IMG/VR virus record: IMGVR_UViG_3300032093_014925
Location: 1-43,432 of that record
Reading direction: 5' to 3' (one strand)
Length of the DNA: 43,432 bases
DNA from: a virus
The notes under the pieces were generated by a model that was not told the origin of the DNA, made no database searches, and saw nothing but the letters and a program-made list of their open reading frames with translations. Made by a program: the position numbers and the translations under genes. How positions within the stretch are numbered: position 1 is the first letter of the stretch; each line of letters starts with the position of its first letter. This document shows, in pieces, positions 1 through 43,432 of the stretch.

Positions 1-69
1 CGAGAGGTACGGGAACTTCCGCCGGCAGAGATCCTTGGCCTTGAAGATCCGCTTGGTGTGCTTGTTCAT
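1..69 (-). CDS. Partial gene downstream of the MoxR ATPase (5' end only)
   Basis: Only the first 23 codons are present; the rest lies beyond the left edge. The peptide begins MNKHTKRIFKAKDLC and is basic. Its ATG overlaps the TGA of the MoxR gene by one base (TGATG), so the two are translationally coupled and very probably co-transcribed. MoxR ATPases are often followed by a partner protein such as a VWA-domain protein, but nothing in these 23 residues identifies one. No function is assigned. Confidence 0.6.
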   Translation of the reverse strand, partial: MNKHTKRIFKAKDLCRRKFPYLS

Positions 70-1175
70 CACGCCACCCCCATCACAGCCGACACCACCT
101 TGCCGTAGCGGGCGGCGAGCTTTTCTGAGGGGCGGTACTTCGGGAACATGGGCTTGAGAGCAGACAGCGAGGGAACGGCCGCATCGGGCAGGTCGTTCTC
201 CGCCAGATGCACCATCACTTCCACGGCCCGGTCGAGTACGGCGGTGTCGACTTCCGACTCCTTCCGCCGCTCGTCGAGGTGCATGACGATCGCACTGGGC
301 AGGGAGATCAGCCGATCCACCTGGGAGTCGGTGACGACCACCTTCTCGGTGCCCGAGAGAATCGCCTCGACGTCGTGCATGGCGATCGCATCGACGCGGG
401 CCATGAGTTCGGCCGACGCACCGGTACCCACAATCCCGGCACCCAACTCCGCCCGGCACTCGTCGAGCAGCCCGACACTCTCGGCGGCGGCGAGGCACTT
501 GGCGAGGTTCCACCAACTCCGGGGAGTGGGAAACGCGAGCGTCCCCTCGTGAACCTTCTCAGTGTTGGCGAGCGTCGGCTTGTTGCGAACGAGGCCGGAG
601 ATCAGCCCGCCCCACTTGGGCAGCAGGAACGAGAAGTCCCCGACCACCGGGAACTCCGCCGGCACCGGGAAGTTGCCGCCGTTGCGGAGTCCCTCGTGCC
701 ACAGACCGGACGGGAAAACCCAGTCGTGGTGGTACAGCCGGTTGCAGATGGAGGGCTCGAGCGGCGAACCGTTGGGTGCCAACTCCGGGGGATTGGCCGC
801 AGCCGAGACGATCGTGGTGGGATGGAAGTGCAGGCTCCCCACCCGCCGCTCGTTGAAGCACGAGAGCAACGGCGGACGCATCTGCGTCTGGGCGCTCGTC
901 AACTCGTCGACGAACAGCCACCGTTTCGCGAGCAGGAGGTCGTGCATCCACTCCATCGGCACCATCCGGCAGAAGCCGGTGGCGGTGTCGTGGTACGGGA
1001 TGCCGCCGATGTCCTCGGGGGCGTGTTGCGACGGGATGAAGACGTGGGCGACGTAGCCGATGTGCGCCGCCACCGCCTCAATGAGCGCGTTCTTGGCGAC
1101 ACCGACGCCACCCCAGGCGATCGACGAGACACCTGCTTGGCAGGCGATGAAGTAGGAAACATTCGGACAAACCAT
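69..1175 (-). CDS. MoxR-type AAA+ ATPase
   Basis: A 368-residue protein starting MVCPNVSYF. An upstream extension of the frame would run through the neighbouring gene, and the ATG at 1175 has the purine-rich block AAGGGG just upstream, so this start is preferred. Near the N-terminus GGVGVAKN matches the MoxR P-loop pattern GxxGxAKS, except that Asn replaces the usual Ser/Thr after Lys. Walker B is LFVDEL, and sensor 1 is AAANP, as in MoxR proteins (compare A-x-x-NP). MoxR ATPases act as chaperone-like remodelers, usually with a partner encoded alongside. Here the downstream partner gene is cut off by the edge. A promoter/leader element (1203-1243) precedes the gene. The family call is fairly secure; the substrate is unknown. 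The Asn in the P-loop may weaken Mg or ATP handling. Confidence 0.82.
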   Translation of the reverse strand: MVCPNVSYFIACQAGVSSIAWGGVGVAKNALIEAVAAHIGYVAHVFIPSQHAPEDIGGIPYHDTATGFCRMVPMEWMHDLLLAKRWLFVDELTSAQTQMRPPLLSCFNERRVGSLHFHPTTIVSAAANPPELAPNGSPLEPSICNRLYHHDWVFPSGLWHEGLRNGGNFPVPAEFPVVGDFSFLLPKWGGLISGLVRNKPTLANTEKVHEGTLAFPTPRSWWNLAKCLAAAESVGLLDECRAELGAGIVGTGASAELMARVDAIAMHDVEAILSGTEKVVVTDSQVDRLISLPSAIVMHLDERRKESEVDTAVLDRAVEVMVHLAENDLPDAAVPSLSALKPMFPKYRPSEKLAARYGKVVSAVMGVA

Positions 1176-1202
1176 GGGAAACCCCTTCGTGAAAATGAAA
1201 CG

Positions 1203-1243
1203 GGGGCCGCACGGCCCCTCGTGAAACCCCTCCCGGCACCCCA
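1203..1243 (-). promoter_or_regulatory. Leader element 1 (GGGGTGCCGGGA plus hairpin)
   Basis: The 12-mer GGGGTGCCGGGA lies at 1242-1231 on the minus strand, five bases past the stop codon of the upstream gene. It is followed by a perfect hairpin GGGGCC-GTGC-GGCCCC (1218-1203) and then the MoxR ATG 28 bases on. It is one of six copies. Whether it works as DNA (promoter) or RNA (structured leader) cannot be decided from sequence. Confidence 0.8.
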
Positions 1244-1246
1244 TCG

Positions 1247-2122
1247 CTAGACGGTCTGTGCCTGCCACAGTTCCATGTGCGCCATGCCGATCATGGCCTG
1301 CTGCCGTTCGAGCGCACCGCGAAGCGCATCCAAGCGCACCTGCAAGAACTCCTCGTAGTATTCGATCTGCCGAGCGTCCTCGACCATCGCCTCGAAGCGG
1401 GACTGCAAGCCGTCGGCACGCGCCTTGCCTCCCCGGCCAGTCAGTTCCTCCCACTCGGCAGACCGCTGCTCCATGCGGGTGATGAGACTCTCCTGCACGT
1501 TGTCGTGGAGCGTGGCGAGGAGTTTGTCGTTGGCGGAGAGATCGACCTGCCAACAGTGGAGACGCGGCCCGACCAACTCCCGGGCCACCGTCTCGTACTG
1601 CTCGATGAACTCACCGGGCATGAAGTAGACGGAGCCGTTGTCCCGCAAGAGAACGCCGTGACACGCCGCGAGCAGACCGTTGACCGCTTTGGTCAGGTCG
1701 CTGGCGGTGAGGTACCGGGTCGACTCCCGGTACACCGCCTCAAGTTGGTTGATCGCATCCGGCCCGACGTACAGGGGGCAGGCGGGAGACTGCTTCAAGA
1801 ACACCGCCCGGCCACACTCGGAGAGGCCGACGGAGAACATGAACTGGTACTCGTTCTCCTGCGTCCCGCGGATCTCCCGGTACACACCGATGCCCGTACT
1901 GCTACGGTCGAGGGTGAAGTATTTGAGGGGCAGACCGGGCAGCGCCAGTCCACCGTCACCGGCCACCGCCTTGGCCGCATCGGTGAGCGCCGCCAGGTGG
2001 TTGACCGCCGGCACGAGCGACGGCTTGCCGACCGAACCGAAGGCACTCTCGGCGTTCTGCCGGAGCACCCGTTGAGAATCCCAGCACACGACGGCGCCGG
2101 ACGAATCGAACTTGCGAATCAT
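1247..2122 (-). CDS. DUF6744-like phage protein
   Basis: A 291-residue protein. The ATG at 2122 (MIRKFDSSG) is chosen over a GTG at 2137 because GGAGG sits seven bases before it. The middle of the protein has the pattern YRESTRYLTASDL, then GLLAACHGVLLRDNGSVYFMPG. I associate this layout (a short helical DxTxAVxxLLxxxxGVxLRxxGxVYFxP core followed by a helical C-terminal third) with DUF6744, a family of unknown function on phages and other mobile elements. Residues from about 200 to the end are rich in E/Q/R/L and probably form a coiled coil. It lies 43 bases after the 83-residue gene, without a leader element of its own, so it is probably co-transcribed with it. The family link is from memory of the pattern, not a search. 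Confidence 0.7.
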   Translation of the reverse strand: MIRKFDSSGAVVCWDSQRVLRQNAESAFGSVGKPSLVPAVNHLAALTDAAKAVAGDGGLALPGLPLKYFTLDRSSTGIGVYREIRGTQENEYQFMFSVGLSECGRAVFLKQSPACPLYVGPDAINQLEAVYRESTRYLTASDLTKAVNGLLAACHGVLLRDNGSVYFMPGEFIEQYETVARELVGPRLHCWQVDLSANDKLLATLHDNVQESLITRMEQRSAEWEELTGRGGKARADGLQSRFEAMVEDARQIEYYEEFLQVRLDALRGALERQQAMIGMAHMELWQAQTV

Positions 2123-2165
2123 GGGGAAAACCTCCACGAGTAAGGGGTACTATACGGGCTTACAC

Positions 2166-2417
2166 TCACTGGAGCGGGCCGTACTTCCGGCCTGCTCCGT
2201 CCAACTGCCCCTCCGTGGCGCGCTCGATCACGAGCCGGAACCGCTCCCGAACCTGCTCGTCGTCGTGGTGTTCGAGGAACGCATCGAGCAGCTCTTGGGC
2301 GAGCAGCCGACCGACCACAACGAGAAACTTCTTGCTCCAGCGGTCGACGGGCTTGCGCCACTCCGACCGCATCTCGTGGGGCGAGAGAGCCTCGTCCCAC
2401 TTGGGGATGTCACGCAT
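2166..2417 (-). CDS. Unknown 83-residue phage protein
   Basis: The protein (MRDIPKWDEALSPHEM...) is helical, charged, and has no recognisable motif, signal peptide or membrane segment. The ATG is preceded by CCGGAG at a normal ribosome-binding distance, with the spacer GTTTTCCC that recurs before several genes of this block. Leader element 2 (2438-2477) precedes it, which supports it as the first gene of a unit that continues into the DUF6744-like gene. No function can be given. Confidence 0.65.
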   Translation of the reverse strand: MRDIPKWDEALSPHEMRSEWRKPVDRWSKKFLVVVGRLLAQELLDAFLEHHDDEQVRERFRLVIERATEGQLDGAGRKYGPLQ

Positions 2418-2437
2418 GGGAAAACTCCGGGGGAACA

Positions 2438-2477
2438 CGGGCCGCCCGGCCCGCATGAACACCCTCCCGGCACCCCA
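2438..2477 (-). promoter_or_regulatory. Leader element 2 (GGGGTGCCGGGA plus hairpin)
   Basis: The 12-mer is at 2476-2465 on the minus strand, five bases after the upstream stop codon. The hairpin CGGGCC-GGGC-GGCCCG spans 2453-2438. The stem differs from copy 1 in its outer pair but is fully paired. Confidence 0.8.
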
Positions 2478-2481
2478 CTGC

Positions 2482-2808
2482 TCACTTCCGGTGGACGCCG
2501 ACCATCCACGTCTCGGGCTTGATGTTCCCGAGCCAGTCGGCGACCGTCGGGATCCGGCCCAAGTCCTCCATGACATGCTGCTCACCGACGAAACGCACCG
2601 GAACCTCCCGGCCCGTACTCGTGGTGATCGAGCGGCCGAAGATCGTCTCGGCCACGAAGATGCCCTCCGAGTGGTGACGCAGCGCCCGGTGGCGGAAGTC
2701 CGCGAGGTGGGCTTTGGAGCCGTCGAACCACTCGTGGATGGCGAGGTAGTCCCTTACCTCGCCACCCCACTTGCGCACCGAACTCTCGGCGTGATGGAGC
2801 GGGTGCAT
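2482..2808 (-). CDS. DUF6915-like protein
   Basis: A 108-residue protein starting MHPLHHAESSVRKWGG. It shows YLAIHEWFDGSKAHLADFRH, HHSEGIF and RFVGEQHVMEDLG, followed by IPTVADWLGNIKPETWM. I recognise this His-rich layout as DUF6915, a small family of unknown function on plasmids and phages. The regularly placed His, Asp and Glu residues could bind a metal, but that is inference. Its ATG overlaps the TGA of the upstream gene by one base, so it is coupled to the DUF6878-like gene. Confidence 0.78.
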   Translation of the reverse strand: MHPLHHAESSVRKWGGEVRDYLAIHEWFDGSKAHLADFRHRALRHHSEGIFVAETIFGRSITTSTGREVPVRFVGEQHVMEDLGRIPTVADWLGNIKPETWMVGVHRK

Positions 2809-3248
2809 CAGACGTCGAACTCCTCGTGAGAACTCTTGGTTTCGATGATGTTCTCCTCGTGGTCGATGTCGACCCGCATGGCGGTGACGTCGAAGGTGAC
2901 GTCGCCCTGCCCACCCTCGTTGATCTCGTACCCGTCGGGCAGGTACTCGTAGAGGAACTCGACCAACTCCTGCCGGAGCGTGTCGTCGATCTCCACGGGC
3001 TTGTCCTCCGGCCCGAGGCACTTGAGGTCGTGGAGGTCGCCGGAATCCCCGTAGCCGGAGTAGCCGCCGACCACCTTCTCGATGCCGAGAGCGTGGAGTT
3101 TGGGGAGCGTCTGCTGCCGGAACTCGGCGGCTTGCTTCTGCTGCTCCAACTCCCGGCGGCGCTCGTAGTCGTCGAACCAACTCGGCCAGTTGAAACTCTC
3201 GACGTTGCCCCGGTCGGGGCAGTCGTCGTAGGACGGCTCATCGTTCAT
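2808..3248 (-). CDS. DUF6878-like protein
   Basis: A 146-residue acidic protein starting MNDEPSYDD. After a helical N-terminal region (about residues 28-50, rich in E/R/Q) it has GIEKVVGGYSGYGDSGDL, then LPDGYEINEGGQGDVTFDV, then VDIDHEENIIET. This G-YGDSGD... EINEGGxGxxxFDV... DHxE arrangement is what I associate with DUF6878, a family of unknown function on mobile elements. The ATG is preceded by AAAGGG. It is the first gene of a two-gene unit with the DUF6915-like gene, and leader element 3 precedes it. Confidence 0.75.
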   Translation of the reverse strand: MNDEPSYDDCPDRGNVESFNWPSWFDDYERRRELEQQKQAAEFRQQTLPKLHALGIEKVVGGYSGYGDSGDLHDLKCLGPEDKPVEIDDTLRQELVEFLYEYLPDGYEINEGGQGDVTFDVTAMRVDIDHEENIIETKSSHEEFDV

Positions 3249-3281
3249 GCAAGAAACCCTTTCGTGAAACGTGGAAGAAAC

Positions 3282-3320
3282 GGGCCGCACGGCCCACACG
3301 AAGACCCTCCCGGCACCCCA
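3282..3320 (-). promoter_or_regulatory. Leader element 3 (GGGGTGCCGGGA plus hairpin)
   Basis: The 12-mer is at 3319-3308 on the minus strand. The hairpin GGGCC-GTGC-GGCCC is at 3295-3282. A conserved ribosome-binding block CACGAAAGGGTTTC follows just before the ATG at 3248. Confidence 0.8.
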
Positions 3321-3334
3321 CCGGGAGAGCCCAA

Positions 3335-3658
3335 CTACCAGCAGTAGCCCTCGATGGTCGCGCGGAGCCTTGCGCTCTTGCCGAGGGGGCAGTTGCGGAT
3401 CACGTCGAGCACCGCGTTCGCGGCCCGACACAACTCCGTCGCCGCCGTGGAGCAATCCATGCTCGACGCATACAACTCCCAGCCCGAACCCGTCGTCGGC
3501 ACCGGCACCGGAACGCCCCGCGCCGCCTTGCGCAGCAGGTCGTAGAAGATCTGCCGCGGCTCAGTGTCGACGGCCCCGTACTGGCGGTACTGACTCTGGA
3601 CGGCCTCGAACTGGCGGATCGCCGCCCGGAACTCCACGACAATCGGATCATCGCTCAT
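3335..3658 (-). CDS. Unknown 107-residue phage protein
   Basis: The protein starts MSDDPIVVEFRAAIRQFEAV. It looks mostly helical, has four Cys (two near the middle, two near the C-terminus) in no known spacing, and carries no signal peptide. AGAAAGGG precedes the ATG. It is a single-gene unit, bounded upstream by a terminator and leader element 4 and downstream by leader element 3. I do not recognise the family. Confidence 0.65.
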   Translation of the reverse strand: MSDDPIVVEFRAAIRQFEAVQSQYRQYGAVDTEPRQIFYDLLRKAARGVPVPVPTTGSGWELYASSMDCSTAATELCRAANAVLDVIRNCPLGKSARLRATIEGYCW

Positions 3659-3689
3659 CGAAGAAACCCTTTCTGTGAGAGAGAGACAC

Positions 3690-3727
3690 GCCGGAACGCC
3701 CGGCACGAAAACCCTCCCGGCACCCCA
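3690..3727 (-). promoter_or_regulatory. Leader element 4 (GGGGTGCCGGGA plus hairpin)
   Basis: The 12-mer is at 3726-3715 on the minus strand and begins only four bases past the T-tract of a terminator, so a new transcript must start at or near it for the next gene to be expressed. The stem is GCCGG/CCGGC (3704-3690), a sequence different from copies 1-3 but perfectly paired. Confidence 0.8.
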
Positions 3728-3730
3728 CCG

Positions 3731-3771
3731 AGAGGAAAAAGAAACCCCGGGGGCAATCCGTTGCCCCGGGG
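3731..3771 (-). terminator. Rho-independent terminator after the clamp/DUF2958 unit
   Basis: On the minus strand CCCCGGGGCAA pairs with TTGCCCCCGGGG (one bulged base, loop CGGA). It is followed directly by TTTCTTTTTCCTCT. It starts ten bases after the stop codon of the 80-residue gene. This is a GC-rich stem plus T-tract, the classical layout. Confidence 0.85.
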
Positions 3772-3781
3772 CTCCTCCCGG

Positions 3782-4024
3782 CTAGATCGGGAGGTCGAGC
3801 ATCAGCAGTTCCCGATGCGCTTCGGGCACTTGGACGCGGAACTTGTCGAGATACTCGAGCAGGTTCGACGCCGAGCCGTAGACCGGGGGGCACGAGCAGA
3901 GGCCGACGATGTGTCGCCAGTTCCCGTTGGGATACACCCGGTCGAGGAAGTAGTAGGACAGCGGCTCGTCGAATCCGTAGACGAACTTGTGTCCCTTGTC
4001 GTTGGTGGCGGTGTGCCGGCTCAC
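3782..4024 (-). CDS. Unknown 80-residue protein coupled to the DUF2958-like gene
   Basis: The GTG start overlaps the TGA of the upstream gene (GTGA), so translation is coupled. The protein (MSRHTATNDKGHKF...) has FVYGFDEPLSYYFLDRVYP and ends in HRELLMLDLPI. The aromatic-rich middle suggests a compact alpha/beta fold. I do not recognise a family. It is the last gene of the clamp unit and is followed directly by a terminator. Confidence 0.65.
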   Translation of the reverse strand: MSRHTATNDKGHKFVYGFDEPLSYYFLDRVYPNGNWRHIVGLCSCPPVYGSASNLLEYLDKFRVQVPEAHRELLMLDLPI

Positions 4025-4314
4025 TTGCAGTCCCCCACCCTACGAGGACTGAAGTAGAGGTCGCGCTCGATGCGCGCCTTGCCGTCGGGGTAGCGGATCG
4101 CCTCCAACTCCGAGAGGAAGAACGAGCCGTACTCCCGCTCATGGCCGACGACGATGCCGAAGAACTCGTTGTCGCCGTCGAATTCGGTGGCGTACCACGT
4201 CCAGTTCGACAACGGGTCGAAGAACTTGACGTACACCGTGGCATCGTCTCCCGACCCCTCCTGTGAAAAGAGGGGCGGGAGCGTCTTCTTGATCTCTTTC
4301 GTGAGCAACTTCAT
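4021..4314 (-). CDS. DUF2958-like protein
   Basis: A 97-residue protein starting MKLLTKEIKKTLPPLFSQE, followed by VYVKFFDPLSNWTWYATEFDG, FFGIVVGHEREYGSFFLSEL and IERDLYF. This is the DUF2958 pattern (KLLTKEIxxxLPPL, VKxFxPxSNWTWYxTE, FFGxVxGxExExGxFxLxEL, ERDLYF) almost end to end. DUF2958 proteins are small, of unknown function, and common on plasmids and phages. The ribosome-binding site AGGAG lies seven bases upstream of the ATG, with spacer ATTTTCCC. It follows the clamp-like gene by 36 bases with no leader element, so the two share a transcript. Confidence 0.85.
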   Translation of the reverse strand: MKLLTKEIKKTLPPLFSQEGSGDDATVYVKFFDPLSNWTWYATEFDGDNEFFGIVVGHEREYGSFFLSELEAIRYPDGKARIERDLYFSPRRVGDCK

Positions 4315-4350
4315 GGGAAAATCTCCTGTGAAAAGGGGTGATGGGATGGG

Positions 4351-4956
4351 TCAGACGGTGGCGGGCTCGGCGATCTCCTCCGCGGGAGACTCGGTGCCGA
4401 ACTCACCGGGAAACGGCGTGACGTCGAGAGACATGGGCATGAGGACTGCCCGGATGACTTCCCCGGTGGGGGCGGTGGCGGCGAAGTAGATGGCCCGCTC
4501 GGCATCGCCGATGTAGACCCGCACCCCTTCGACTCCCGCCGCCTTGAAGACGGCCAGGACGTCGATGAGCAGCTCCGGCTTCACGCCGATCTGCTTGTGC
4601 TCGGCCGTATCGCCGAAGACGTCACGCCACCGGGGGAACTTGCCGTCGATGAGCGGCGCCGTAGCGGCACCCGCACCGCCGACGACCATCGCCTTGCCGT
4701 CGACCACCTCGAACACCGTGTTGCGACCCTTCGCAGCGGCGGCGGTGTACGCCTTGGTGAGCGGCTTGGCCTCGATGATGCAATCCACCGGATCGCACTC
4801 GTCGCCGTAGGAGACGTTGAGCAACTTCCGGCCGTCGGTGACCGTGATGATCGAGACGTTCTCAGCGCTCTCGCACTTCACGCCACCGAGGGAATAGCGA
4901 CTCGATTCGGTGTCAGTGCAGCCGACGATCGCCTTGATGAAACTGGGCAAACGCAT
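4351..4956 (-). CDS. DNA sliding-clamp (beta subunit)-like protein, short form
   Basis: A 201-residue protein starting MRLPSFIKAIVGC. Landmarks match bacterial beta clamps: RYSLGGV (compare RYxLNGV), VTDGRKL (ATDGHRL), IDGKFPRWRDVF (xDGxFPDYxxVxP), a C-terminal VYIGDAERAIYF and RAVLMPM (xxVMPM). A clamp would tether a DNA polymerase or other partner to DNA. Bacterial beta has about 366 residues and three domains. Here I can align domain II and the second half of domain III, so about half the usual length is present. That may be a genuine phage short form, not a truncation, since it has a good start, its own leader element and downstream genes. The first gene of its unit. The homology is convincing by eye but unsearched. 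Confidence 0.72.
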   Translation of the reverse strand: MRLPSFIKAIVGCTDTESSRYSLGGVKCESAENVSIITVTDGRKLLNVSYGDECDPVDCIIEAKPLTKAYTAAAAKGRNTVFEVVDGKAMVVGGAGAATAPLIDGKFPRWRDVFGDTAEHKQIGVKPELLIDVLAVFKAAGVEGVRVYIGDAERAIYFAATAPTGEVIRAVLMPMSLDVTPFPGEFGTESPAEEIAEPATV

Positions 4957-4980
4957 GGAGGAATCTCCGGGAAGGAAGTG

Positions 4981-5029
4981 GCGGAGCGGCACCGTGCCGA
5001 CCCGCCGCAAAACCCATCCCGGCACCCCA
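4981..5029 (-). promoter_or_regulatory. Leader element 5 (GGGGTGCCGGGA plus hairpin)
   Basis: The 12-mer is at 5028-5017 on the minus strand. The downstream hairpin has an inner stem CGGCA/TGCCG and an outer GCGG/CCGC, the most diverged stem of the six but still paired. It lies 73 bases before the clamp-like ATG, at the head of the leftward gene block. Confidence 0.75.
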
Positions 5030-5131
5030 TAGAGAGACTCACACCATCAGCGCACCGCTGTCACAACGCCGACCCAACACTCCGATCACTTCGAGGCTCC
5101 AGGCACCGGAGAGAGACAAACGGAGCGCAGG
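5030..5131. promoter_or_regulatory. Divergent control region between two leader elements
   Basis: About 100 bases lie between back-to-back elements 5 (leftward) and 6 (rightward). I see no convincing sigma-70 -35/-10 pair and no ORF. A short hairpin CTCC-AGGCACC-GGAG occurs near 5099-5113. Regulator binding here is inference. Confidence 0.45.
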
Positions 5132-5171
5132 GGGGTGCCGGGAAGGATGCTTCGGGTCGGCCGTGCGGCCG
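5132..5171 (+). promoter_or_regulatory. Leader element 6 (plus-strand copy)
   Basis: The 12-mer GGGGTGCCGGGA at 5132-5143 is here on the plus strand, in front of a plus-strand gene. Hairpin CGGCC-GTGC-GGCCG spans 5158-5171, and the ATG is 69 bases from the start of the motif. The orientation change with gene direction shows the element belongs to the gene, not to the strand. Confidence 0.8.
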
Positions 5172-5200
5172 GCGAAGTTTTCTTGAACGGAGAGACAGTC

Positions 5201-5662
5201 ATGGCAGGTCAGAAGATGCTCGACATTGCGGCGCGTATCGCGGAGATCGAGCGCAAGGCGCAGGAAGCCGAAGCGCGGGCCGCGGCGGCGGAAGCGCGGG
5301 CAACGGAAGCGGAGAAGCGCGCAGCGGAAGCCGAAGCCGGGAAGCCGAAGCCGAAAGCCGGCTTCGTGGAGTTGAAGCCGAACCCCCGATACGAGTACGC
5401 GAAGGGGGTCGAGATGCTTCCCAACGGGAAGACGGTCGAGATCGTCGTGAACCGCGAAGGGTACGCCGAACTGACGTACAACAAGCGCTTCTGGAAGGAT
5501 GCTCAGGGCCGGCATCATCCGACGCGCGGAATCTCCGGCGATCCCGCGGAGTGCGCGTACCTTCTCGCATGGATGCTCGAAAACCCCGAAGCCGTCACGC
5601 GGTGGGCGGAGTTTGCGACCGCGAAGGGAACCGAAGCGCGGGCCGCGAAGGGGAGCGCGTAG
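5201..5662 (+). CDS. Unknown coiled-coil phage protein
   Basis: A 153-residue protein; the ATG at 5201 (MAGQKMLDI) follows GGAGAG at a suitable distance, whereas an upstream in-frame extension would run through the leader hairpin. Residues 9-48 are an uninterrupted Ala/Glu/Lys/Arg heptad-like stretch, probably a coiled coil. A Lys/Pro hinge follows, then a C-terminal domain (about 54-145) with KPNPRYEYAKGVEMLPNG and WKDAQGRHHPTRGISGDP. No known motif. It is the only rightward gene with the shared leader element and it ends in a strong terminator, so it forms its own unit, probably expressed together with the leftward block. Confidence 0.65.
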   Translation: MAGQKMLDIAARIAEIERKAQEAEARAAAAEARATEAEKRAAEAEAGKPKPKAGFVELKPNPRYEYAKGVEMLPNGKTVEIVVNREGYAELTYNKRFWKDAQGRHHPTRGISGDPAECAYLLAWMLENPEAVTRWAEFATAKGTEARAAKGSA

Positions 5663-5686
5663 GCTTCCCGTCGGCGTCGATCCCTG

Positions 5687-5720
5687 CCCCCTGCCCCTTC
5701 CACGGGGCAGGGGGTTTTTT
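5687..5720 (+). terminator. Strong rho-independent terminator
   Basis: An 11-bp perfect stem CCCCCTGCCCC/GGGGCAGGGGG with loop TTCCAC is followed directly by TTTTTT. It sits 25 bases after the coiled-coil gene and closes its transcript. Confidence 0.93.
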
Positions 5721-5724
5721 CATG

Positions 5725-6060
5725 CGCCGACGGCCCGGGGATCGACGCGCGGGGATGCTCCGGCCCGCGATGCTCCCGGCCCGCGACGGGGCCGCACGGG
5801 CCGCGACGGGCCGCGGGGGTATCCCGGGCAGGGGGCCGGCGGGAACGGGCCGCACGGGGCCGGCACGGGGCCGGAGCGCGGGGGGGAACGGGGCAGACCC
5901 GCGAGGGGGCAGACCGGGAGGGGGAGGGACGGGGAGCGGGGGACTCGACCGGTGGCGGCGCGCGGGGCCGGTCGGCGGCAGGGAACCGTCGGGGGGAACG
6001 CAAACCTAGACGGGGCAGGGGCTTCCGACCCCTCCCCCGGCCCCCCCGGCCCCGCGAAAA
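5725..6060 (+). other. G-rich non-coding island
   Basis: No gene-like ORF starts sensibly here; frames stay open only because the GC content is extreme. The plus strand carries many runs of four to seven G, with recurring pieces such as ACGGGGCCG, CACGGGGCCGG and GAGGGGGCAGA. C-runs occur only at its right end, near 6030-6055. Such clustering gives G-quadruplex potential. It separates the early-type block from the cassette at 6210. Possible roles include an origin, a packaging or recombination site, or a transcription block. None is shown. Confidence 0.6.
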
Positions 6061-6176
6061 CATCTGTCACGTGCCCCGCCCGTATTTTTTCCCGAATTCC
6101 ATTTTGCCCCTGACACCCCCCATTCTCGTCTTGGAGGATAGAGGCGCTGGACCAAGGTTGTCCCTCGGGTAATCCA

Positions 6177-6207
6177 GAATCCGCGATCCCACAGTCCTCG
6201 CGGATTC
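6177..6207 (+). repeat. Inverted repeat abutting the nuclease start codon
   Basis: GAATCCGCG (6177-6185) and CGCGGATTC (6199-6207) pair perfectly over nine bases with a 13-base loop. The ATG of the nuclease gene begins three bases later, so the hairpin would occupy the place of a ribosome-binding site, and none is seen. Confidence 0.7.
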
Positions 6208-6209
6208 CA

Positions 6210-6704
6210 ATGCTTCGCTCTCTCGTACTCCTCGCTGTGCTCGCGTCGCCGGCCTTCGCACTTGAAGGCAAGGTTGTGGGTGTCATCGACGGCGACACGA
6301 TCGACGTCCTCGACAACTCCAAGAAGCAGCACCGCGTTCGCTTCGATGGAATCGATGCCCCGGAGAGAGGCCAGCCTTTCTCCAACCGGGCGAAGTCAAC
6401 GCTCTCGGGTCTGGTCTTTGGCAAGACCGTCCGTATCGATACCGAGGGGCCGGACAAGTACGACCGCACCATCGGACGCGTCTACGTCGATGGCCGTGAC
6501 GTGGGGCTGGCCATGCTCGAGGCTGGCATGGCCTGGCACTACACCAAGTACGACCAGAGCAAAAAGTACGCCGATGGCGAGAAGGCTGCCAAGGACGCTG
6601 GCCGCGGCTTGTGGGCCGATCCCCGTCGTGTGCCTCCCTGGGAGTGGAGAAAGATGGATAAAGCCGAAAGGGATAAGCGGCGTTCCCCGCAGTCTGTTCG
6701 TTAG
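6210..6704 (+). CDS. Secreted staphylococcal-nuclease-like (thermonuclease) protein
   Basis: A 164-residue protein with an N-terminal signal peptide (MLRSLVLLAVLASPAFA, cleavage after about residue 17) and one SNase domain. Residues corresponding to the Staphylococcus nuclease active site are present: VIDGDT gives Asp27 and Asp29, RFDGIDAPE gives Arg44, Asp49 and Glu52, and IGR gives Arg90. The enzyme would hydrolyse DNA or RNA in a calcium-dependent way outside the cytoplasm. The tail after residue 140 is short and basic. It is the first of three closely spaced genes. No leader element and no clear ribosome-binding site are seen, and a hairpin abuts the start. An exported nuclease in a phage is likely a host-derived accessory gene. 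Confidence 0.9.
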   Translation: MLRSLVLLAVLASPAFALEGKVVGVIDGDTIDVLDNSKKQHRVRFDGIDAPERGQPFSNRAKSTLSGLVFGKTVRIDTEGPDKYDRTIGRVYVDGRDVGLAMLEAGMAWHYTKYDQSKKYADGEKAAKDAGRGLWADPRRVPPWEWRKMDKAERDKRRSPQSVR

Positions 6705-6716
6705 CCGGGAGGAATC

Positions 6717-7100
6717 ATGCGTTCTGCTGCACTGATCTGTTGCGTTCTAGCCTGCGGCATAACGATTGCCGACGAGATCACCATGAAGAATGGGCAGAAG
6801 GTCGAAGGGAACGTCCAGGGGCTCAAGGACGGCCAACTGAACGTGAGCGTGTTCTCGATGTACGTGGCGGGACATCCGGCGTACACGAGCCAGAACATCC
6901 GTCTCTCGAACGTCCGCAGCATCAAGTTTGACGGACGCGATGACTACTTCTCCATCGTACGGAAGAACGATGACCTGTCCTTCGGGTACATCCGCGATTT
7001 GTCTCGCGGCAAGTTAACCGTCGATGGGAATGATCCAATCGCTGTGTCCTCCGTGAAAGCACTCGTACCTAGCAAGCCGAACGCCGAGGAAAACAAGTAG
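6717..7100 (+). CDS. Small exported protein, possible SH3/LSm-like fold
   Basis: A 127-residue protein with a predicted signal peptide (about residues 1-18, MRSAALICCVLACGITIA). It then reads DEITMKNGQKVEGNVQGLKDGQLNV, the pattern of a small beta barrel (xLxNGxxxxGxxxxxxxGxLxL) seen in many planctomycete secreted proteins and LSm-like domains. GGGAGG precedes the ATG at good distance. It lies 12 bases after the nuclease gene and two bases before the next, so the three form one operon. Function unknown. Confidence 0.7.
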   Translation: MRSAALICCVLACGITIADEITMKNGQKVEGNVQGLKDGQLNVSVFSMYVAGHPAYTSQNIRLSNVRSIKFDGRDDYFSIVRKNDDLSFGYIRDLSRGKLTVDGNDPIAVSSVKALVPSKPNAEENK

Positions 7101-7102
7101 AC

Positions 7103-7885
7103 ATGGCCGCCACATGGTTCGTTCGTGGAAATGGGAAGGTCTACGGCCCGCTTGACTCAGCCAAGCTCAAGCAGTTGGTGGCTGACGGCAAGATCGATCA
7201 GACCACAGAGGTTTCGCAGAATCAGAACGGCCCATGGGTGCCGGCCGGCAGGGTGAAAGGGCTATTCGTCCAGCCGCCCATCGCAGCTGATCCTGCCCCA
7301 CCTCCCCGCGCTCCTGTCGCAAAAGCGCCGTCTGCAATACCAACGGCAGTGGCGTCGCCCGCCCCGTCAGTGGTGACTACTGCAGCGCCGCCAGTTGCGA
7401 GAAAACGGGGTGGATATGTCGACTCCAACCTGCTGCCGAACGAGCAGGTCGTCTACCGGGCTCACCTCCACTGGTTCTATTTCCTGCGGCCACTCCTTTG
7501 GTTCGCATTCGCTTTTTTCCTGTTTCGGACGGGAATCAGTATGAATGCCAGCGAACGAGACGCCGGGCTGGGGGCGATCATCCTTGGTGTTTTCGTGGTC
7601 TTGGCGGGCATCGTCAGCGCCATCTCCCACGCGATCACCTACAAAACGTCAGAGTTTGCGGTGACGAACCGGCGGGTAATCATGAAACAGGGATTCATTC
7701 GCCGGAAAACCATGGAGCTGATGCTGGGCAAGGTGGACTCTCTGGCAGTTGACCAAGGGATCGTGGGACGGATTTTCGGATTCGGCACCGTCCGAGTTGC
7801 CGTCGCGACCGAGAAGCAGAGCTTCGCGTTCCTCGCCAGCCCGCTCGAGTTCCGCCGCCAGGTGCAGTTGCACACGCCGACGTAA
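7103..7885 (+). CDS. GYF_2 (DUF4339) plus bacterial PH-domain membrane protein
   Basis: A 260-residue protein. Residues 3-55 (TWFVRGNGKVYGPLD... GPWVPAG) fit the GYF_2/DUF4339 domain, thought to bind peptides. A Pro/Ala-rich linker covers about 58-98. Two membrane spans follow at about 126-143 and 156-176. The C-terminal part (about 178-258: YKTSEFAVTNRRVIMKQG, then KVDSLAVDQGIVGRIFGFG) fits the bacterial PH domain bPH_2 (formerly DUF304), whose VTNRRV and GRIFGFGTV pieces are diagnostic. The protein is an inner-membrane protein of unknown role. Domain order GYF-TM-PH is typical of planctomycete and verrucomicrobial chromosomes and unusual beside phage structural genes. Confidence 0.87.
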   Translation: MAATWFVRGNGKVYGPLDSAKLKQLVADGKIDQTTEVSQNQNGPWVPAGRVKGLFVQPPIAADPAPPPRAPVAKAPSAIPTAVASPAPSVVTTAAPPVARKRGGYVDSNLLPNEQVVYRAHLHWFYFLRPLLWFAFAFFLFRTGISMNASERDAGLGAIILGVFVVLAGIVSAISHAITYKTSEFAVTNRRVIMKQGFIRRKTMELMLGKVDSLAVDQGIVGRIFGFGTVRVAVATEKQSFAFLASPLEFRRQVQLHTPT

Positions 7886-7911
7886 GGCTCGCACCGCAAA
7901 TGGCCACTGCC

Positions 7912-7960
7912 TGGTGACACAACTTCGCCAATCCCGGGCGAAACGGGGGTTGTGTCACCA
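7912..7960. repeat. Long perfect inverted repeat between cassette and virion operon
   Basis: TGGTGACACAAC (7912-7923) pairs with GTTGTGTCACCA (7949-7960). Nested inside, TTCGCC pairs with GGCGAA. That gives 18 paired bases with one six-base bulge. No T-tract follows, so it is not a standard terminator. It could be a REP-like element, a regulatory hairpin or a remnant of a small mobile element. Confidence 0.75.
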
Positions 7961-8012
7961 CTAGCCTTGCAAAAGTCAGACTCTCCTGGGTCCAAAGAGG
8001 CTGCTTGCCTCC

Positions 8013-8020
8013 CATAAATA
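8013..8020 (+). promoter_or_regulatory. CATAAATA element before the virion operon (copy 1)
   Basis: CCCATAAATAGGGC at 8011-8024 is one of three CATAAATA words, all in intergenic gaps and none elsewhere that I could find. No -35 is evident. T4-type late promoters consist of TATAAATA alone, hence a late-promoter reading, which is inference. Confidence 0.5.
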
Positions 8021-8039
8021 GGGCGACCCCACCGCCCTA

Positions 8040-8054
8040 GCCGGCCGCGCCGGC
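8040..8054 (+). promoter_or_regulatory. GC hairpin in the leader of the virion operon
   Basis: GCCGGC-CGC-GCCGGC is a perfect six-pair hairpin 20 bases downstream of CATAAATA copy 1 and 45 bases before the first start codon. It recalls the hairpins of the early leader elements but without the 12-mer. Confidence 0.5.
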
Positions 8055-8098
8055 GCATCCGAAGGAAAGGGGGTGATCCCATTCTCGGGGCACGTGCC

Positions 8099-8200
8099 AT
8101 GAAGAAAAACGCCAAGAAGCCCGCCAAGGGCAAGACGATCCACGACAAGCTCAATGCTGCCTACGAGCAGATGAAGAAGACTCATGGCCCCTGCCGCTGA
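8099..8200 (+). CDS. Small lysine-rich peptide gene at the head of the virion operon
   Basis: A 33-residue ORF (MKKNAKKPAKGKTIHDKLN...) that overlaps the next start by 17 bases. It is strongly basic, with 11 Lys. It lies first after the leader hairpin, and CGGGG stands nine bases before the ATG. Short basic peptides like this occur in phage structural operons but I assign no function. It could also be a leader peptide. Confidence 0.5.
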   Translation: MKKNAKKPAKGKTIHDKLNAAYEQMKKTHGPCR

Positions 8201-8543
8201 CGAGTACGCAGGGCTCGAGGAGTGGGTCTGGTCCCGTCTCCCGGCATCGAAGTGGGTCGCGGGGCGTCGACGCGTTCTTGCGCTGTTACCCCTCGCCCTT
8301 GATCGATGGTCGGATGACATGACCAAGGCCGCCGACAGTGACACGCAGGCCTTCACCTACATGGCGGACTCGCTGCGATCGGACGTCCGCCGGATTTACA
8401 ACGGCCGGCGTTACGGGTCGATCTGGATCATCGTGCTATCCAGCCTCATCGGCGAGCTTGTGAGGCTGCTCGTGCTCTGGTGGCTATCGAGCAACGACCA
8501 CAAGCAACTGTTCCGCACGTGGCGAAGGAGTCCCAATGCCTGA
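8184..8543 (+). CDS. Unknown small single-span membrane protein
   Basis: A 119-residue protein with one clear hydrophobic span at about 79-101 (GSIWIIVLSSLIGELVRLLV, then LWWL). A soluble N-terminal part has EYAGLEEWVWSRLP and MADSLRSDVRRIYNGRRYG, and the C-terminal tail is basic. The topology does not match the usual two- or three-span holins, and a lysis role is not supported. It overlaps both neighbours and belongs to the virion operon. Confidence 0.65.
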   Translation: MAPAADEYAGLEEWVWSRLPASKWVAGRRRVLALLPLALDRWSDDMTKAADSDTQAFTYMADSLRSDVRRIYNGRRYGSIWIIVLSSLIGELVRLLVLWWLSSNDHKQLFRTWRRSPNA

Positions 8544-10206
8544 GTCCTACGGCTACTACGGAGGAGCCAAAGCCGGGGAAACGCTGGTTCAACGGCTGTA
8601 TCGGCAGGCGGGACAGGCCATCGAGGACTCGGCCAACGCTGCGGGCAAATACCTCTCCAAGCGGCTCGACACGCAGCTTTACCCGGACGACATTCAGCAG
8701 TTCCAAGCCGAACCGCCGCCGGAATACGCCCTGTTTCTCGAGGCAACGGGGCAGGCGATGGATATGCCGGTCGTGAAGATCGGTGATCGCGTGGTCACTC
8801 CCGACGAGTACCTCACGATGGCAGCGGCAAGAAGCAACTTGCCGGAATCCGCCATCAACACGGCCAAACAGTCACTCGCAGGGATGCCATTCGACGAGAG
8901 CGACGAAGCCGGCATCGCCCTTCGTGACGCGCTCCTCGGGCAGTTGAGGGACAACCTCCCGGGCCGCAACGCCGAACATGGCTGGGATACTGGGGCAACG
9001 CCCGAACAGGTGGCGGAGTTCGCCAAGGATGGCCCGTTAGAGTCCCGGTATCGTCTTACTTCGGACGGCGAGCAGGGCTATCAGTCGGAACGGGTCTACA
9101 ACCTTTTCACGACGTTTCAGAACGGGGATTTCGCCCCAGTGTGGTCGGACCTCGGATCGAAGGTTCTCGGCGTCCTCGGGGCTCCGTTCGACATGCGGGC
9201 CGGTATTCCAGGTGCAACGCCGGCGCTTGCTGCCAGCCGATTCAACACGCCGACGGGCCGGCTCACGGAGAGCATGTATTGGTGGAAACAGGGAGAACCG
9301 GACGGCACCGCCGCCACCTCAGCCGGCGGAGCGAAGTATCCAAGCATCTCGTCGACGACGCTGGAGGGCGTCACCACGAAGCTCGATTCCACCGACAACT
9401 ACATCCCCTACTACAACCAGCAGCTCCCCGAGCGGTACCTCTACAACCTCGATCTCGAGGCCGCTGATCGCGAGCAGCTCCAGAAGATGCGGGACGACCT
9501 GTTCAGAATCACCCCTCGCTACCCCACCGGTGCCGATCCACGCGAAATGCGGCAGTTGATCCGCGACCTACGGGACTTCGACCAAAAGGCCCGGGGATTC
9601 GCCAACGCGGAATACCCGGAGTTGGTCAGGAACTACTCAATCCCTGTCGAGGCATTTCTGGCGGGGCACGACTGGATGGGGAGAAGTTCCCCGAGCAAAC
9701 CCGCGAAGCCGGTGGAGGCAACCTACCTGTCGCCATTTGGGGAAATGATCGCCAACTACCCCAGAGATGCGGTGGATCTCCAAACGATTCTCACCTTGGG
9801 GGCCGGCGGGCTGAAGGGTAGCCCGTCCCTGCTAGGCGGCCTCATGGATGCGTCGAAGTCCGGAACCAAGGCCGTCGCGCGCCGGGCGGCTCTTTCGGGG
9901 GCAGGAGCTATCCGGCGGACCGTCGACAACACGCTCGACGACTTGGCGCAAGAAATCCCGACGAATACCGCCATGCAGGCCGCCAACCAACCGGGGCCAA
10001 CACAGTCGACTTCGAGCGCGTTCGCGTCGTTCTTCGCGCCGATGGAAACCAGCATCGTCACCGATGAGCAGGGCAACCCCGTGAAGGCAAACGACCCGAA
10101 CTATCGACGGCACCTGGACGACACCTATCAACGAAGGCAGGGCGAGTTGCGGGGTTTACTAGACAGAGGTACAACACTGTACGGCCGTCAATCATTGGCG
10201 AGGTAA
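8536..10206 (+). CDS. Unknown 556-residue virion-operon protein
   Basis: The protein begins MPESYGYYGGAKAGETLVQ and overlaps the previous gene by eight bases. It is mainly charged and helical, with a Gly/Ala-rich segment near residues 418-460 (GAGGLKGSPSLLGGLMDASK) and disordered Ser/Thr/Gln-rich parts after about 480. It has no catalytic signature I recognise. The position just before scaffold and capsid genes, and its similarity in style to the proteins at 26760 and 35817, suggest a head or internal virion protein. That is inference from context. Confidence 0.6.
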   Translation: MPESYGYYGGAKAGETLVQRLYRQAGQAIEDSANAAGKYLSKRLDTQLYPDDIQQFQAEPPPEYALFLEATGQAMDMPVVKIGDRVVTPDEYLTMAAARSNLPESAINTAKQSLAGMPFDESDEAGIALRDALLGQLRDNLPGRNAEHGWDTGATPEQVAEFAKDGPLESRYRLTSDGEQGYQSERVYNLFTTFQNGDFAPVWSDLGSKVLGVLGAPFDMRAGIPGATPALAASRFNTPTGRLTESMYWWKQGEPDGTAATSAGGAKYPSISSTTLEGVTTKLDSTDNYIPYYNQQLPERYLYNLDLEAADREQLQKMRDDLFRITPRYPTGADPREMRQLIRDLRDFDQKARGFANAEYPELVRNYSIPVEAFLAGHDWMGRSSPSKPAKPVEATYLSPFGEMIANYPRDAVDLQTILTLGAGGLKGSPSLLGGLMDASKSGTKAVARRAALSGAGAIRRTVDNTLDDLAQEIPTNTAMQAANQPGPTQSTSSAFASFFAPMETSIVTDEQGNPVKANDPNYRRHLDDTYQRRQGELRGLLDRGTTLYGRQSLAR

Positions 10207-10222
10207 ACCCGGCGAGGCAGCG

Positions 10223-11251
10223 ATGCCCAGCGACGTGTCGGACGAACAGGTTGTCGAGGTTCCCGAGGCCGAAACGGTCGACGCGAGCCCCGACGTTGAG
10301 GCGGCTTCCCCTGCCCCGCCGGCGGAGGAAGCCCCGGTCGAGGCCGTTTCTCCTTGGGATTCCCTCAAGCACCTGCCGGCTTTCGAGGGCAAGCCCGAGG
10401 AGGAAATCGCGTCGAGCGTCTACCAGGCACTCCAACGCGAGCAGGCACTCCAGCACCAGCTCCGGCAGTACCAGTCGATCCTCCCGGTTGCCAGCGACTA
10501 CCTGTCAAACCGGGAACTCTACGAGCGGTGGAAGGCTGGCCAACAAGCCCCCCAACAGGCGACGCAACAGACAGCGGAGGAACAGGGCTGGTGGAACCCG
10601 CCCAAGATCCGCGATGCGTTCAAGCAGTACCTCGTCAAAGACGAGAACGGTCGGGAAGTCATCGCTACCGATGCCCCGTTGGACGCTCGGCATGCCCTGG
10701 CCGAGTACCAAGCGTACCGGGCCGACTTCGCCAAGAAATTCCTCGAAAACCCCGAGGAAACGCTGGCTCCGATGGTGGCGAAGGTCGCCGAACAGCGTGC
10801 CCAAGAGCTGATCCAACAGCAGTTGGCCCGCCGGGACGAGGAGCAATTCGTCGCCCAGGTCGAACACGAGAACGCCGATTGGCTTCGCGACGAAAAAGGG
10901 AATGTCTCTCGAGAGGCAGTTCTCGCCCAAAAATATGTGGAGGACGCCAAGCGGAGCGGCATCCAAGGGGCCAAGCCCCGCTGGGAGTACGCCAAGGCGA
11001 TGGTCGAACGCGAGCTGTTGCTCAACTTCTACCAGCAAGCCACGGCAGGACTTTCCACCCAGCAGCCGACACCGCAACAGCCGACTCCCGGTGAAGACGC
11101 AGCCCGGAAGAACATGGAGTTTCTCCGCCAACAGGCGATGAGAACCGCTCCGAGAAGTTCTCCGGGAACGACCGACCCGCGAGTGCCGCCGCCACGAACT
11201 TCATTCGAGGACAAGTTCCGAACGAAGCTGGCGGAGGAAGGACTGATCTAA
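10223..11251 (+). CDS. Putative scaffolding protein
   Basis: A 342-residue acidic protein immediately before the major capsid gene. Residues 1-45 are an acidic Ala/Pro/Glu region, followed by a long helical, Gln/Glu/Lys-rich body (about 60-290), a Pro/Gln-rich linker, and a short basic-ended C-terminus (SFEDKFRTKLAEEGLI). This is the usual build of podovirus scaffolds, whose C-terminal helix touches the capsid protein while the rest stays extended. Scaffold guides procapsid assembly and is then released or degraded. The call rests on composition and position. Confidence 0.78.
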   Translation: MPSDVSDEQVVEVPEAETVDASPDVEAASPAPPAEEAPVEAVSPWDSLKHLPAFEGKPEEEIASSVYQALQREQALQHQLRQYQSILPVASDYLSNRELYERWKAGQQAPQQATQQTAEEQGWWNPPKIRDAFKQYLVKDENGREVIATDAPLDARHALAEYQAYRADFAKKFLENPEETLAPMVAKVAEQRAQELIQQQLARRDEEQFVAQVEHENADWLRDEKGNVSREAVLAQKYVEDAKRSGIQGAKPRWEYAKAMVERELLLNFYQQATAGLSTQQPTPQQPTPGEDAARKNMEFLRQQAMRTAPRSSPGTTDPRVPPPRTSFEDKFRTKLAEEGLI

Positions 11252-11271
11252 CCCACGAAAGGTGACGCATC

Positions 11272-12405
11272 ATGGCCAGCGTAGGCGACTGGGCGCGAGT
11301 AATCGGGACGACGATCACGGCGCACCTGAGGGAAGAAGAGCTAGCCACCTTCCGCAAGTTCAAGGTGTTCGCGATGCTCGAGCAGTCGGGCAACGTACTC
11401 ATGAACCAATCGGGCAGGGGCTTCGACTGGAATGTGAGATATAGGTCGGCACCCGTTTCGGGTTCGACTGGTGACACACCGCGTACCTTCGCTCGCCAGA
11501 ATCTCTGGAAGCGCGCCGAACTTCCCTACAGGGGCTTCACGACCCAAGATTCGGTTTTCAGGCGCGAGCTCCTGGAGAACCGTGGGCAGCAAGCGCTCGT
11601 CAACGTCGCAGGCCAGATGGCGCAGCGGTTGCAGGAGTCGCTTGAGCAGCACCTCTCGTACCAGGTCTATTCCGATGGGAACGCACCCGGCCGAGAAAAC
11701 GACTTCCACGGCCTCGACTCGTTCCTCGGCTTTGACGGCACCATCAGCGAAGCCGCCGGAGCTGCGGTGGCAACGAAGCGTACTACCGGCAACGCGATCG
11801 ACCGATTCGGCTACCCATCCGACAACTACGCCGGCCTCTCCACGCAACTCGGCTACTACGGCGGTGGGCGCATCGGATCTACCGGAACATGGCCCGAAGC
11901 ACCGGTCGACCCTGAACTAGATTTTTACGCGCCTTGTATCGTGAATTACACGAGCACGGGCTTCAAAAACAAGAACACGTGGGCCGACAACTGCGTGGAA
12001 GCAACCCGCGCGGGAATTCACCACTGTCGCCGCAACGATACTCGCGAAGCGGCCATCGACATGGTGATTCTCGATCGGAAGCTCTACATCCAGTATCTCT
12101 CGACGCTCGACGGCAAAGAGCGCATCCAGGTCAGCAGCAACACCGGCTTGTCGGCGCTGGGCTTCACCGACACTTTCCAGCAGGACGGTGTCTCCGTGAC
12201 GAGCGAGTACGCCTGCCCCGCGAATCGCGGCTACGGCCTCTCGATCGGCAACATGGAACTGCGAAGCCTCGAGAACACGCTGTTCGTTGCCGAGGGACCG
12301 TTCTACGACGAGGAACTTTCCAGCTACAGGTACGCCTGTTCTGTCTTGGCCAACCTCCGCTGTCGTTCGCCGAGAAATTTCTTCCTGCTCGCCCCGATCG
12401 CCTGA
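11272..12405 (+). CDS. Major capsid protein
   Basis: A 377-residue protein directly after the scaffold gene, with GAAAGGTGA as ribosome-binding site. The N-terminal part has a helix-rich arm (AHLREEELATFRKF) and the middle contains LENRGQQALVNVAGQMAQRLQESLEQHL, a long-spine-helix-like region. The C-terminal half is beta-rich. Size, position and layout fit an HK97-fold capsid protein of a podovirus. No protease gene is seen next to it, so maturation by a separate protease is not evident here. Confidence 0.85.
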   Translation: MASVGDWARVIGTTITAHLREEELATFRKFKVFAMLEQSGNVLMNQSGRGFDWNVRYRSAPVSGSTGDTPRTFARQNLWKRAELPYRGFTTQDSVFRRELLENRGQQALVNVAGQMAQRLQESLEQHLSYQVYSDGNAPGRENDFHGLDSFLGFDGTISEAAGAAVATKRTTGNAIDRFGYPSDNYAGLSTQLGYYGGGRIGSTGTWPEAPVDPELDFYAPCIVNYTSTGFKNKNTWADNCVEATRAGIHHCRRNDTREAAIDMVILDRKLYIQYLSTLDGKERIQVSSNTGLSALGFTDTFQQDGVSVTSEYACPANRGYGLSIGNMELRSLENTLFVAEGPFYDEELSSYRYACSVLANLRCRSPRNFFLLAPIA

Positions 12406-12429
12406 CCCCTTTCACTCGGAGTACGTCGC

Positions 12430-13215
12430 ATGTCCAGCCTGTTCTCTGATCCTCCGTTCCCTCGCGGCGCCACGCTCCTCAACGGTGAGGTGATCGAACT
12501 CGACGTGAACGGCAACCCCATCGCGGGAGCCGAAATCGTCGGGCAGGTCAAGGCGTTCCAAGACGTCGTGCCCGGCACCGGACCTGCGGCGATTCGCAAC
12601 AGCAACCGCCTGGTCTACTGCATCGCCGCACGATACGTCGGCACTTCGCTGATCAACGTGCTGGGGGCCGACAGAGGCAAGGTCTATGTCATGAATGACA
12701 TGGGCCCGCTCGCCACGTTCTCGGCCACCGCTACTACGACGGACACCACGAACGGCAAGATGCTCGGGGTGCTCGACGAGTACCTCAACATCGACGTGCG
12801 GCCAAACGACATCGTGTGGCTGGTCGTAAAGGGGCCGGTCACGGTCAACAAGGACAACGCTCTCATTGCCGCCCAAGGCAAGGTGCAGGTGTCGTCCTCC
12901 GGTGGCACGATCCAGACGCACACCTCCACGAATCCGATCGTGGGCGTGACCATCCGCCCTGGCGTCACTACAACCGGCACTTCGGCGGGTATCGGCTCGA
13001 CGTTCACCGTGGGTAACGCCGCCGGCATCACCGTCGGCATGACGGTGTCGGGCACCGGCATCGCTGCCAACACGACCGTCACCGGGATCAGCGGCACCAC
13101 CGTGACCGTGAGCCCGAACACGACGGGAGCCGTCAGCGGCAGCGTGATCTTTGGGGCCGGCTACAACGCCAACGAAACCACGGCGCGGATCAATCTGGAA
13201 TGCGACCAGATTTGA
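12430..13215 (+). CDS. Capsid decoration-like protein with inserted beta module
   Basis: A 261-residue, beta-rich protein right after the capsid gene. Residues 1-175 form the core, containing RLVYCIAARYVGTSLINVLG and EYLNIDVRPNDIVWLVVKGP. Residues about 178-243 are a Thr/Gly/Val-rich module with VGMTVSGTGIAANTTVTGIS, and the core resumes with NANETTARINLECDQI. The module belongs to a family found six times in this window's virion proteins, so it looks like an insertion into a head protein. A role as head decoration or fibre is inference from position. Confidence 0.65.
   Translation: MSSLFSDPPFPRGATLLNGEVIELDVNGNPIAGAEIVGQVKAFQDVVPGTGPAAIRNSNRLVYCIAARYVGTSLINVLGADRGKVYVMNDMGPLATFSATATTTDTTNGKMLGVLDEYLNIDVRPNDIVWLVVKGPVTVNKDNALIAAQGKVQVSSSGGTIQTHTSTNPIVGVTIRPGVTTTGTSAGIGSTFTVGNAAGITVGMTVSGTGIAANTTVTGISGTTVTVSPNTTGAVSGSVIFGAGYNANETTARINLECDQI
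12961..13158 (+). repeat. GTGI beta module, copy 1
   Basis: Encodes VGMTVSGTGIAANTTV followed by ISGTTVTVSPNTTG inside the decoration-like protein. Related at protein level to the copies in the connector, nozzle and long fibre. Confidence 0.6.
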
Positions 13216-13282
13216 CGGCCCGACCTATCCGGAACCTTCGGACAGCCTGTCGGGTCTACCGGCAGGCTGTCGCCATTTGGTC

Positions 13283-13975
13283 ATGGATCAAAGCCGTCTG
13301 TGCGAGCGTTGCGGGATTTCCTTCCCGCTTACTCAAGAGCATTTCGGACTTCGCGAAGGGGCTTTTCGCCCCTACTGCCGCACCTGCGGTAAGGCCGCCA
13401 AAAAAGCAGAACGGCGTCGAGCCAAAGCCAAGCGCCGGGCCGCTCTGGCAAAGGTTGAGGCGTCTGGTGTCGATTTCTGGCTTTCGCAGGTCAAGGCCGG
13501 CGGATCGAACATCCCCCATAGCGCCGAAGTCATCGAGCGCGTCATCGAATACTTCGGCGGCACCGGCGGATTCGCCGCCATGCTCGTCAAGCAGTATTAC
13601 GACTCGCCGCCGGGGGGCAGCGCGAGGAACCGGCTGCTCGAAACGATCTGCCGGCTCGTCTCCAAGAACGTCGATCAAGGGGGCGTCAAACGGCCGCTCT
13701 CGCTCTGGTCCGAAGACGAACTCGAGCAAGAGTTGCAGGCCCGATTCCAACAGGCCGTGCAAGTGATCCAAGGGGAGGTTCACGATGGCAAAAAAGCCCA
13801 AAAGGCATCCCAAGCTCTCACCGCCGCGAATCCCGACGGTGCCCCGCCTGACGCAGTTCGAGCGGGACGAATTGAAGAACCTGCAGAACGAGCTGCGGGA
13901 ACGGAAGATCGAGGCTCTCAAGCTCTATCGCCCGAACCCCAACCAGGAGGAGATTCATCGCTGTCGGGCGAGTGA
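13283..13975 (+). CDS. Zinc-ribbon protein, putative small terminase subunit
   Basis: A 230-residue protein. The start MDQSRLCERCG is chosen because the longer frame to 13151 would overlap the previous gene in a low-complexity stretch. Cys7, Cys10, Cys32 and Cys35 form a CxxC-x21-CxxC zinc ribbon, then a Lys/Arg-rich segment (38-60), then a helical part with EVIERVIEYFGGTGGFAAML. It lies directly before the large terminase gene, where small terminase subunits are expected. They recognise phage DNA and recruit the large subunit. The last 63 codons overlap terL by 191 bases and are low-complexity. The TerS call rests on position and DNA-binding features. Confidence 0.65.
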   Translation: MDQSRLCERCGISFPLTQEHFGLREGAFRPYCRTCGKAAKKAERRRAKAKRRAALAKVEASGVDFWLSQVKAGGSNIPHSAEVIERVIEYFGGTGGFAAMLVKQYYDSPPGGSARNRLLETICRLVSKNVDQGGVKRPLSLWSEDELEQELQARFQQAVQVIQGEVHDGKKAQKASQALTAANPDGAPPDAVRAGRIEEPAERAAGTEDRGSQALSPEPQPGGDSSLSGE

Positions 13976-15479
13976 AATCCTAGTCATCGGCGGAAACCGG
14001 TCGGGAAAATCGCTCTGCACATTCGTGGAGGATGCCCGGGCCGTCACCGGCCAAGACCCTTTCGACAAATACCCAAAGGAGAGCGGGATACTCGTCGTCA
14101 TCGGAAAAGATTGGAAGCACCTAGGGCTCGTGTGTTTTCCCCTTCTGATGAAACCCGGTGCCTTCAAGATCATCAAGGACGCTGGCACCGGCGAATGGCG
14201 AGCGTTCGATCCGGTTCTCGACGCAGCCAGACGGAGCGAAGCCCGTCCCGCCCCGCCGCTTATCGCTCCGCGTTTCGTGAAGAAAATCAGTTGGCTTCTC
14301 AAAAGTGCCGGCTACTGCCAGAAGATTACGCTCACGACTGGCTGGGAGATTCACTTCTTCTCGAGCGAGGGCGAGCCTGTCCAGGGCTACCAGGCTGATC
14401 GCATCCACGTCGACGAAGACTTGAACGACGAGCGTTGGATCCCTGAGTCTCTCGCTCGCATCGTGGATCGCCGCGGCAAGTTCTGCTGGTCTGCGATGCC
14501 ACACTCGACGAACAACGCCCTTCTCGGGATGAAGGAACGCGCCGACGCGAGCGAAGCAGAACTCGGCGACAAATCGTTGATTCGGCAGTTCCGACTACGG
14601 TTTCTCGACAACCCATACCTCGACGCCGACGAGAAGAAGGCGAGCATCGCCCGCTGGGCGGCCAGCGGCGAGGACGTCCTGCGGATGCGAGCGGAGGGCG
14701 ACTTCACCGTGGACTCGGTGCTCGTCTACCCGTCCTTCGACATGAGCATCCACGGCTTTCCGCGGGATCAGCTCCCCGAGGGCCGCGTGCCATCCAACTG
14801 GTGCCGGTACGCCGTGGTGGACCCCGGGCACGCGGTCACGGCCGTACTGTTCGCCGCAGTGCCCCCAACCGATGACTTCTGGCTCGTCTACGACCAGCTC
14901 TACCTCCGGCAGTCCAACGCCGTCGTGTTCGGCGAGCAGTTCGCCAAAAAGGTGGAGGGGCAGCATTTCCACGCCTTTCTGATCGACGCCCACGGCGGTC
15001 GGCTTCGCGACATCGGCTCCGGCCGGTTGCCCGTCGAGCAATACACCGAGCAGCTCATGAAGCGGGGCGTGCGTTCGCAAATCACAGGCAGCTCATTCTT
15101 GGCGGGCTGCGATGACGTGATCGCCCGCTGTGAAAGTACGCGGGCGGCCATGCACATTCGGCCCAGCGGGTCGCCGCAACTGCGGATTCTGGCAGGCGCG
15201 GTTCCCGACCTTGAGCGAGAGATCAAGCGGTACCGAAAGATCGTCAACTACGTCAACGGGACGGCCATCGTCACGGACAAACCCAACACCCGGGGAGAGG
15301 TTCACCTCTGTCAGTGCTTGGAGTATCTGGCCGCCTACCGGCCGGCCTACCACAAGCCGCCGGTGACGCATCACGAAGTCGATCCCTGGTGGGTGAAGTG
15401 GCTCGAAAAACGCCGCCGCACCGCCGGCGAGCATAAGGGATCATTTGTATACTTAGGCCCACAAGGAGCCCATAACTGA
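13785..15479 (+). CDS. terL: Terminase large subunit
   Basis: A 564-residue packaging motor. Walker A is GGNRSGKS (69-76), Walker B RIHVDED (206-212). The C-terminal RNase-H-like nuclease domain starts near YAVVDPG (Asp346) and has a second acidic strand LIDAHGG (Asp401). AGGGGAGG six bases before the ATG fixes the start. The ATPase pumps DNA into the procapsid through the portal and the nuclease cuts the concatemer. It is preceded by the zinc-ribbon gene, overlapped by it, and followed by a one-base overlap with the next gene. Confidence 0.95.
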   Translation: MAKKPKRHPKLSPPRIPTVPRLTQFERDELKNLQNELRERKIEALKLYRPNPNQEEIHRCRASEILVIGGNRSGKSLCTFVEDARAVTGQDPFDKYPKESGILVVIGKDWKHLGLVCFPLLMKPGAFKIIKDAGTGEWRAFDPVLDAARRSEARPAPPLIAPRFVKKISWLLKSAGYCQKITLTTGWEIHFFSSEGEPVQGYQADRIHVDEDLNDERWIPESLARIVDRRGKFCWSAMPHSTNNALLGMKERADASEAELGDKSLIRQFRLRFLDNPYLDADEKKASIARWAASGEDVLRMRAEGDFTVDSVLVYPSFDMSIHGFPRDQLPEGRVPSNWCRYAVVDPGHAVTAVLFAAVPPTDDFWLVYDQLYLRQSNAVVFGEQFAKKVEGQHFHAFLIDAHGGRLRDIGSGRLPVEQYTEQLMKRGVRSQITGSSFLAGCDDVIARCESTRAAMHIRPSGSPQLRILAGAVPDLEREIKRYRKIVNYVNGTAIVTDKPNTRGEVHLCQCLEYLAAYRPAYHKPPVTHHEVDPWWVKWLEKRRRTAGEHKGSFVYLGPQGAHN

Positions 15480-15781
15480 TGACCCAGTTCTCCATGCCCC
15501 GCCCGCAGCCGGGCGATCTGATCCTGTTTTCCACGGACATTCACCACTTCTCCAATCCGTGCATCGGATGGGTCACGGACGAGCGCGGTGAATGCACGGT
15601 GAACCTCTTGGCTTTCACCCCGACCGGCTTCGTGCAGAAGTCGAGCGTCCACCACAAAGACGATCCGGCCCTGCTGGAGAACCCGGGCTGGGAAGCACTG
15701 GGCTGCTGGGACTACGCCCCCCTCACAACGCTCATTCACAAGTTGGCGAACAATGGCCAAGCAAAGCCTGCCGGAAAGTAA
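15479..15781 (+). CDS. Unknown 100-residue protein between terL and portal
   Basis: The ATG overlaps the terL stop (TGATG) and its end overlaps the portal start by 29 bases. The sequence has PGDLILFSTD, a central IGWVTDERGECTVNLLAFTPTG and a WEALGCWDYAP ending. Small proteins with this layout (a short beta barrel with a C-terminal W) are common between terminase and portal in podoviruses. An SH3-like fold is plausible. Function unknown. Confidence 0.75.
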   Translation: MTQFSMPRPQPGDLILFSTDIHHFSNPCIGWVTDERGECTVNLLAFTPTGFVQKSSVHHKDDPALLENPGWEALGCWDYAPLTTLIHKLANNGQAKPAGK

Positions 15782-17738
15782 TCCGCTGCGCCAACTTGTT
15801 CGCACTTGGACGAAGAAGTTTGAGGCGGCGATCAAATACAAAAAGCCCTTCGCCGATGACGCGAAGGAGGCGGCGCTCTTCTACGATGGCGACCACAACT
15901 GGATGTGGAAGGATGCCTACGCCCGTGGAGAGCGTGGCTACAACAGTTCAATCGCTCCGCCTGCGTTCCGGATGCAGGTCAACAAGGTCTTTGAGTTGAT
16001 CGAGATCTTTGGGGCTGTCATTTACCACCGGAATCCCGTGCGGACGGTGACGGTGCTGCAACAGCCAGACCTGCCGCCCGAAGCCTACGGTCTGCCGGCA
16101 GACATGAGCATGTTGTCGCCCGAGCAGACGCAACTCATGGCGGTCGCCCAGGCCGACGCCGAGTCCCGCATGAGCCGGGACATCGCTAAGCAATTGCTGG
16201 AAGCGTATCTCAACTACACCCCCAACGAACTCGACCTCAAGCGTCAAGCAAAGAAGTTCGTGAACGAAGGGCTGATGAAGGGCATGGGCGTGCTCTGGCC
16301 CGAGCTGGTCGAGATTCCCGGCGAGCAGCCAATTCGGATGGTCGGGAGTTTCTACGACTCGGTCGACAACCTGCTGATCGACCCAGACTTCGACAACATG
16401 GACGATATGCTCTGGTGCGCTCGTCGTTGCGTCCGTCCACTCGAGGAAGTCGCCGCCGAGTATGGGATTCCGGAGGAAGAACTCGGCAAGCATCTCGACG
16501 GCAACACCGAGATCAAGGCCGACAACGAACCGCGATCCTCGAAGCGCAAATCTGGACAGACCCAAAGGCTCGTCACCTACTACAAGGTCTGGAGCAAGTG
16601 TGGCGCCGGTGACCGGTTCAAAGACGCACCGGAAAAGAGTCGGGGCATATTCGACGCACTTGGAAAATACTGCTACCTCGTCATCTGCGAAGGTGTCGAC
16701 TATCCGCTGAACCTCCCGCCGTCGGTGTTGCAGGAAGACGTAGATCCGCAGGCGGGCATCCCGCAGAGCGTGATGCTCCGCACCGCCTGGCCAGTGCCCT
16801 ACTACGTTGACCCCGGCGGCTGGCCCTTCGTCCCGCTCGCTTTCCACCCGAAGCCCGGGTACGCGTGGCCCATCTCCCACATCAAACCGGGAGTGGCGGA
16901 GCTTCGGATGCTGAACTGGGGCATGTCCTTCCTCGCCAGCCGCATCGCGACCAGTTGCGAAACGATCATCGCGGTGCAGAAGGCAGCCGACCAGGAACTC
17001 AAAGATCAGTTGCTCTCGCCCAGCGAGGGTGGCTTCAAGATTATCGAACTGGCCGAGTTGCTTGGCCGGCGGATCGAGGACGTCATCAGTACCTTCCAGA
17101 TGCCGCAGGTGACGAAAGACCTGTGGGACATTCTGACCGCCGTGGCAGAGCAGTTCGCACAACGCACGGGACTCACTGAGCTGGTTCACGGATACACCCG
17201 AGCCCAGTTCAGAAGTGCCGCCGAAGCAACGATCAAACAGGAGAACGTGGCGGTCAGGCCCGACTCCATGGCGAACGAGTTGGAGGACGCCATGTCCACG
17301 CTGGCCCGCCGAGAGGCTCTGGCCGTGAGATGGCTACTCGAGCCGAGCGACGTCGCGCCGGTGCTTGGCCCGATGGGCGCGATCGCGTGGGAGCAACACG
17401 TCGCAAAGCGAGATCTGACGAGCCTCACCCGAGACTTCTTGTTTCGGGTCGAGGCTGGCAGCGCACGCAAACCGAACAAATCGAGCCGCGTCGAGCAGAT
17501 GACGCTGGCCATTCAAACACTGGGGCCGATCTTGGCTCCGCTTGCAACCGGGGGGGTAGTCGAGCCTTTCAACGCCCTAATGAGGGACTGGGCGATGAGT
17601 CTCGACATCGATGCAGCTCCGTACCTCATCCCCCCGCCGCCCCCCCCGCCCGAAGCGCCGCTCGGCCTGCCACCCCCTCCCGCGGGCCCGCAGGCTGCTT
17701 CGGCGGGGGGCGGTTTGCCGCCGGAACTGACCGGCTAA
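15753..17738 (+). CDS. Portal protein
   Basis: A 661-residue protein after terL. Early residues show WTKKFEAAIKYKKPF and FYDGDHNWMWKDAYARG, then AFRMQVNKVFELIEIFGAVIYHRNP, which is the usual N-terminal pattern of podovirus portals. A long helical stem region covers about 440-550, and the C-terminus is Pro/Gly/Ala-rich from about 630 (PPPPPPPEAPLG). Portals form a dodecameric channel at one capsid vertex through which DNA enters and leaves. Confidence 0.9.
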   Translation: MAKQSLPESNPLRQLVRTWTKKFEAAIKYKKPFADDAKEAALFYDGDHNWMWKDAYARGERGYNSSIAPPAFRMQVNKVFELIEIFGAVIYHRNPVRTVTVLQQPDLPPEAYGLPADMSMLSPEQTQLMAVAQADAESRMSRDIAKQLLEAYLNYTPNELDLKRQAKKFVNEGLMKGMGVLWPELVEIPGEQPIRMVGSFYDSVDNLLIDPDFDNMDDMLWCARRCVRPLEEVAAEYGIPEEELGKHLDGNTEIKADNEPRSSKRKSGQTQRLVTYYKVWSKCGAGDRFKDAPEKSRGIFDALGKYCYLVICEGVDYPLNLPPSVLQEDVDPQAGIPQSVMLRTAWPVPYYVDPGGWPFVPLAFHPKPGYAWPISHIKPGVAELRMLNWGMSFLASRIATSCETIIAVQKAADQELKDQLLSPSEGGFKIIELAELLGRRIEDVISTFQMPQVTKDLWDILTAVAEQFAQRTGLTELVHGYTRAQFRSAAEATIKQENVAVRPDSMANELEDAMSTLARREALAVRWLLEPSDVAPVLGPMGAIAWEQHVAKRDLTSLTRDFLFRVEAGSARKPNKSSRVEQMTLAIQTLGPILAPLATGGVVEPFNALMRDWAMSLDIDAAPYLIPPPPPPPEAPLGLPPPPAGPQAASAGGGLPPELTG

Positions 17739-17768
17739 GCGCGGTGGGATGCACTCCCAGGTGCTCCC

Positions 17769-18308
17769 ATGCAAGACGTACCAGCGGACATTCAGCGAGC
17801 CGGTTCTCATGCAGTGCGCATGTATGCGCGGCTGTTATCGGAAGGATACGGCCATCGCTGGGCAGAGATGTGTGCGCTGCAGCAGCCCCCGGGCGTGAAG
17901 GGAACCGATCGGGCCGTCATGCAAGGCCGCTACGCCGAGCAGTGGCTCGACGAGATGCCCAAGGATCAAGCGCAGCGAATCACCCGCGAAGCCCGGGCGG
18001 CCGGCATCAACATCAGTGGCAAATACTACTGCTCTGGCTTGGCAGACAAGCGAGCCCACTGCGATCCCGCCGCGTGGATCGATAGCGCCGCTGACATCAA
18101 GAAAGTGGCCCAGGTCCGCAACCTCAACGTGCGAGGGATTGTCGAGCACCAGGGCGTTGCCGAACCGCCGCCGCCCGCCACACCACTGAGCGATCGGCTC
18201 GTCCGCAAGTTGTCGGCGGTCGAGCGAAGGAACCACCCTGGCAAGAGTAAGCGAGAGCTGCGGGAGATCGTCATCGACAAGTACGCACCGAAGTGGAGGC
18301 GGAAATGA
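17769..18308 (+). CDS. Conserved phage protein of unknown function
   Basis: A 179-residue protein. Its pattern (HRWAEMCALQQPPGVKGTD, then ITREARAAGINISGKYYCSG, LADKRAHCDPAAWI, VAQVRNLNVRGIVEH) is one I recognise from many uncultured tailed phages, always near head or tail genes, with no assigned role. The C-terminal 45 residues are basic and helical. The stop codon overlaps the next start (ATGA). Only a weak ribosome-binding site is seen before its ATG. Confidence 0.72.
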   Translation: MQDVPADIQRAGSHAVRMYARLLSEGYGHRWAEMCALQQPPGVKGTDRAVMQGRYAEQWLDEMPKDQAQRITREARAAGINISGKYYCSGLADKRAHCDPAAWIDSAADIKKVAQVRNLNVRGIVEHQGVAEPPPPATPLSDRLVRKLSAVERRNHPGKSKRELREIVIDKYAPKWRRK

Positions 18309-19447
18309 CATTCACGGCTCAGGACGTCGTCGATCACCTCCTCACGACAACTGGCGGTGGGGCGCAGGATGGAGAACACCGCGCAGTACGTCAGGCCGTC
18401 ATCCACGGCGTTCGGGAGGTTTTCCAGACGCGGCAATGGCTCTGGCACACGAAGACTGGGTATTTCACGACGCAGCAGATCAGCACGACGGCGACCGCCA
18501 TCACAAATGGAAGTAACCAAATCACGGTCGCCAGTTCGACGGGCATGGTGATTGGTCGGCTTCTCGACATCTCTGCGGAATACTTTTCCTACCCAGTGCG
18601 AATCACCGCTATCAGCGGCACCACAATCACGCTCGATGCGGCAGCAAAGAAGACAAAGGGAGCCGAAACTGTCACGGTCCTCGTGCAGACGTACTACGAC
18701 CTGCCCGCTGACCTCAAGGACATCGACGCCCTGGTGACCGACACGGTCGGCACACTTCACTGCTACATCACGCCGCAAGAGTGGCAGCGACTCGAAACCA
18801 ACTCTCGGGGCAGCGGCGAGCCGTACTACTACACACTGATGCGGTCCGACGTGAATTCGGACCGGTACCAGGTTCGTTTCGTGGGCGTGCCGCAGAACGC
18901 TACGGTCGTCCACTACACCTATCGGTATATCCCCAAGATCGTGAAATACATGGGCTATGAGCCCGTGTGCCGCCAAGGCCTTGTCTCGGTAACGGGAGCG
19001 ACCGTCACGGGAACGGGCACTCAGTTTCCGACCGACTGTGCCGGTGCCGTCATTCGCTTCGGAACGGCGACAACGGAGGCGGACCCCGTTGGGGCACTCA
19101 ACCCGTATCAGCAAGAACGGGAAATCGCGGCACGACAAAGCGATACCGGACTCACGCTCTCCGAGGCCATATCTGGAACCATCCCTGGCAACGTCAAGTA
19201 CGCGATCAGCGACACCATCGACTGCTCACCGCAGATGTATACGGCGATCCTCTCGGCCACCGAGATGTGGTACGCCCGGCTTGCCGGCAAATCTGCCATC
19301 GAGGCCGTGCAGCTTTTCAACCGCGACCTGCGGCTGGCGATGGAGAACGACGTCGTGTCTCCGCTCTCAGGCCGGCCTCGAATGCTCGACTACCCGACTG
19401 CCCGTTCGATGGGCTGGAAGTCGGCACAACTTCCCGACCAAGGGTGA
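18305..19447 (+). CDS. Head-to-tail connector or tail-tube-like structural protein
   Basis: A 380-residue protein. The ATG at 18305 follows GGAGG at five bases and is preferred over a GTG at 18293. N-terminal AVRQAVIHGVREVFQTRQWLWH and C-terminal YTAILSATEMWYARLAGKSA form the helical core, as in gp11-like or adaptor proteins of podoviruses. Between them residues 58-124 carry one copy of the beta module (ITNGSNQITVASSTGMVIGR, ITAISGTTITLDAA). Genes in this position sit between portal and nozzle in virions of T7/P22-like phages. Exact role is inference. Confidence 0.65.
   Translation: MTFTAQDVVDHLLTTTGGGAQDGEHRAVRQAVIHGVREVFQTRQWLWHTKTGYFTTQQISTTATAITNGSNQITVASSTGMVIGRLLDISAEYFSYPVRITAISGTTITLDAAAKKTKGAETVTVLVQTYYDLPADLKDIDALVTDTVGTLHCYITPQEWQRLETNSRGSGEPYYYTLMRSDVNSDRYQVRFVGVPQNATVVHYTYRYIPKIVKYMGYEPVCRQGLVSVTGATVTGTGTQFPTDCAGAVIRFGTATTEADPVGALNPYQQEREIAARQSDTGLTLSEAISGTIPGNVKYAISDTIDCSPQMYTAILSATEMWYARLAGKSAIEAVQLFNRDLRLAMENDVVSPLSGRPRMLDYPTARSMGWKSAQLPDQG
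18479..18680 (+). repeat. GTGI-type beta module, copy 2
   Basis: The weakest copy: it has TNGSNQITVASSTGMVIG and ISGTTITLDAAAKKT but lacks the GTGI core. Confidence 0.45.
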
Positions 19448-19450
19448 GCC

Positions 19451-22400
19451 ATGCGCATCGATAAGTGGCTCGGAGCCGTTCCCAGCGTCAGCCCGTATGC
19501 CCTGCCCCCTGGTGCAGCGGTCAAGCAAAACAACCTCCAGATTCAGCGCCCCGGCGAACTGGTTCCGCGAGCTGGTATGGAGGCTGTCTACACCGCAAAG
19601 GACTACGACGAGATCATCGGCGTCTACCGCGTCAGCAATGGCGGAAGCGTCTCAGACACGCTAATCGTCGCCTCCAAGCCGAACGCGAGCACCACGCAGA
19701 TTCGCTACCTGTCTCCCGTCCCCAGCGGCAACGAGAACCAATGGACGGTCACAACGGTTCACACCGCAACGACCACTTCCCGGGAAAGTCCTACCTTCTG
19801 CGAAGACCGGCATGGACGCATCCACTGCTTCTTCGGAAACGGCGTAGCGCCCATTGTCACGACGAGAACGGCCACTCCCGCCCAGCCGATCGGGCTGCCT
19901 GCCCCGACCGTCACTCCGACTGTTACGCCCACCGGCAATGGCTACTTCATCGAGCGAGTCGACGTCGTTAACGGCGGTGGCTCGTACTGGGCACCGCCGC
20001 CAGTGGTGATTTCCGGTGGCTCGCCAACCCGCTCCGCACGGCTCAAGACGATCATCCAGGGCGGTGCGGTGGTGGCCGTCGACGTGATAGACGGCGGAAT
20101 TGGGTACTCGAGCCCCCCGACGCTCACGGTCAACGAGTCTGGAGTAAAAGGCGTCGGCTTTCTTGCCTACGGGGTCATTGGCGTAGACCCAGGCTTGCAG
20201 GGCTTTGAGCCAACAGTGGTGACGACGGGCAATCTGACCAACGCCGGCACTAGCGTCACGAGCGTTGCCAACATTGCTCCAGTCAAGGTCGGAATGAACG
20301 TCCGCGGCACGGGCGTGCAGTCCGCCACCGTTGTCAGCAGCGTGTCCACAGCGACCAACAGCTTCGTAATGGACAAGGCGGCAACGCAGACGCTCGCCGC
20401 CCAGCAGCTTGTCATCAACGGCGCGACGATCACCGGCACGACCAACGCTGCCCTCTCGCATGGCTACGACCTTACAACCGGATCGGTCAGTATCGCGCAT
20501 CTGTCGGGCAGCACCACTCAGGGGGTGAGCGCGACGTTCGACACCGGCTCCCAGCGGTGGTCTGCCTTGCTGCCACTCACGCCGGGGGCCGGCTCGACCG
20601 GGAGCGGTGCGTTCGCCCGATTCGAGTTCACCGCCTTGGTGGATGGGCTTTCCTACGGCCTTGGTGGAACCCAAGACGCCTCATGGCCGGTGAGGCCCAG
20701 CGGGGCGTTCTTTGGCAACTCCACCAACACGATGCTGACGCCCACGAACGCATCCCCCTACACCGCAACGGAATACTGGCGGGACACCGACGACAACACT
20801 CCCTACCAAGCCAATAACACTGGTTCCTTCCGGAACTTCTTCCAGCAATACAAGTGGTCACGAAACAACCACGACTTCTTCGCCGCACTCACCCCGAACT
20901 TCCTTGTGCGATTCCACAAGCGCCGCGAGTACGAGGCCCGGTACCGCAACGTCCTCAACGGCGTGCCCCAGAACCCGTACACGCTCTACGCGGACTTCTA
21001 TACGTATGACTACAGCAAGGTGTCGCTGCGGTACTACACGGGGCCGCGTGACCAGGTCGAGACTGCCAACGACACGGACGACAAGTGGACGTGGACTACC
21101 GCAACGGTCCAGGTCGCCAACGGCCAACCGTTCGTCGACGTCGAGTTGGTGCCCTCTCTGAAGACAGGCACCACGCCCTACCTGACGTATTCGGGCTACC
21201 AGACGCCGATCGTCCGCATCTATCTGAAATACTGCCCCGATTCGTGGCTCAACGTCAGCACTACCGGCGACGGCGCCAATGCGTGCTGCTTGGGCTGGCA
21301 GCGCGCCAACAACACGGGCACGGCACAGCTGACTTCGACCAACACCCTTGGGTGGTGGAACGCCGGACAGGCAGAGAACGGCACATCACAGCGCCCCATC
21401 GTGGACTTCCGACAGGGCTCTACCGGCACTGCTGCTGCGGGAATCGCTGCCGGCACCGTGGAGATCATCCGCACCGGCGGCGGCATGGAGCAAAACACGT
21501 TCTTCGCGCTTCAGTTCGACCAGGTCAACGCAGCCCTGCTCTACCTCTATGCCGGGGCTGAGAACCAGTTTCTCAACTTCTACTCCGGTGGGGCAGGCAA
21601 TCCCTACAAGCACTTTCAGACCAACGCCGCCGAATACGGCCTGGTGTGGAGCAACTTCGACATCAATCCGGCTTCGCCTGCCTTCAGCGACGAGTATTAC
21701 TCCACTTACAACACCGCTCGCGGCACCAAGACATTCACCGACTACAGGATGCGGTTCTATTTCCGGGCGGCGACAGCCACGCCCGGCCAACAAGGGCCGC
21801 CCGGCCCGGTCTTCGGCGAGCCCACGGTGCTGATTCCCGGGACAGGCTTCAAGACCGGCGACACCGCAAGCGTGCGGCTCCAGCAGCGGTCCAACAACAC
21901 CTCCCCACCAACAACGCCCGGGCTCTTTGCAAACAGCAACCTCTACACGTTCAAGGCGATCCAGATCACGCCGGCCTCGACGACCGACCGGATCACAAGC
22001 ATCACCATCTCAAGCGGCGGAACGTCCTACTACGGGGTGCCGCAGCTCGTGGTCACCGGCGGCGGCGGCTACGGACTCAAGCTCGATGCCGTGGTATCCA
22101 GTGGCGCGATCACGCAAGTCAACATTCTGGAGTCAGGGGCCGGGTTCACGAGTTCCCCGGCCATAACCACATCTTCGCAAACGGCAGTGCTGCTCCCCGT
22201 TCTGCGACCCGCTATGCGTGGCACCTACCGGTGTGCCTACCGGTTCGCGGACTGGTCCCAAACCTCGATCGGCACCAGGCTGATCTCCACCACCTCCGGC
22301 TCTGCCCAAATCACCATGCCGAACACCTCGGGCCTGACGCCCGGGATGGTCGTGGAGAACGACGCCCTGCCGTTCATGACGAAGGTGGTGTCCATCGTGG

Positions 22401-24259
22401 GCACGACCGTCACCGTATCGGCTGCCGCAACGTCCACGGTCGCTACCGCGCCCGCAACGCTGCGGGACATGACGCGGCCGATCTACTACTCCGACTTCTC
22501 CCCCATCACCGACGTCGACACAACACTTTTCACGGCGTCACCGAACCCGACCACGATGCAGTGGGCAATCCCCGGAGTATCCGCTCCTTCTCGGGCCACC
22601 ATCGTCGAGTTCTACCGCACGAGCAGTGACGAGTCGCTTGTCTTCTACCGCCTGGAAATGTGGGGGAAGGTGCAGGGAGGAACGGTATCGATTCAAGGCA
22701 CCGACACACTGACCGACGAACAATTGTTCGACTCCGACCGGCCGTTCTATGCAGCTGTACCCGTCGTACTCCCGAACGGAAATCTCAACGCATATCGCTT
22801 CGGGATTCCTCGCACGGACATGGCGGTGTGCGTCGCCTACGGGGACCGCATGTGGTACGCGGTATCCACCAGCGGCGAGGACGTGAACACGATCTTCTAC
22901 AGCGAGTACGACGAGTTCGAGTCATGCCCAGCCATCAACGAACTACCCATACAGAACAACCAGAAGTCGACCGATTCGCTGACCGCCCTGGTGCCGTTCT
23001 CGACCTATCTGCTCGCGATGCAGACAGCCCACTGCTACGCGATCTCCTTCAACACCGATCCGTCGGTCGATGCCACGATTCAGCTGATGGCCCACCGCGG
23101 CGTGCTATCCCAGCAGTGCTTCGACTTGTTCGACAACCGGCTGTTCGCAATGGACGAACGCGGCATCTATGTCATGGATCGGTCGGGCGGCGTCGAGTCA
23201 CTAAGCGACGCGATCACCAACTACTTCGACGAGGGCTTGCTCGACTTGTCGATCCGCAAGCGGTTCTTTCTCAAGGTCGACCAGCGCACGAACATCCTCC
23301 GGGCCTTTGTCGCCCTCAAGGGGGCAGGTGCGACATCTCCCCACTTGGCTCTGTGCTTCAACATCACCGAAAAGACTTGGTGGACCGAGAGTTGGCCAAA
23401 CGGCCTTACCTGCTCCTGCGACTATCGCCGCGCTACCGGCGACCCCGATGAGCCTGTCTACGGTGCGGTCGATGGCGACGTTTACCGTGCGGCGGGGCTG
23501 GTCGACTCGCAGTACCGCTCTATCGAGTCGGTGACGATCACCAGCGGTGGAACGGGCTACACATCCACGCCGACAGTCACGATTACCACAGGCCAGTCGG
23601 GCTTTGGAGCCCAGTTCATCCCGATCGTTCAGGACGGTCGGATCACCGAGATCCTTATCGCCGAGCAGGGTTTTGGCTACGGAGCATATTCCGGCCAGAC
23701 GTTTCTCCCCACCGTGACTCTCACGATCACCGGCGGTGGGGGAAGCGGTGCGGTAGCCACGGCCACAGCAACGGCACCGATCCTCGCCAACGACGAATTC
23801 CCACAGTCGACCGTGCCGTTCACGATTCGCACTGGGGCGATGGAATTGGTCAACGATGCCAATGTCGATCGTAGAAACCAGTTGATCGACAGGAGTGTGT
23901 CAGTCACCTATCGGCCGACAGAGACATCGAAGGTGCTGCACCTGCGGGAGTATTTCAACAATTCCGATTCCCCGCGCTCGAACGTCATGGCTCGGGATCG
24001 AGGCACGGGCTTCGTCCACGACACCGCTGGTGCCAAAACCACGCTCGACATGGCCTCGGGACGGTCATCTCTTGGCCAAGCCACAGGGGTAGCTAAGGCT
24101 CAGTTTGCCGGCAGGAACTTCTCCGATATGGCTGGGGCCGATCGCCATGTTGCCGTCGAGTTGAGCTGCCCTGCGACTCCGGCCAATGCAGGTGACCCCA
24201 TCCCGTCTCAAGCTCTGCTTTACGGCATGGATGTCTCGGGGGTCGTAGATGGCCGCTAG
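19451..24259 (+). CDS. Giant tail nozzle / stabilisation protein
   Basis: A 1602-residue protein, much longer than T7 gp12 (about 790) or P22 gp10 (about 470). The conserved nozzle core is split. The N-terminal part (MRIDKWLGAVPSVSPYALPPGAAVKQNN, then DRHGRIHCFFGNG) and the C-terminal part (YGDRMWYAVSTSGEDVNTIF, YSEYDEFES, LFAMDERGIYVMDRSGG) look like the propeller of nozzle proteins. In between are inserted beta-rich pieces: GGxGY-type repeats near 173-228, 854-912 and 1360-1441, and two beta modules near 255-327 and 938-1007. The end overlaps the next gene by 11 bases. The nozzle call rests on order and the propeller pattern. Confidence 0.75.
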   Translation: MRIDKWLGAVPSVSPYALPPGAAVKQNNLQIQRPGELVPRAGMEAVYTAKDYDEIIGVYRVSNGGSVSDTLIVASKPNASTTQIRYLSPVPSGNENQWTVTTVHTATTTSRESPTFCEDRHGRIHCFFGNGVAPIVTTRTATPAQPIGLPAPTVTPTVTPTGNGYFIERVDVVNGGGSYWAPPPVVISGGSPTRSARLKTIIQGGAVVAVDVIDGGIGYSSPPTLTVNESGVKGVGFLAYGVIGVDPGLQGFEPTVVTTGNLTNAGTSVTSVANIAPVKVGMNVRGTGVQSATVVSSVSTATNSFVMDKAATQTLAAQQLVINGATITGTTNAALSHGYDLTTGSVSIAHLSGSTTQGVSATFDTGSQRWSALLPLTPGAGSTGSGAFARFEFTALVDGLSYGLGGTQDASWPVRPSGAFFGNSTNTMLTPTNASPYTATEYWRDTDDNTPYQANNTGSFRNFFQQYKWSRNNHDFFAALTPNFLVRFHKRREYEARYRNVLNGVPQNPYTLYADFYTYDYSKVSLRYYTGPRDQVETANDTDDKWTWTTATVQVANGQPFVDVELVPSLKTGTTPYLTYSGYQTPIVRIYLKYCPDSWLNVSTTGDGANACCLGWQRANNTGTAQLTSTNTLGWWNAGQAENGTSQRPIVDFRQGSTGTAAAGIAAGTVEIIRTGGGMEQNTFFALQFDQVNAALLYLYAGAENQFLNFYSGGAGNPYKHFQTNAAEYGLVWSNFDINPASPAFSDEYYSTYNTARGTKTFTDYRMRFYFRAATATPGQQGPPGPVFGEPTVLIPGTGFKTGDTASVRLQQRSNNTSPPTTPGLFANSNLYTFKAIQITPASTTDRITSITISSGGTSYYGVPQLVVTGGGGYGLKLDAVVSSGAITQVNILESGAGFTSSPAITTSSQTAVLLPVLRPAMRGTYRCAYRFADWSQTSIGTRLISTTSGSAQITMPNTSGLTPGMVVENDALPFMTKVVSIVGTTVTVSAAATSTVATAPATLRDMTRPIYYSDFSPITDVDTTLFTASPNPTTMQWAIPGVSAPSRATIVEFYRTSSDESLVFYRLEMWGKVQGGTVSIQGTDTLTDEQLFDSDRPFYAAVPVVLPNGNLNAYRFGIPRTDMAVCVAYGDRMWYAVSTSGEDVNTIFYSEYDEFESCPAINELPIQNNQKSTDSLTALVPFSTYLLAMQTAHCYAISFNTDPSVDATIQLMAHRGVLSQQCFDLFDNRLFAMDERGIYVMDRSGGVESLSDAITNYFDEGLLDLSIRKRFFLKVDQRTNILRAFVALKGAGATSPHLALCFNITEKTWWTESWPNGLTCSCDYRRATGDPDEPVYGAVDGDVYRAAGLVDSQYRSIESVTITSGGTGYTSTPTVTITTGQSGFGAQFIPIVQDGRITEILIAEQGFGYGAYSGQTFLPTVTLTITGGGGSGAVATATATAPILANDEFPQSTVPFTIRTGAMELVNDANVDRRNQLIDRSVSVTYRPTETSKVLHLREYFNNSDSPRSNVMARDRGTGFVHDTAGAKTTLDMASGRSSLGQATGVAKAQFAGRNFSDMAGADRHVAVELSCPATPANAGDPIPSQALLYGMDVSGVVDGR
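20215..20430 (+). repeat. GTGI beta module, copy 3
   Basis: Encodes VGMNVRGTGVQSATVVSSVS within the nozzle protein. Confidence 0.55.
22263..22470 (+). repeat. GTGI-type beta module, copy 4
   Basis: Encodes SGSAQITMPNTSGLTPGMVV and IVGTTVTVSAAATSTVAT within the nozzle protein. The GTGI core is lost (NDALPFMTKV). Confidence 0.5.
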
Positions 24260-25388
24260 TAACGGAACTCTGATCCAAGCCCTCATAGACGGCGGCCTAC
24301 AGCCGGCCGCGGCCCGCGTCATCGCCAACGCCCTCGCCAACGCGAGCACCCCACAGTTCTCGCAATCGCAGGACTTATCGGATCAGACGCCCACCAAGTC
24401 GCTGCGGATGATCGACCGGAATGCCAGGAAGTATCAGTTCACAAATCTGGACTACAGCGCCGAGGAACCTTACGAGCGTCGACTCCGCGGTGCGCCGGGG
24501 CAGTACGCCGCAGACCTCTCCGACCACCCCTACAAGAATGCCCAGCCGGTCGTACCGGTACCCCCGCTCTCCAAGGCTTCGATCAGCGGAGGCGAATACA
24601 TCGGTGTCGACAACACCGTGCGGGATGGCGCCCCGCTGGCCACCGTCAGCCTCAAACTCAACTCGCGAGCCGGGAAACACCTGCGGCTGAACCCGGCCAC
24701 TAACTCGGTCGACGCAGTGCCGCTCGAGTTCACCTCCCCGCAGGGGTTCGTGACGGCAGACGTAGCCGAAGACACCGATGCCACTTCCGTCGAGATTGCT
24801 GTGCGGGGGCTGAAGAACCTCACCGTGGTGCAATCCGACGGTACGAGCAAGGGCATCTTCGGCTGGGTCAACGCGACCGTTCCATCGACGACGATATTCA
24901 CGCCCTGGGTGCAGCAGAACCTTCTGTCGAAGAACACCGCGGCCGATGTACTCACCGCGCTCGGCGCTCCAACGTATTCGACGGGAACTTGGACGCCCGC
25001 TTTTTCGGCCATCGGCGCCGGGTCGGTTAATCCGTCGGCCACGTACATCACGGGGCAGACTGTTGGCCGATGGTCGAGGATCAGCGACCTCGTCCATGTG
25101 ACAGGCCGTATTTCTTTGTCGGCAATGGCAAGCGCGGGCAGCGGGATCATTGTCCTCTCCGGGCTGCCATTTACGGTGCTTGCCGGGCAGCCTGGATACG
25201 CGGCCGGGGCAGTCTCCTACAAGGGCGGGTGGACGACCCAGGGGCCGGAAAGCTGCTACGCCGAGCCCTCCACGAATTTCCTCGTGCTCTCCTACCACAC
25301 GGCCACCGCGGTCGCCCTCATCTCCCAGGCCAACCTCTCGGCGACGGCTGATGCGATTTTTTCCTGCACTTATCGAACCTCCGCATAG
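24249..25388 (+). CDS. Tail-fibre-like protein
   Basis: A 379-residue protein overlapping the nozzle gene by 11 bases. The N-terminal 70 residues are helical and probably attach to the tail. The middle has YIGVDNTVRDGAPLATVSLKLN and AVRGLKNLTVVQSDG. The C-terminal 130 residues (TYSTGTWTPAFSAIG, then VGRWSRISDLVHVTGRISLS, IIVLSGLPFTV) match a beta-sandwich often found at the tips of phage fibres. It should take part in host recognition. The gap after it holds CATAAATA copy 2. Confidence 0.75.
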   Translation: MAASNGTLIQALIDGGLQPAAARVIANALANASTPQFSQSQDLSDQTPTKSLRMIDRNARKYQFTNLDYSAEEPYERRLRGAPGQYAADLSDHPYKNAQPVVPVPPLSKASISGGEYIGVDNTVRDGAPLATVSLKLNSRAGKHLRLNPATNSVDAVPLEFTSPQGFVTADVAEDTDATSVEIAVRGLKNLTVVQSDGTSKGIFGWVNATVPSTTIFTPWVQQNLLSKNTAADVLTALGAPTYSTGTWTPAFSAIGAGSVNPSATYITGQTVGRWSRISDLVHVTGRISLSAMASAGSGIIVLSGLPFTVLAGQPGYAAGAVSYKGGWTTQGPESCYAEPSTNFLVLSYHTATAVALISQANLSATADAIFSCTYRTSA

Positions 25389-25410
25389 TCCGAAATCCGA
25401 AGGTCGCCCC

Positions 25411-25418
25411 CATAAATA
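25411..25418 (+). promoter_or_regulatory. CATAAATA element (copy 2)
   Basis: CCCATAAATAGGGC again, 14 identical bases with copy 1. It is only 10 bases before the ATG at 25429, so if it is a -10 the transcript would be nearly leaderless. AGGG within the motif may double as ribosome-binding site. Confidence 0.5.
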
Positions 25419-25428
25419 GGGCAAAGCC

Positions 25429-25974
25429 ATGTTCCAATCGTTGATCTCCACCACCGACCCCCTGTCCGGATCGCAGAAGCGGGCTGCTTTCATGCACCCG
25501 CAGGCGTTTCGCGGCATGGCTCACGCCGGAGATCAAAGCCGGGACGCCTACTCCCGGGCGATGGCGGACATGAGCCGTAATGCCCTGGCCGGCGGCATGG
25601 ATCAGTACCGGCAGCAGTATCAGCAGCGGGCCGAAAAGGCCCGGTCCGGCGATCTGCTCGCTCAGCGAGGGGTCGCCCAGGGGCGATACGAACTCGATAG
25701 GAACCGAAGCCAGTTGACCCGCCAACAAGACACGCGTTTACGGGAGGGGCGGCAGGAGATCCAGCAGTACCGAGACTTGGCACGAAAGCGTGCCGAGCAG
25801 CAACTCACCAATGACGTCCTCGGGGCGGTGTTCGGCAGCAACAACGCCGTCAACGCTGCTCCGCTCGTAGGCAACGCCCTCGCCGGTGGAGCACGACCAC
25901 TTGCCGGCCTCACGAGCACATGGGGAAGCGCCGGACGCGGTGGGCTCCTGAGCATGTTGATGGGGGGCATCTGA
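25429..25974 (+). CDS. Unknown Gln/Arg-rich virion-operon protein
   Basis: A 181-residue protein (MFQSLISTTDPLSGSQKRAA...). Residues 35-125 are a Gln/Arg/Ala-rich helix, probably a coiled coil, and the last 40 residues are Gly/Ala-rich and flexible (GNALAGGARPLAGLTSTWG). It overlaps the next gene by one base (TGATG). The next proteins share this style, which suggests a set of internal or ejection proteins. No homologue is recognised. Confidence 0.62.
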   Translation: MFQSLISTTDPLSGSQKRAAFMHPQAFRGMAHAGDQSRDAYSRAMADMSRNALAGGMDQYRQQYQQRAEKARSGDLLAQRGVAQGRYELDRNRSQLTRQQDTRLREGRQEIQQYRDLARKRAEQQLTNDVLGAVFGSNNAVNAAPLVGNALAGGARPLAGLTSTWGSAGRGGLLSMLMGGI

Positions 25975-26453
25975 TGTTCGCTTCCGGCACGCTCCAGACC
26001 ACTTACTCCGGCCCGATTTTCGCCACGGGCGAAACCGTGCGGAGGGCAAGAAACGATGCCAGGTCGATGGCGGGCTTCGCCGGTCAGTCACGGGCCTACC
26101 GACCGCAGACGGGTGGAGTTGGTGCCGGGAGTCGCATGGCCCAATACCGCGCTGGCATCGAGGCTGACCGCCGCGCGGCCGACCAGATCGGCCGCTCCCA
26201 GCAGGCGCTCTTCGATTCACTCTCCGGTGATGCCGAAAGCCGCTTCGACTTCCAAAACAACCAAGCCGATGAACTGAACAAGCTCCGGGCACTGATGCTC
26301 GACCGCAATCGCATCGACCAGACGTTTGATCTCACCCTGCGCGGCGACCAGTTAGATAGCGACCTCAATCGCCGGCGGCTCAGTGCGGAGGCGTACCAAG
26401 CAGGAAAGCAACGGCGTTCCAGTTTCCTCTCCTCTCTCTTGGACATCATCTGA
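25974..26453 (+). CDS. Unknown Arg/Gln/Asp-rich virion-operon protein
   Basis: A 159-residue protein starting MFASGTLQTTYSGPIFATGE; the ATG overlaps the upstream TGA. It is predicted to be helical from about residue 60, with NNQADELNKLRALMLDRNRI and LRGDQLDSDLNRRRLSAEAY. It resembles the preceding protein in composition and may be a partner or paralogue. It is coupled to the next gene by another TGATG overlap. Function unknown. Confidence 0.62.
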   Translation: MFASGTLQTTYSGPIFATGETVRRARNDARSMAGFAGQSRAYRPQTGGVGAGSRMAQYRAGIEADRRAADQIGRSQQALFDSLSGDAESRFDFQNNQADELNKLRALMLDRNRIDQTFDLTLRGDQLDSDLNRRRLSAEAYQAGKQRRSSFLSSLLDII

Positions 26454-26776
26454 TGGAAGGCGAATTCGAGATTGAACTGAGCGATCTCACCGAAGACGCC
26501 GTGCGTCGGCTGCTCAAGGACGCCATCCGGCAGCAAGCGGTCAACTCCATGCCCGTTGGCAAACGAGGCAAGGCACGGCAGCAGATGGAGGCGTGCGAGT
26601 GCTGTGGCAAGCCCAACTGTGACTGTGAGTGCGATGAAGAAGACGAAAACGCAGCTCACGTCGAAATGAATCGGCGGGGAGTAAAAGCCAATCTCCCGAC
26701 CGTGACCAGCGAGGATCTCCCTCGCGGCATGAAGATGGCTAGATACAAGGGCCGCAAGAATGGCAAAGGCTCGTAA
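26453..26776 (+). CDS. Small Cys-cluster protein
   Basis: A 107-residue protein whose centre has six Cys in 13 residues (CECCGKPNCDCEC, Cys48-Cys60) flanked by a basic side (GKRGKARQQ) and an acidic run (DEEDEN). The spacing fits a metal site, zinc most likely, but no named motif. The start overlaps the upstream stop (TGATG), and the end overlaps the next gene by 17 bases. No function is assigned. Confidence 0.6.
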   Translation: MEGEFEIELSDLTEDAVRRLLKDAIRQQAVNSMPVGKRGKARQQMEACECCGKPNCDCECDEEDENAAHVEMNRRGVKANLPTVTSEDLPRGMKMARYKGRKNGKGS

Positions 26777-28400
26777 GCGCCAGCCCAACGAAGCCCAAGT
26801 CCTCCGCGGCGGCGTCGGCGAACAGCCGGCCGGCCGAGGATCGTTTGCCGACTTGATTCGGGCCAATGCCCGGGCGATCAGCGAAGACGACATCCTGCCG
26901 CCGATCCCGCCTAATCGAGCCACTGAGACGTTTCAAACCGTCGGTGACGATCTCTCCCGACAGATGGGACTCAACCCCAAAGATCCCGCCAAGGTGCCGG
27001 TGCTACGAGACTTGGCGAGCAGCATGTTGCAGGTGATCGACGAGGCGAAACGGCCTGCGTCGCCAGATGAGGCAGAGAACTTCGGGGAGGTCATCGGGGC
27101 TTACGCTCAGGCGTATCGCAGCCAGACACCTGAACAGCGGGCGCTTCTTCAGCAGCTCGCCGGCGAACGCGGCGCTGAACTCGATGCGTTCTTTAACCCG
27201 CTCGAGCAGAAGTCACTCCCCTTCATGCGGCCTAGCCCCTCGAGCGCGCAGCCCGGGCTCCGCGAGGCTCGTGCCGCTGCGATCGACCGTCGAGCAGACG
27301 AGGACGAATACATCGCCGGCAACTTCGAGGGTCGGGCGATGCCACTGGCATCTGCTCGCCCATACGACCAGTCGGGGCGTGGCCGCCGCCAGGACTACAT
27401 CCTCGGATCTTTGATCGACGACTACGGCTTGGACCCCGAAGACGTGATGGATGCCAAGCTCTCCGACGCCGCCCTGCCGGCTTACCAGCAAGGCCCGGGA
27501 GTGTTTCTGTCACGCGATCAGTTTCCTACCCCGGAGAAACTCGCGACGTATGCCGGTCGGCAGAAAGCCGCCGATCTACGGTATGAGGCCGAGGTCGATC
27601 CACGACGCGTTGGGGAGGAGTTATTCGGCCAGTATCACGCCATCGCCAACCGGGGCGGTGACCCACAACTCGCTCCGATCCTGGGCGGCCTGTCCGACTA
27701 CAACCCGGACGTTCTACGGGTAAGCCCGGACCCCAATGTGTCTGACCCGGTCGTGGCACTCCAGATGAAGCCACAGATCGAGAAGGTACAGCAGGAGCTT
27801 TTCAATCGGGCCTTCGGCTACCCGACAGCATCAGACCGAATGGACACCATCGGCGATATGCAGCAACTCGACGATCTCAAGCAGGTCGAGCAGACGATGG
27901 ACCTGGACGCCATTGCCCCCTGGTGGAGAGGCACGACACAGCAAGCAGTGGGCGGGCGAGTCGTTGATGCACCGTTCACTCCCGAGCAGGTACTCGACAC
28001 GATCATCTCGCAAAGCGGCTTTCTCGCCGAGCAACCGTATCTCCGTACTGCCGCTCGCGAGCGACTACTGCCGCAGATCGAGTACGCAATGCAGGCCGCT
28101 CCCGCAGTTCCGCCGGAGAACTACTACCGCGCAAACCGCGAGATGGGCGCGCGGTACCAGCGGAACCCCGAGGGGATGCGGCTGCTCGAGGAGTCCGGAG
28201 CCACACCGCCTCCGGCATACCAGCGAACTCCACCTGCAACGGAGGGACAGAACACGGCCGAGATCCTCGAGCGGATGCGGCGAGCCTCGCAGAAACTCTC
28301 TCCGGGAACGAACGACATGGGATTCACGCGCCCCGCGATTGTTCCCCCCATGATGCGGCAGACCGTACCGAACCGGATGCTCGCCGCCCTTTTGACGTAG
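26760..28400 (+). CDS. Unknown 546-residue virion-operon protein
   Basis: The protein starts MAKARKRQPNEAQVLRGGVG. It is charged and helical throughout, with conserved-looking segments YILGSLIDDYGLDPEDVMDA and PQLAPILGGLSDYNPDVLRV, and a Pro/Ala/Arg-rich C-terminal 90 residues. There is no signal peptide, membrane span or catalytic motif. Length, position between nozzle and fibres, and composition are compatible with an ejection protein. This is inference. Confidence 0.6.
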   Translation: MAKARKRQPNEAQVLRGGVGEQPAGRGSFADLIRANARAISEDDILPPIPPNRATETFQTVGDDLSRQMGLNPKDPAKVPVLRDLASSMLQVIDEAKRPASPDEAENFGEVIGAYAQAYRSQTPEQRALLQQLAGERGAELDAFFNPLEQKSLPFMRPSPSSAQPGLREARAAAIDRRADEDEYIAGNFEGRAMPLASARPYDQSGRGRRQDYILGSLIDDYGLDPEDVMDAKLSDAALPAYQQGPGVFLSRDQFPTPEKLATYAGRQKAADLRYEAEVDPRRVGEELFGQYHAIANRGGDPQLAPILGGLSDYNPDVLRVSPDPNVSDPVVALQMKPQIEKVQQELFNRAFGYPTASDRMDTIGDMQQLDDLKQVEQTMDLDAIAPWWRGTTQQAVGGRVVDAPFTPEQVLDTIISQSGFLAEQPYLRTAARERLLPQIEYAMQAAPAVPPENYYRANREMGARYQRNPEGMRLLEESGATPPPAYQRTPPATEGQNTAEILERMRRASQKLSPGTNDMGFTRPAIVPPMMRQTVPNRMLAALLT

Positions 28401-28409
28401 GAGTGACCG

Positions 28410-29153
28410 ATGGCCAAGGGAAACAGACGCCTGCGATCCGTCGTCGAAGGCGCTATGGACGCAACCAAGGACGCGCGTCGCGCGGCTGCTGCGGAGAAGA
28501 TCCGTGCGACCGTTGCTACTACGCCACCGCCGGCTCCTGCACCTGCGCCTGCCGAAGCTCCCCCCGCCAAGCAGCGTCGCCCACGCCGCAAGCCCGCCGA
28601 TCAGGATGTCGAGCCCGACACCAAGTTGGAATCCTCGTCGGAGCAGCGTGTCCCGGACGAAGCACCACAGATGTCGCCGGAGGAGGCGCAGCGATTGCGG
28701 GAGACGATGCTGCAATCGAGCCGGCCCAAGAAGCCCGTCAGCCGGCCAACGAAGCCGGCCGTGACGAAGCAACCTACCTCAACAAGAGGCTTCGCACCGA
28801 TTCGTGGGCCTGGAGCATTGCTGGGCCGATTGCTCAAGGAAACGTACCGACAGGCTCCCAACATCGCGGCCAACGCAGTCGCGATTCCTGCGTTCACGGC
28901 AGCCGGAGCTGGCGGGATCTACCTCGGGACGGCCGGCACGCTGGCCGCAATTCGTGGCATCAACAAACTGCTCACCCCCGAGGAAGAAAAGAAATCCGAG
29001 CCGCTTGCCCTTCCCGCCCCATCCAGCCCACCGCCGGCAGATGACTACCGATCCGGTTTCCAGCGCGCCATTGAACAACGCCGAAAGCCCCGCACCACTG
29101 ACAGCGGGTTCGACGTGATCCGCAGCCTTTCCCGTACTCGAGGACTCACATGA
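28410..29153 (+). CDS. Unknown virion-operon protein with hydrophobic segment
   Basis: A 247-residue protein with AGGAG upstream of the ATG at 28410. The N-terminal 120 residues are basic and Pro/Ala-rich with a run of PAPAPAPAEAPP. Residues about 152-185 form a hydrophobic Ala/Gly/Ile segment (NIAANAVAIPAFTAAGAGG) that could insert in a membrane. The C-terminus is disordered and basic. Ejection proteins that cross the host envelope often combine such parts. The stop overlaps the next start (ATGA). Confidence 0.58.
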   Translation: MAKGNRRLRSVVEGAMDATKDARRAAAAEKIRATVATTPPPAPAPAPAEAPPAKQRRPRRKPADQDVEPDTKLESSSEQRVPDEAPQMSPEEAQRLRETMLQSSRPKKPVSRPTKPAVTKQPTSTRGFAPIRGPGALLGRLLKETYRQAPNIAANAVAIPAFTAAGAGGIYLGTAGTLAAIRGINKLLTPEEEKKSEPLALPAPSSPPPADDYRSGFQRAIEQRRKPRTTDSGFDVIRSLSRTRGLT

Positions 29154-29494
29154 GCGTCCAAATCGAAAGAGTGCTCGGCAGCACCGGTCCCATCACCGTC
29201 ACGAGCGATGCGGCGACTACCAGTCCGGTACCGCTGGGTACGTCAGCCGGCGGAATGCTGCACTGCGTTTCGACGTCCACCGGTTTGCCAATCACCGTCT
29301 CGTGGCACGCCCAACCCGCAGCTGACGCACCGACGTTCAAGCTACACGACTCCACGAACGTGGTTGTCACCAACGTCATCGCCCCGGGCAACTGCTACGA
29401 GATGCCGGCTGCTCTTTTCGGTGCCGCACAGGTGCGAGTAGTGGCAGAAACCGCGGGACAGTCGGCAGTCATTCACTGTTCCCTCAAGGGGTAG
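29150..29494 (+). CDS. Small beta-rich structural protein
   Basis: A 114-residue protein (MSVQIERVLGSTGPITVTSD...) with alternating hydrophobic strands and Thr/Ser/Val-rich loops, no helices evident. The composition fits a small jelly-roll or Ig-like virion protein. It is the first gene of the fibre array and its ATG overlaps the previous stop. Not recognised as a family. Confidence 0.62.
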   Translation: MSVQIERVLGSTGPITVTSDAATTSPVPLGTSAGGMLHCVSTSTGLPITVSWHAQPAADAPTFKLHDSTNVVVTNVIAPGNCYEMPAALFGAAQVRVVAETAGQSAVIHCSLKG

Positions 29495-29497
29495 CCC

Positions 29498-29671
29498 ATG
29501 CCTATCGACCCAAGAACACTCGCTCCCTCTACCGCTACGGCTTCGGGCGCAGCCCCGGTTGTCGTCAGTTTTGATGGAGGTGGCCCGAACACCGTATTCG
29601 ACGCCACCATCGACGGCGGCTCACCATCCGACACTGGACCGATCATTGATGGCGACCAAGGCACTCCGTAA
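29498..29671 (+). CDS. 57-residue DGG-motif protein
   Basis: This short gene lies between the beta-rich protein and the first fibre. It has MPIDPRTLAPSTATASGAAP, then VSFDGGGPNTVFDATIDGG and PSDTGPIIDGDQGTP. The repeated DGG or DG(D/G) units resemble the DGG ends of the neighbouring fibres. The TAA overlaps the next ATG (TAATG), which together with tight packing supports it. Probably a fibre-associated peptide; function unknown. Confidence 0.6.
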   Translation: MPIDPRTLAPSTATASGAAPVVVSFDGGGPNTVFDATIDGGSPSDTGPIIDGDQGTP

Positions 29672-30360
29672 TGGCCATTTATCAGATCCAGATTCGCCGG
29701 GGCACGTCCGCCGAGTGGACGGCTGCCAATCCGATTCTCGCAATCGGCGAGTTCGGCCTGGAAACCGACACGCGCCGACTCAAGATCGGCACGGGCTCGG
29801 CAGTCTGGTCGCAACTTCTCTACCTCGACGCTGGACCGCCGCAGGCAGTGGCGGTCGGTGGCGTCGCCGATCTCACGGGCGCGCAACAGCTCCAGATCAC
29901 AACCGGCACTATCGTCGCCACGCAGGATGGCCGACGTTGGGTGTATTCGGGGGCCGGCTCAAAGACCAGCGAAGCCAGCTACGTCGTGCTTGGCGACATT
30001 ACGCCCGACTGGACGGTGATTTCTGGCAAACCCAGCACGTTTCCCCCACCGGTAGCCACCGCCATAGCACTCGGCGGCGTGAAGATCGGTGCCAACGTGG
30101 CCGTGGCACCGGACGGACTGATCTCAGTAGCAGCCCCCTACGTTCTCCCGGCGGCGACAACCACGAGCCAAGGTGGCGTGCAACTTGCCGACGCCTCTGC
30201 GCTGACGAACGGAACCTCAGGGCGGATCGTGGATGCGGCTCAGCTCAAGGCGGCACTCTCTGCCAAAGCGGACATCTCGAGTCTGGCGACGGTCGCCACG
30301 ACAGGCTCCTACGTTGATCTTCTAAACCAGCCTGCCGAATTCGACGGCGGCAACTTCTGA
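29671..30360 (+). CDS. Tail fibre with Mtd_N-like cap
   Basis: A 229-residue fibre. Residues 1-50 (YQIQIRRGTSAEWTAANPIL, then GEFGLETDTRRLKIGTGSAV) match the cap known from phage fibres and the N-terminal domain of the Bordetella phage major tropism determinant. Downstream are repeats typical of fibre shafts (LGGVKIGANVAVAPDGLIS, TTTSQGGVQLADASALTNGT). It ends EFDGGNF. It is a paralogue, in its cap, of the 800-residue fibre at 33342. Confidence 0.82.
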   Translation: MAIYQIQIRRGTSAEWTAANPILAIGEFGLETDTRRLKIGTGSAVWSQLLYLDAGPPQAVAVGGVADLTGAQQLQITTGTIVATQDGRRWVYSGAGSKTSEASYVVLGDITPDWTVISGKPSTFPPPVATAIALGGVKIGANVAVAPDGLISVAAPYVLPAATTTSQGGVQLADASALTNGTSGRIVDAAQLKAALSAKADISSLATVATTGSYVDLLNQPAEFDGGNF

Positions 30361-30375
30361 AAGGACTGACTCACC

Positions 30376-31638
30376 ATGCCACAGACCATCCGTATCAAGC
30401 GTCGCGCGGCCGGCGGTGCCTCTGGTGCCCCTACATCCCTGGGTGTCGGTGAGCCCGCCTATTCGGAGGTCGACTCGATTCTCTACATCGGGCTGGCGAG
30501 CGGCGCCGTAGTGGCAATGGGCGGCACGGGTGCCTACGCCACGCTCACGAGTATTCAGACCATCAGCGGTGATAAGACCTTCTCGGGCATAACCACTTTT
30601 AGTGGTGCCGTTGCGCTGGGTGCCAATGCAACAGCCACGACTCCTGCCACGAGTGACAACAATGGCAGCGTTGCCACAACTGCGTTCGTCAAGAACCAAG
30701 GCTATATCACCGGCAACCAGACCGTCACGTTCAGCGGCGACGTCACGGGCACCGGTACAACCGCCATCGCCGTCACCATTGGCTCGGGTGTAGTCACGAA
30801 TGCCAAACTGGCAACGATGGCCACGAGCACTATCAAGGGTCGCGCCACCGCCGGCACGGGTGCGCCTGAGGATCTCACGGCTGCCCAAGTAAAGACGATC
30901 CTCGCGATCACAACGACTGACGTGAGCGGCTTCGACACCCAGGTGCGCACCAGCCGACTCGACCAGATGGCGGCCCCCACGGCTGCGGTGTCGATGAACA
31001 GCCAGCGGATCACGAACCTAGCCGCGCCAACCGCCGACAACGACGCCGCCCGCAAGGCCGACGTGGACGCAGCCCGAAACGGCCTCGACGTCAAACTCTC
31101 GTGCCGCGTTGCGACCACGGCGAACATCACGCTATCTGGCCCACAGACGATCGACGGCGTGTCGGTTGTCGCTGGTGACCGCGTCTTGGTGAAGAATCAG
31201 ACCACGACGAGCCAGAACGGCATCTACCTTTGTGCGGCCGGCACATGGACACGGGCTACCGACGCAGACAGTGACGCCGAAGTGAACGCTGGCATGTTCA
31301 CGTTCATCGAGGAAGGGACGACGAACGCAGACACCGGCTGGGTGCTGTCTACCAACCAGCCCATCACAGTCGGAACTACAGGCATCACGTTTACGCAGTT
31401 CTCAGGAACCGGCGGCGGCGTCCCTGCAAACTACGCCGGGCAGAACACGATTACGACCCTCGGCACGGTAACCACCGGGACGTGGAACGCCACGACGATC
31501 GCCGCGGCTTACGGTGGCACCGGACTCACCTCAGTGCTCAACGGCCTGGTGAAAGGCAACGGTTCTGCCTACTCCGCGGCCGTCGCCGGAACGGATTACC
31601 TCACCCCGTCGTCCGACCTGGACGGCGGCACGTTCTAG
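30376..31638 (+). CDS. Tail fibre with common shaft domain
   Basis: A 420-residue fibre. The N-terminus MPQTIRIKRRAAGG is a second type of cap shared with the next gene. The shaft has FSGDVTGTGTTAIAVTIGSG and VSMNSQRITNLAAPTADNDA, and residues about 235-345 contain QTIDGVSVVAGDRVLVKNQT and WVLSTNQPITVGTTGITFTQ. That last segment is a domain I know from fibres of many phages and prophages. It ends DLDGGTF. Likely role: receptor binding. Confidence 0.87.
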   Translation: MPQTIRIKRRAAGGASGAPTSLGVGEPAYSEVDSILYIGLASGAVVAMGGTGAYATLTSIQTISGDKTFSGITTFSGAVALGANATATTPATSDNNGSVATTAFVKNQGYITGNQTVTFSGDVTGTGTTAIAVTIGSGVVTNAKLATMATSTIKGRATAGTGAPEDLTAAQVKTILAITTTDVSGFDTQVRTSRLDQMAAPTAAVSMNSQRITNLAAPTADNDAARKADVDAARNGLDVKLSCRVATTANITLSGPQTIDGVSVVAGDRVLVKNQTTTSQNGIYLCAAGTWTRATDADSDAEVNAGMFTFIEEGTTNADTGWVLSTNQPITVGTTGITFTQFSGTGGGVPANYAGQNTITTLGTVTTGTWNATTIAAAYGGTGLTSVLNGLVKGNGSAYSAAVAGTDYLTPSSDLDGGTF

Positions 31639-31647
31639 GACATAGCC

Positions 31648-32187
31648 ATGCCGCAAACAATTCGGCTTAGACGCTCTACGACCGCATCGGCAGTCCCGAC
31701 TTCCCTGCTAACCGGGGAGATCGCGATCAACGAAGCGGATGGGATCATCTACTATCGCAACTCGTCAGGCGTTGTGACTGAATTCCGAAGCCGCATTGCG
31801 AATGGTGACAAGGGCGACATCACCACTTCGGGCAACGGGGCCACATGGACGATTGATTCGTCGGCGGTTACCTACGACAAATCCGCCCCCTATACGGTTA
31901 CTACTTACTCGAGCCAGACGCTTTCCACCTTGCTTGGCCAGCTCGTTCTCTGCGCTGGCGCTACTGCCGCGACCATCACCGTGCCGACAAATGCCACGAC
32001 CGCCATCGCGGTTGGCAGGCGCATCGACTTCGTCCAGACGGGCGCAGGACAGATCACATTCGCAGCGGCGTCCGGAGTCACTATCCAAGCCACGCCCGGC
32101 CTCAAACTGCGAGCACAGTTTAGCGCCTGCTCTCTTATCAAGACCGCCACTGACACCTGGGTACTTATCGGCGACCTCTCGGCGTAA
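31648..32187 (+). CDS. Short tail-fibre-like protein
   Basis: A 179-residue protein whose N-terminus MPQTIRLRRSTTASAVPTSL matches the cap of the previous gene (MPQTIRIKRR... PTSLGVGE versus PTSLLTGE). The remainder is beta-rich (TVTTYSSQTLSTLLGQLVLC, ITVPTNATTAIAVGRRIDFV, IQATPGLKLRAQFSACSLI) and resembles a fibre-tip beta sandwich. It may be a minor fibre or a fibre-bound adaptor. Confidence 0.72.
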   Translation: MPQTIRLRRSTTASAVPTSLLTGEIAINEADGIIYYRNSSGVVTEFRSRIANGDKGDITTSGNGATWTIDSSAVTYDKSAPYTVTTYSSQTLSTLLGQLVLCAGATAATITVPTNATTAIAVGRRIDFVQTGAGQITFAAASGVTIQATPGLKLRAQFSACSLIKTATDTWVLIGDLSA

Positions 32188-32192
32188 CCACC

Positions 32193-33326
32193 ATGCTGCA
32201 TTTCCCACCTATCGGCACATTCGCCGCCGGCTACAACGCCCCAAGCGGCCCTGCATTTAATGGCGGCAACATCGCATACGGCAGCCTGTACGAAGCAGCG
32301 CAAGCGATGGCGAGCTACTCCGCTTCGTCAGCGCCCACGGCAGGCGGCACGCTCACGATCAATGGCGTATCACTGGGGTCTTATGACTTCTGCGTAAAGC
32401 AAGGCGCCCAGACCATCTCGGCGTTCACAGCGACGGACTGGTTTACCGGCACGCAGGACACTCGCAGTGCATTCGTGGTGGTCAATGGGGCGCTCACGAT
32501 CAACACGGGCATTACGGTCATCCCAACCGTCCGTAAGTTGTTTGTGGTTGTCTACTGCACGGGCAACCTTACCGTTAACGGCACCCTTTCCATGAGCCTA
32601 AGGGGCGCTAACCACAGCGGCACGGGAAACAGCGGAGGAGCCACTACGGCAGGAGCTATTCGTATCGCAACCGGCACATATAGCGGCATCAGCAATCCGA
32701 CAATTCTTGCCGCCGGAGCAAGTGGTGGAGCCGCAACTCCCACCAACTTCGCTGGAAATCCCGGTCAGTCCGCCGGAGCAAGCATCAGAACCGGAGGCGG
32801 CGGTGGCGGCGCGTTAAAAGACAGCAATAGCGCTAATCCTACGTGGGGACCAGGAGCCGGTGCAGCAGGCACCTGCTTCAGCGGCGGGCCCGGCGGAGGT
32901 GCATTTGCTGATTTTTTTCAGAACGGGACCGGGCCAGCCGGTCCCGGTGGAAGCAACGGAGGCGCTGGCGGTTCGGGGGGCGGTGGCGGAGAGGGTGGCG
33001 TGGGGAACCCGAGTCCAGCCCGTCTCGGTGGATCTGCTGACACCGGAACAGGCGGCGTCCTGGTGGTGATTTCTGGAACCACCGTTTCGGGAAGTGGCTC
33101 CTTGGTTGCCAATGGGGGCAGCCAGACAAGCAGCAGCGCTTCCCCAGCCCCAAACTCTGGTGTTTGTGGCGGCGCGAGTGGAGGTGGGCTCGTGTGCCTG
33201 ATGGGACGTTCGATAGGTGGACCAACGCTATCGGCCGCAGGAGGAACCGCTATTGGAACGGGTTTCTCTCCCGTCAACGGCGGTGCGGGCGGCGCGGGCT
33301 TCGCTTCCCAACTCATTATTCCGTAA
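32193..33326 (+). CDS. Glycine-rich adhesin-like fibre tip
   Basis: A 377-residue protein. Residues 1-135 are a beta-rich attachment region. From about 137 to the end, Gly blocks alternate with short variable loops: GGGGGG at 201-206, GGPGGG at 231-236, GPAGPGGSNGGAGGSGGGGG around 247-266, and GGAGGAG at 363-369. This matches the polyglycine-II sandwich of T-even gp38-type adhesins, whose loops bind host receptors. GGVLVVISGTTVSGSGSLVA is the strand repeat typical of this group. Relationship to gp38 is by pattern only. Confidence 0.72.
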   Translation: MLHFPPIGTFAAGYNAPSGPAFNGGNIAYGSLYEAAQAMASYSASSAPTAGGTLTINGVSLGSYDFCVKQGAQTISAFTATDWFTGTQDTRSAFVVVNGALTINTGITVIPTVRKLFVVVYCTGNLTVNGTLSMSLRGANHSGTGNSGGATTAGAIRIATGTYSGISNPTILAAGASGGAATPTNFAGNPGQSAGASIRTGGGGGGALKDSNSANPTWGPGAGAAGTCFSGGPGGGAFADFFQNGTGPAGPGGSNGGAGGSGGGGGEGGVGNPSPARLGGSADTGTGGVLVVISGTTVSGSGSLVANGGSQTSSSASPAPNSGVCGGASGGGLVCLMGRSIGGPTLSAAGGTAIGTGFSPVNGGAGGAGFASQLIIP

Positions 33327-33341
33327 TCGCGGAGTGCAGGC

Positions 33342-35744
33342 ATGCCCATCTACAGAATTCTTCTTCGCCGAGGCACGGCCGCTCAGTGGGCGTCAGTCAA
33401 CCCGACGCTCGCGGAAGGCGAACTCGCGATTGAGCAAGACACGCAGAAGCTCAAGGCTGGCAACGGAACCGCGGTGTGGAATGCGCTGCCCTACCTGCCT
33501 CCATCTGCACACCAGTCAACCCATGCGCTTGGCGGCACGGATCCTCTAACGCCATCAGACATCGGCACCCTGTCCGCTGCACAAATTGAGTCGATGCTTG
33601 ACGCTCCTGGCTCCCGCCTTATCTACGTTGATTGCAACCGCACAGACTCCTACGCCGAAGACGGCACCCTCTATCGTCCCTATAAGACCATGCGATCTGC
33701 GCTGGCCTCGGTACCGCCTGCGTCGTCTCGCTCCGAATTCAATGATACGAGCAGGCGCTTCTACTGCTTTTGTGTCGCTCCCGGCTTCTATGACGAAGAG
33801 TCCGGCGGTGCGCTGAACATTCCCTATCGGCCGCATGTGGTATTCGATCTAAGCGGTGGCGCCACGCTTAAAGGCAACTATGTCCTCACGCGCCCCTCGG
33901 GCCTTCTGTCGGGCGCGTTCAACATCGCTGCGGCACTTACCAGCGGCAGCAACACCGTCAGCGTGTCCACGACCGACGCCAACTACGGTCGCCTAAAGGT
34001 TGGCTCTGTATTGGCCGGCACTGGCATTACCGCGGTAGCACCCAACAGCACTACCGTGATTACCGCGATCAATGGAGCCACGCTCACGCTTAGCAACAAT
34101 GCAACGGCTACCAATGCTAGTGCGACTATCTCAGTCGACACCGACGAACTGGGCAACGCCGTCTTCGCCATGATCGGCCCAAACAACCGCTCTGGCTACA
34201 ACAACGCGCGGCACAGCCACGTGGGGATCCTCGGCACTCTCACCATCACCCAGAGCGGTTCGACGACCACTGACGCAAGCGGCTTCACCCAAGTGCATCT
34301 GACGCGATGCGGCGTGCGCGGGGTCATCGAATTCACGGGATCGCGTTCTGACCAGAACCAACTGTTCTGCTGGAGCCATTCCGGCTTCGACACGCTCAAG
34401 GCAACAGGCAATCCGGCCGTCACCTTCTATGCCGCCGATACACAGAACTCGCAGGCTGGCAACGCCCTGGGGAACATCATCGGCAACGTCTTCCTCCAAA
34501 GCATCAACAATTGCTACTGGCACGCATGGGCATCGGTATTCACCACTGCTTCGATGGGCATTTCGCCCGGCGACGGCACCGTAATGCCTCCCTACAACGA
34601 ACTTGCTGCCACCTCGTTCACTCGCACGAGCAACGTAGCAACCGTCACCTTGGCACAGAATCACGGCCAAAGCCGCGACCTGCTCGCCGATGGCTACTGG
34701 CGAGAGCAGTACGTCCTGATCAACGGAGTGTCCGAGAACACCTCGTTCAATACGCCGGCCTTCGGAGCGAAGGTGGTCGCCTTCCCAGCGGCCAATCAGG
34801 TGTCGTACGAAAACACAGGCCCGGACGTTTCCACGCCGGTAACCGCCGCAGCCGCAAAGTGGATTAAAGGCACGTTTTTCGGAAATGCGAACGCGAGTGG
34901 CTTCATACAGGCCGGCCCATTTTTCTTGGCGGCCAATGAGGGCGCCATTCATACGCACCCCGGCTGGCGTACCAACACGCAACCTGGGACGGGCACGGCG
35001 TACACAATTGGCAGGTCGTCGGCAGTGACGTTTCGGTATCCGGCTATCGGCTGGACGGCCAACGCCCTGTATGTCCGCAACCGGCTGCTCCTCCCCGGCA
35101 ATGGCTATCAGTACCGCAACGTGACCGCCACCGGCGTTGGACGCAGTGGTGCAAGCCAGCCTACATGGCCCACCACGATCGGCGGCACGGTAGTGGATGG
35201 CGCTGTGACGTGGCAGTGCGAGCAATTGACTTTCCCGCTGGCATTCAATCTCGGGTTCACCGGCAGCATCACTACAGGAAGCAACCAGGTTGTGGTGGCG
35301 CTCGGCAGTGTGCTGGCCGCTAATTTCCAAGTCGGCCACACCATTACCGGCACTGGCATTCCGGCCAACACAACGATCACTGGTATCAGCAGCAGCACAC
35401 TCACGATCAGCAGCAATGCGACTGCTACCAACGCCGCCGCCACCCTGACGGTGTCGGGAACGCCAGCTTTTATCGGCTACAACGTGCAGCAGACGCTCGA
35501 ACTGCTCCACGACAGCAAGAACATCTACCACAACCAGATTGACAGCGGGGTGGCGGGAGCCACCACCGTGCAGGCCGCCATCAAGACGCTCAAGACGCAG
35601 GTGGATGGCAAACCGTCACTTGCGACCGTCCCAGTATCAGCCACCTCGGCCGGTACAGCGGGCACGATCGCCTACGACGCCAACTTCGTCTACGTCTGCA
35701 CCGCCCCAAACACCTGGGCACGAGCGGCACTTGCGGCATGGTGA
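33342..35744 (+). CDS. Long tail fibre with Mtd_N-like cap and beta-helix
   Basis: An 800-residue fibre or tailspike. The cap (YRILLRRGTAAQWASVNPTL, GELAIEQDTQKLKAGNG) matches that at 29671. Residues about 108-115 (DGTLYRPYKT) start a right-handed beta-helix, as in pectate-lyase-like spikes that often carry depolymerase activity. Two beta modules lie at about 197-267 and 635-705. The end (SATSAGTAGTIAYDANFVYV, then APNTWARAALAAW) is a common fibre tip. No catalytic triad can be placed by eye. Confidence 0.82.
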   Translation: MPIYRILLRRGTAAQWASVNPTLAEGELAIEQDTQKLKAGNGTAVWNALPYLPPSAHQSTHALGGTDPLTPSDIGTLSAAQIESMLDAPGSRLIYVDCNRTDSYAEDGTLYRPYKTMRSALASVPPASSRSEFNDTSRRFYCFCVAPGFYDEESGGALNIPYRPHVVFDLSGGATLKGNYVLTRPSGLLSGAFNIAAALTSGSNTVSVSTTDANYGRLKVGSVLAGTGITAVAPNSTTVITAINGATLTLSNNATATNASATISVDTDELGNAVFAMIGPNNRSGYNNARHSHVGILGTLTITQSGSTTTDASGFTQVHLTRCGVRGVIEFTGSRSDQNQLFCWSHSGFDTLKATGNPAVTFYAADTQNSQAGNALGNIIGNVFLQSINNCYWHAWASVFTTASMGISPGDGTVMPPYNELAATSFTRTSNVATVTLAQNHGQSRDLLADGYWREQYVLINGVSENTSFNTPAFGAKVVAFPAANQVSYENTGPDVSTPVTAAAAKWIKGTFFGNANASGFIQAGPFFLAANEGAIHTHPGWRTNTQPGTGTAYTIGRSSAVTFRYPAIGWTANALYVRNRLLLPGNGYQYRNVTATGVGRSGASQPTWPTTIGGTVVDGAVTWQCEQLTFPLAFNLGFTGSITTGSNQVVVALGSVLAANFQVGHTITGTGIPANTTITGISSSTLTISSNATATNAAATLTVSGTPAFIGYNVQQTLELLHDSKNIYHNQIDSGVAGATTVQAAIKTLKTQVDGKPSLATVPVSATSAGTAGTIAYDANFVYVCTAPNTWARAALAAW
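33933..34143 (+). repeat. GTGI beta module, copy 5
   Basis: Encodes TSGSNTVSVSTTDANYG and LAGTGITAVAPNSTTVITAI, ending NATATNASATISV, in the long fibre. Confidence 0.65.
35247..35457 (+). repeat. GTGI beta module, copy 6
   Basis: Encodes TTGSNQVVVALGSVLAANF and ITGTGIPANTTITGISSSTL, ending NATATNAAATLTV. Closest to copy 5 in the same protein. Confidence 0.65.
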
Positions 35745-35794
35745 TGCCAAGAAACTTCATGGCACGTGCATGGCCGAAATCTGACGAACGCGGC

Positions 35795-35802
35795 CATAAA
35801 TA
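35795..35802 (+). promoter_or_regulatory. CATAAATA element (copy 3)
   Basis: GGCCATAAATAAGTAGGAGA lies 14 bases before the ATG at 35817 and overlaps the region of the ribosome-binding site AGGAGA. Flanks differ from copies 1 and 2. Confidence 0.45.
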
Positions 35803-35816
35803 AGTAGGAGAGACAA

Positions 35817-37046
35817 ATGGCTGGCCCTCTGACCAGTTTTATCGACACGCTTCAGAAGAATCGGCCACTCCGCAGCGCGGTGCAGGGACTTCTTCCGCGC
35901 CGCCCCAGTTCCGTCATCGACCCAACGGAGGAGATGCTGGCCCGCGACCGGGAGATGGGCAACGACATCTCGAATCCGTTTCCCCCGCAGCGCCGCGTCA
36001 CCCCGGCCGCTATGCAGGAGCAACTCCCACCGCCGCAGGAGCCCCCGGAACTCATCGCCACCCCGCCCGCCATTGACGAGAAACGGCCCTACAAGGGAAT
36101 GGGCGTCCTGGAGGCCATGTTCACCCCGCACTCGATGGCCCTTGAGCGGCAGAAGAAGCAGGCCCGCGGTGCGGCACCCGGGATGTTGGCGGGTTCGCCA
36201 GCGGGGCTTGCCGGCTCGATTCGCGCGATCACCGACAACCCGGAGATGGACGAGGTCACCAAGCTCAAGCGGCTCGCCGACGTGACCGCAATCGCGGCAA
36301 TCGAGGCCGCCGACAACGACCAGCGGAAGACGCTGATGCGGGTGTCAGAGAACTACATGAAACGGGCCGCGTACCGCGAGTCAGCCGACATGAGCCGACA
36401 GACGGTCATGGACGCTCTTTCCAAGCAGCAGGAGAACATCGGCCTCCAACGGGGGCTGCTACAGGATCAACTCGCTTCGGAACGGGAACTGCTCGACCGT
36501 GGCGCCACCAACACCGAGCGGCTCAATGAGCAGGTCGCCCGACTTGCCCGCGAGTCGGCATCCCGCGGCACGGCCTTCTCGGACGAGATCGCCCCGCTCA
36601 TGCAGGATCGCGGGATGCCCGTCGAAATCTACGCCCGGCAGATGCAGGCCGCGGCGGCTGCGCGGAACCGGGAGAAGGGAGTTCCTGACCCCGCCGGCGA
36701 GGCGGCGGCCTATGACAACGCGAGGCTCAACGGATTGAGAGTGCGGATCGGCCAGCATATCTCAGATGCCATCAACTCGGGTTCCCCACTGTTCGATGAA
36801 AACCACCCTGGTTTCACCGAGTTCTCGATCCCCTACCGGGCGAAACTGATGGAGTCTCCTGACAAGTACGACCAACTGCGGTCGGAACTCACGAGCATCA
36901 TCGGCCCAGCAGTCTTTGACGAAGTACGGAAGGCCGGCATCCCATATAGCGAGGCCGCCAACTACGTCGAAGGACTCACGGGATCGATCCTCGGGCCGAA
37001 GCCGGAGGCCGGCGGATTCCTCGGGCAACTAAACCCCTTCCGATAG
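35817..37046 (+). CDS. Putative internal virion protein
   Basis: A 409-residue protein starting MAGPLTSFIDTLQKNRPLRS, with AGGAG before the ATG. After a Pro-rich stretch (about 60-85) comes a Gly/Ala/Ser stretch (GAAPGMLAGSPAGLAGS) and a long helical body with Glu/Arg/Ala (RESADMSRQTVMDALSKQQE). The end repeats Gly-Leu/Phe-Pro (FLGQLNPFR). It follows the fibres and precedes the 1159-residue protein, as internal core proteins do in podoviruses. The call is by context only. Confidence 0.58.
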   Translation: MAGPLTSFIDTLQKNRPLRSAVQGLLPRRPSSVIDPTEEMLARDREMGNDISNPFPPQRRVTPAAMQEQLPPPQEPPELIATPPAIDEKRPYKGMGVLEAMFTPHSMALERQKKQARGAAPGMLAGSPAGLAGSIRAITDNPEMDEVTKLKRLADVTAIAAIEAADNDQRKTLMRVSENYMKRAAYRESADMSRQTVMDALSKQQENIGLQRGLLQDQLASERELLDRGATNTERLNEQVARLARESASRGTAFSDEIAPLMQDRGMPVEIYARQMQAAAAARNREKGVPDPAGEAAAYDNARLNGLRVRIGQHISDAINSGSPLFDENHPGFTEFSIPYRAKLMESPDKYDQLRSELTSIIGPAVFDEVRKAGIPYSEAANYVEGLTGSILGPKPEAGGFLGQLNPFR

Positions 37047-37056
37047 GAGCCTACGA

Positions 37057-37311
37057 ATGTCTCTCATCCCCGCGCTCATCCGCGGCATGGCCCACTACCG
37101 CGCCGAACGCGAGCGACTCAACAAGCGTGGGAAAGATCCCTACGGCCTCGACATCGGTGAGGAGCTGGACTTCGGCCCGGGCCTCGACCTCGGCGATGCG
37201 GGCGATGAGATCGCCCGCAGTTTCCAGAAACTCGGCGTGATGGAAGGCTTGCCCAACGCCCCATCACTCCGCGTCCCGAAGCCGCAGTACCCGCAATACA
37301 AGCCGGAATGA
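37057..37311 (+). CDS. Unknown 84-residue protein
   Basis: The protein (MSLIPALIRGMAHYRAERER...) has a basic helical half and an acidic Gly/Asp half (GLDIGEELDFGPGLDLGD), ending in Pro/Tyr-rich KPQYPQYKPE. AGGAG is at good distance. It lies four bases before the giant gene and may be a chaperone or partner for it. No family is recognised. Confidence 0.58.
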   Translation: MSLIPALIRGMAHYRAERERLNKRGKDPYGLDIGEELDFGPGLDLGDAGDEIARSFQKLGVMEGLPNAPSLRVPKPQYPQYKPE

Positions 37312-37315
37312 GCCG

Positions 37316-40300
37316 ATGGTCCTCGAGATCGCAGCCCCCGGTGTGAGCCCGTTCGAGAAGCGTCGCAAGCCGCCCCTCGAGACGGCACCGGTGCCGCCCG
37401 AGGTCAAGCAGTCGATCCTCTCCCAACTTGCCGCACAGTCGGGGCAGGCGCTTGAGTCACTGGGGCTAATTCTCGACACCCCAGGAGCGATTGCCCGGGG
37501 AATCTTGGCCGGCGATCCCGCTTCGGGTTTCACATTCGACTCCCAGAGACGCGTCACCGGCACCGAGCTGCTCGACGCCTACGGGCTGAAACCCGACGAT
37601 GATGCTCTCGGCGGATATGGAGCGGGCCTGGCGGGGTTCGCTACCGAAGTCGTCACCGACCCCCTGTTCCTGTTCCAAGGTGGACTTGGGGCCATGTCCA
37701 CTGCCGCCAAGGCGGCGAAGGCGGCCGACGTCCTGCAATACGCCCCGAAGGCGGCGATGGCGAAGATGGGGCCAGACCTGCCATCTGTGCTGCGCGCCGC
37801 CGACAACACGCTCACGGGCCGGGCCACGCTCCAGAATCTCCAGCAAGCCAGAGTTCCGCTCACTGAGTCCACGCTGGACGTGCGGCCGATCGTGGGCGAC
37901 CGCGTAGCCCGGTTTCGCACAACTCTCCAAGACGTGATCGATGCCGCCCCGCAGAGCCAACGACAGGAAGCGATGCGGCAGGTGCGGGACTACCTGGGCA
38001 GCGACGAGGCCGTGCAGTCCGCGCTCGACCAACGCCTTGGCAACCTATTCGGATTCGGATTTGGCGGGAGTGCGACCACGTTTTCTCCGTTCTCCGATCC
38101 GACCACCGAGAAGATCCTCGATGCGTTCGACTACCTCGGGCAGTCTGCCGCTTGGAACCCGGCCACCAGAACTGCCGCCGCGCTCTTCGATAAACGGCTC
38201 GACGGCAGAACTGATGTCGCCGGCCAGATCGACGCCCTCAAGGCCAACAAGACAATCGACGTCGCGGGCCGTCGTGCAGGCGACATTCTGGCGACCCAGC
38301 ACGGCCAGATGCTTCGTGCCGTGAACCTCAACGACGAGGCCAAGCGACTACTCGGTGCGGACACGATGTTCTCGCGCGAGGGCAACGACCTGGCTCTCCG
38401 GCTCGCCACCGGAAAACCCACCGACACCGACCTGGCGATCCTTGCTGAATCCCCGGAACTGGATGAATGGCTGCAAAACTGGGATGGGTACCGAAAGAGC
38501 GCCATTCTGCGGGCGGAGCTGAAGGGGCTTCGGCTCAACGAGTACCACGACGAATTCGGCAACGAGTTCAATCCGCGGTACGCCCAGGAGTTCGAGTTCG
38601 GTCCAGTGGGCACCGGGGCCGGCCAACTCGATCGCGCCGCAACGATCGAGAACATGTATTCCCGAAACCCCGACCTCGCGCTTCCCGGCGGCGACATCGA
38701 ACTGCGGGAGATCAGCCTGCTCCCGATGGTTCGCGAGCACGCGATGCGAAAGACCGACAGCCCCTTCACCGACGAGGAAGTGGGCGAGGAGATTGCCCGC
38801 TTCATCACGGAGAAGCACGGGAACCCAATGATTACCGATGCCCAGGGGACGGGCATCGCACGCGTGATGCGGAAGCTGAATCCGAACCTGCCCGCCGATA
38901 CCCCGGCGTTTTCGGAGCATCCGATCAACGCCCAGATGCGGTACATGGTGAACACCGAGATCCGGCTGGCGACGGCCAACCATATCTATGACTCGATGGC
39001 CGAGGCCGCCCAGCCTGGGCGATTCAGCCAGCAGCCTGGCGGCATCTACCGTTCTGTGGACGAAGTTCTTGGGAAATACGCCGGCCGGCTTGGGTTCGAG
39101 ACGACGGGCAAGTTCAGCCGCCCCCGCAAGGTGGTCGCCGAGCAGCTCCGCGCCAGGATCGCCGTCCGCAACGGGCTGAACCTCAACGACGTCAAGCTCA
39201 AGAACTACTACATCCCCGAGGAGACAGCCGACCGCCTCGTGAGGATCGCCGACTTCTACAACGTGCCCCAAGCACAGGAAGAAGTAGGCAGCATGTTCAA
39301 CATCTTCACGAGCCTGTTCAAAGGCTTCATCCTCGCCTACCCGTCTCGATTCACTCGCGATGCTTACTCCAACCTCGCGAGCATCTGGCTCGAGACTGGC
39401 GATGCCCCCGGGGCAGTCGCGGGCATGTGGGCCGCGAGCAACATCATGGCCGGCAAGCCCGAGAAGGCGATCGGCTATCTGGCAAAGATCCCCCGCTACG
39501 CGAGATACACGGTCAACGGCGTAACCGACCAGGCCGGGCTGCTCCGCGAATTCGAGCGGGACGTGGGCGGCAACGGCGTGCTGTCGGGCTTGGCAACGAG
39601 TGACCTGCTTACGAGCAACCGTGAGGGGAAGATTTCCCAGTTCATTCCCGGTTCAGTCCCCGTCTCCATTGGCGAAGGACTCCGCGAGCTACTCCCCACG
39701 AGCGAGCGGAATCCCGTGCAGATGCTTCAAGATTTTGGAGCGATCCGCAACGTCACCAACACGTTCGAGACTCGTAATCCGATTCTCAACGCCGGCCAGA
39801 AGGTCGGCGACGCCGTCGACTCGATGGCTCGGCTTGGTGGCTACCTCGCGCTTCTGCGAAAGGGCATTGGGCCGCAGCAGGCCGCACAGCGAATGAAGGC
39901 GGCGCTCGTGGACTACGCGAGCCTAACGCCCTTTGAGCGCCACTACATGAAGAACATTTTCATGTGGTGGAGTTACCAGAGCCGCGTCGGCAAGTACGCC
40001 GCCGAAAGCCTCATCAACAACCCCGGTGGCCGGTACGCGCAGATGGTGCGGGCCGTAAACAACCTCCAACGCCCCGGTGAGGAAGGCTACATCCCCACGA
40101 GCCTCCGTCAGCAGGTGGCGGTGCGTCTCCCAGACTATCTCCAGTTCAACCCGGGTACTACGACCTATCTCAAGAACATCGACCTCCCCGGCTTGGACAC
40201 GATCAACATCCTGCAGCCGGCACCCGTGGGGCAGTATTTCCCGGTCAACGTGCAGGGCACGATCCAAGAGCTGCTCAACCAGTCGAACCCGGTGCTCAAG

Positions 40301-40795
40301 TCGCTCGGGGAACTGGCGTTCAACACCGACCTCTACTCGAAACGACCGCTCCAAGAGGCCCGAACGAGCGTCGACAAGATCTACGCCGCGGGCACCGGGA
40401 ACCCGCAGGACCGGGCGGACCCCGTTGTGAAAGCGATCCTCCAGAACACGCCAGGGCTCGGCCGGCCCATCTCGCTCCTGGGCACGGTCTTCGATCAGCA
40501 GGTCGAGAACCCCTACTACCGTGCGGCCAAGATCCTCGCCAACGAGTTGTCGGGCTTCAAGCTCCAGGATGTCGACCCCGAATACGAACTGCTCGACGCC
40601 CGCAACAAGATCAGCGAATTCTTGAAGCGGTACCAGAACACGTTCACCCAGCGGTACATCCCTGAGGAATTGCTGCCACTCATTCCCCCGCAGGCCCAAC
40701 AGTTCAACGCTGTCGACAAGGAACTCCAGCAGCAACTCACCGACTTCTACAAGCGGAAGCGGGCCGCACGGGAGTTTGAGGGGGCCGCCCAATGA
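37316..40795 (+). CDS. Large ejection/internal virion protein, polyvalent-protein-like C-terminus
   Basis: An 1159-residue protein. The N-terminal 350 residues have Gly/Ala-rich hydrophobic segments (GGYGAGLAGFATEVVTDPLF). Residues about 675-720 contain FNIFTSLFKGFILAYPSRFT, then RDAYSNLASIWLETGD. Near 865-895 lies ALVDYASLTPFERHYMKNIF followed by MWWSYQSRV, a motif I know from large phage and mobile-element virion proteins (LPD38-like polyvalent-protein domain). Such proteins are carried in the virion and enter the host with DNA. No transglycosylase or polymerase motif is seen. The stop overlaps the next ATG (ATGA). Confidence 0.7.
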   Translation: MVLEIAAPGVSPFEKRRKPPLETAPVPPEVKQSILSQLAAQSGQALESLGLILDTPGAIARGILAGDPASGFTFDSQRRVTGTELLDAYGLKPDDDALGGYGAGLAGFATEVVTDPLFLFQGGLGAMSTAAKAAKAADVLQYAPKAAMAKMGPDLPSVLRAADNTLTGRATLQNLQQARVPLTESTLDVRPIVGDRVARFRTTLQDVIDAAPQSQRQEAMRQVRDYLGSDEAVQSALDQRLGNLFGFGFGGSATTFSPFSDPTTEKILDAFDYLGQSAAWNPATRTAAALFDKRLDGRTDVAGQIDALKANKTIDVAGRRAGDILATQHGQMLRAVNLNDEAKRLLGADTMFSREGNDLALRLATGKPTDTDLAILAESPELDEWLQNWDGYRKSAILRAELKGLRLNEYHDEFGNEFNPRYAQEFEFGPVGTGAGQLDRAATIENMYSRNPDLALPGGDIELREISLLPMVREHAMRKTDSPFTDEEVGEEIARFITEKHGNPMITDAQGTGIARVMRKLNPNLPADTPAFSEHPINAQMRYMVNTEIRLATANHIYDSMAEAAQPGRFSQQPGGIYRSVDEVLGKYAGRLGFETTGKFSRPRKVVAEQLRARIAVRNGLNLNDVKLKNYYIPEETADRLVRIADFYNVPQAQEEVGSMFNIFTSLFKGFILAYPSRFTRDAYSNLASIWLETGDAPGAVAGMWAASNIMAGKPEKAIGYLAKIPRYARYTVNGVTDQAGLLREFERDVGGNGVLSGLATSDLLTSNREGKISQFIPGSVPVSIGEGLRELLPTSERNPVQMLQDFGAIRNVTNTFETRNPILNAGQKVGDAVDSMARLGGYLALLRKGIGPQQAAQRMKAALVDYASLTPFERHYMKNIFMWWSYQSRVGKYAAESLINNPGGRYAQMVRAVNNLQRPGEEGYIPTSLRQQVAVRLPDYLQFNPGTTTYLKNIDLPGLDTINILQPAPVGQYFPVNVQGTIQELLNQSNPVLKSLGELAFNTDLYSKRPLQEARTSVDKIYAAGTGNPQDRADPVVKAILQNTPGLGRPISLLGTVFDQQVENPYYRAAKILANELSGFKLQDVDPEYELLDARNKISEFLKRYQNTFTQRYIPEELLPLIPPQAQQFNAVDKELQQQLTDFYKRKRAAREFEGAAQ

Positions 40796-40894
40796 GCGAC
40801 ATCATTCGCCGGCTCAAGTGCAACCAGCCGGTGAAGTCTGTGATAAGAACGCGTTCCAACACAACCGCCACGGCCCGCCCCACCACTCCCAGTC

Positions 40895-43432
<2,538 letters not shown>

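Follow-up and report, generated by a model that had tools for sequence, protein, structure and literature searches.

A repeated motif and downstream stem-loop before genes in one arm of diverged phage genomes: a candidate leader cassette with a lineage-specific tag

In Cluster K mycobacteriophages, the SAS/ESAS system comprises a short asymmetric repeat that precedes genes of the non-structural half and occurs in 11-19 copies. An inverted repeat, with a consensus that varies among subclusters, adjoins about half of the SAS, and a putative promoter is reported to lie within the ESAS (PMC3203893, PMC11373665). Pope et al. describe little support for an mRNA hairpin at SAS/ESAS. The stoperators of Cluster A mycobacteriophages are reported to lie mainly in one orientation, with a consensus that differs between phages (PMC6550527), and to act as elongation blocks at positions spread throughout the genome (PMC9283540). 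Promoters recognized by the phiEco32 sigma factor gp36 are described as a single element with transcription starts 6-8 bp downstream, two phiEco32-type sigmas are reported to share 15% identity, and the 5′ hairpin of the T4 gene 32 mRNA is said to confer stability (PMC8948821). RNase E is reported to cleave the same T4 mRNA 71 nt upstream of the start codon, and T4 RegB to cut at intergenic GGAG/U (PMC3014915). In N4 virion RNA polymerase (vRNAP) promoters, which have a hairpin with a 3-nt loop and precede early genes, the identity of the non-conserved stem bases is described as dispensable if the hairpin is kept (PMC4496689).

The DNA analyzed here, hereafter the window, is a 43,432-nt stretch of a virus record (IMG/VR IMGVR_UViG_3300032093_014925). 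As originally predicted, it carries six identical copies of a 12-mer, GGGGTGCCGGGA, five on the minus strand and one on the plus strand, each facing a gene (Table 1). The repeat is real: 0.05 copies are expected, six were reached in none of 100 shuffles, no other 12-mer with at least three different letters occurs six times in the window, and the 12-mers with four or five copies are shifted versions of the same word. The motif start lies 59-72 nt from the ATG in all six copies, where 60-73 bases had been given, and all six of the differing stems named beforehand are present, at 10-17 bases from the motif end by a hand count on the sequence, a narrower range than the 8-25 bases first proposed. 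Within the arm (69-5662), the 12-mer occupies every intergenic gap of at least 64 bases (1176-1246, 2418-2481, 3249-3334, 3659-3781, and 4957-5200, the last holding two copies); it is absent from the shorter arm gaps at 2123-2165 and 4315-4350 and from the 547-base gap after 5662, on the side of the structural genes, and four of the ten arm genes have no element. A GTG start inside the motif and in frame with the gene occurs at two of the six copies, and this candidate was rejected, as was a G-quadruplex, since by inspection the motifs of two other genomes (G001 and G002) have no G-runs.

Table 1. Features of the non-structural arm of the window (positions in nt; distances run from the motif start).
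Feature	Position	Strand	Motif 5′ end	Remarks
AAA+ ATPase-like protein	69..1175	-		syntenic anchor of the arm; phrog_1297 'ATPase', E 2e-28
Hairpin of copy 1	1203..1218	-		GGGGCC/GGCCCC
Motif copy 1	1231..1242	-	1242-	exact 12-mer; 67 nt to ATG of AAA+ ATPase-like gene 69-1175
Hairpin of copy 2	2438..2453	-		CGGGCC/GGCCCG
Motif copy 2	2465..2476	-	2476-	exact 12-mer; 59 nt to ATG of ORF 2166-2417
Hairpin of copy 3	3282..3295	-		GGGCC/GGCCC
Motif copy 3	3308..3319	-	3319-	exact 12-mer; 71 nt to ATG of ORF 2808-3248 (DUF6878)
Hairpin of copy 4	3690..3704	-		GCCGG/CCGGC
Motif copy 4	3715..3726	-	3726-	exact 12-mer; before ORF 3335-3658
Terminator-like hairpin with T-run	3736..3771	-		just upstream of copy 4; read from sequence; loop too long for the 6.2-kb scan, hence unlisted there
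Protein with weak DNA polymerase III beta-clamp match	4351..4956	-		PF02767, 25.2 bits (cut-off 27)
Hairpin of copy 5	4987..4999	-		CGGCA/TGCCG; folding z -2.08
Motif copy 5	5017..5028	-	5028-	exact 12-mer; 72 nt to ATG of ORF 4351-4956
Motif copy 6	5132..5143	+	5132+	exact 12-mer; 69 nt to ATG of ORF 5201-5662; divergent from copy 5
Hairpin of copy 6	5158..5171	+		CGGCC/GGCCG

Pfam AAA matches of the AAA+ ATPase-like protein fall under the cut-off. The product of ORF 4351-4956 may be sliding-clamp-like, a weak assignment: it matches phrog_947 (processivity factor, E 3e-9), its top PHROG is phrog_3007 (E 7e-10), labeled RusA-like resolvase, and a search for this clamp returned a near-identical contig as its sole match.

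Related phages carry further copies ahead of homologous genes, the test on which the original prediction had been staked. A Planctomycetaceae MAG contig retains the 12-mer before five orthologous genes. In locus L188, where five of six copies are orthologous to those of the window, one element and the gene that follows copy 4 in the window (ORF 3335-3658) are lacking as a unit, one case in which a gene and its leader were gained or lost together. Six further motif groups carry another motif before genes of the same arm; there too, a T-rich gap separates the motif from a hairpin. The motif is invariant or nearly so within each genome (one of the six copies in L207 is a variant) and changed between lineages, with seven versions tested and four further candidates. 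The tag is particular to each phage lineage, and it is the layout of the arm leaders that is conserved, not their sequence. Some of the phages carrying the cassette are probably phages of planctomycetes. The AAA gene of G401 is preceded by a hairpin with a T-run and no motif, and that of L344 has no element; the N4-like phage G7C, whose gp24 is a distant relative of the AAA protein of L335, a member of a large clade of relatives, has no 12-mer in three or more copies in its AAA region. When IMG/VR was scanned for a pattern specifying 14 bases, at least 119 stretches matched; among the 80 listed, only the near-identical contig 3300005527_003955 (L027) had two matches, and the other listed matches look like chance. 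The exact 12-mer was absent from the 59 loci of a DUF6915 search (L128-L186), and a second 12-mer in L022 was set aside, both copies facing each other in apparent coding sequence. The AAA gene was matched in 10 of 392 sampled genomes of the MAG's phylum, strongly in the MAG alone, and is held by 5 of 25 portal-bearing records. De novo word screening covered 36 of 48 AAA loci and was judged by eye; it was convincing for much of the large clade and for L330, L322, L329, L353, and L360, and unconvincing for L320, L324, L327, L328, L337, L340, L357, L359, L361, L362, and L365, several of which have little sequence upstream of the gene.

Across 46 elements, the motif start precedes an ATG by 53-112 nt in 45, no ATG being called for one, and an ATG-initiated ORF of at least 60 aa begins 40-115 nt downstream of 45 of the 46, versus 33% of random positions. 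All 46 leaders were kept for these positional counts, for those of stop codons, and for the first folding run; dropping five of the six L188 copies, orthologous to those of the window, left 41 leaders for the folding, upstream-conservation, register, U-run, strand-bias, and upstream-hairpin counts, and merging identical leaders of the large clade reduced 164 to 128. Among the 41, the T fraction is 0.39-0.49 at +3 to +7 and position +11 is always G or C; a similar T-then-purine step lies at +5 to +9 in the 128 leaders of the large clade. The leaders follow the order of motif, T-rich gap, hairpin, and start codon, and the motif is oriented towards genes; the predicted hairpin starts are scattered (lineage medians +1 to +11), so that the register is loose. 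Divergent gene pairs, in which the neighbor upstream lies on the opposite strand, carry copies as well, in the window (5028-/5132+) and in L127, L187, L207, L306, L307, and L308. Where whole records were searched, the motifs are nearly confined to one segment: all six window copies fall within 1.2-5.2 kb, the exact copies of G401 and G412 are confined to one piece each, with none in the other three pieces, and seven large-clade records hold 65 copies, on one strand per record, of which 64 lie in one segment per record, the exception being at G428:25804. This element resembles SAS/ESAS in being a short asymmetric repeat before genes of the non-structural arm, including the restriction to that half in the window, G401, and G412. 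By contrast, the SAS is described as lying 3-9 bp from the start codon, and its inverted repeat as lying upstream of the repeat, whereas here the hairpin is placed between the motif and the gene, and folding is found only downstream.

By itself, the window does not prove the hairpins; its relatives do. The window leaders fold with a mean z of -0.75 over 60 nt (p<0.05 in one of six) and -1.50 over 45 nt, and their differing stems, originally taken as compensatory change, are not themselves evidence of covariation because the leaders differ and are non-orthologous. Among the 41 non-redundant leaders, the mean z is -2.03 for the 45 nt after the motif, -0.45 for the 45 nt before it, and -0.23 for random 45-mers (Mann-Whitney against 200 random stretches, p 1.5e-11 after and 0.12 before); the first run, which included the five near-duplicates, gave -2.05, -0.41, and -0.33, respectively. 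In 17 orthologous leaders of one gene in the large clade, 7 of 14 pairs changed on both sides, with 25 double-changed cells versus 8.8 in shuffles (reached in 0 of 500) and at most 9 when the alignment was slid; this covariation comes from another clade than that of the window. These 17 leaders come from 23 large-clade loci; L337 (which starts within the leader), L343, L348, and L351 (which repeat other rows), L344 (no element before the aligned gene), and L353 (another motif) were excluded, and L331 and L341 were retained despite poor alignment. Selection thus acts on the pairing of the leader hairpin, and the inference of selection on structure stands on the relatives' covariation and the 41-leader folding; unlike the SAS/ESAS as described by Pope et al., the pairing here covaries and the stem sequence is free. 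In the large clade, the structure favors the gene-facing RNA strand: the sense strand of 128 leaders is more stable than the antisense beyond composition (p 5e-7). The same test was null in the 41 leaders of the window and nearer relatives (excess 0.05 kcal/mol, p 0.57). An A-NNN-U triloop is enriched about 20-fold in the large clade, with variable stems among the triloop hairpins, and the hairpin sequence varies within a genome without conservation. A general hairpin with the motif as its 3′ arm was rejected because its mean z is weak (-0.35 in 41 leaders, -0.64 in 126). Upstream hairpins of this kind were seen by inspection at window copies 3 and 4 and at several copies in L187 and L207.

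What the motif does is read most readily, at somewhat less than an even chance, as the mark of an mRNA start: each copy would be a self-contained leader cassette from which a single gene obtains a separate mRNA 5′ end, tagged by a motif and followed by a 5′ stem-loop. The factor recognizing the motif would be specific to the lineage and probably specified by the phage, and the motif would most likely be a single-element promoter-type site. Transcription would start in the T-rich gap just downstream, which would place the stem-loop, a few bases past the motif, at or near the mRNA 5′ end, where it may protect the mRNA or expose the ribosome site behind it. This promoter-type reading is supported by the folding tied to the motif, the register, the ORF placement in 45 of 46 elements, the covariation, the sense-strand bias, the divergent-pair copies, and the phiEco32 and T4 precedents, the phiEco32 promoter likewise being described as a single conserved element that differs between relatives (PMC8948821). 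It is weakened by the GC-rich motifs with no conserved -10-like box nearby, the null strand-bias test in the window and its nearer relatives, the loose register, the genes without an element, and the lack of a polymerase or sigma factor in the searches. Upstream of the motif, the 41 leaders show no conserved -35/-10 hexamer pair, conserved columns being scattered apart from some within about 13 bases of it, and a sigma-70-like scan of 6.2 kb gave one match, not at an element, versus 0.6 in shuffles. In records that may be incomplete, PF00940 (T7-type RNA polymerase) was found in 0 of 11 and phrog_414 (N4-type) in 0 of 16, the T7 and G7C positive controls matching; no sigma family was found among 45 of the 66 called ORFs of G412 or 46 of the 80 of G401, and phiEco32-type sigmas diverge strongly. 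No Rfam family exceeded its curated cut-off in the window, and seven related loci gave only two tRNAs, in agreement with the original statement that no named element is known to have this sequence. Of the promoter joined to a structured leader first proposed, the gene-facing leader and its selected hairpin are borne out, and the promoter half found no counterpart in these searches.

It is possible, if unlikely, that the element instead marks RNA processing, a host or phage endonuclease cutting a long transcript at the motif and the hairpin protecting the new 5′ ends. Half of the elements (23/46) start 0-30 nt after an upstream stop codon, versus 16% of random positions, so that a promoter upstream would have little non-coding sequence to occupy; the sense-strand bias of one clade would fit a processed RNA, as would the position of the T4 gene 32 site and the intergenic GGAG cleavage by RegB, several motifs containing GGAG or a similar core by inspection. 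However, the T4 sites are not described in that source as a repeated cassette of invariant motif and hairpin (PMC3014915), and copies at divergent gene pairs are awkward for this reading. Moreover, for an RNase site the motif is long, and its sequence changes from one lineage to another; that of G002 has no GGAG-like core by inspection. The leaders also resemble a nut site, which consists of a linear box, a short spacer, and a stem-loop. The hairpin could accordingly be a regulated terminator or antitermination leader that stops transcription unless a motif-bound factor permits passage, and some hairpins are followed by T-runs (for example, at L187 7340 and L207 8334). We consider this rather improbable, as the hairpins of one genome do not share a conserved sequence and a terminator-type U-run follows only a minority of hairpins in every lineage: at least five T in 8 nt occur in 1/6 leaders of the window, 0/1 of L188, 1/7 of G001, 1/5 of G002, 2/6 of G395, 0/5 of G401, 0/5 of G409, 0/6 of G412, and 25/128 of the large clade, where at least four T occur in 43/128.

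Slightly less probable still is a stoperator-like roadblock, in which a lineage-specific putative immunity repressor would bind the sites. As in stoperators, these are asymmetric and co-oriented (all six gene-facing in the window, one strand per record in the seven large-clade records), near-invariant within a genome, and different between lineages, and G401 and G412 may be temperate because both hold serine recombinase families and G401 also integrase families. Stoperators, however, are described as distributed over the genome (PMC9283540), with no fixed downstream hairpin mentioned in the sources consulted, whereas nearly all sites here are gathered in one segment, immediately before genes, and a repressor leaves the covarying hairpin at short distance unexplained. 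A hairpin extruded as DNA and read by an N4-type virion RNA polymerase is very unlikely: the triloops with variable stems, the reported dispensability of non-conserved stem bases in N4 vRNAP promoters (PMC4496689), and the distant kinship of the L335 AAA protein with G7C gp24 are outweighed by the conserved motif upstream of the hairpin, the RNA-strand bias of the large clade, and the absence of such a polymerase from the records searched. A 1159-aa protein of the window (37316-40795) shows no match to the G7C vRNAP core (hhalign probability 0.3%); its best match in a PDB profile search has only E 0.19, and its AF2 model (pLDDT 42.7) is too poor for judging the fold. That repeats and hairpins are a functionless coincidence of GC-rich DNA is scarcely credible. 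The hairpin statistics of the window alone are weak, but the copy number, the covariation, the 65 copies of the seven large-clade records, the 41-leader folding, and the ORF placement in 45 of 46 elements speak against chance, and independent lineages contradict it.

The literature searched yielded no study of gene regulation in phages of planctomycetes. At close to an even chance, the cassette may represent a gene-expression module of a new class, in which a tag, a U-rich gap, a triloop-prone RNA stem-loop, and a start codon are kept across deeply diverged phages while every lineage has rewritten its tag, which would imply that a putative reader co-evolves with it; it may also be an exchange point where single genes enter or leave the arm. 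The conserved layout combined with a lineage-specific tag offers a handle on this putative reader, which should co-vary with the tag. The cassette could supply orthogonal leader parts, and it could serve as a marker for the extent of the early or host-takeover gene set in this phage group.

The window is a 43,432-base virus record from IMG/VR, and the six identical 12-mers of the original prediction are present in it (0.05 expected by chance). Taken one by one, the hairpins proposed to follow the copies are not convincing from the window by itself. The arm, the block of genes carrying these leaders, encodes an AAA+ ATPase-like protein, DUF6915, DUF6878 and DUF2958 proteins and a product with a weak clamp match. 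The element is present at 6 of the 10 arm genes; for the other four, the starts overlap or the gap is at most 43 bases. To the right of the arm, the ORFs lie mostly on the plus strand and match portal, head, tail-fibre and Mtd_N families, the last being a kind of domain found in the targets of diversity-generating retroelements. A 1159-aa protein in the window is conserved in three relatives at 39-60% identity; it gave no Pfam, PHROG or significant PDB match, and its AF2 model was poor.

Related phages keep the same cassette with a differing motif, which varies little or not at all inside any one genome and changes from genome to genome. At locus L127 of record G001 (AAA identity 61%), the motif reads GGGG[TC]GTG[GT]AGAG, with seven copies in the pieces examined, and the narrower GGGGTGTGKAGAG occurs six times record-wide and never as the reversed control. 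At L187/G002 (AAA identity 44%), GGGGNNGTGCGGTG occurs five times record-wide, again with none for the control, and at L207/G395 (42%) G[TC]GGGGGCGAGGG is found six times in the 21 kb examined. Record G401 carries five copies of GGGGGTGGAAGGG; its AAA gene has no motif before it, though a hairpin with a T-run is present. The motif GCCCCGGCGAG[TGA]G occurs five times in G409 (18 kb examined) and six times in G412. In the large clade of AAA-gene loci, CNGCGGAGTC accounts for 164 copies at 20 of 23 loci. These reduce to 128 different leaders, and for 116 an ATG ORF was called downstream; the AAA gene of one member, L344, is without the element. A record-wide search for GCTGCGGAGTC in seven large-clade records returned 65 copies (reversed control, 2); within each record they share one strand, and they cluster in a compact segment with a single exception. 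Candidate motifs at L322, L329, L353 and L360 are based on three to six usable copies each. In three lineages, CCCCGAAGGGG or a similar inverted repeat lies directly before or overlaps the motif.

Coordinates of features in the window and in related loci
Record	Position	Feature
Window	3309-3726	gene and leader absent from L188
L188	7700-8010	corresponding region without that gene and leader
Window	7927	single copy of the word CGAAGTTGTG
L188	5070-5410	inverted-repeat block around CGAAGTTGTG
Window	33342-35744	Mtd_N domain, N-terminal in an 800-aa tail protein
Window	37316-40795	1159-aa protein
Window	40895-43432	one ORF with T5orf172 nuclease-type and ResIII helicase domains
L187	2984-3055	tRNA gene near the arm
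L207	4338-4409	tRNA gene near the arm
L187	5657, 7333, 8900	CCCCGAAGGGG-type inverted repeats
L207	7055, 8324, 9895	CCCCGAAGGGG-type inverted repeats
L329	several	CCCCGAAGGGG-type inverted repeats

Portal identity among the window, G001 and G002 is 80% and 69%, and a search with the portal alignment found 99 IMG/VR relatives, of which 80 were retained; among phage records, the sole portal match was 23% identical and covered 35% of the query. ORFs of G401 and G412 match SU10-like adaptor or portal, ERF, helicase and serine recombinase families, and G401 also matches an integrase family. Distant relatives of the AAA protein of L335, in the large clade, occur in 141 phage records, at 23-27% identity among the matches listed; they include gp24 of G7C (Schitoviridae), and several of the other phages listed are N4-like.

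In a set of 41 non-redundant leaders drawn from eight records, folding beyond that of shuffles is seen in the 45 nt following the motif (mean z -2.03) and not in the 45 nt before it (-0.45; random stretches, -0.23); lineage means range from -1.47 (G412) to -3.51 (G002). Base composition keeps a register, with positions +3 to +7 T-rich and +11 G or C in 41/41 leaders, although predicted hairpin starts are scattered, with lineage medians of +1 to +11. The 128 leaders of the large clade average a z of -2.23, with 91 below -1, and their sense strand is more stable than the antisense by 1.36 kcal/mol once composition is accounted for (p 5e-7); for the eight-record set this difference is null (0.05 kcal/mol, p 0.57).

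Among 17 aligned AAA leaders of this clade, 92.4% of cells are paired and both sides have changed in 7 of 14 pairs, with 25 double-changed cells versus 8.8 when shuffled (0/500) and a maximum of 9 when slid. Two of the rows are poorly aligned, and relatedness among rows inflates the cell counts. RNAalifold returned nearly the same helix, with double changes in 6 of 13 pairs. Of the 128 large-clade leaders, 51 have an apical A-NNN-T triloop, versus 2.4 in shuffles (about 20-fold), as do 6 of 41 leaders of the other set versus 0.25, an excess for which shared ancestry may partly account. In L335, L352, L331 and other large-clade leaders, the hairpin tip is the apical heptamer CA-NNN-TG, with loop bases mostly CGT, TGG, TCG or CTG; it could be a bound loop or a stem-nucleation mark.

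The motif is found both at divergent gene pairs and between co-directional genes, which indicates that it serves the downstream gene. No conserved hexamer pair was found upstream of it, and the bases there are often near a stop codon; thus, the required signals probably lie within the motif, gap and hairpin. The preferred, still tentative reading is a single-element promoter comparable to that of phiEco32 gp36, which is reported to have its start 6-8 bp downstream (PMC8948821). Transcription would then begin in or near the T-rich gap, and the mRNA would carry the hairpin close to its 5′ end. Against this promoter stand the GC-rich motif and a search for a sigma factor or phage RNA polymerase that detected none, and RNA processing in its place is not far behind. 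U-runs follow the hairpin in a minority of leaders in every lineage, which counts against a general terminator. Among the nearest known kinds, the SAS/ESAS of Cluster K mycobacteriophages differ in position, order and covariation, and the stoperators of Cluster A differ in that the present element has a hairpin and is restricted to one segment. Among the papers listed by literature searches covering a minority of subscription journals and no bioRxiv preprints, none describes such an element by title and abstract, and Rfam gave no match.

A close relative of the window is L188, which belongs to a Planctomycetaceae MAG; this contig is the sole host evidence and applies to its own lineage. Its AAA protein is 95% identical to that of the window, and it holds six exact 12-mers, five at orthologues of window genes and one past the window's end. 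Differences between the five orthologous leader pairs fall at 5/137 paired and 10/87 unpaired positions (Fisher p 0.03), a modest sign of stem retention. An inverted-repeat block in L188 contains six copies of CGAAGTTGTG in 0.35 kb. One window gene is absent from L188 together with a leader. The upstream flank of the remaining L188 motif is identical to copy 4 at 127/155 positions (copy 3, 87/164), and its downstream flank to copy 3 at 142/151 (copy 4, 97/159). The two flanks thus match different copies, so gene and leader came or went together and the breakpoint falls at the repeated element, a single-gene cassette exchange. Constancy of the motif within genomes and its change between them resemble a site under a putative co-evolving reader.

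Follow-up and report, generated by a model that had tools for sequence, protein, structure and literature searches.

A rare word before three blocks of an uncultivated phage's virion operon as the probable -10 part of late promoters served by a phage-encoded ECF-like sigma factor

Introduction

How the virion genes are switched on in a phage family without a cultured member is the question raised by an 8-base word, CATAAATA, that recurs along a single operon of viral DNA. The window (the whole stretch of 43,432 bases analysed here) is a fragment of a virus record. Its left block consists of minus-strand genes, among them those for an ATPase and a clamp-like protein, that face a plus-strand virion operon running in the order 33-aa ORF, 119-aa ORF, gene in scaffold position, major head protein, large terminase, portal, tail and fibre genes, and genes for proteins of 409 and 1159 aa (Table 1). 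In this map, the large terminase is assigned by a weak Pfam match together with gene order, and the scaffold and ejection proteins by order only. The GYF_2/PH-domain protein encoded ahead of the operon was possibly acquired from a host.

Table 1. Predicted promoters, genes and other features of the window
Feature	Coordinates	Strand	Description	Relatives
S1, predicted promoter	7990..8024	+	CCAAAG at 7990-7995, 16 nt, ATAAATA in the 8012-8020 region (CATAAATA at 8013-8020); start of the virion operon; word ~80 nt before the first ATG; -35 part weak	L061, L074, L075, G014
S2, predicted promoter	25390..25422	+	CCGAAA-N16-ATAAATA; word at 25411-25418, 10 nt before the ATG at 25429	G002, L069, G003, G041, G045
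S3, predicted promoter	35773..35802	+	CCGAAA-N16-ATAAATA; word at 35795-35802, 14 nt before the ATG at 35817	
33-aa basic, lysine-rich ORF	8098..8202	+	First gene after S1; near-perfect ribosome-binding site	
119-aa holin-like ORF	8184..8543	+	One transmembrane stretch by eye	Orthologues after S1
First gene after S2	25429..25974	+		Orthologues
First gene after S3, 409 aa	35817..37046	+	Precedes the 1159-aa putative ejection protein	Orthologues in G003/G014; by position in others
Clamp-like protein (DNA polymerase processivity factor)	4351..5025	-	PF02767 at 2e-5, just below the cut-off; PHROG 947 at 3e-9	
Nuclease-like gene	6210..6704		Precedes the GYF_2/PH-domain gene	
GYF_2/PH-domain protein	7103..7885		GYF_2 and bacterial PH domains	
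Hairpin	7912..7961		Between the PH-domain gene and S1; -28.6 kcal/mol, z -3.5, no T tail	T-tailed terminator-like hairpins in its place
57-aa ORF	29498..29671		Stop overlaps the next start (TAATG)	
Large helicase-like ORF	40895..43432	-	Runs off the right end	

Results

The window contains CATAAATA exactly three times, always on the plus strand, with copies at 8013, 25411 and 35795. An earlier note on this DNA had estimated that the word should occur less than once by chance, and this holds: the mean was 0.07 in 100 dinucleotide shuffles, and three copies were reached in 0/100. Its description of the word as AT-only was wrong, the first base being C. Among all 8-mers of the window that passed a rarity filter (expected at most 0.2 times, seen at least three times), CATAAATA has the lowest expectation (0.09), and it therefore survives the objection that the word was chosen afterwards. 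The longer stretch that the first two copies were said to share is also there, these copies having exactly CCCATAAATAGGGC in common. Only 570 of the ~33,100 bases of the late region (7886-41000) are intergenic (1.7%), and all three copies fall among them (P ~5e-6 for three random words). The gaps that hold copies 1, 2 and 3 measure 212, 40 and 72 nt and are the widest in the virion operon. What looks like a fourth wide gap is occupied by the 57-aa ORF, which is absent from ORF lists of at least 60 aa. With this ORF accepted, the counts confirm that the three copies lie on the coding strand in the three widest intergenic gaps of the operon, and the proposed division of the operon into three units is supported.

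Relatives of the window are numerous in IMG/VR (68 portal loci). No close isolated phage was found, the best portal match being a partial one to a Microcystis phage at 23%; no isolated-phage relative of the 1159-aa protein was found, and no host genome contigs matched. Scans with the genes at 25429, 35817 and 37316 alone returned no loci, and orthologues were therefore located by tblastn in contigs brought in via portal, capsid and sigma. These contigs include G003, a close relative with 78% portal identity to the window, and its near-identical sister G014.

At S1, ATAAATA precedes the same small ORF in L061, L074 and G014, and ATAAGTA precedes it in L075, the flanks being otherwise diverged. 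In more distant relatives the forms are ATAAGTA, ATAAACA, ATATACA, ATATACC, ATAAGCA, ATAAATC and ATAAAAG, always preceded by CC. In relatives, the S1 word is often immediately preceded by a terminator-like hairpin that has a T run; in many genomes a near-perfect GGAGGTGATC ribosome-binding site follows the word, and a small basic ORF with a strong ribosome-binding site is kept after S1 in most relatives. At S2, G002 and L069 have the word 10 nt ahead of their orthologue of gene 25429; the form in G003, whose orthologue has 45% protein identity, is AATAAATA, and that in G041 and G045 is ATAAACA. For S3, where the gene was defined by position only, as the last ORF of at least 300 aa before the orthologue of the 1159-aa protein, CCATA[AT] occurs within 50 nt upstream in 10/12 genomes, the window itself included, versus 12/304 other late genes (Fisher P=1.7e-11). 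The called start in G043 is too early, and its likely start, ATGGCAGAG, has CCATAAGCA before it, which brings the count to 11/12. The earlier note had proposed a search of related phages for the word before the same genes, and such a search thus recovers the word or a drifted form (CCATAWnnn) between diverged flanks. These comparisons of sequence support the view that CATAAATA acts like a promoter word for the virion operon that is kept before the same genes in relatives.

Two other candidates were set aside. Copies of CCATAAGCA inside the orthologue of gene 15479 in relatives look like conserved coding sequence rather than promoters, and a hairpin reading of CCCATAAATAGGG is out, as the GGG arm is missing in G002 and L069, where the word is kept. 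It was also observed that in G037, G041, G045 and G047 only a few bases separate the S1 word from the end of a preceding single-stranded-DNA-binding-protein-like gene.

The forms of the word agree within genomes. ATAAATA stands at S1, S2 and S3 of G000, and ATAAATAGG is shared by S1 and S3 in the G014/G003 pair (CATAAATA at S1 and S3 of G014 and at S3 of G003). S1 and S3 likewise both carry ATAAATCAGG in G037 and ATAT forms in G004 and in G005. Words at S1 and S3 that are alike within a genome and unlike between genomes would result if a single co-evolving protein were their reader.

A second element lies upstream of the word at a fixed spacing. When 17 S2 and S3 sites were aligned on ATA, GAAA ended exactly 16 nt ahead of the word in eight of them (8/17), as compared with two occurrences at all 22 other offsets together; there is also a preference for G at the position two bases ahead of the CCGAAA hexamer (13/17). 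In the window, CCGAAATC is common to S2 and S3, in one and the same register; a run of at least 8 between random stretches has P ~7e-4. The bipartite form occurs at exactly three sites in the window, the next best having 3 mismatches and lying within a gene. The upstream element is weak at S1 of the window, and GAAA is not evident at S1 of distant relatives. It should be noted that the sites in relatives share ancestry and are not independent, such that these site counts overstate certainty; the comparison of S2 with S3 within G000 and within G003 is the cleaner evidence. No sigma-70 consensus site was found near the words.

A candidate reader of the words is encoded by the relatives. Sigma region 2 (PF04542) was detected above the cut-off in G004 and G005, and a profile built from the sigmas of G004, G005 and G020 recovered a homologue in G003 (E=7e-47). 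A wider scan yielded 26 sigma-bearing contigs, and in every long genome retrieved from it the gene has the same neighbourhood. Among the long relatives that reach across this segment, nearly all encode the protein, with homologues in synteny in G003, G004, G005, G020 and ~20 others. In G019 (47 kb, probably incomplete), the words are present and sigma was not found. In G003, G004 and G020 the gene sits further out than the orthologue of the window's leftmost gene, by 7-9 kb, which indicates that the window ends before it; the relatives' profile, run in all six frames, found no homologue inside the window. A phage sigma beyond the left edge, where the earlier note had proposed to look for one of the gp55 type, is thus borne out in relatives by synteny and is absent from the window's own contig.

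The relatives' protein, at ~170 aa, carries region 2 and a C-terminal region 4; the G003-type gene occupies L138:10001-10507. The latter matches PF08281 in G003 at 2e-4, below Pfam's own cut-off, and the C-terminal HTH is conserved in 21 sequences. Among PDB sequences, the protein matches an ECF sigma best (E=0.0015). In the predicted structure (pLDDT 79, pTM 0.50), the leading matches are sigma factors, none of which reaches E=0.001. Individual scores are modest, and taken together the sequences and the model fit the ECF form, that is, regions 2 and 4 and no others in ~170-200 aa. A search for a T7-like single-subunit RNA polymerase gave no PF00940 match in 33 records, the control being silent too.

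Most of G034-G049, G020 and G003 have a fourth word, located upstream of the sigma gene at a distance of ~2.4-2.5 kb. It takes the form of CCATAAACAG, CCATAAATAG and similar words, and of CCAATAAATACGGG in G003, and is followed after 30-50 nt by a small ORF that is on the strand of the sigma gene. This word may be the sigma cluster's own promoter, and it hints at a positive loop; in several genomes it overlaps the Pro-stop end of an ORF, and the evidence for such a loop is weaker for it.

Discussion

Relatives of the window carry the same start signals together with a sigma of their own, and the signals are therefore probably read by a phage protein and not by an ordinary host one. It is quite likely that each of the three words is the -10 part of a bipartite phage late promoter read by host RNA polymerase with a phage-encoded ECF-like sigma, which for the window we infer from its relatives. 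The promoter form would be ~GYCCGAAA-N16-ATAAATA with a C before the word; region 2 of the sigma would read the CATAAATA part, and region 4 the GAAA part. Early genes would be transcribed by the host holoenzyme, after which the phage sigma would be made and would bring the host's core RNA polymerase to S1, S2 and S3, presumably late in infection. S1 would start the whole virion operon, and S2 and S3 would re-start transcription inside it, boosting the second block (unknown proteins and fibres) and the third (ejection proteins). Transcripts would probably start a few bases downstream of the words. With +1 placed ~6 nt downstream of the word, just a few bases would precede the ATG in the S2 mRNA, which would be nearly leaderless, and the S3 ribosome-binding site would be at the very 5' end. 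ECF promoters have a GAA-containing -35 element and a spacing near 16, and the sites described here resemble them. The relatives' protein in turn resembles bacterial ECF sigmas such as Rhodobacter RpoE (2q1z) and E. coli sigma-E (1or7) in its length of ~170-200 aa and in having regions 2 and 4 only; it differs in being phage-encoded, in its low sequence identity to them and in the -10 word of its putative promoters.

Alternatively, the words could be read by a host sigma, either an RpoH-like heat-shock factor or a host ECF, and the phage sigma could serve other genes. The -10 element of RpoH promoters is CCCCATNT, which is similar to the word, and the -35 element is CTTGAAA. Several sites have CCCCAT or CCCAT before the A/T stretch, recalling the RpoH -10, and the reading of the words by the phage sigma is itself a prediction. 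However, the RpoH -35 element is matched only in its GAAA part, and the words drift between relatives yet agree within a genome. Moreover, nearly all long relatives keep a syntenic sigma gene that a host factor would not need, and a host reader is therefore considered unlikely.

The earlier note had instead read the words as late promoters of the T4 type, which have a single -10 element, a gp55-like reader and the sliding clamp as activator. T4 late promoters lack a -35 element and are read by a split sigma, gp55 with gp33 (PMC2988020). With the T4 system (TATAAATA; gp55/gp33/gp45; PMC2988020), the window shares an A/T-rich 8-bp word before late genes that resembles TATAAATA, a clamp-like gene and, by way of the relatives' gene, a probable phage-encoded reader of the sigma family; the -35 part is, moreover, weak at S1. 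Unlike in T4, a GAAA element is present at a fixed spacing and regions 2 and 4 are joined in one sigma protein of the relatives, and the word begins with C, not with T as in TATAAATA. T4-like promoters without a -35 element are thus not supported, given GAAA at N16 and region 4 in the relatives' sigma, and this region 4 also argues against a sigma of the gp55 type. We regard the T4-type reading as very unlikely.

A role at the level of RNA, in which the word would be an A/U-rich translation enhancer or a processing site before selected genes, appears highly improbable. The S2 and S3 words do lie 10-16 nt before an ATG and near the ribosome-binding site, but at S1 the distance to the first ATG is ~80 nt and the word in relatives is often right behind a terminator. 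Further, only 3 of >30 genes have the word, and an upstream element at fixed spacing falls outside any such RNA role; a translation enhancer would leave both S1 and this element unexplained. Finally, the copies number only three, but that they are a chance repeat of a rare word is a negligible prospect given the expectation of 0.07, and is refuted by the conservation of the word at the same places in diverged phages.

To return to bipartite promoters read with a phage ECF-like sigma, the nearest described system is that of phage 7-11; a literature search on phage-encoded ECF sigmas and late promoters, with most subscription journals outside its reach, yielded nothing closer. This phiEco32-like phage has eight late promoters of the form GTAAtg-(16)-aCTA, and the C-terminus of its sigma, gp47, matches region 4 (PMC8948821). 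In common with phage 7-11, the sites described here have two elements at ~16 nt (S1 being weaker), several copies along the virion genes, each before virion genes and on the coding strand, and early genes on the opposite strand; a phage sigma with region 4 is encoded by the relatives. The two differ in sequence (CCGAAA-16-ATAAATA here versus GTAAtg-16-aCTA there), no sequence relation was seen between the phages, and the promoters of 7-11 were tested experimentally whereas those reported here are predicted. Phage phiEco32 likewise has a phage sigma, gp36, and a conserved word before late genes; unlike the sites described here, its promoters have a single element (tAATGTAtA), and gp36 is without region 4 (PMC8948821). 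The window thus most likely has late promoters of the phage 7-11 type, ECF-like and dependent on a phage sigma, with a new specificity and in an uncultivated family.

Conclusions

By way of synteny in relatives, an 8-base word from one contig could be carried to a proposed mechanism. The result is a testable transcription programme, with a probable switch factor, predicted start points and words, for a phage family that has no cultured member. A broader picture of this uncultivated family, which we put forward only tentatively, is that it holds a single lineage of ECF-like sigmas, each serving three or four promoters at fixed map positions, in which sigma (~40-60% identity) and words have drifted together, the S2 mRNA is nearly leaderless and the fourth copy closes a positive loop. 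With sigma and promoters open to pairing in >10 diverged genomes, this family may be usable as a natural specificity code for ECF-like sigmas. If the broader picture holds, these phages would offer a natural series in which to read how residues of sigma regions 2 and 4 set promoter specificity.
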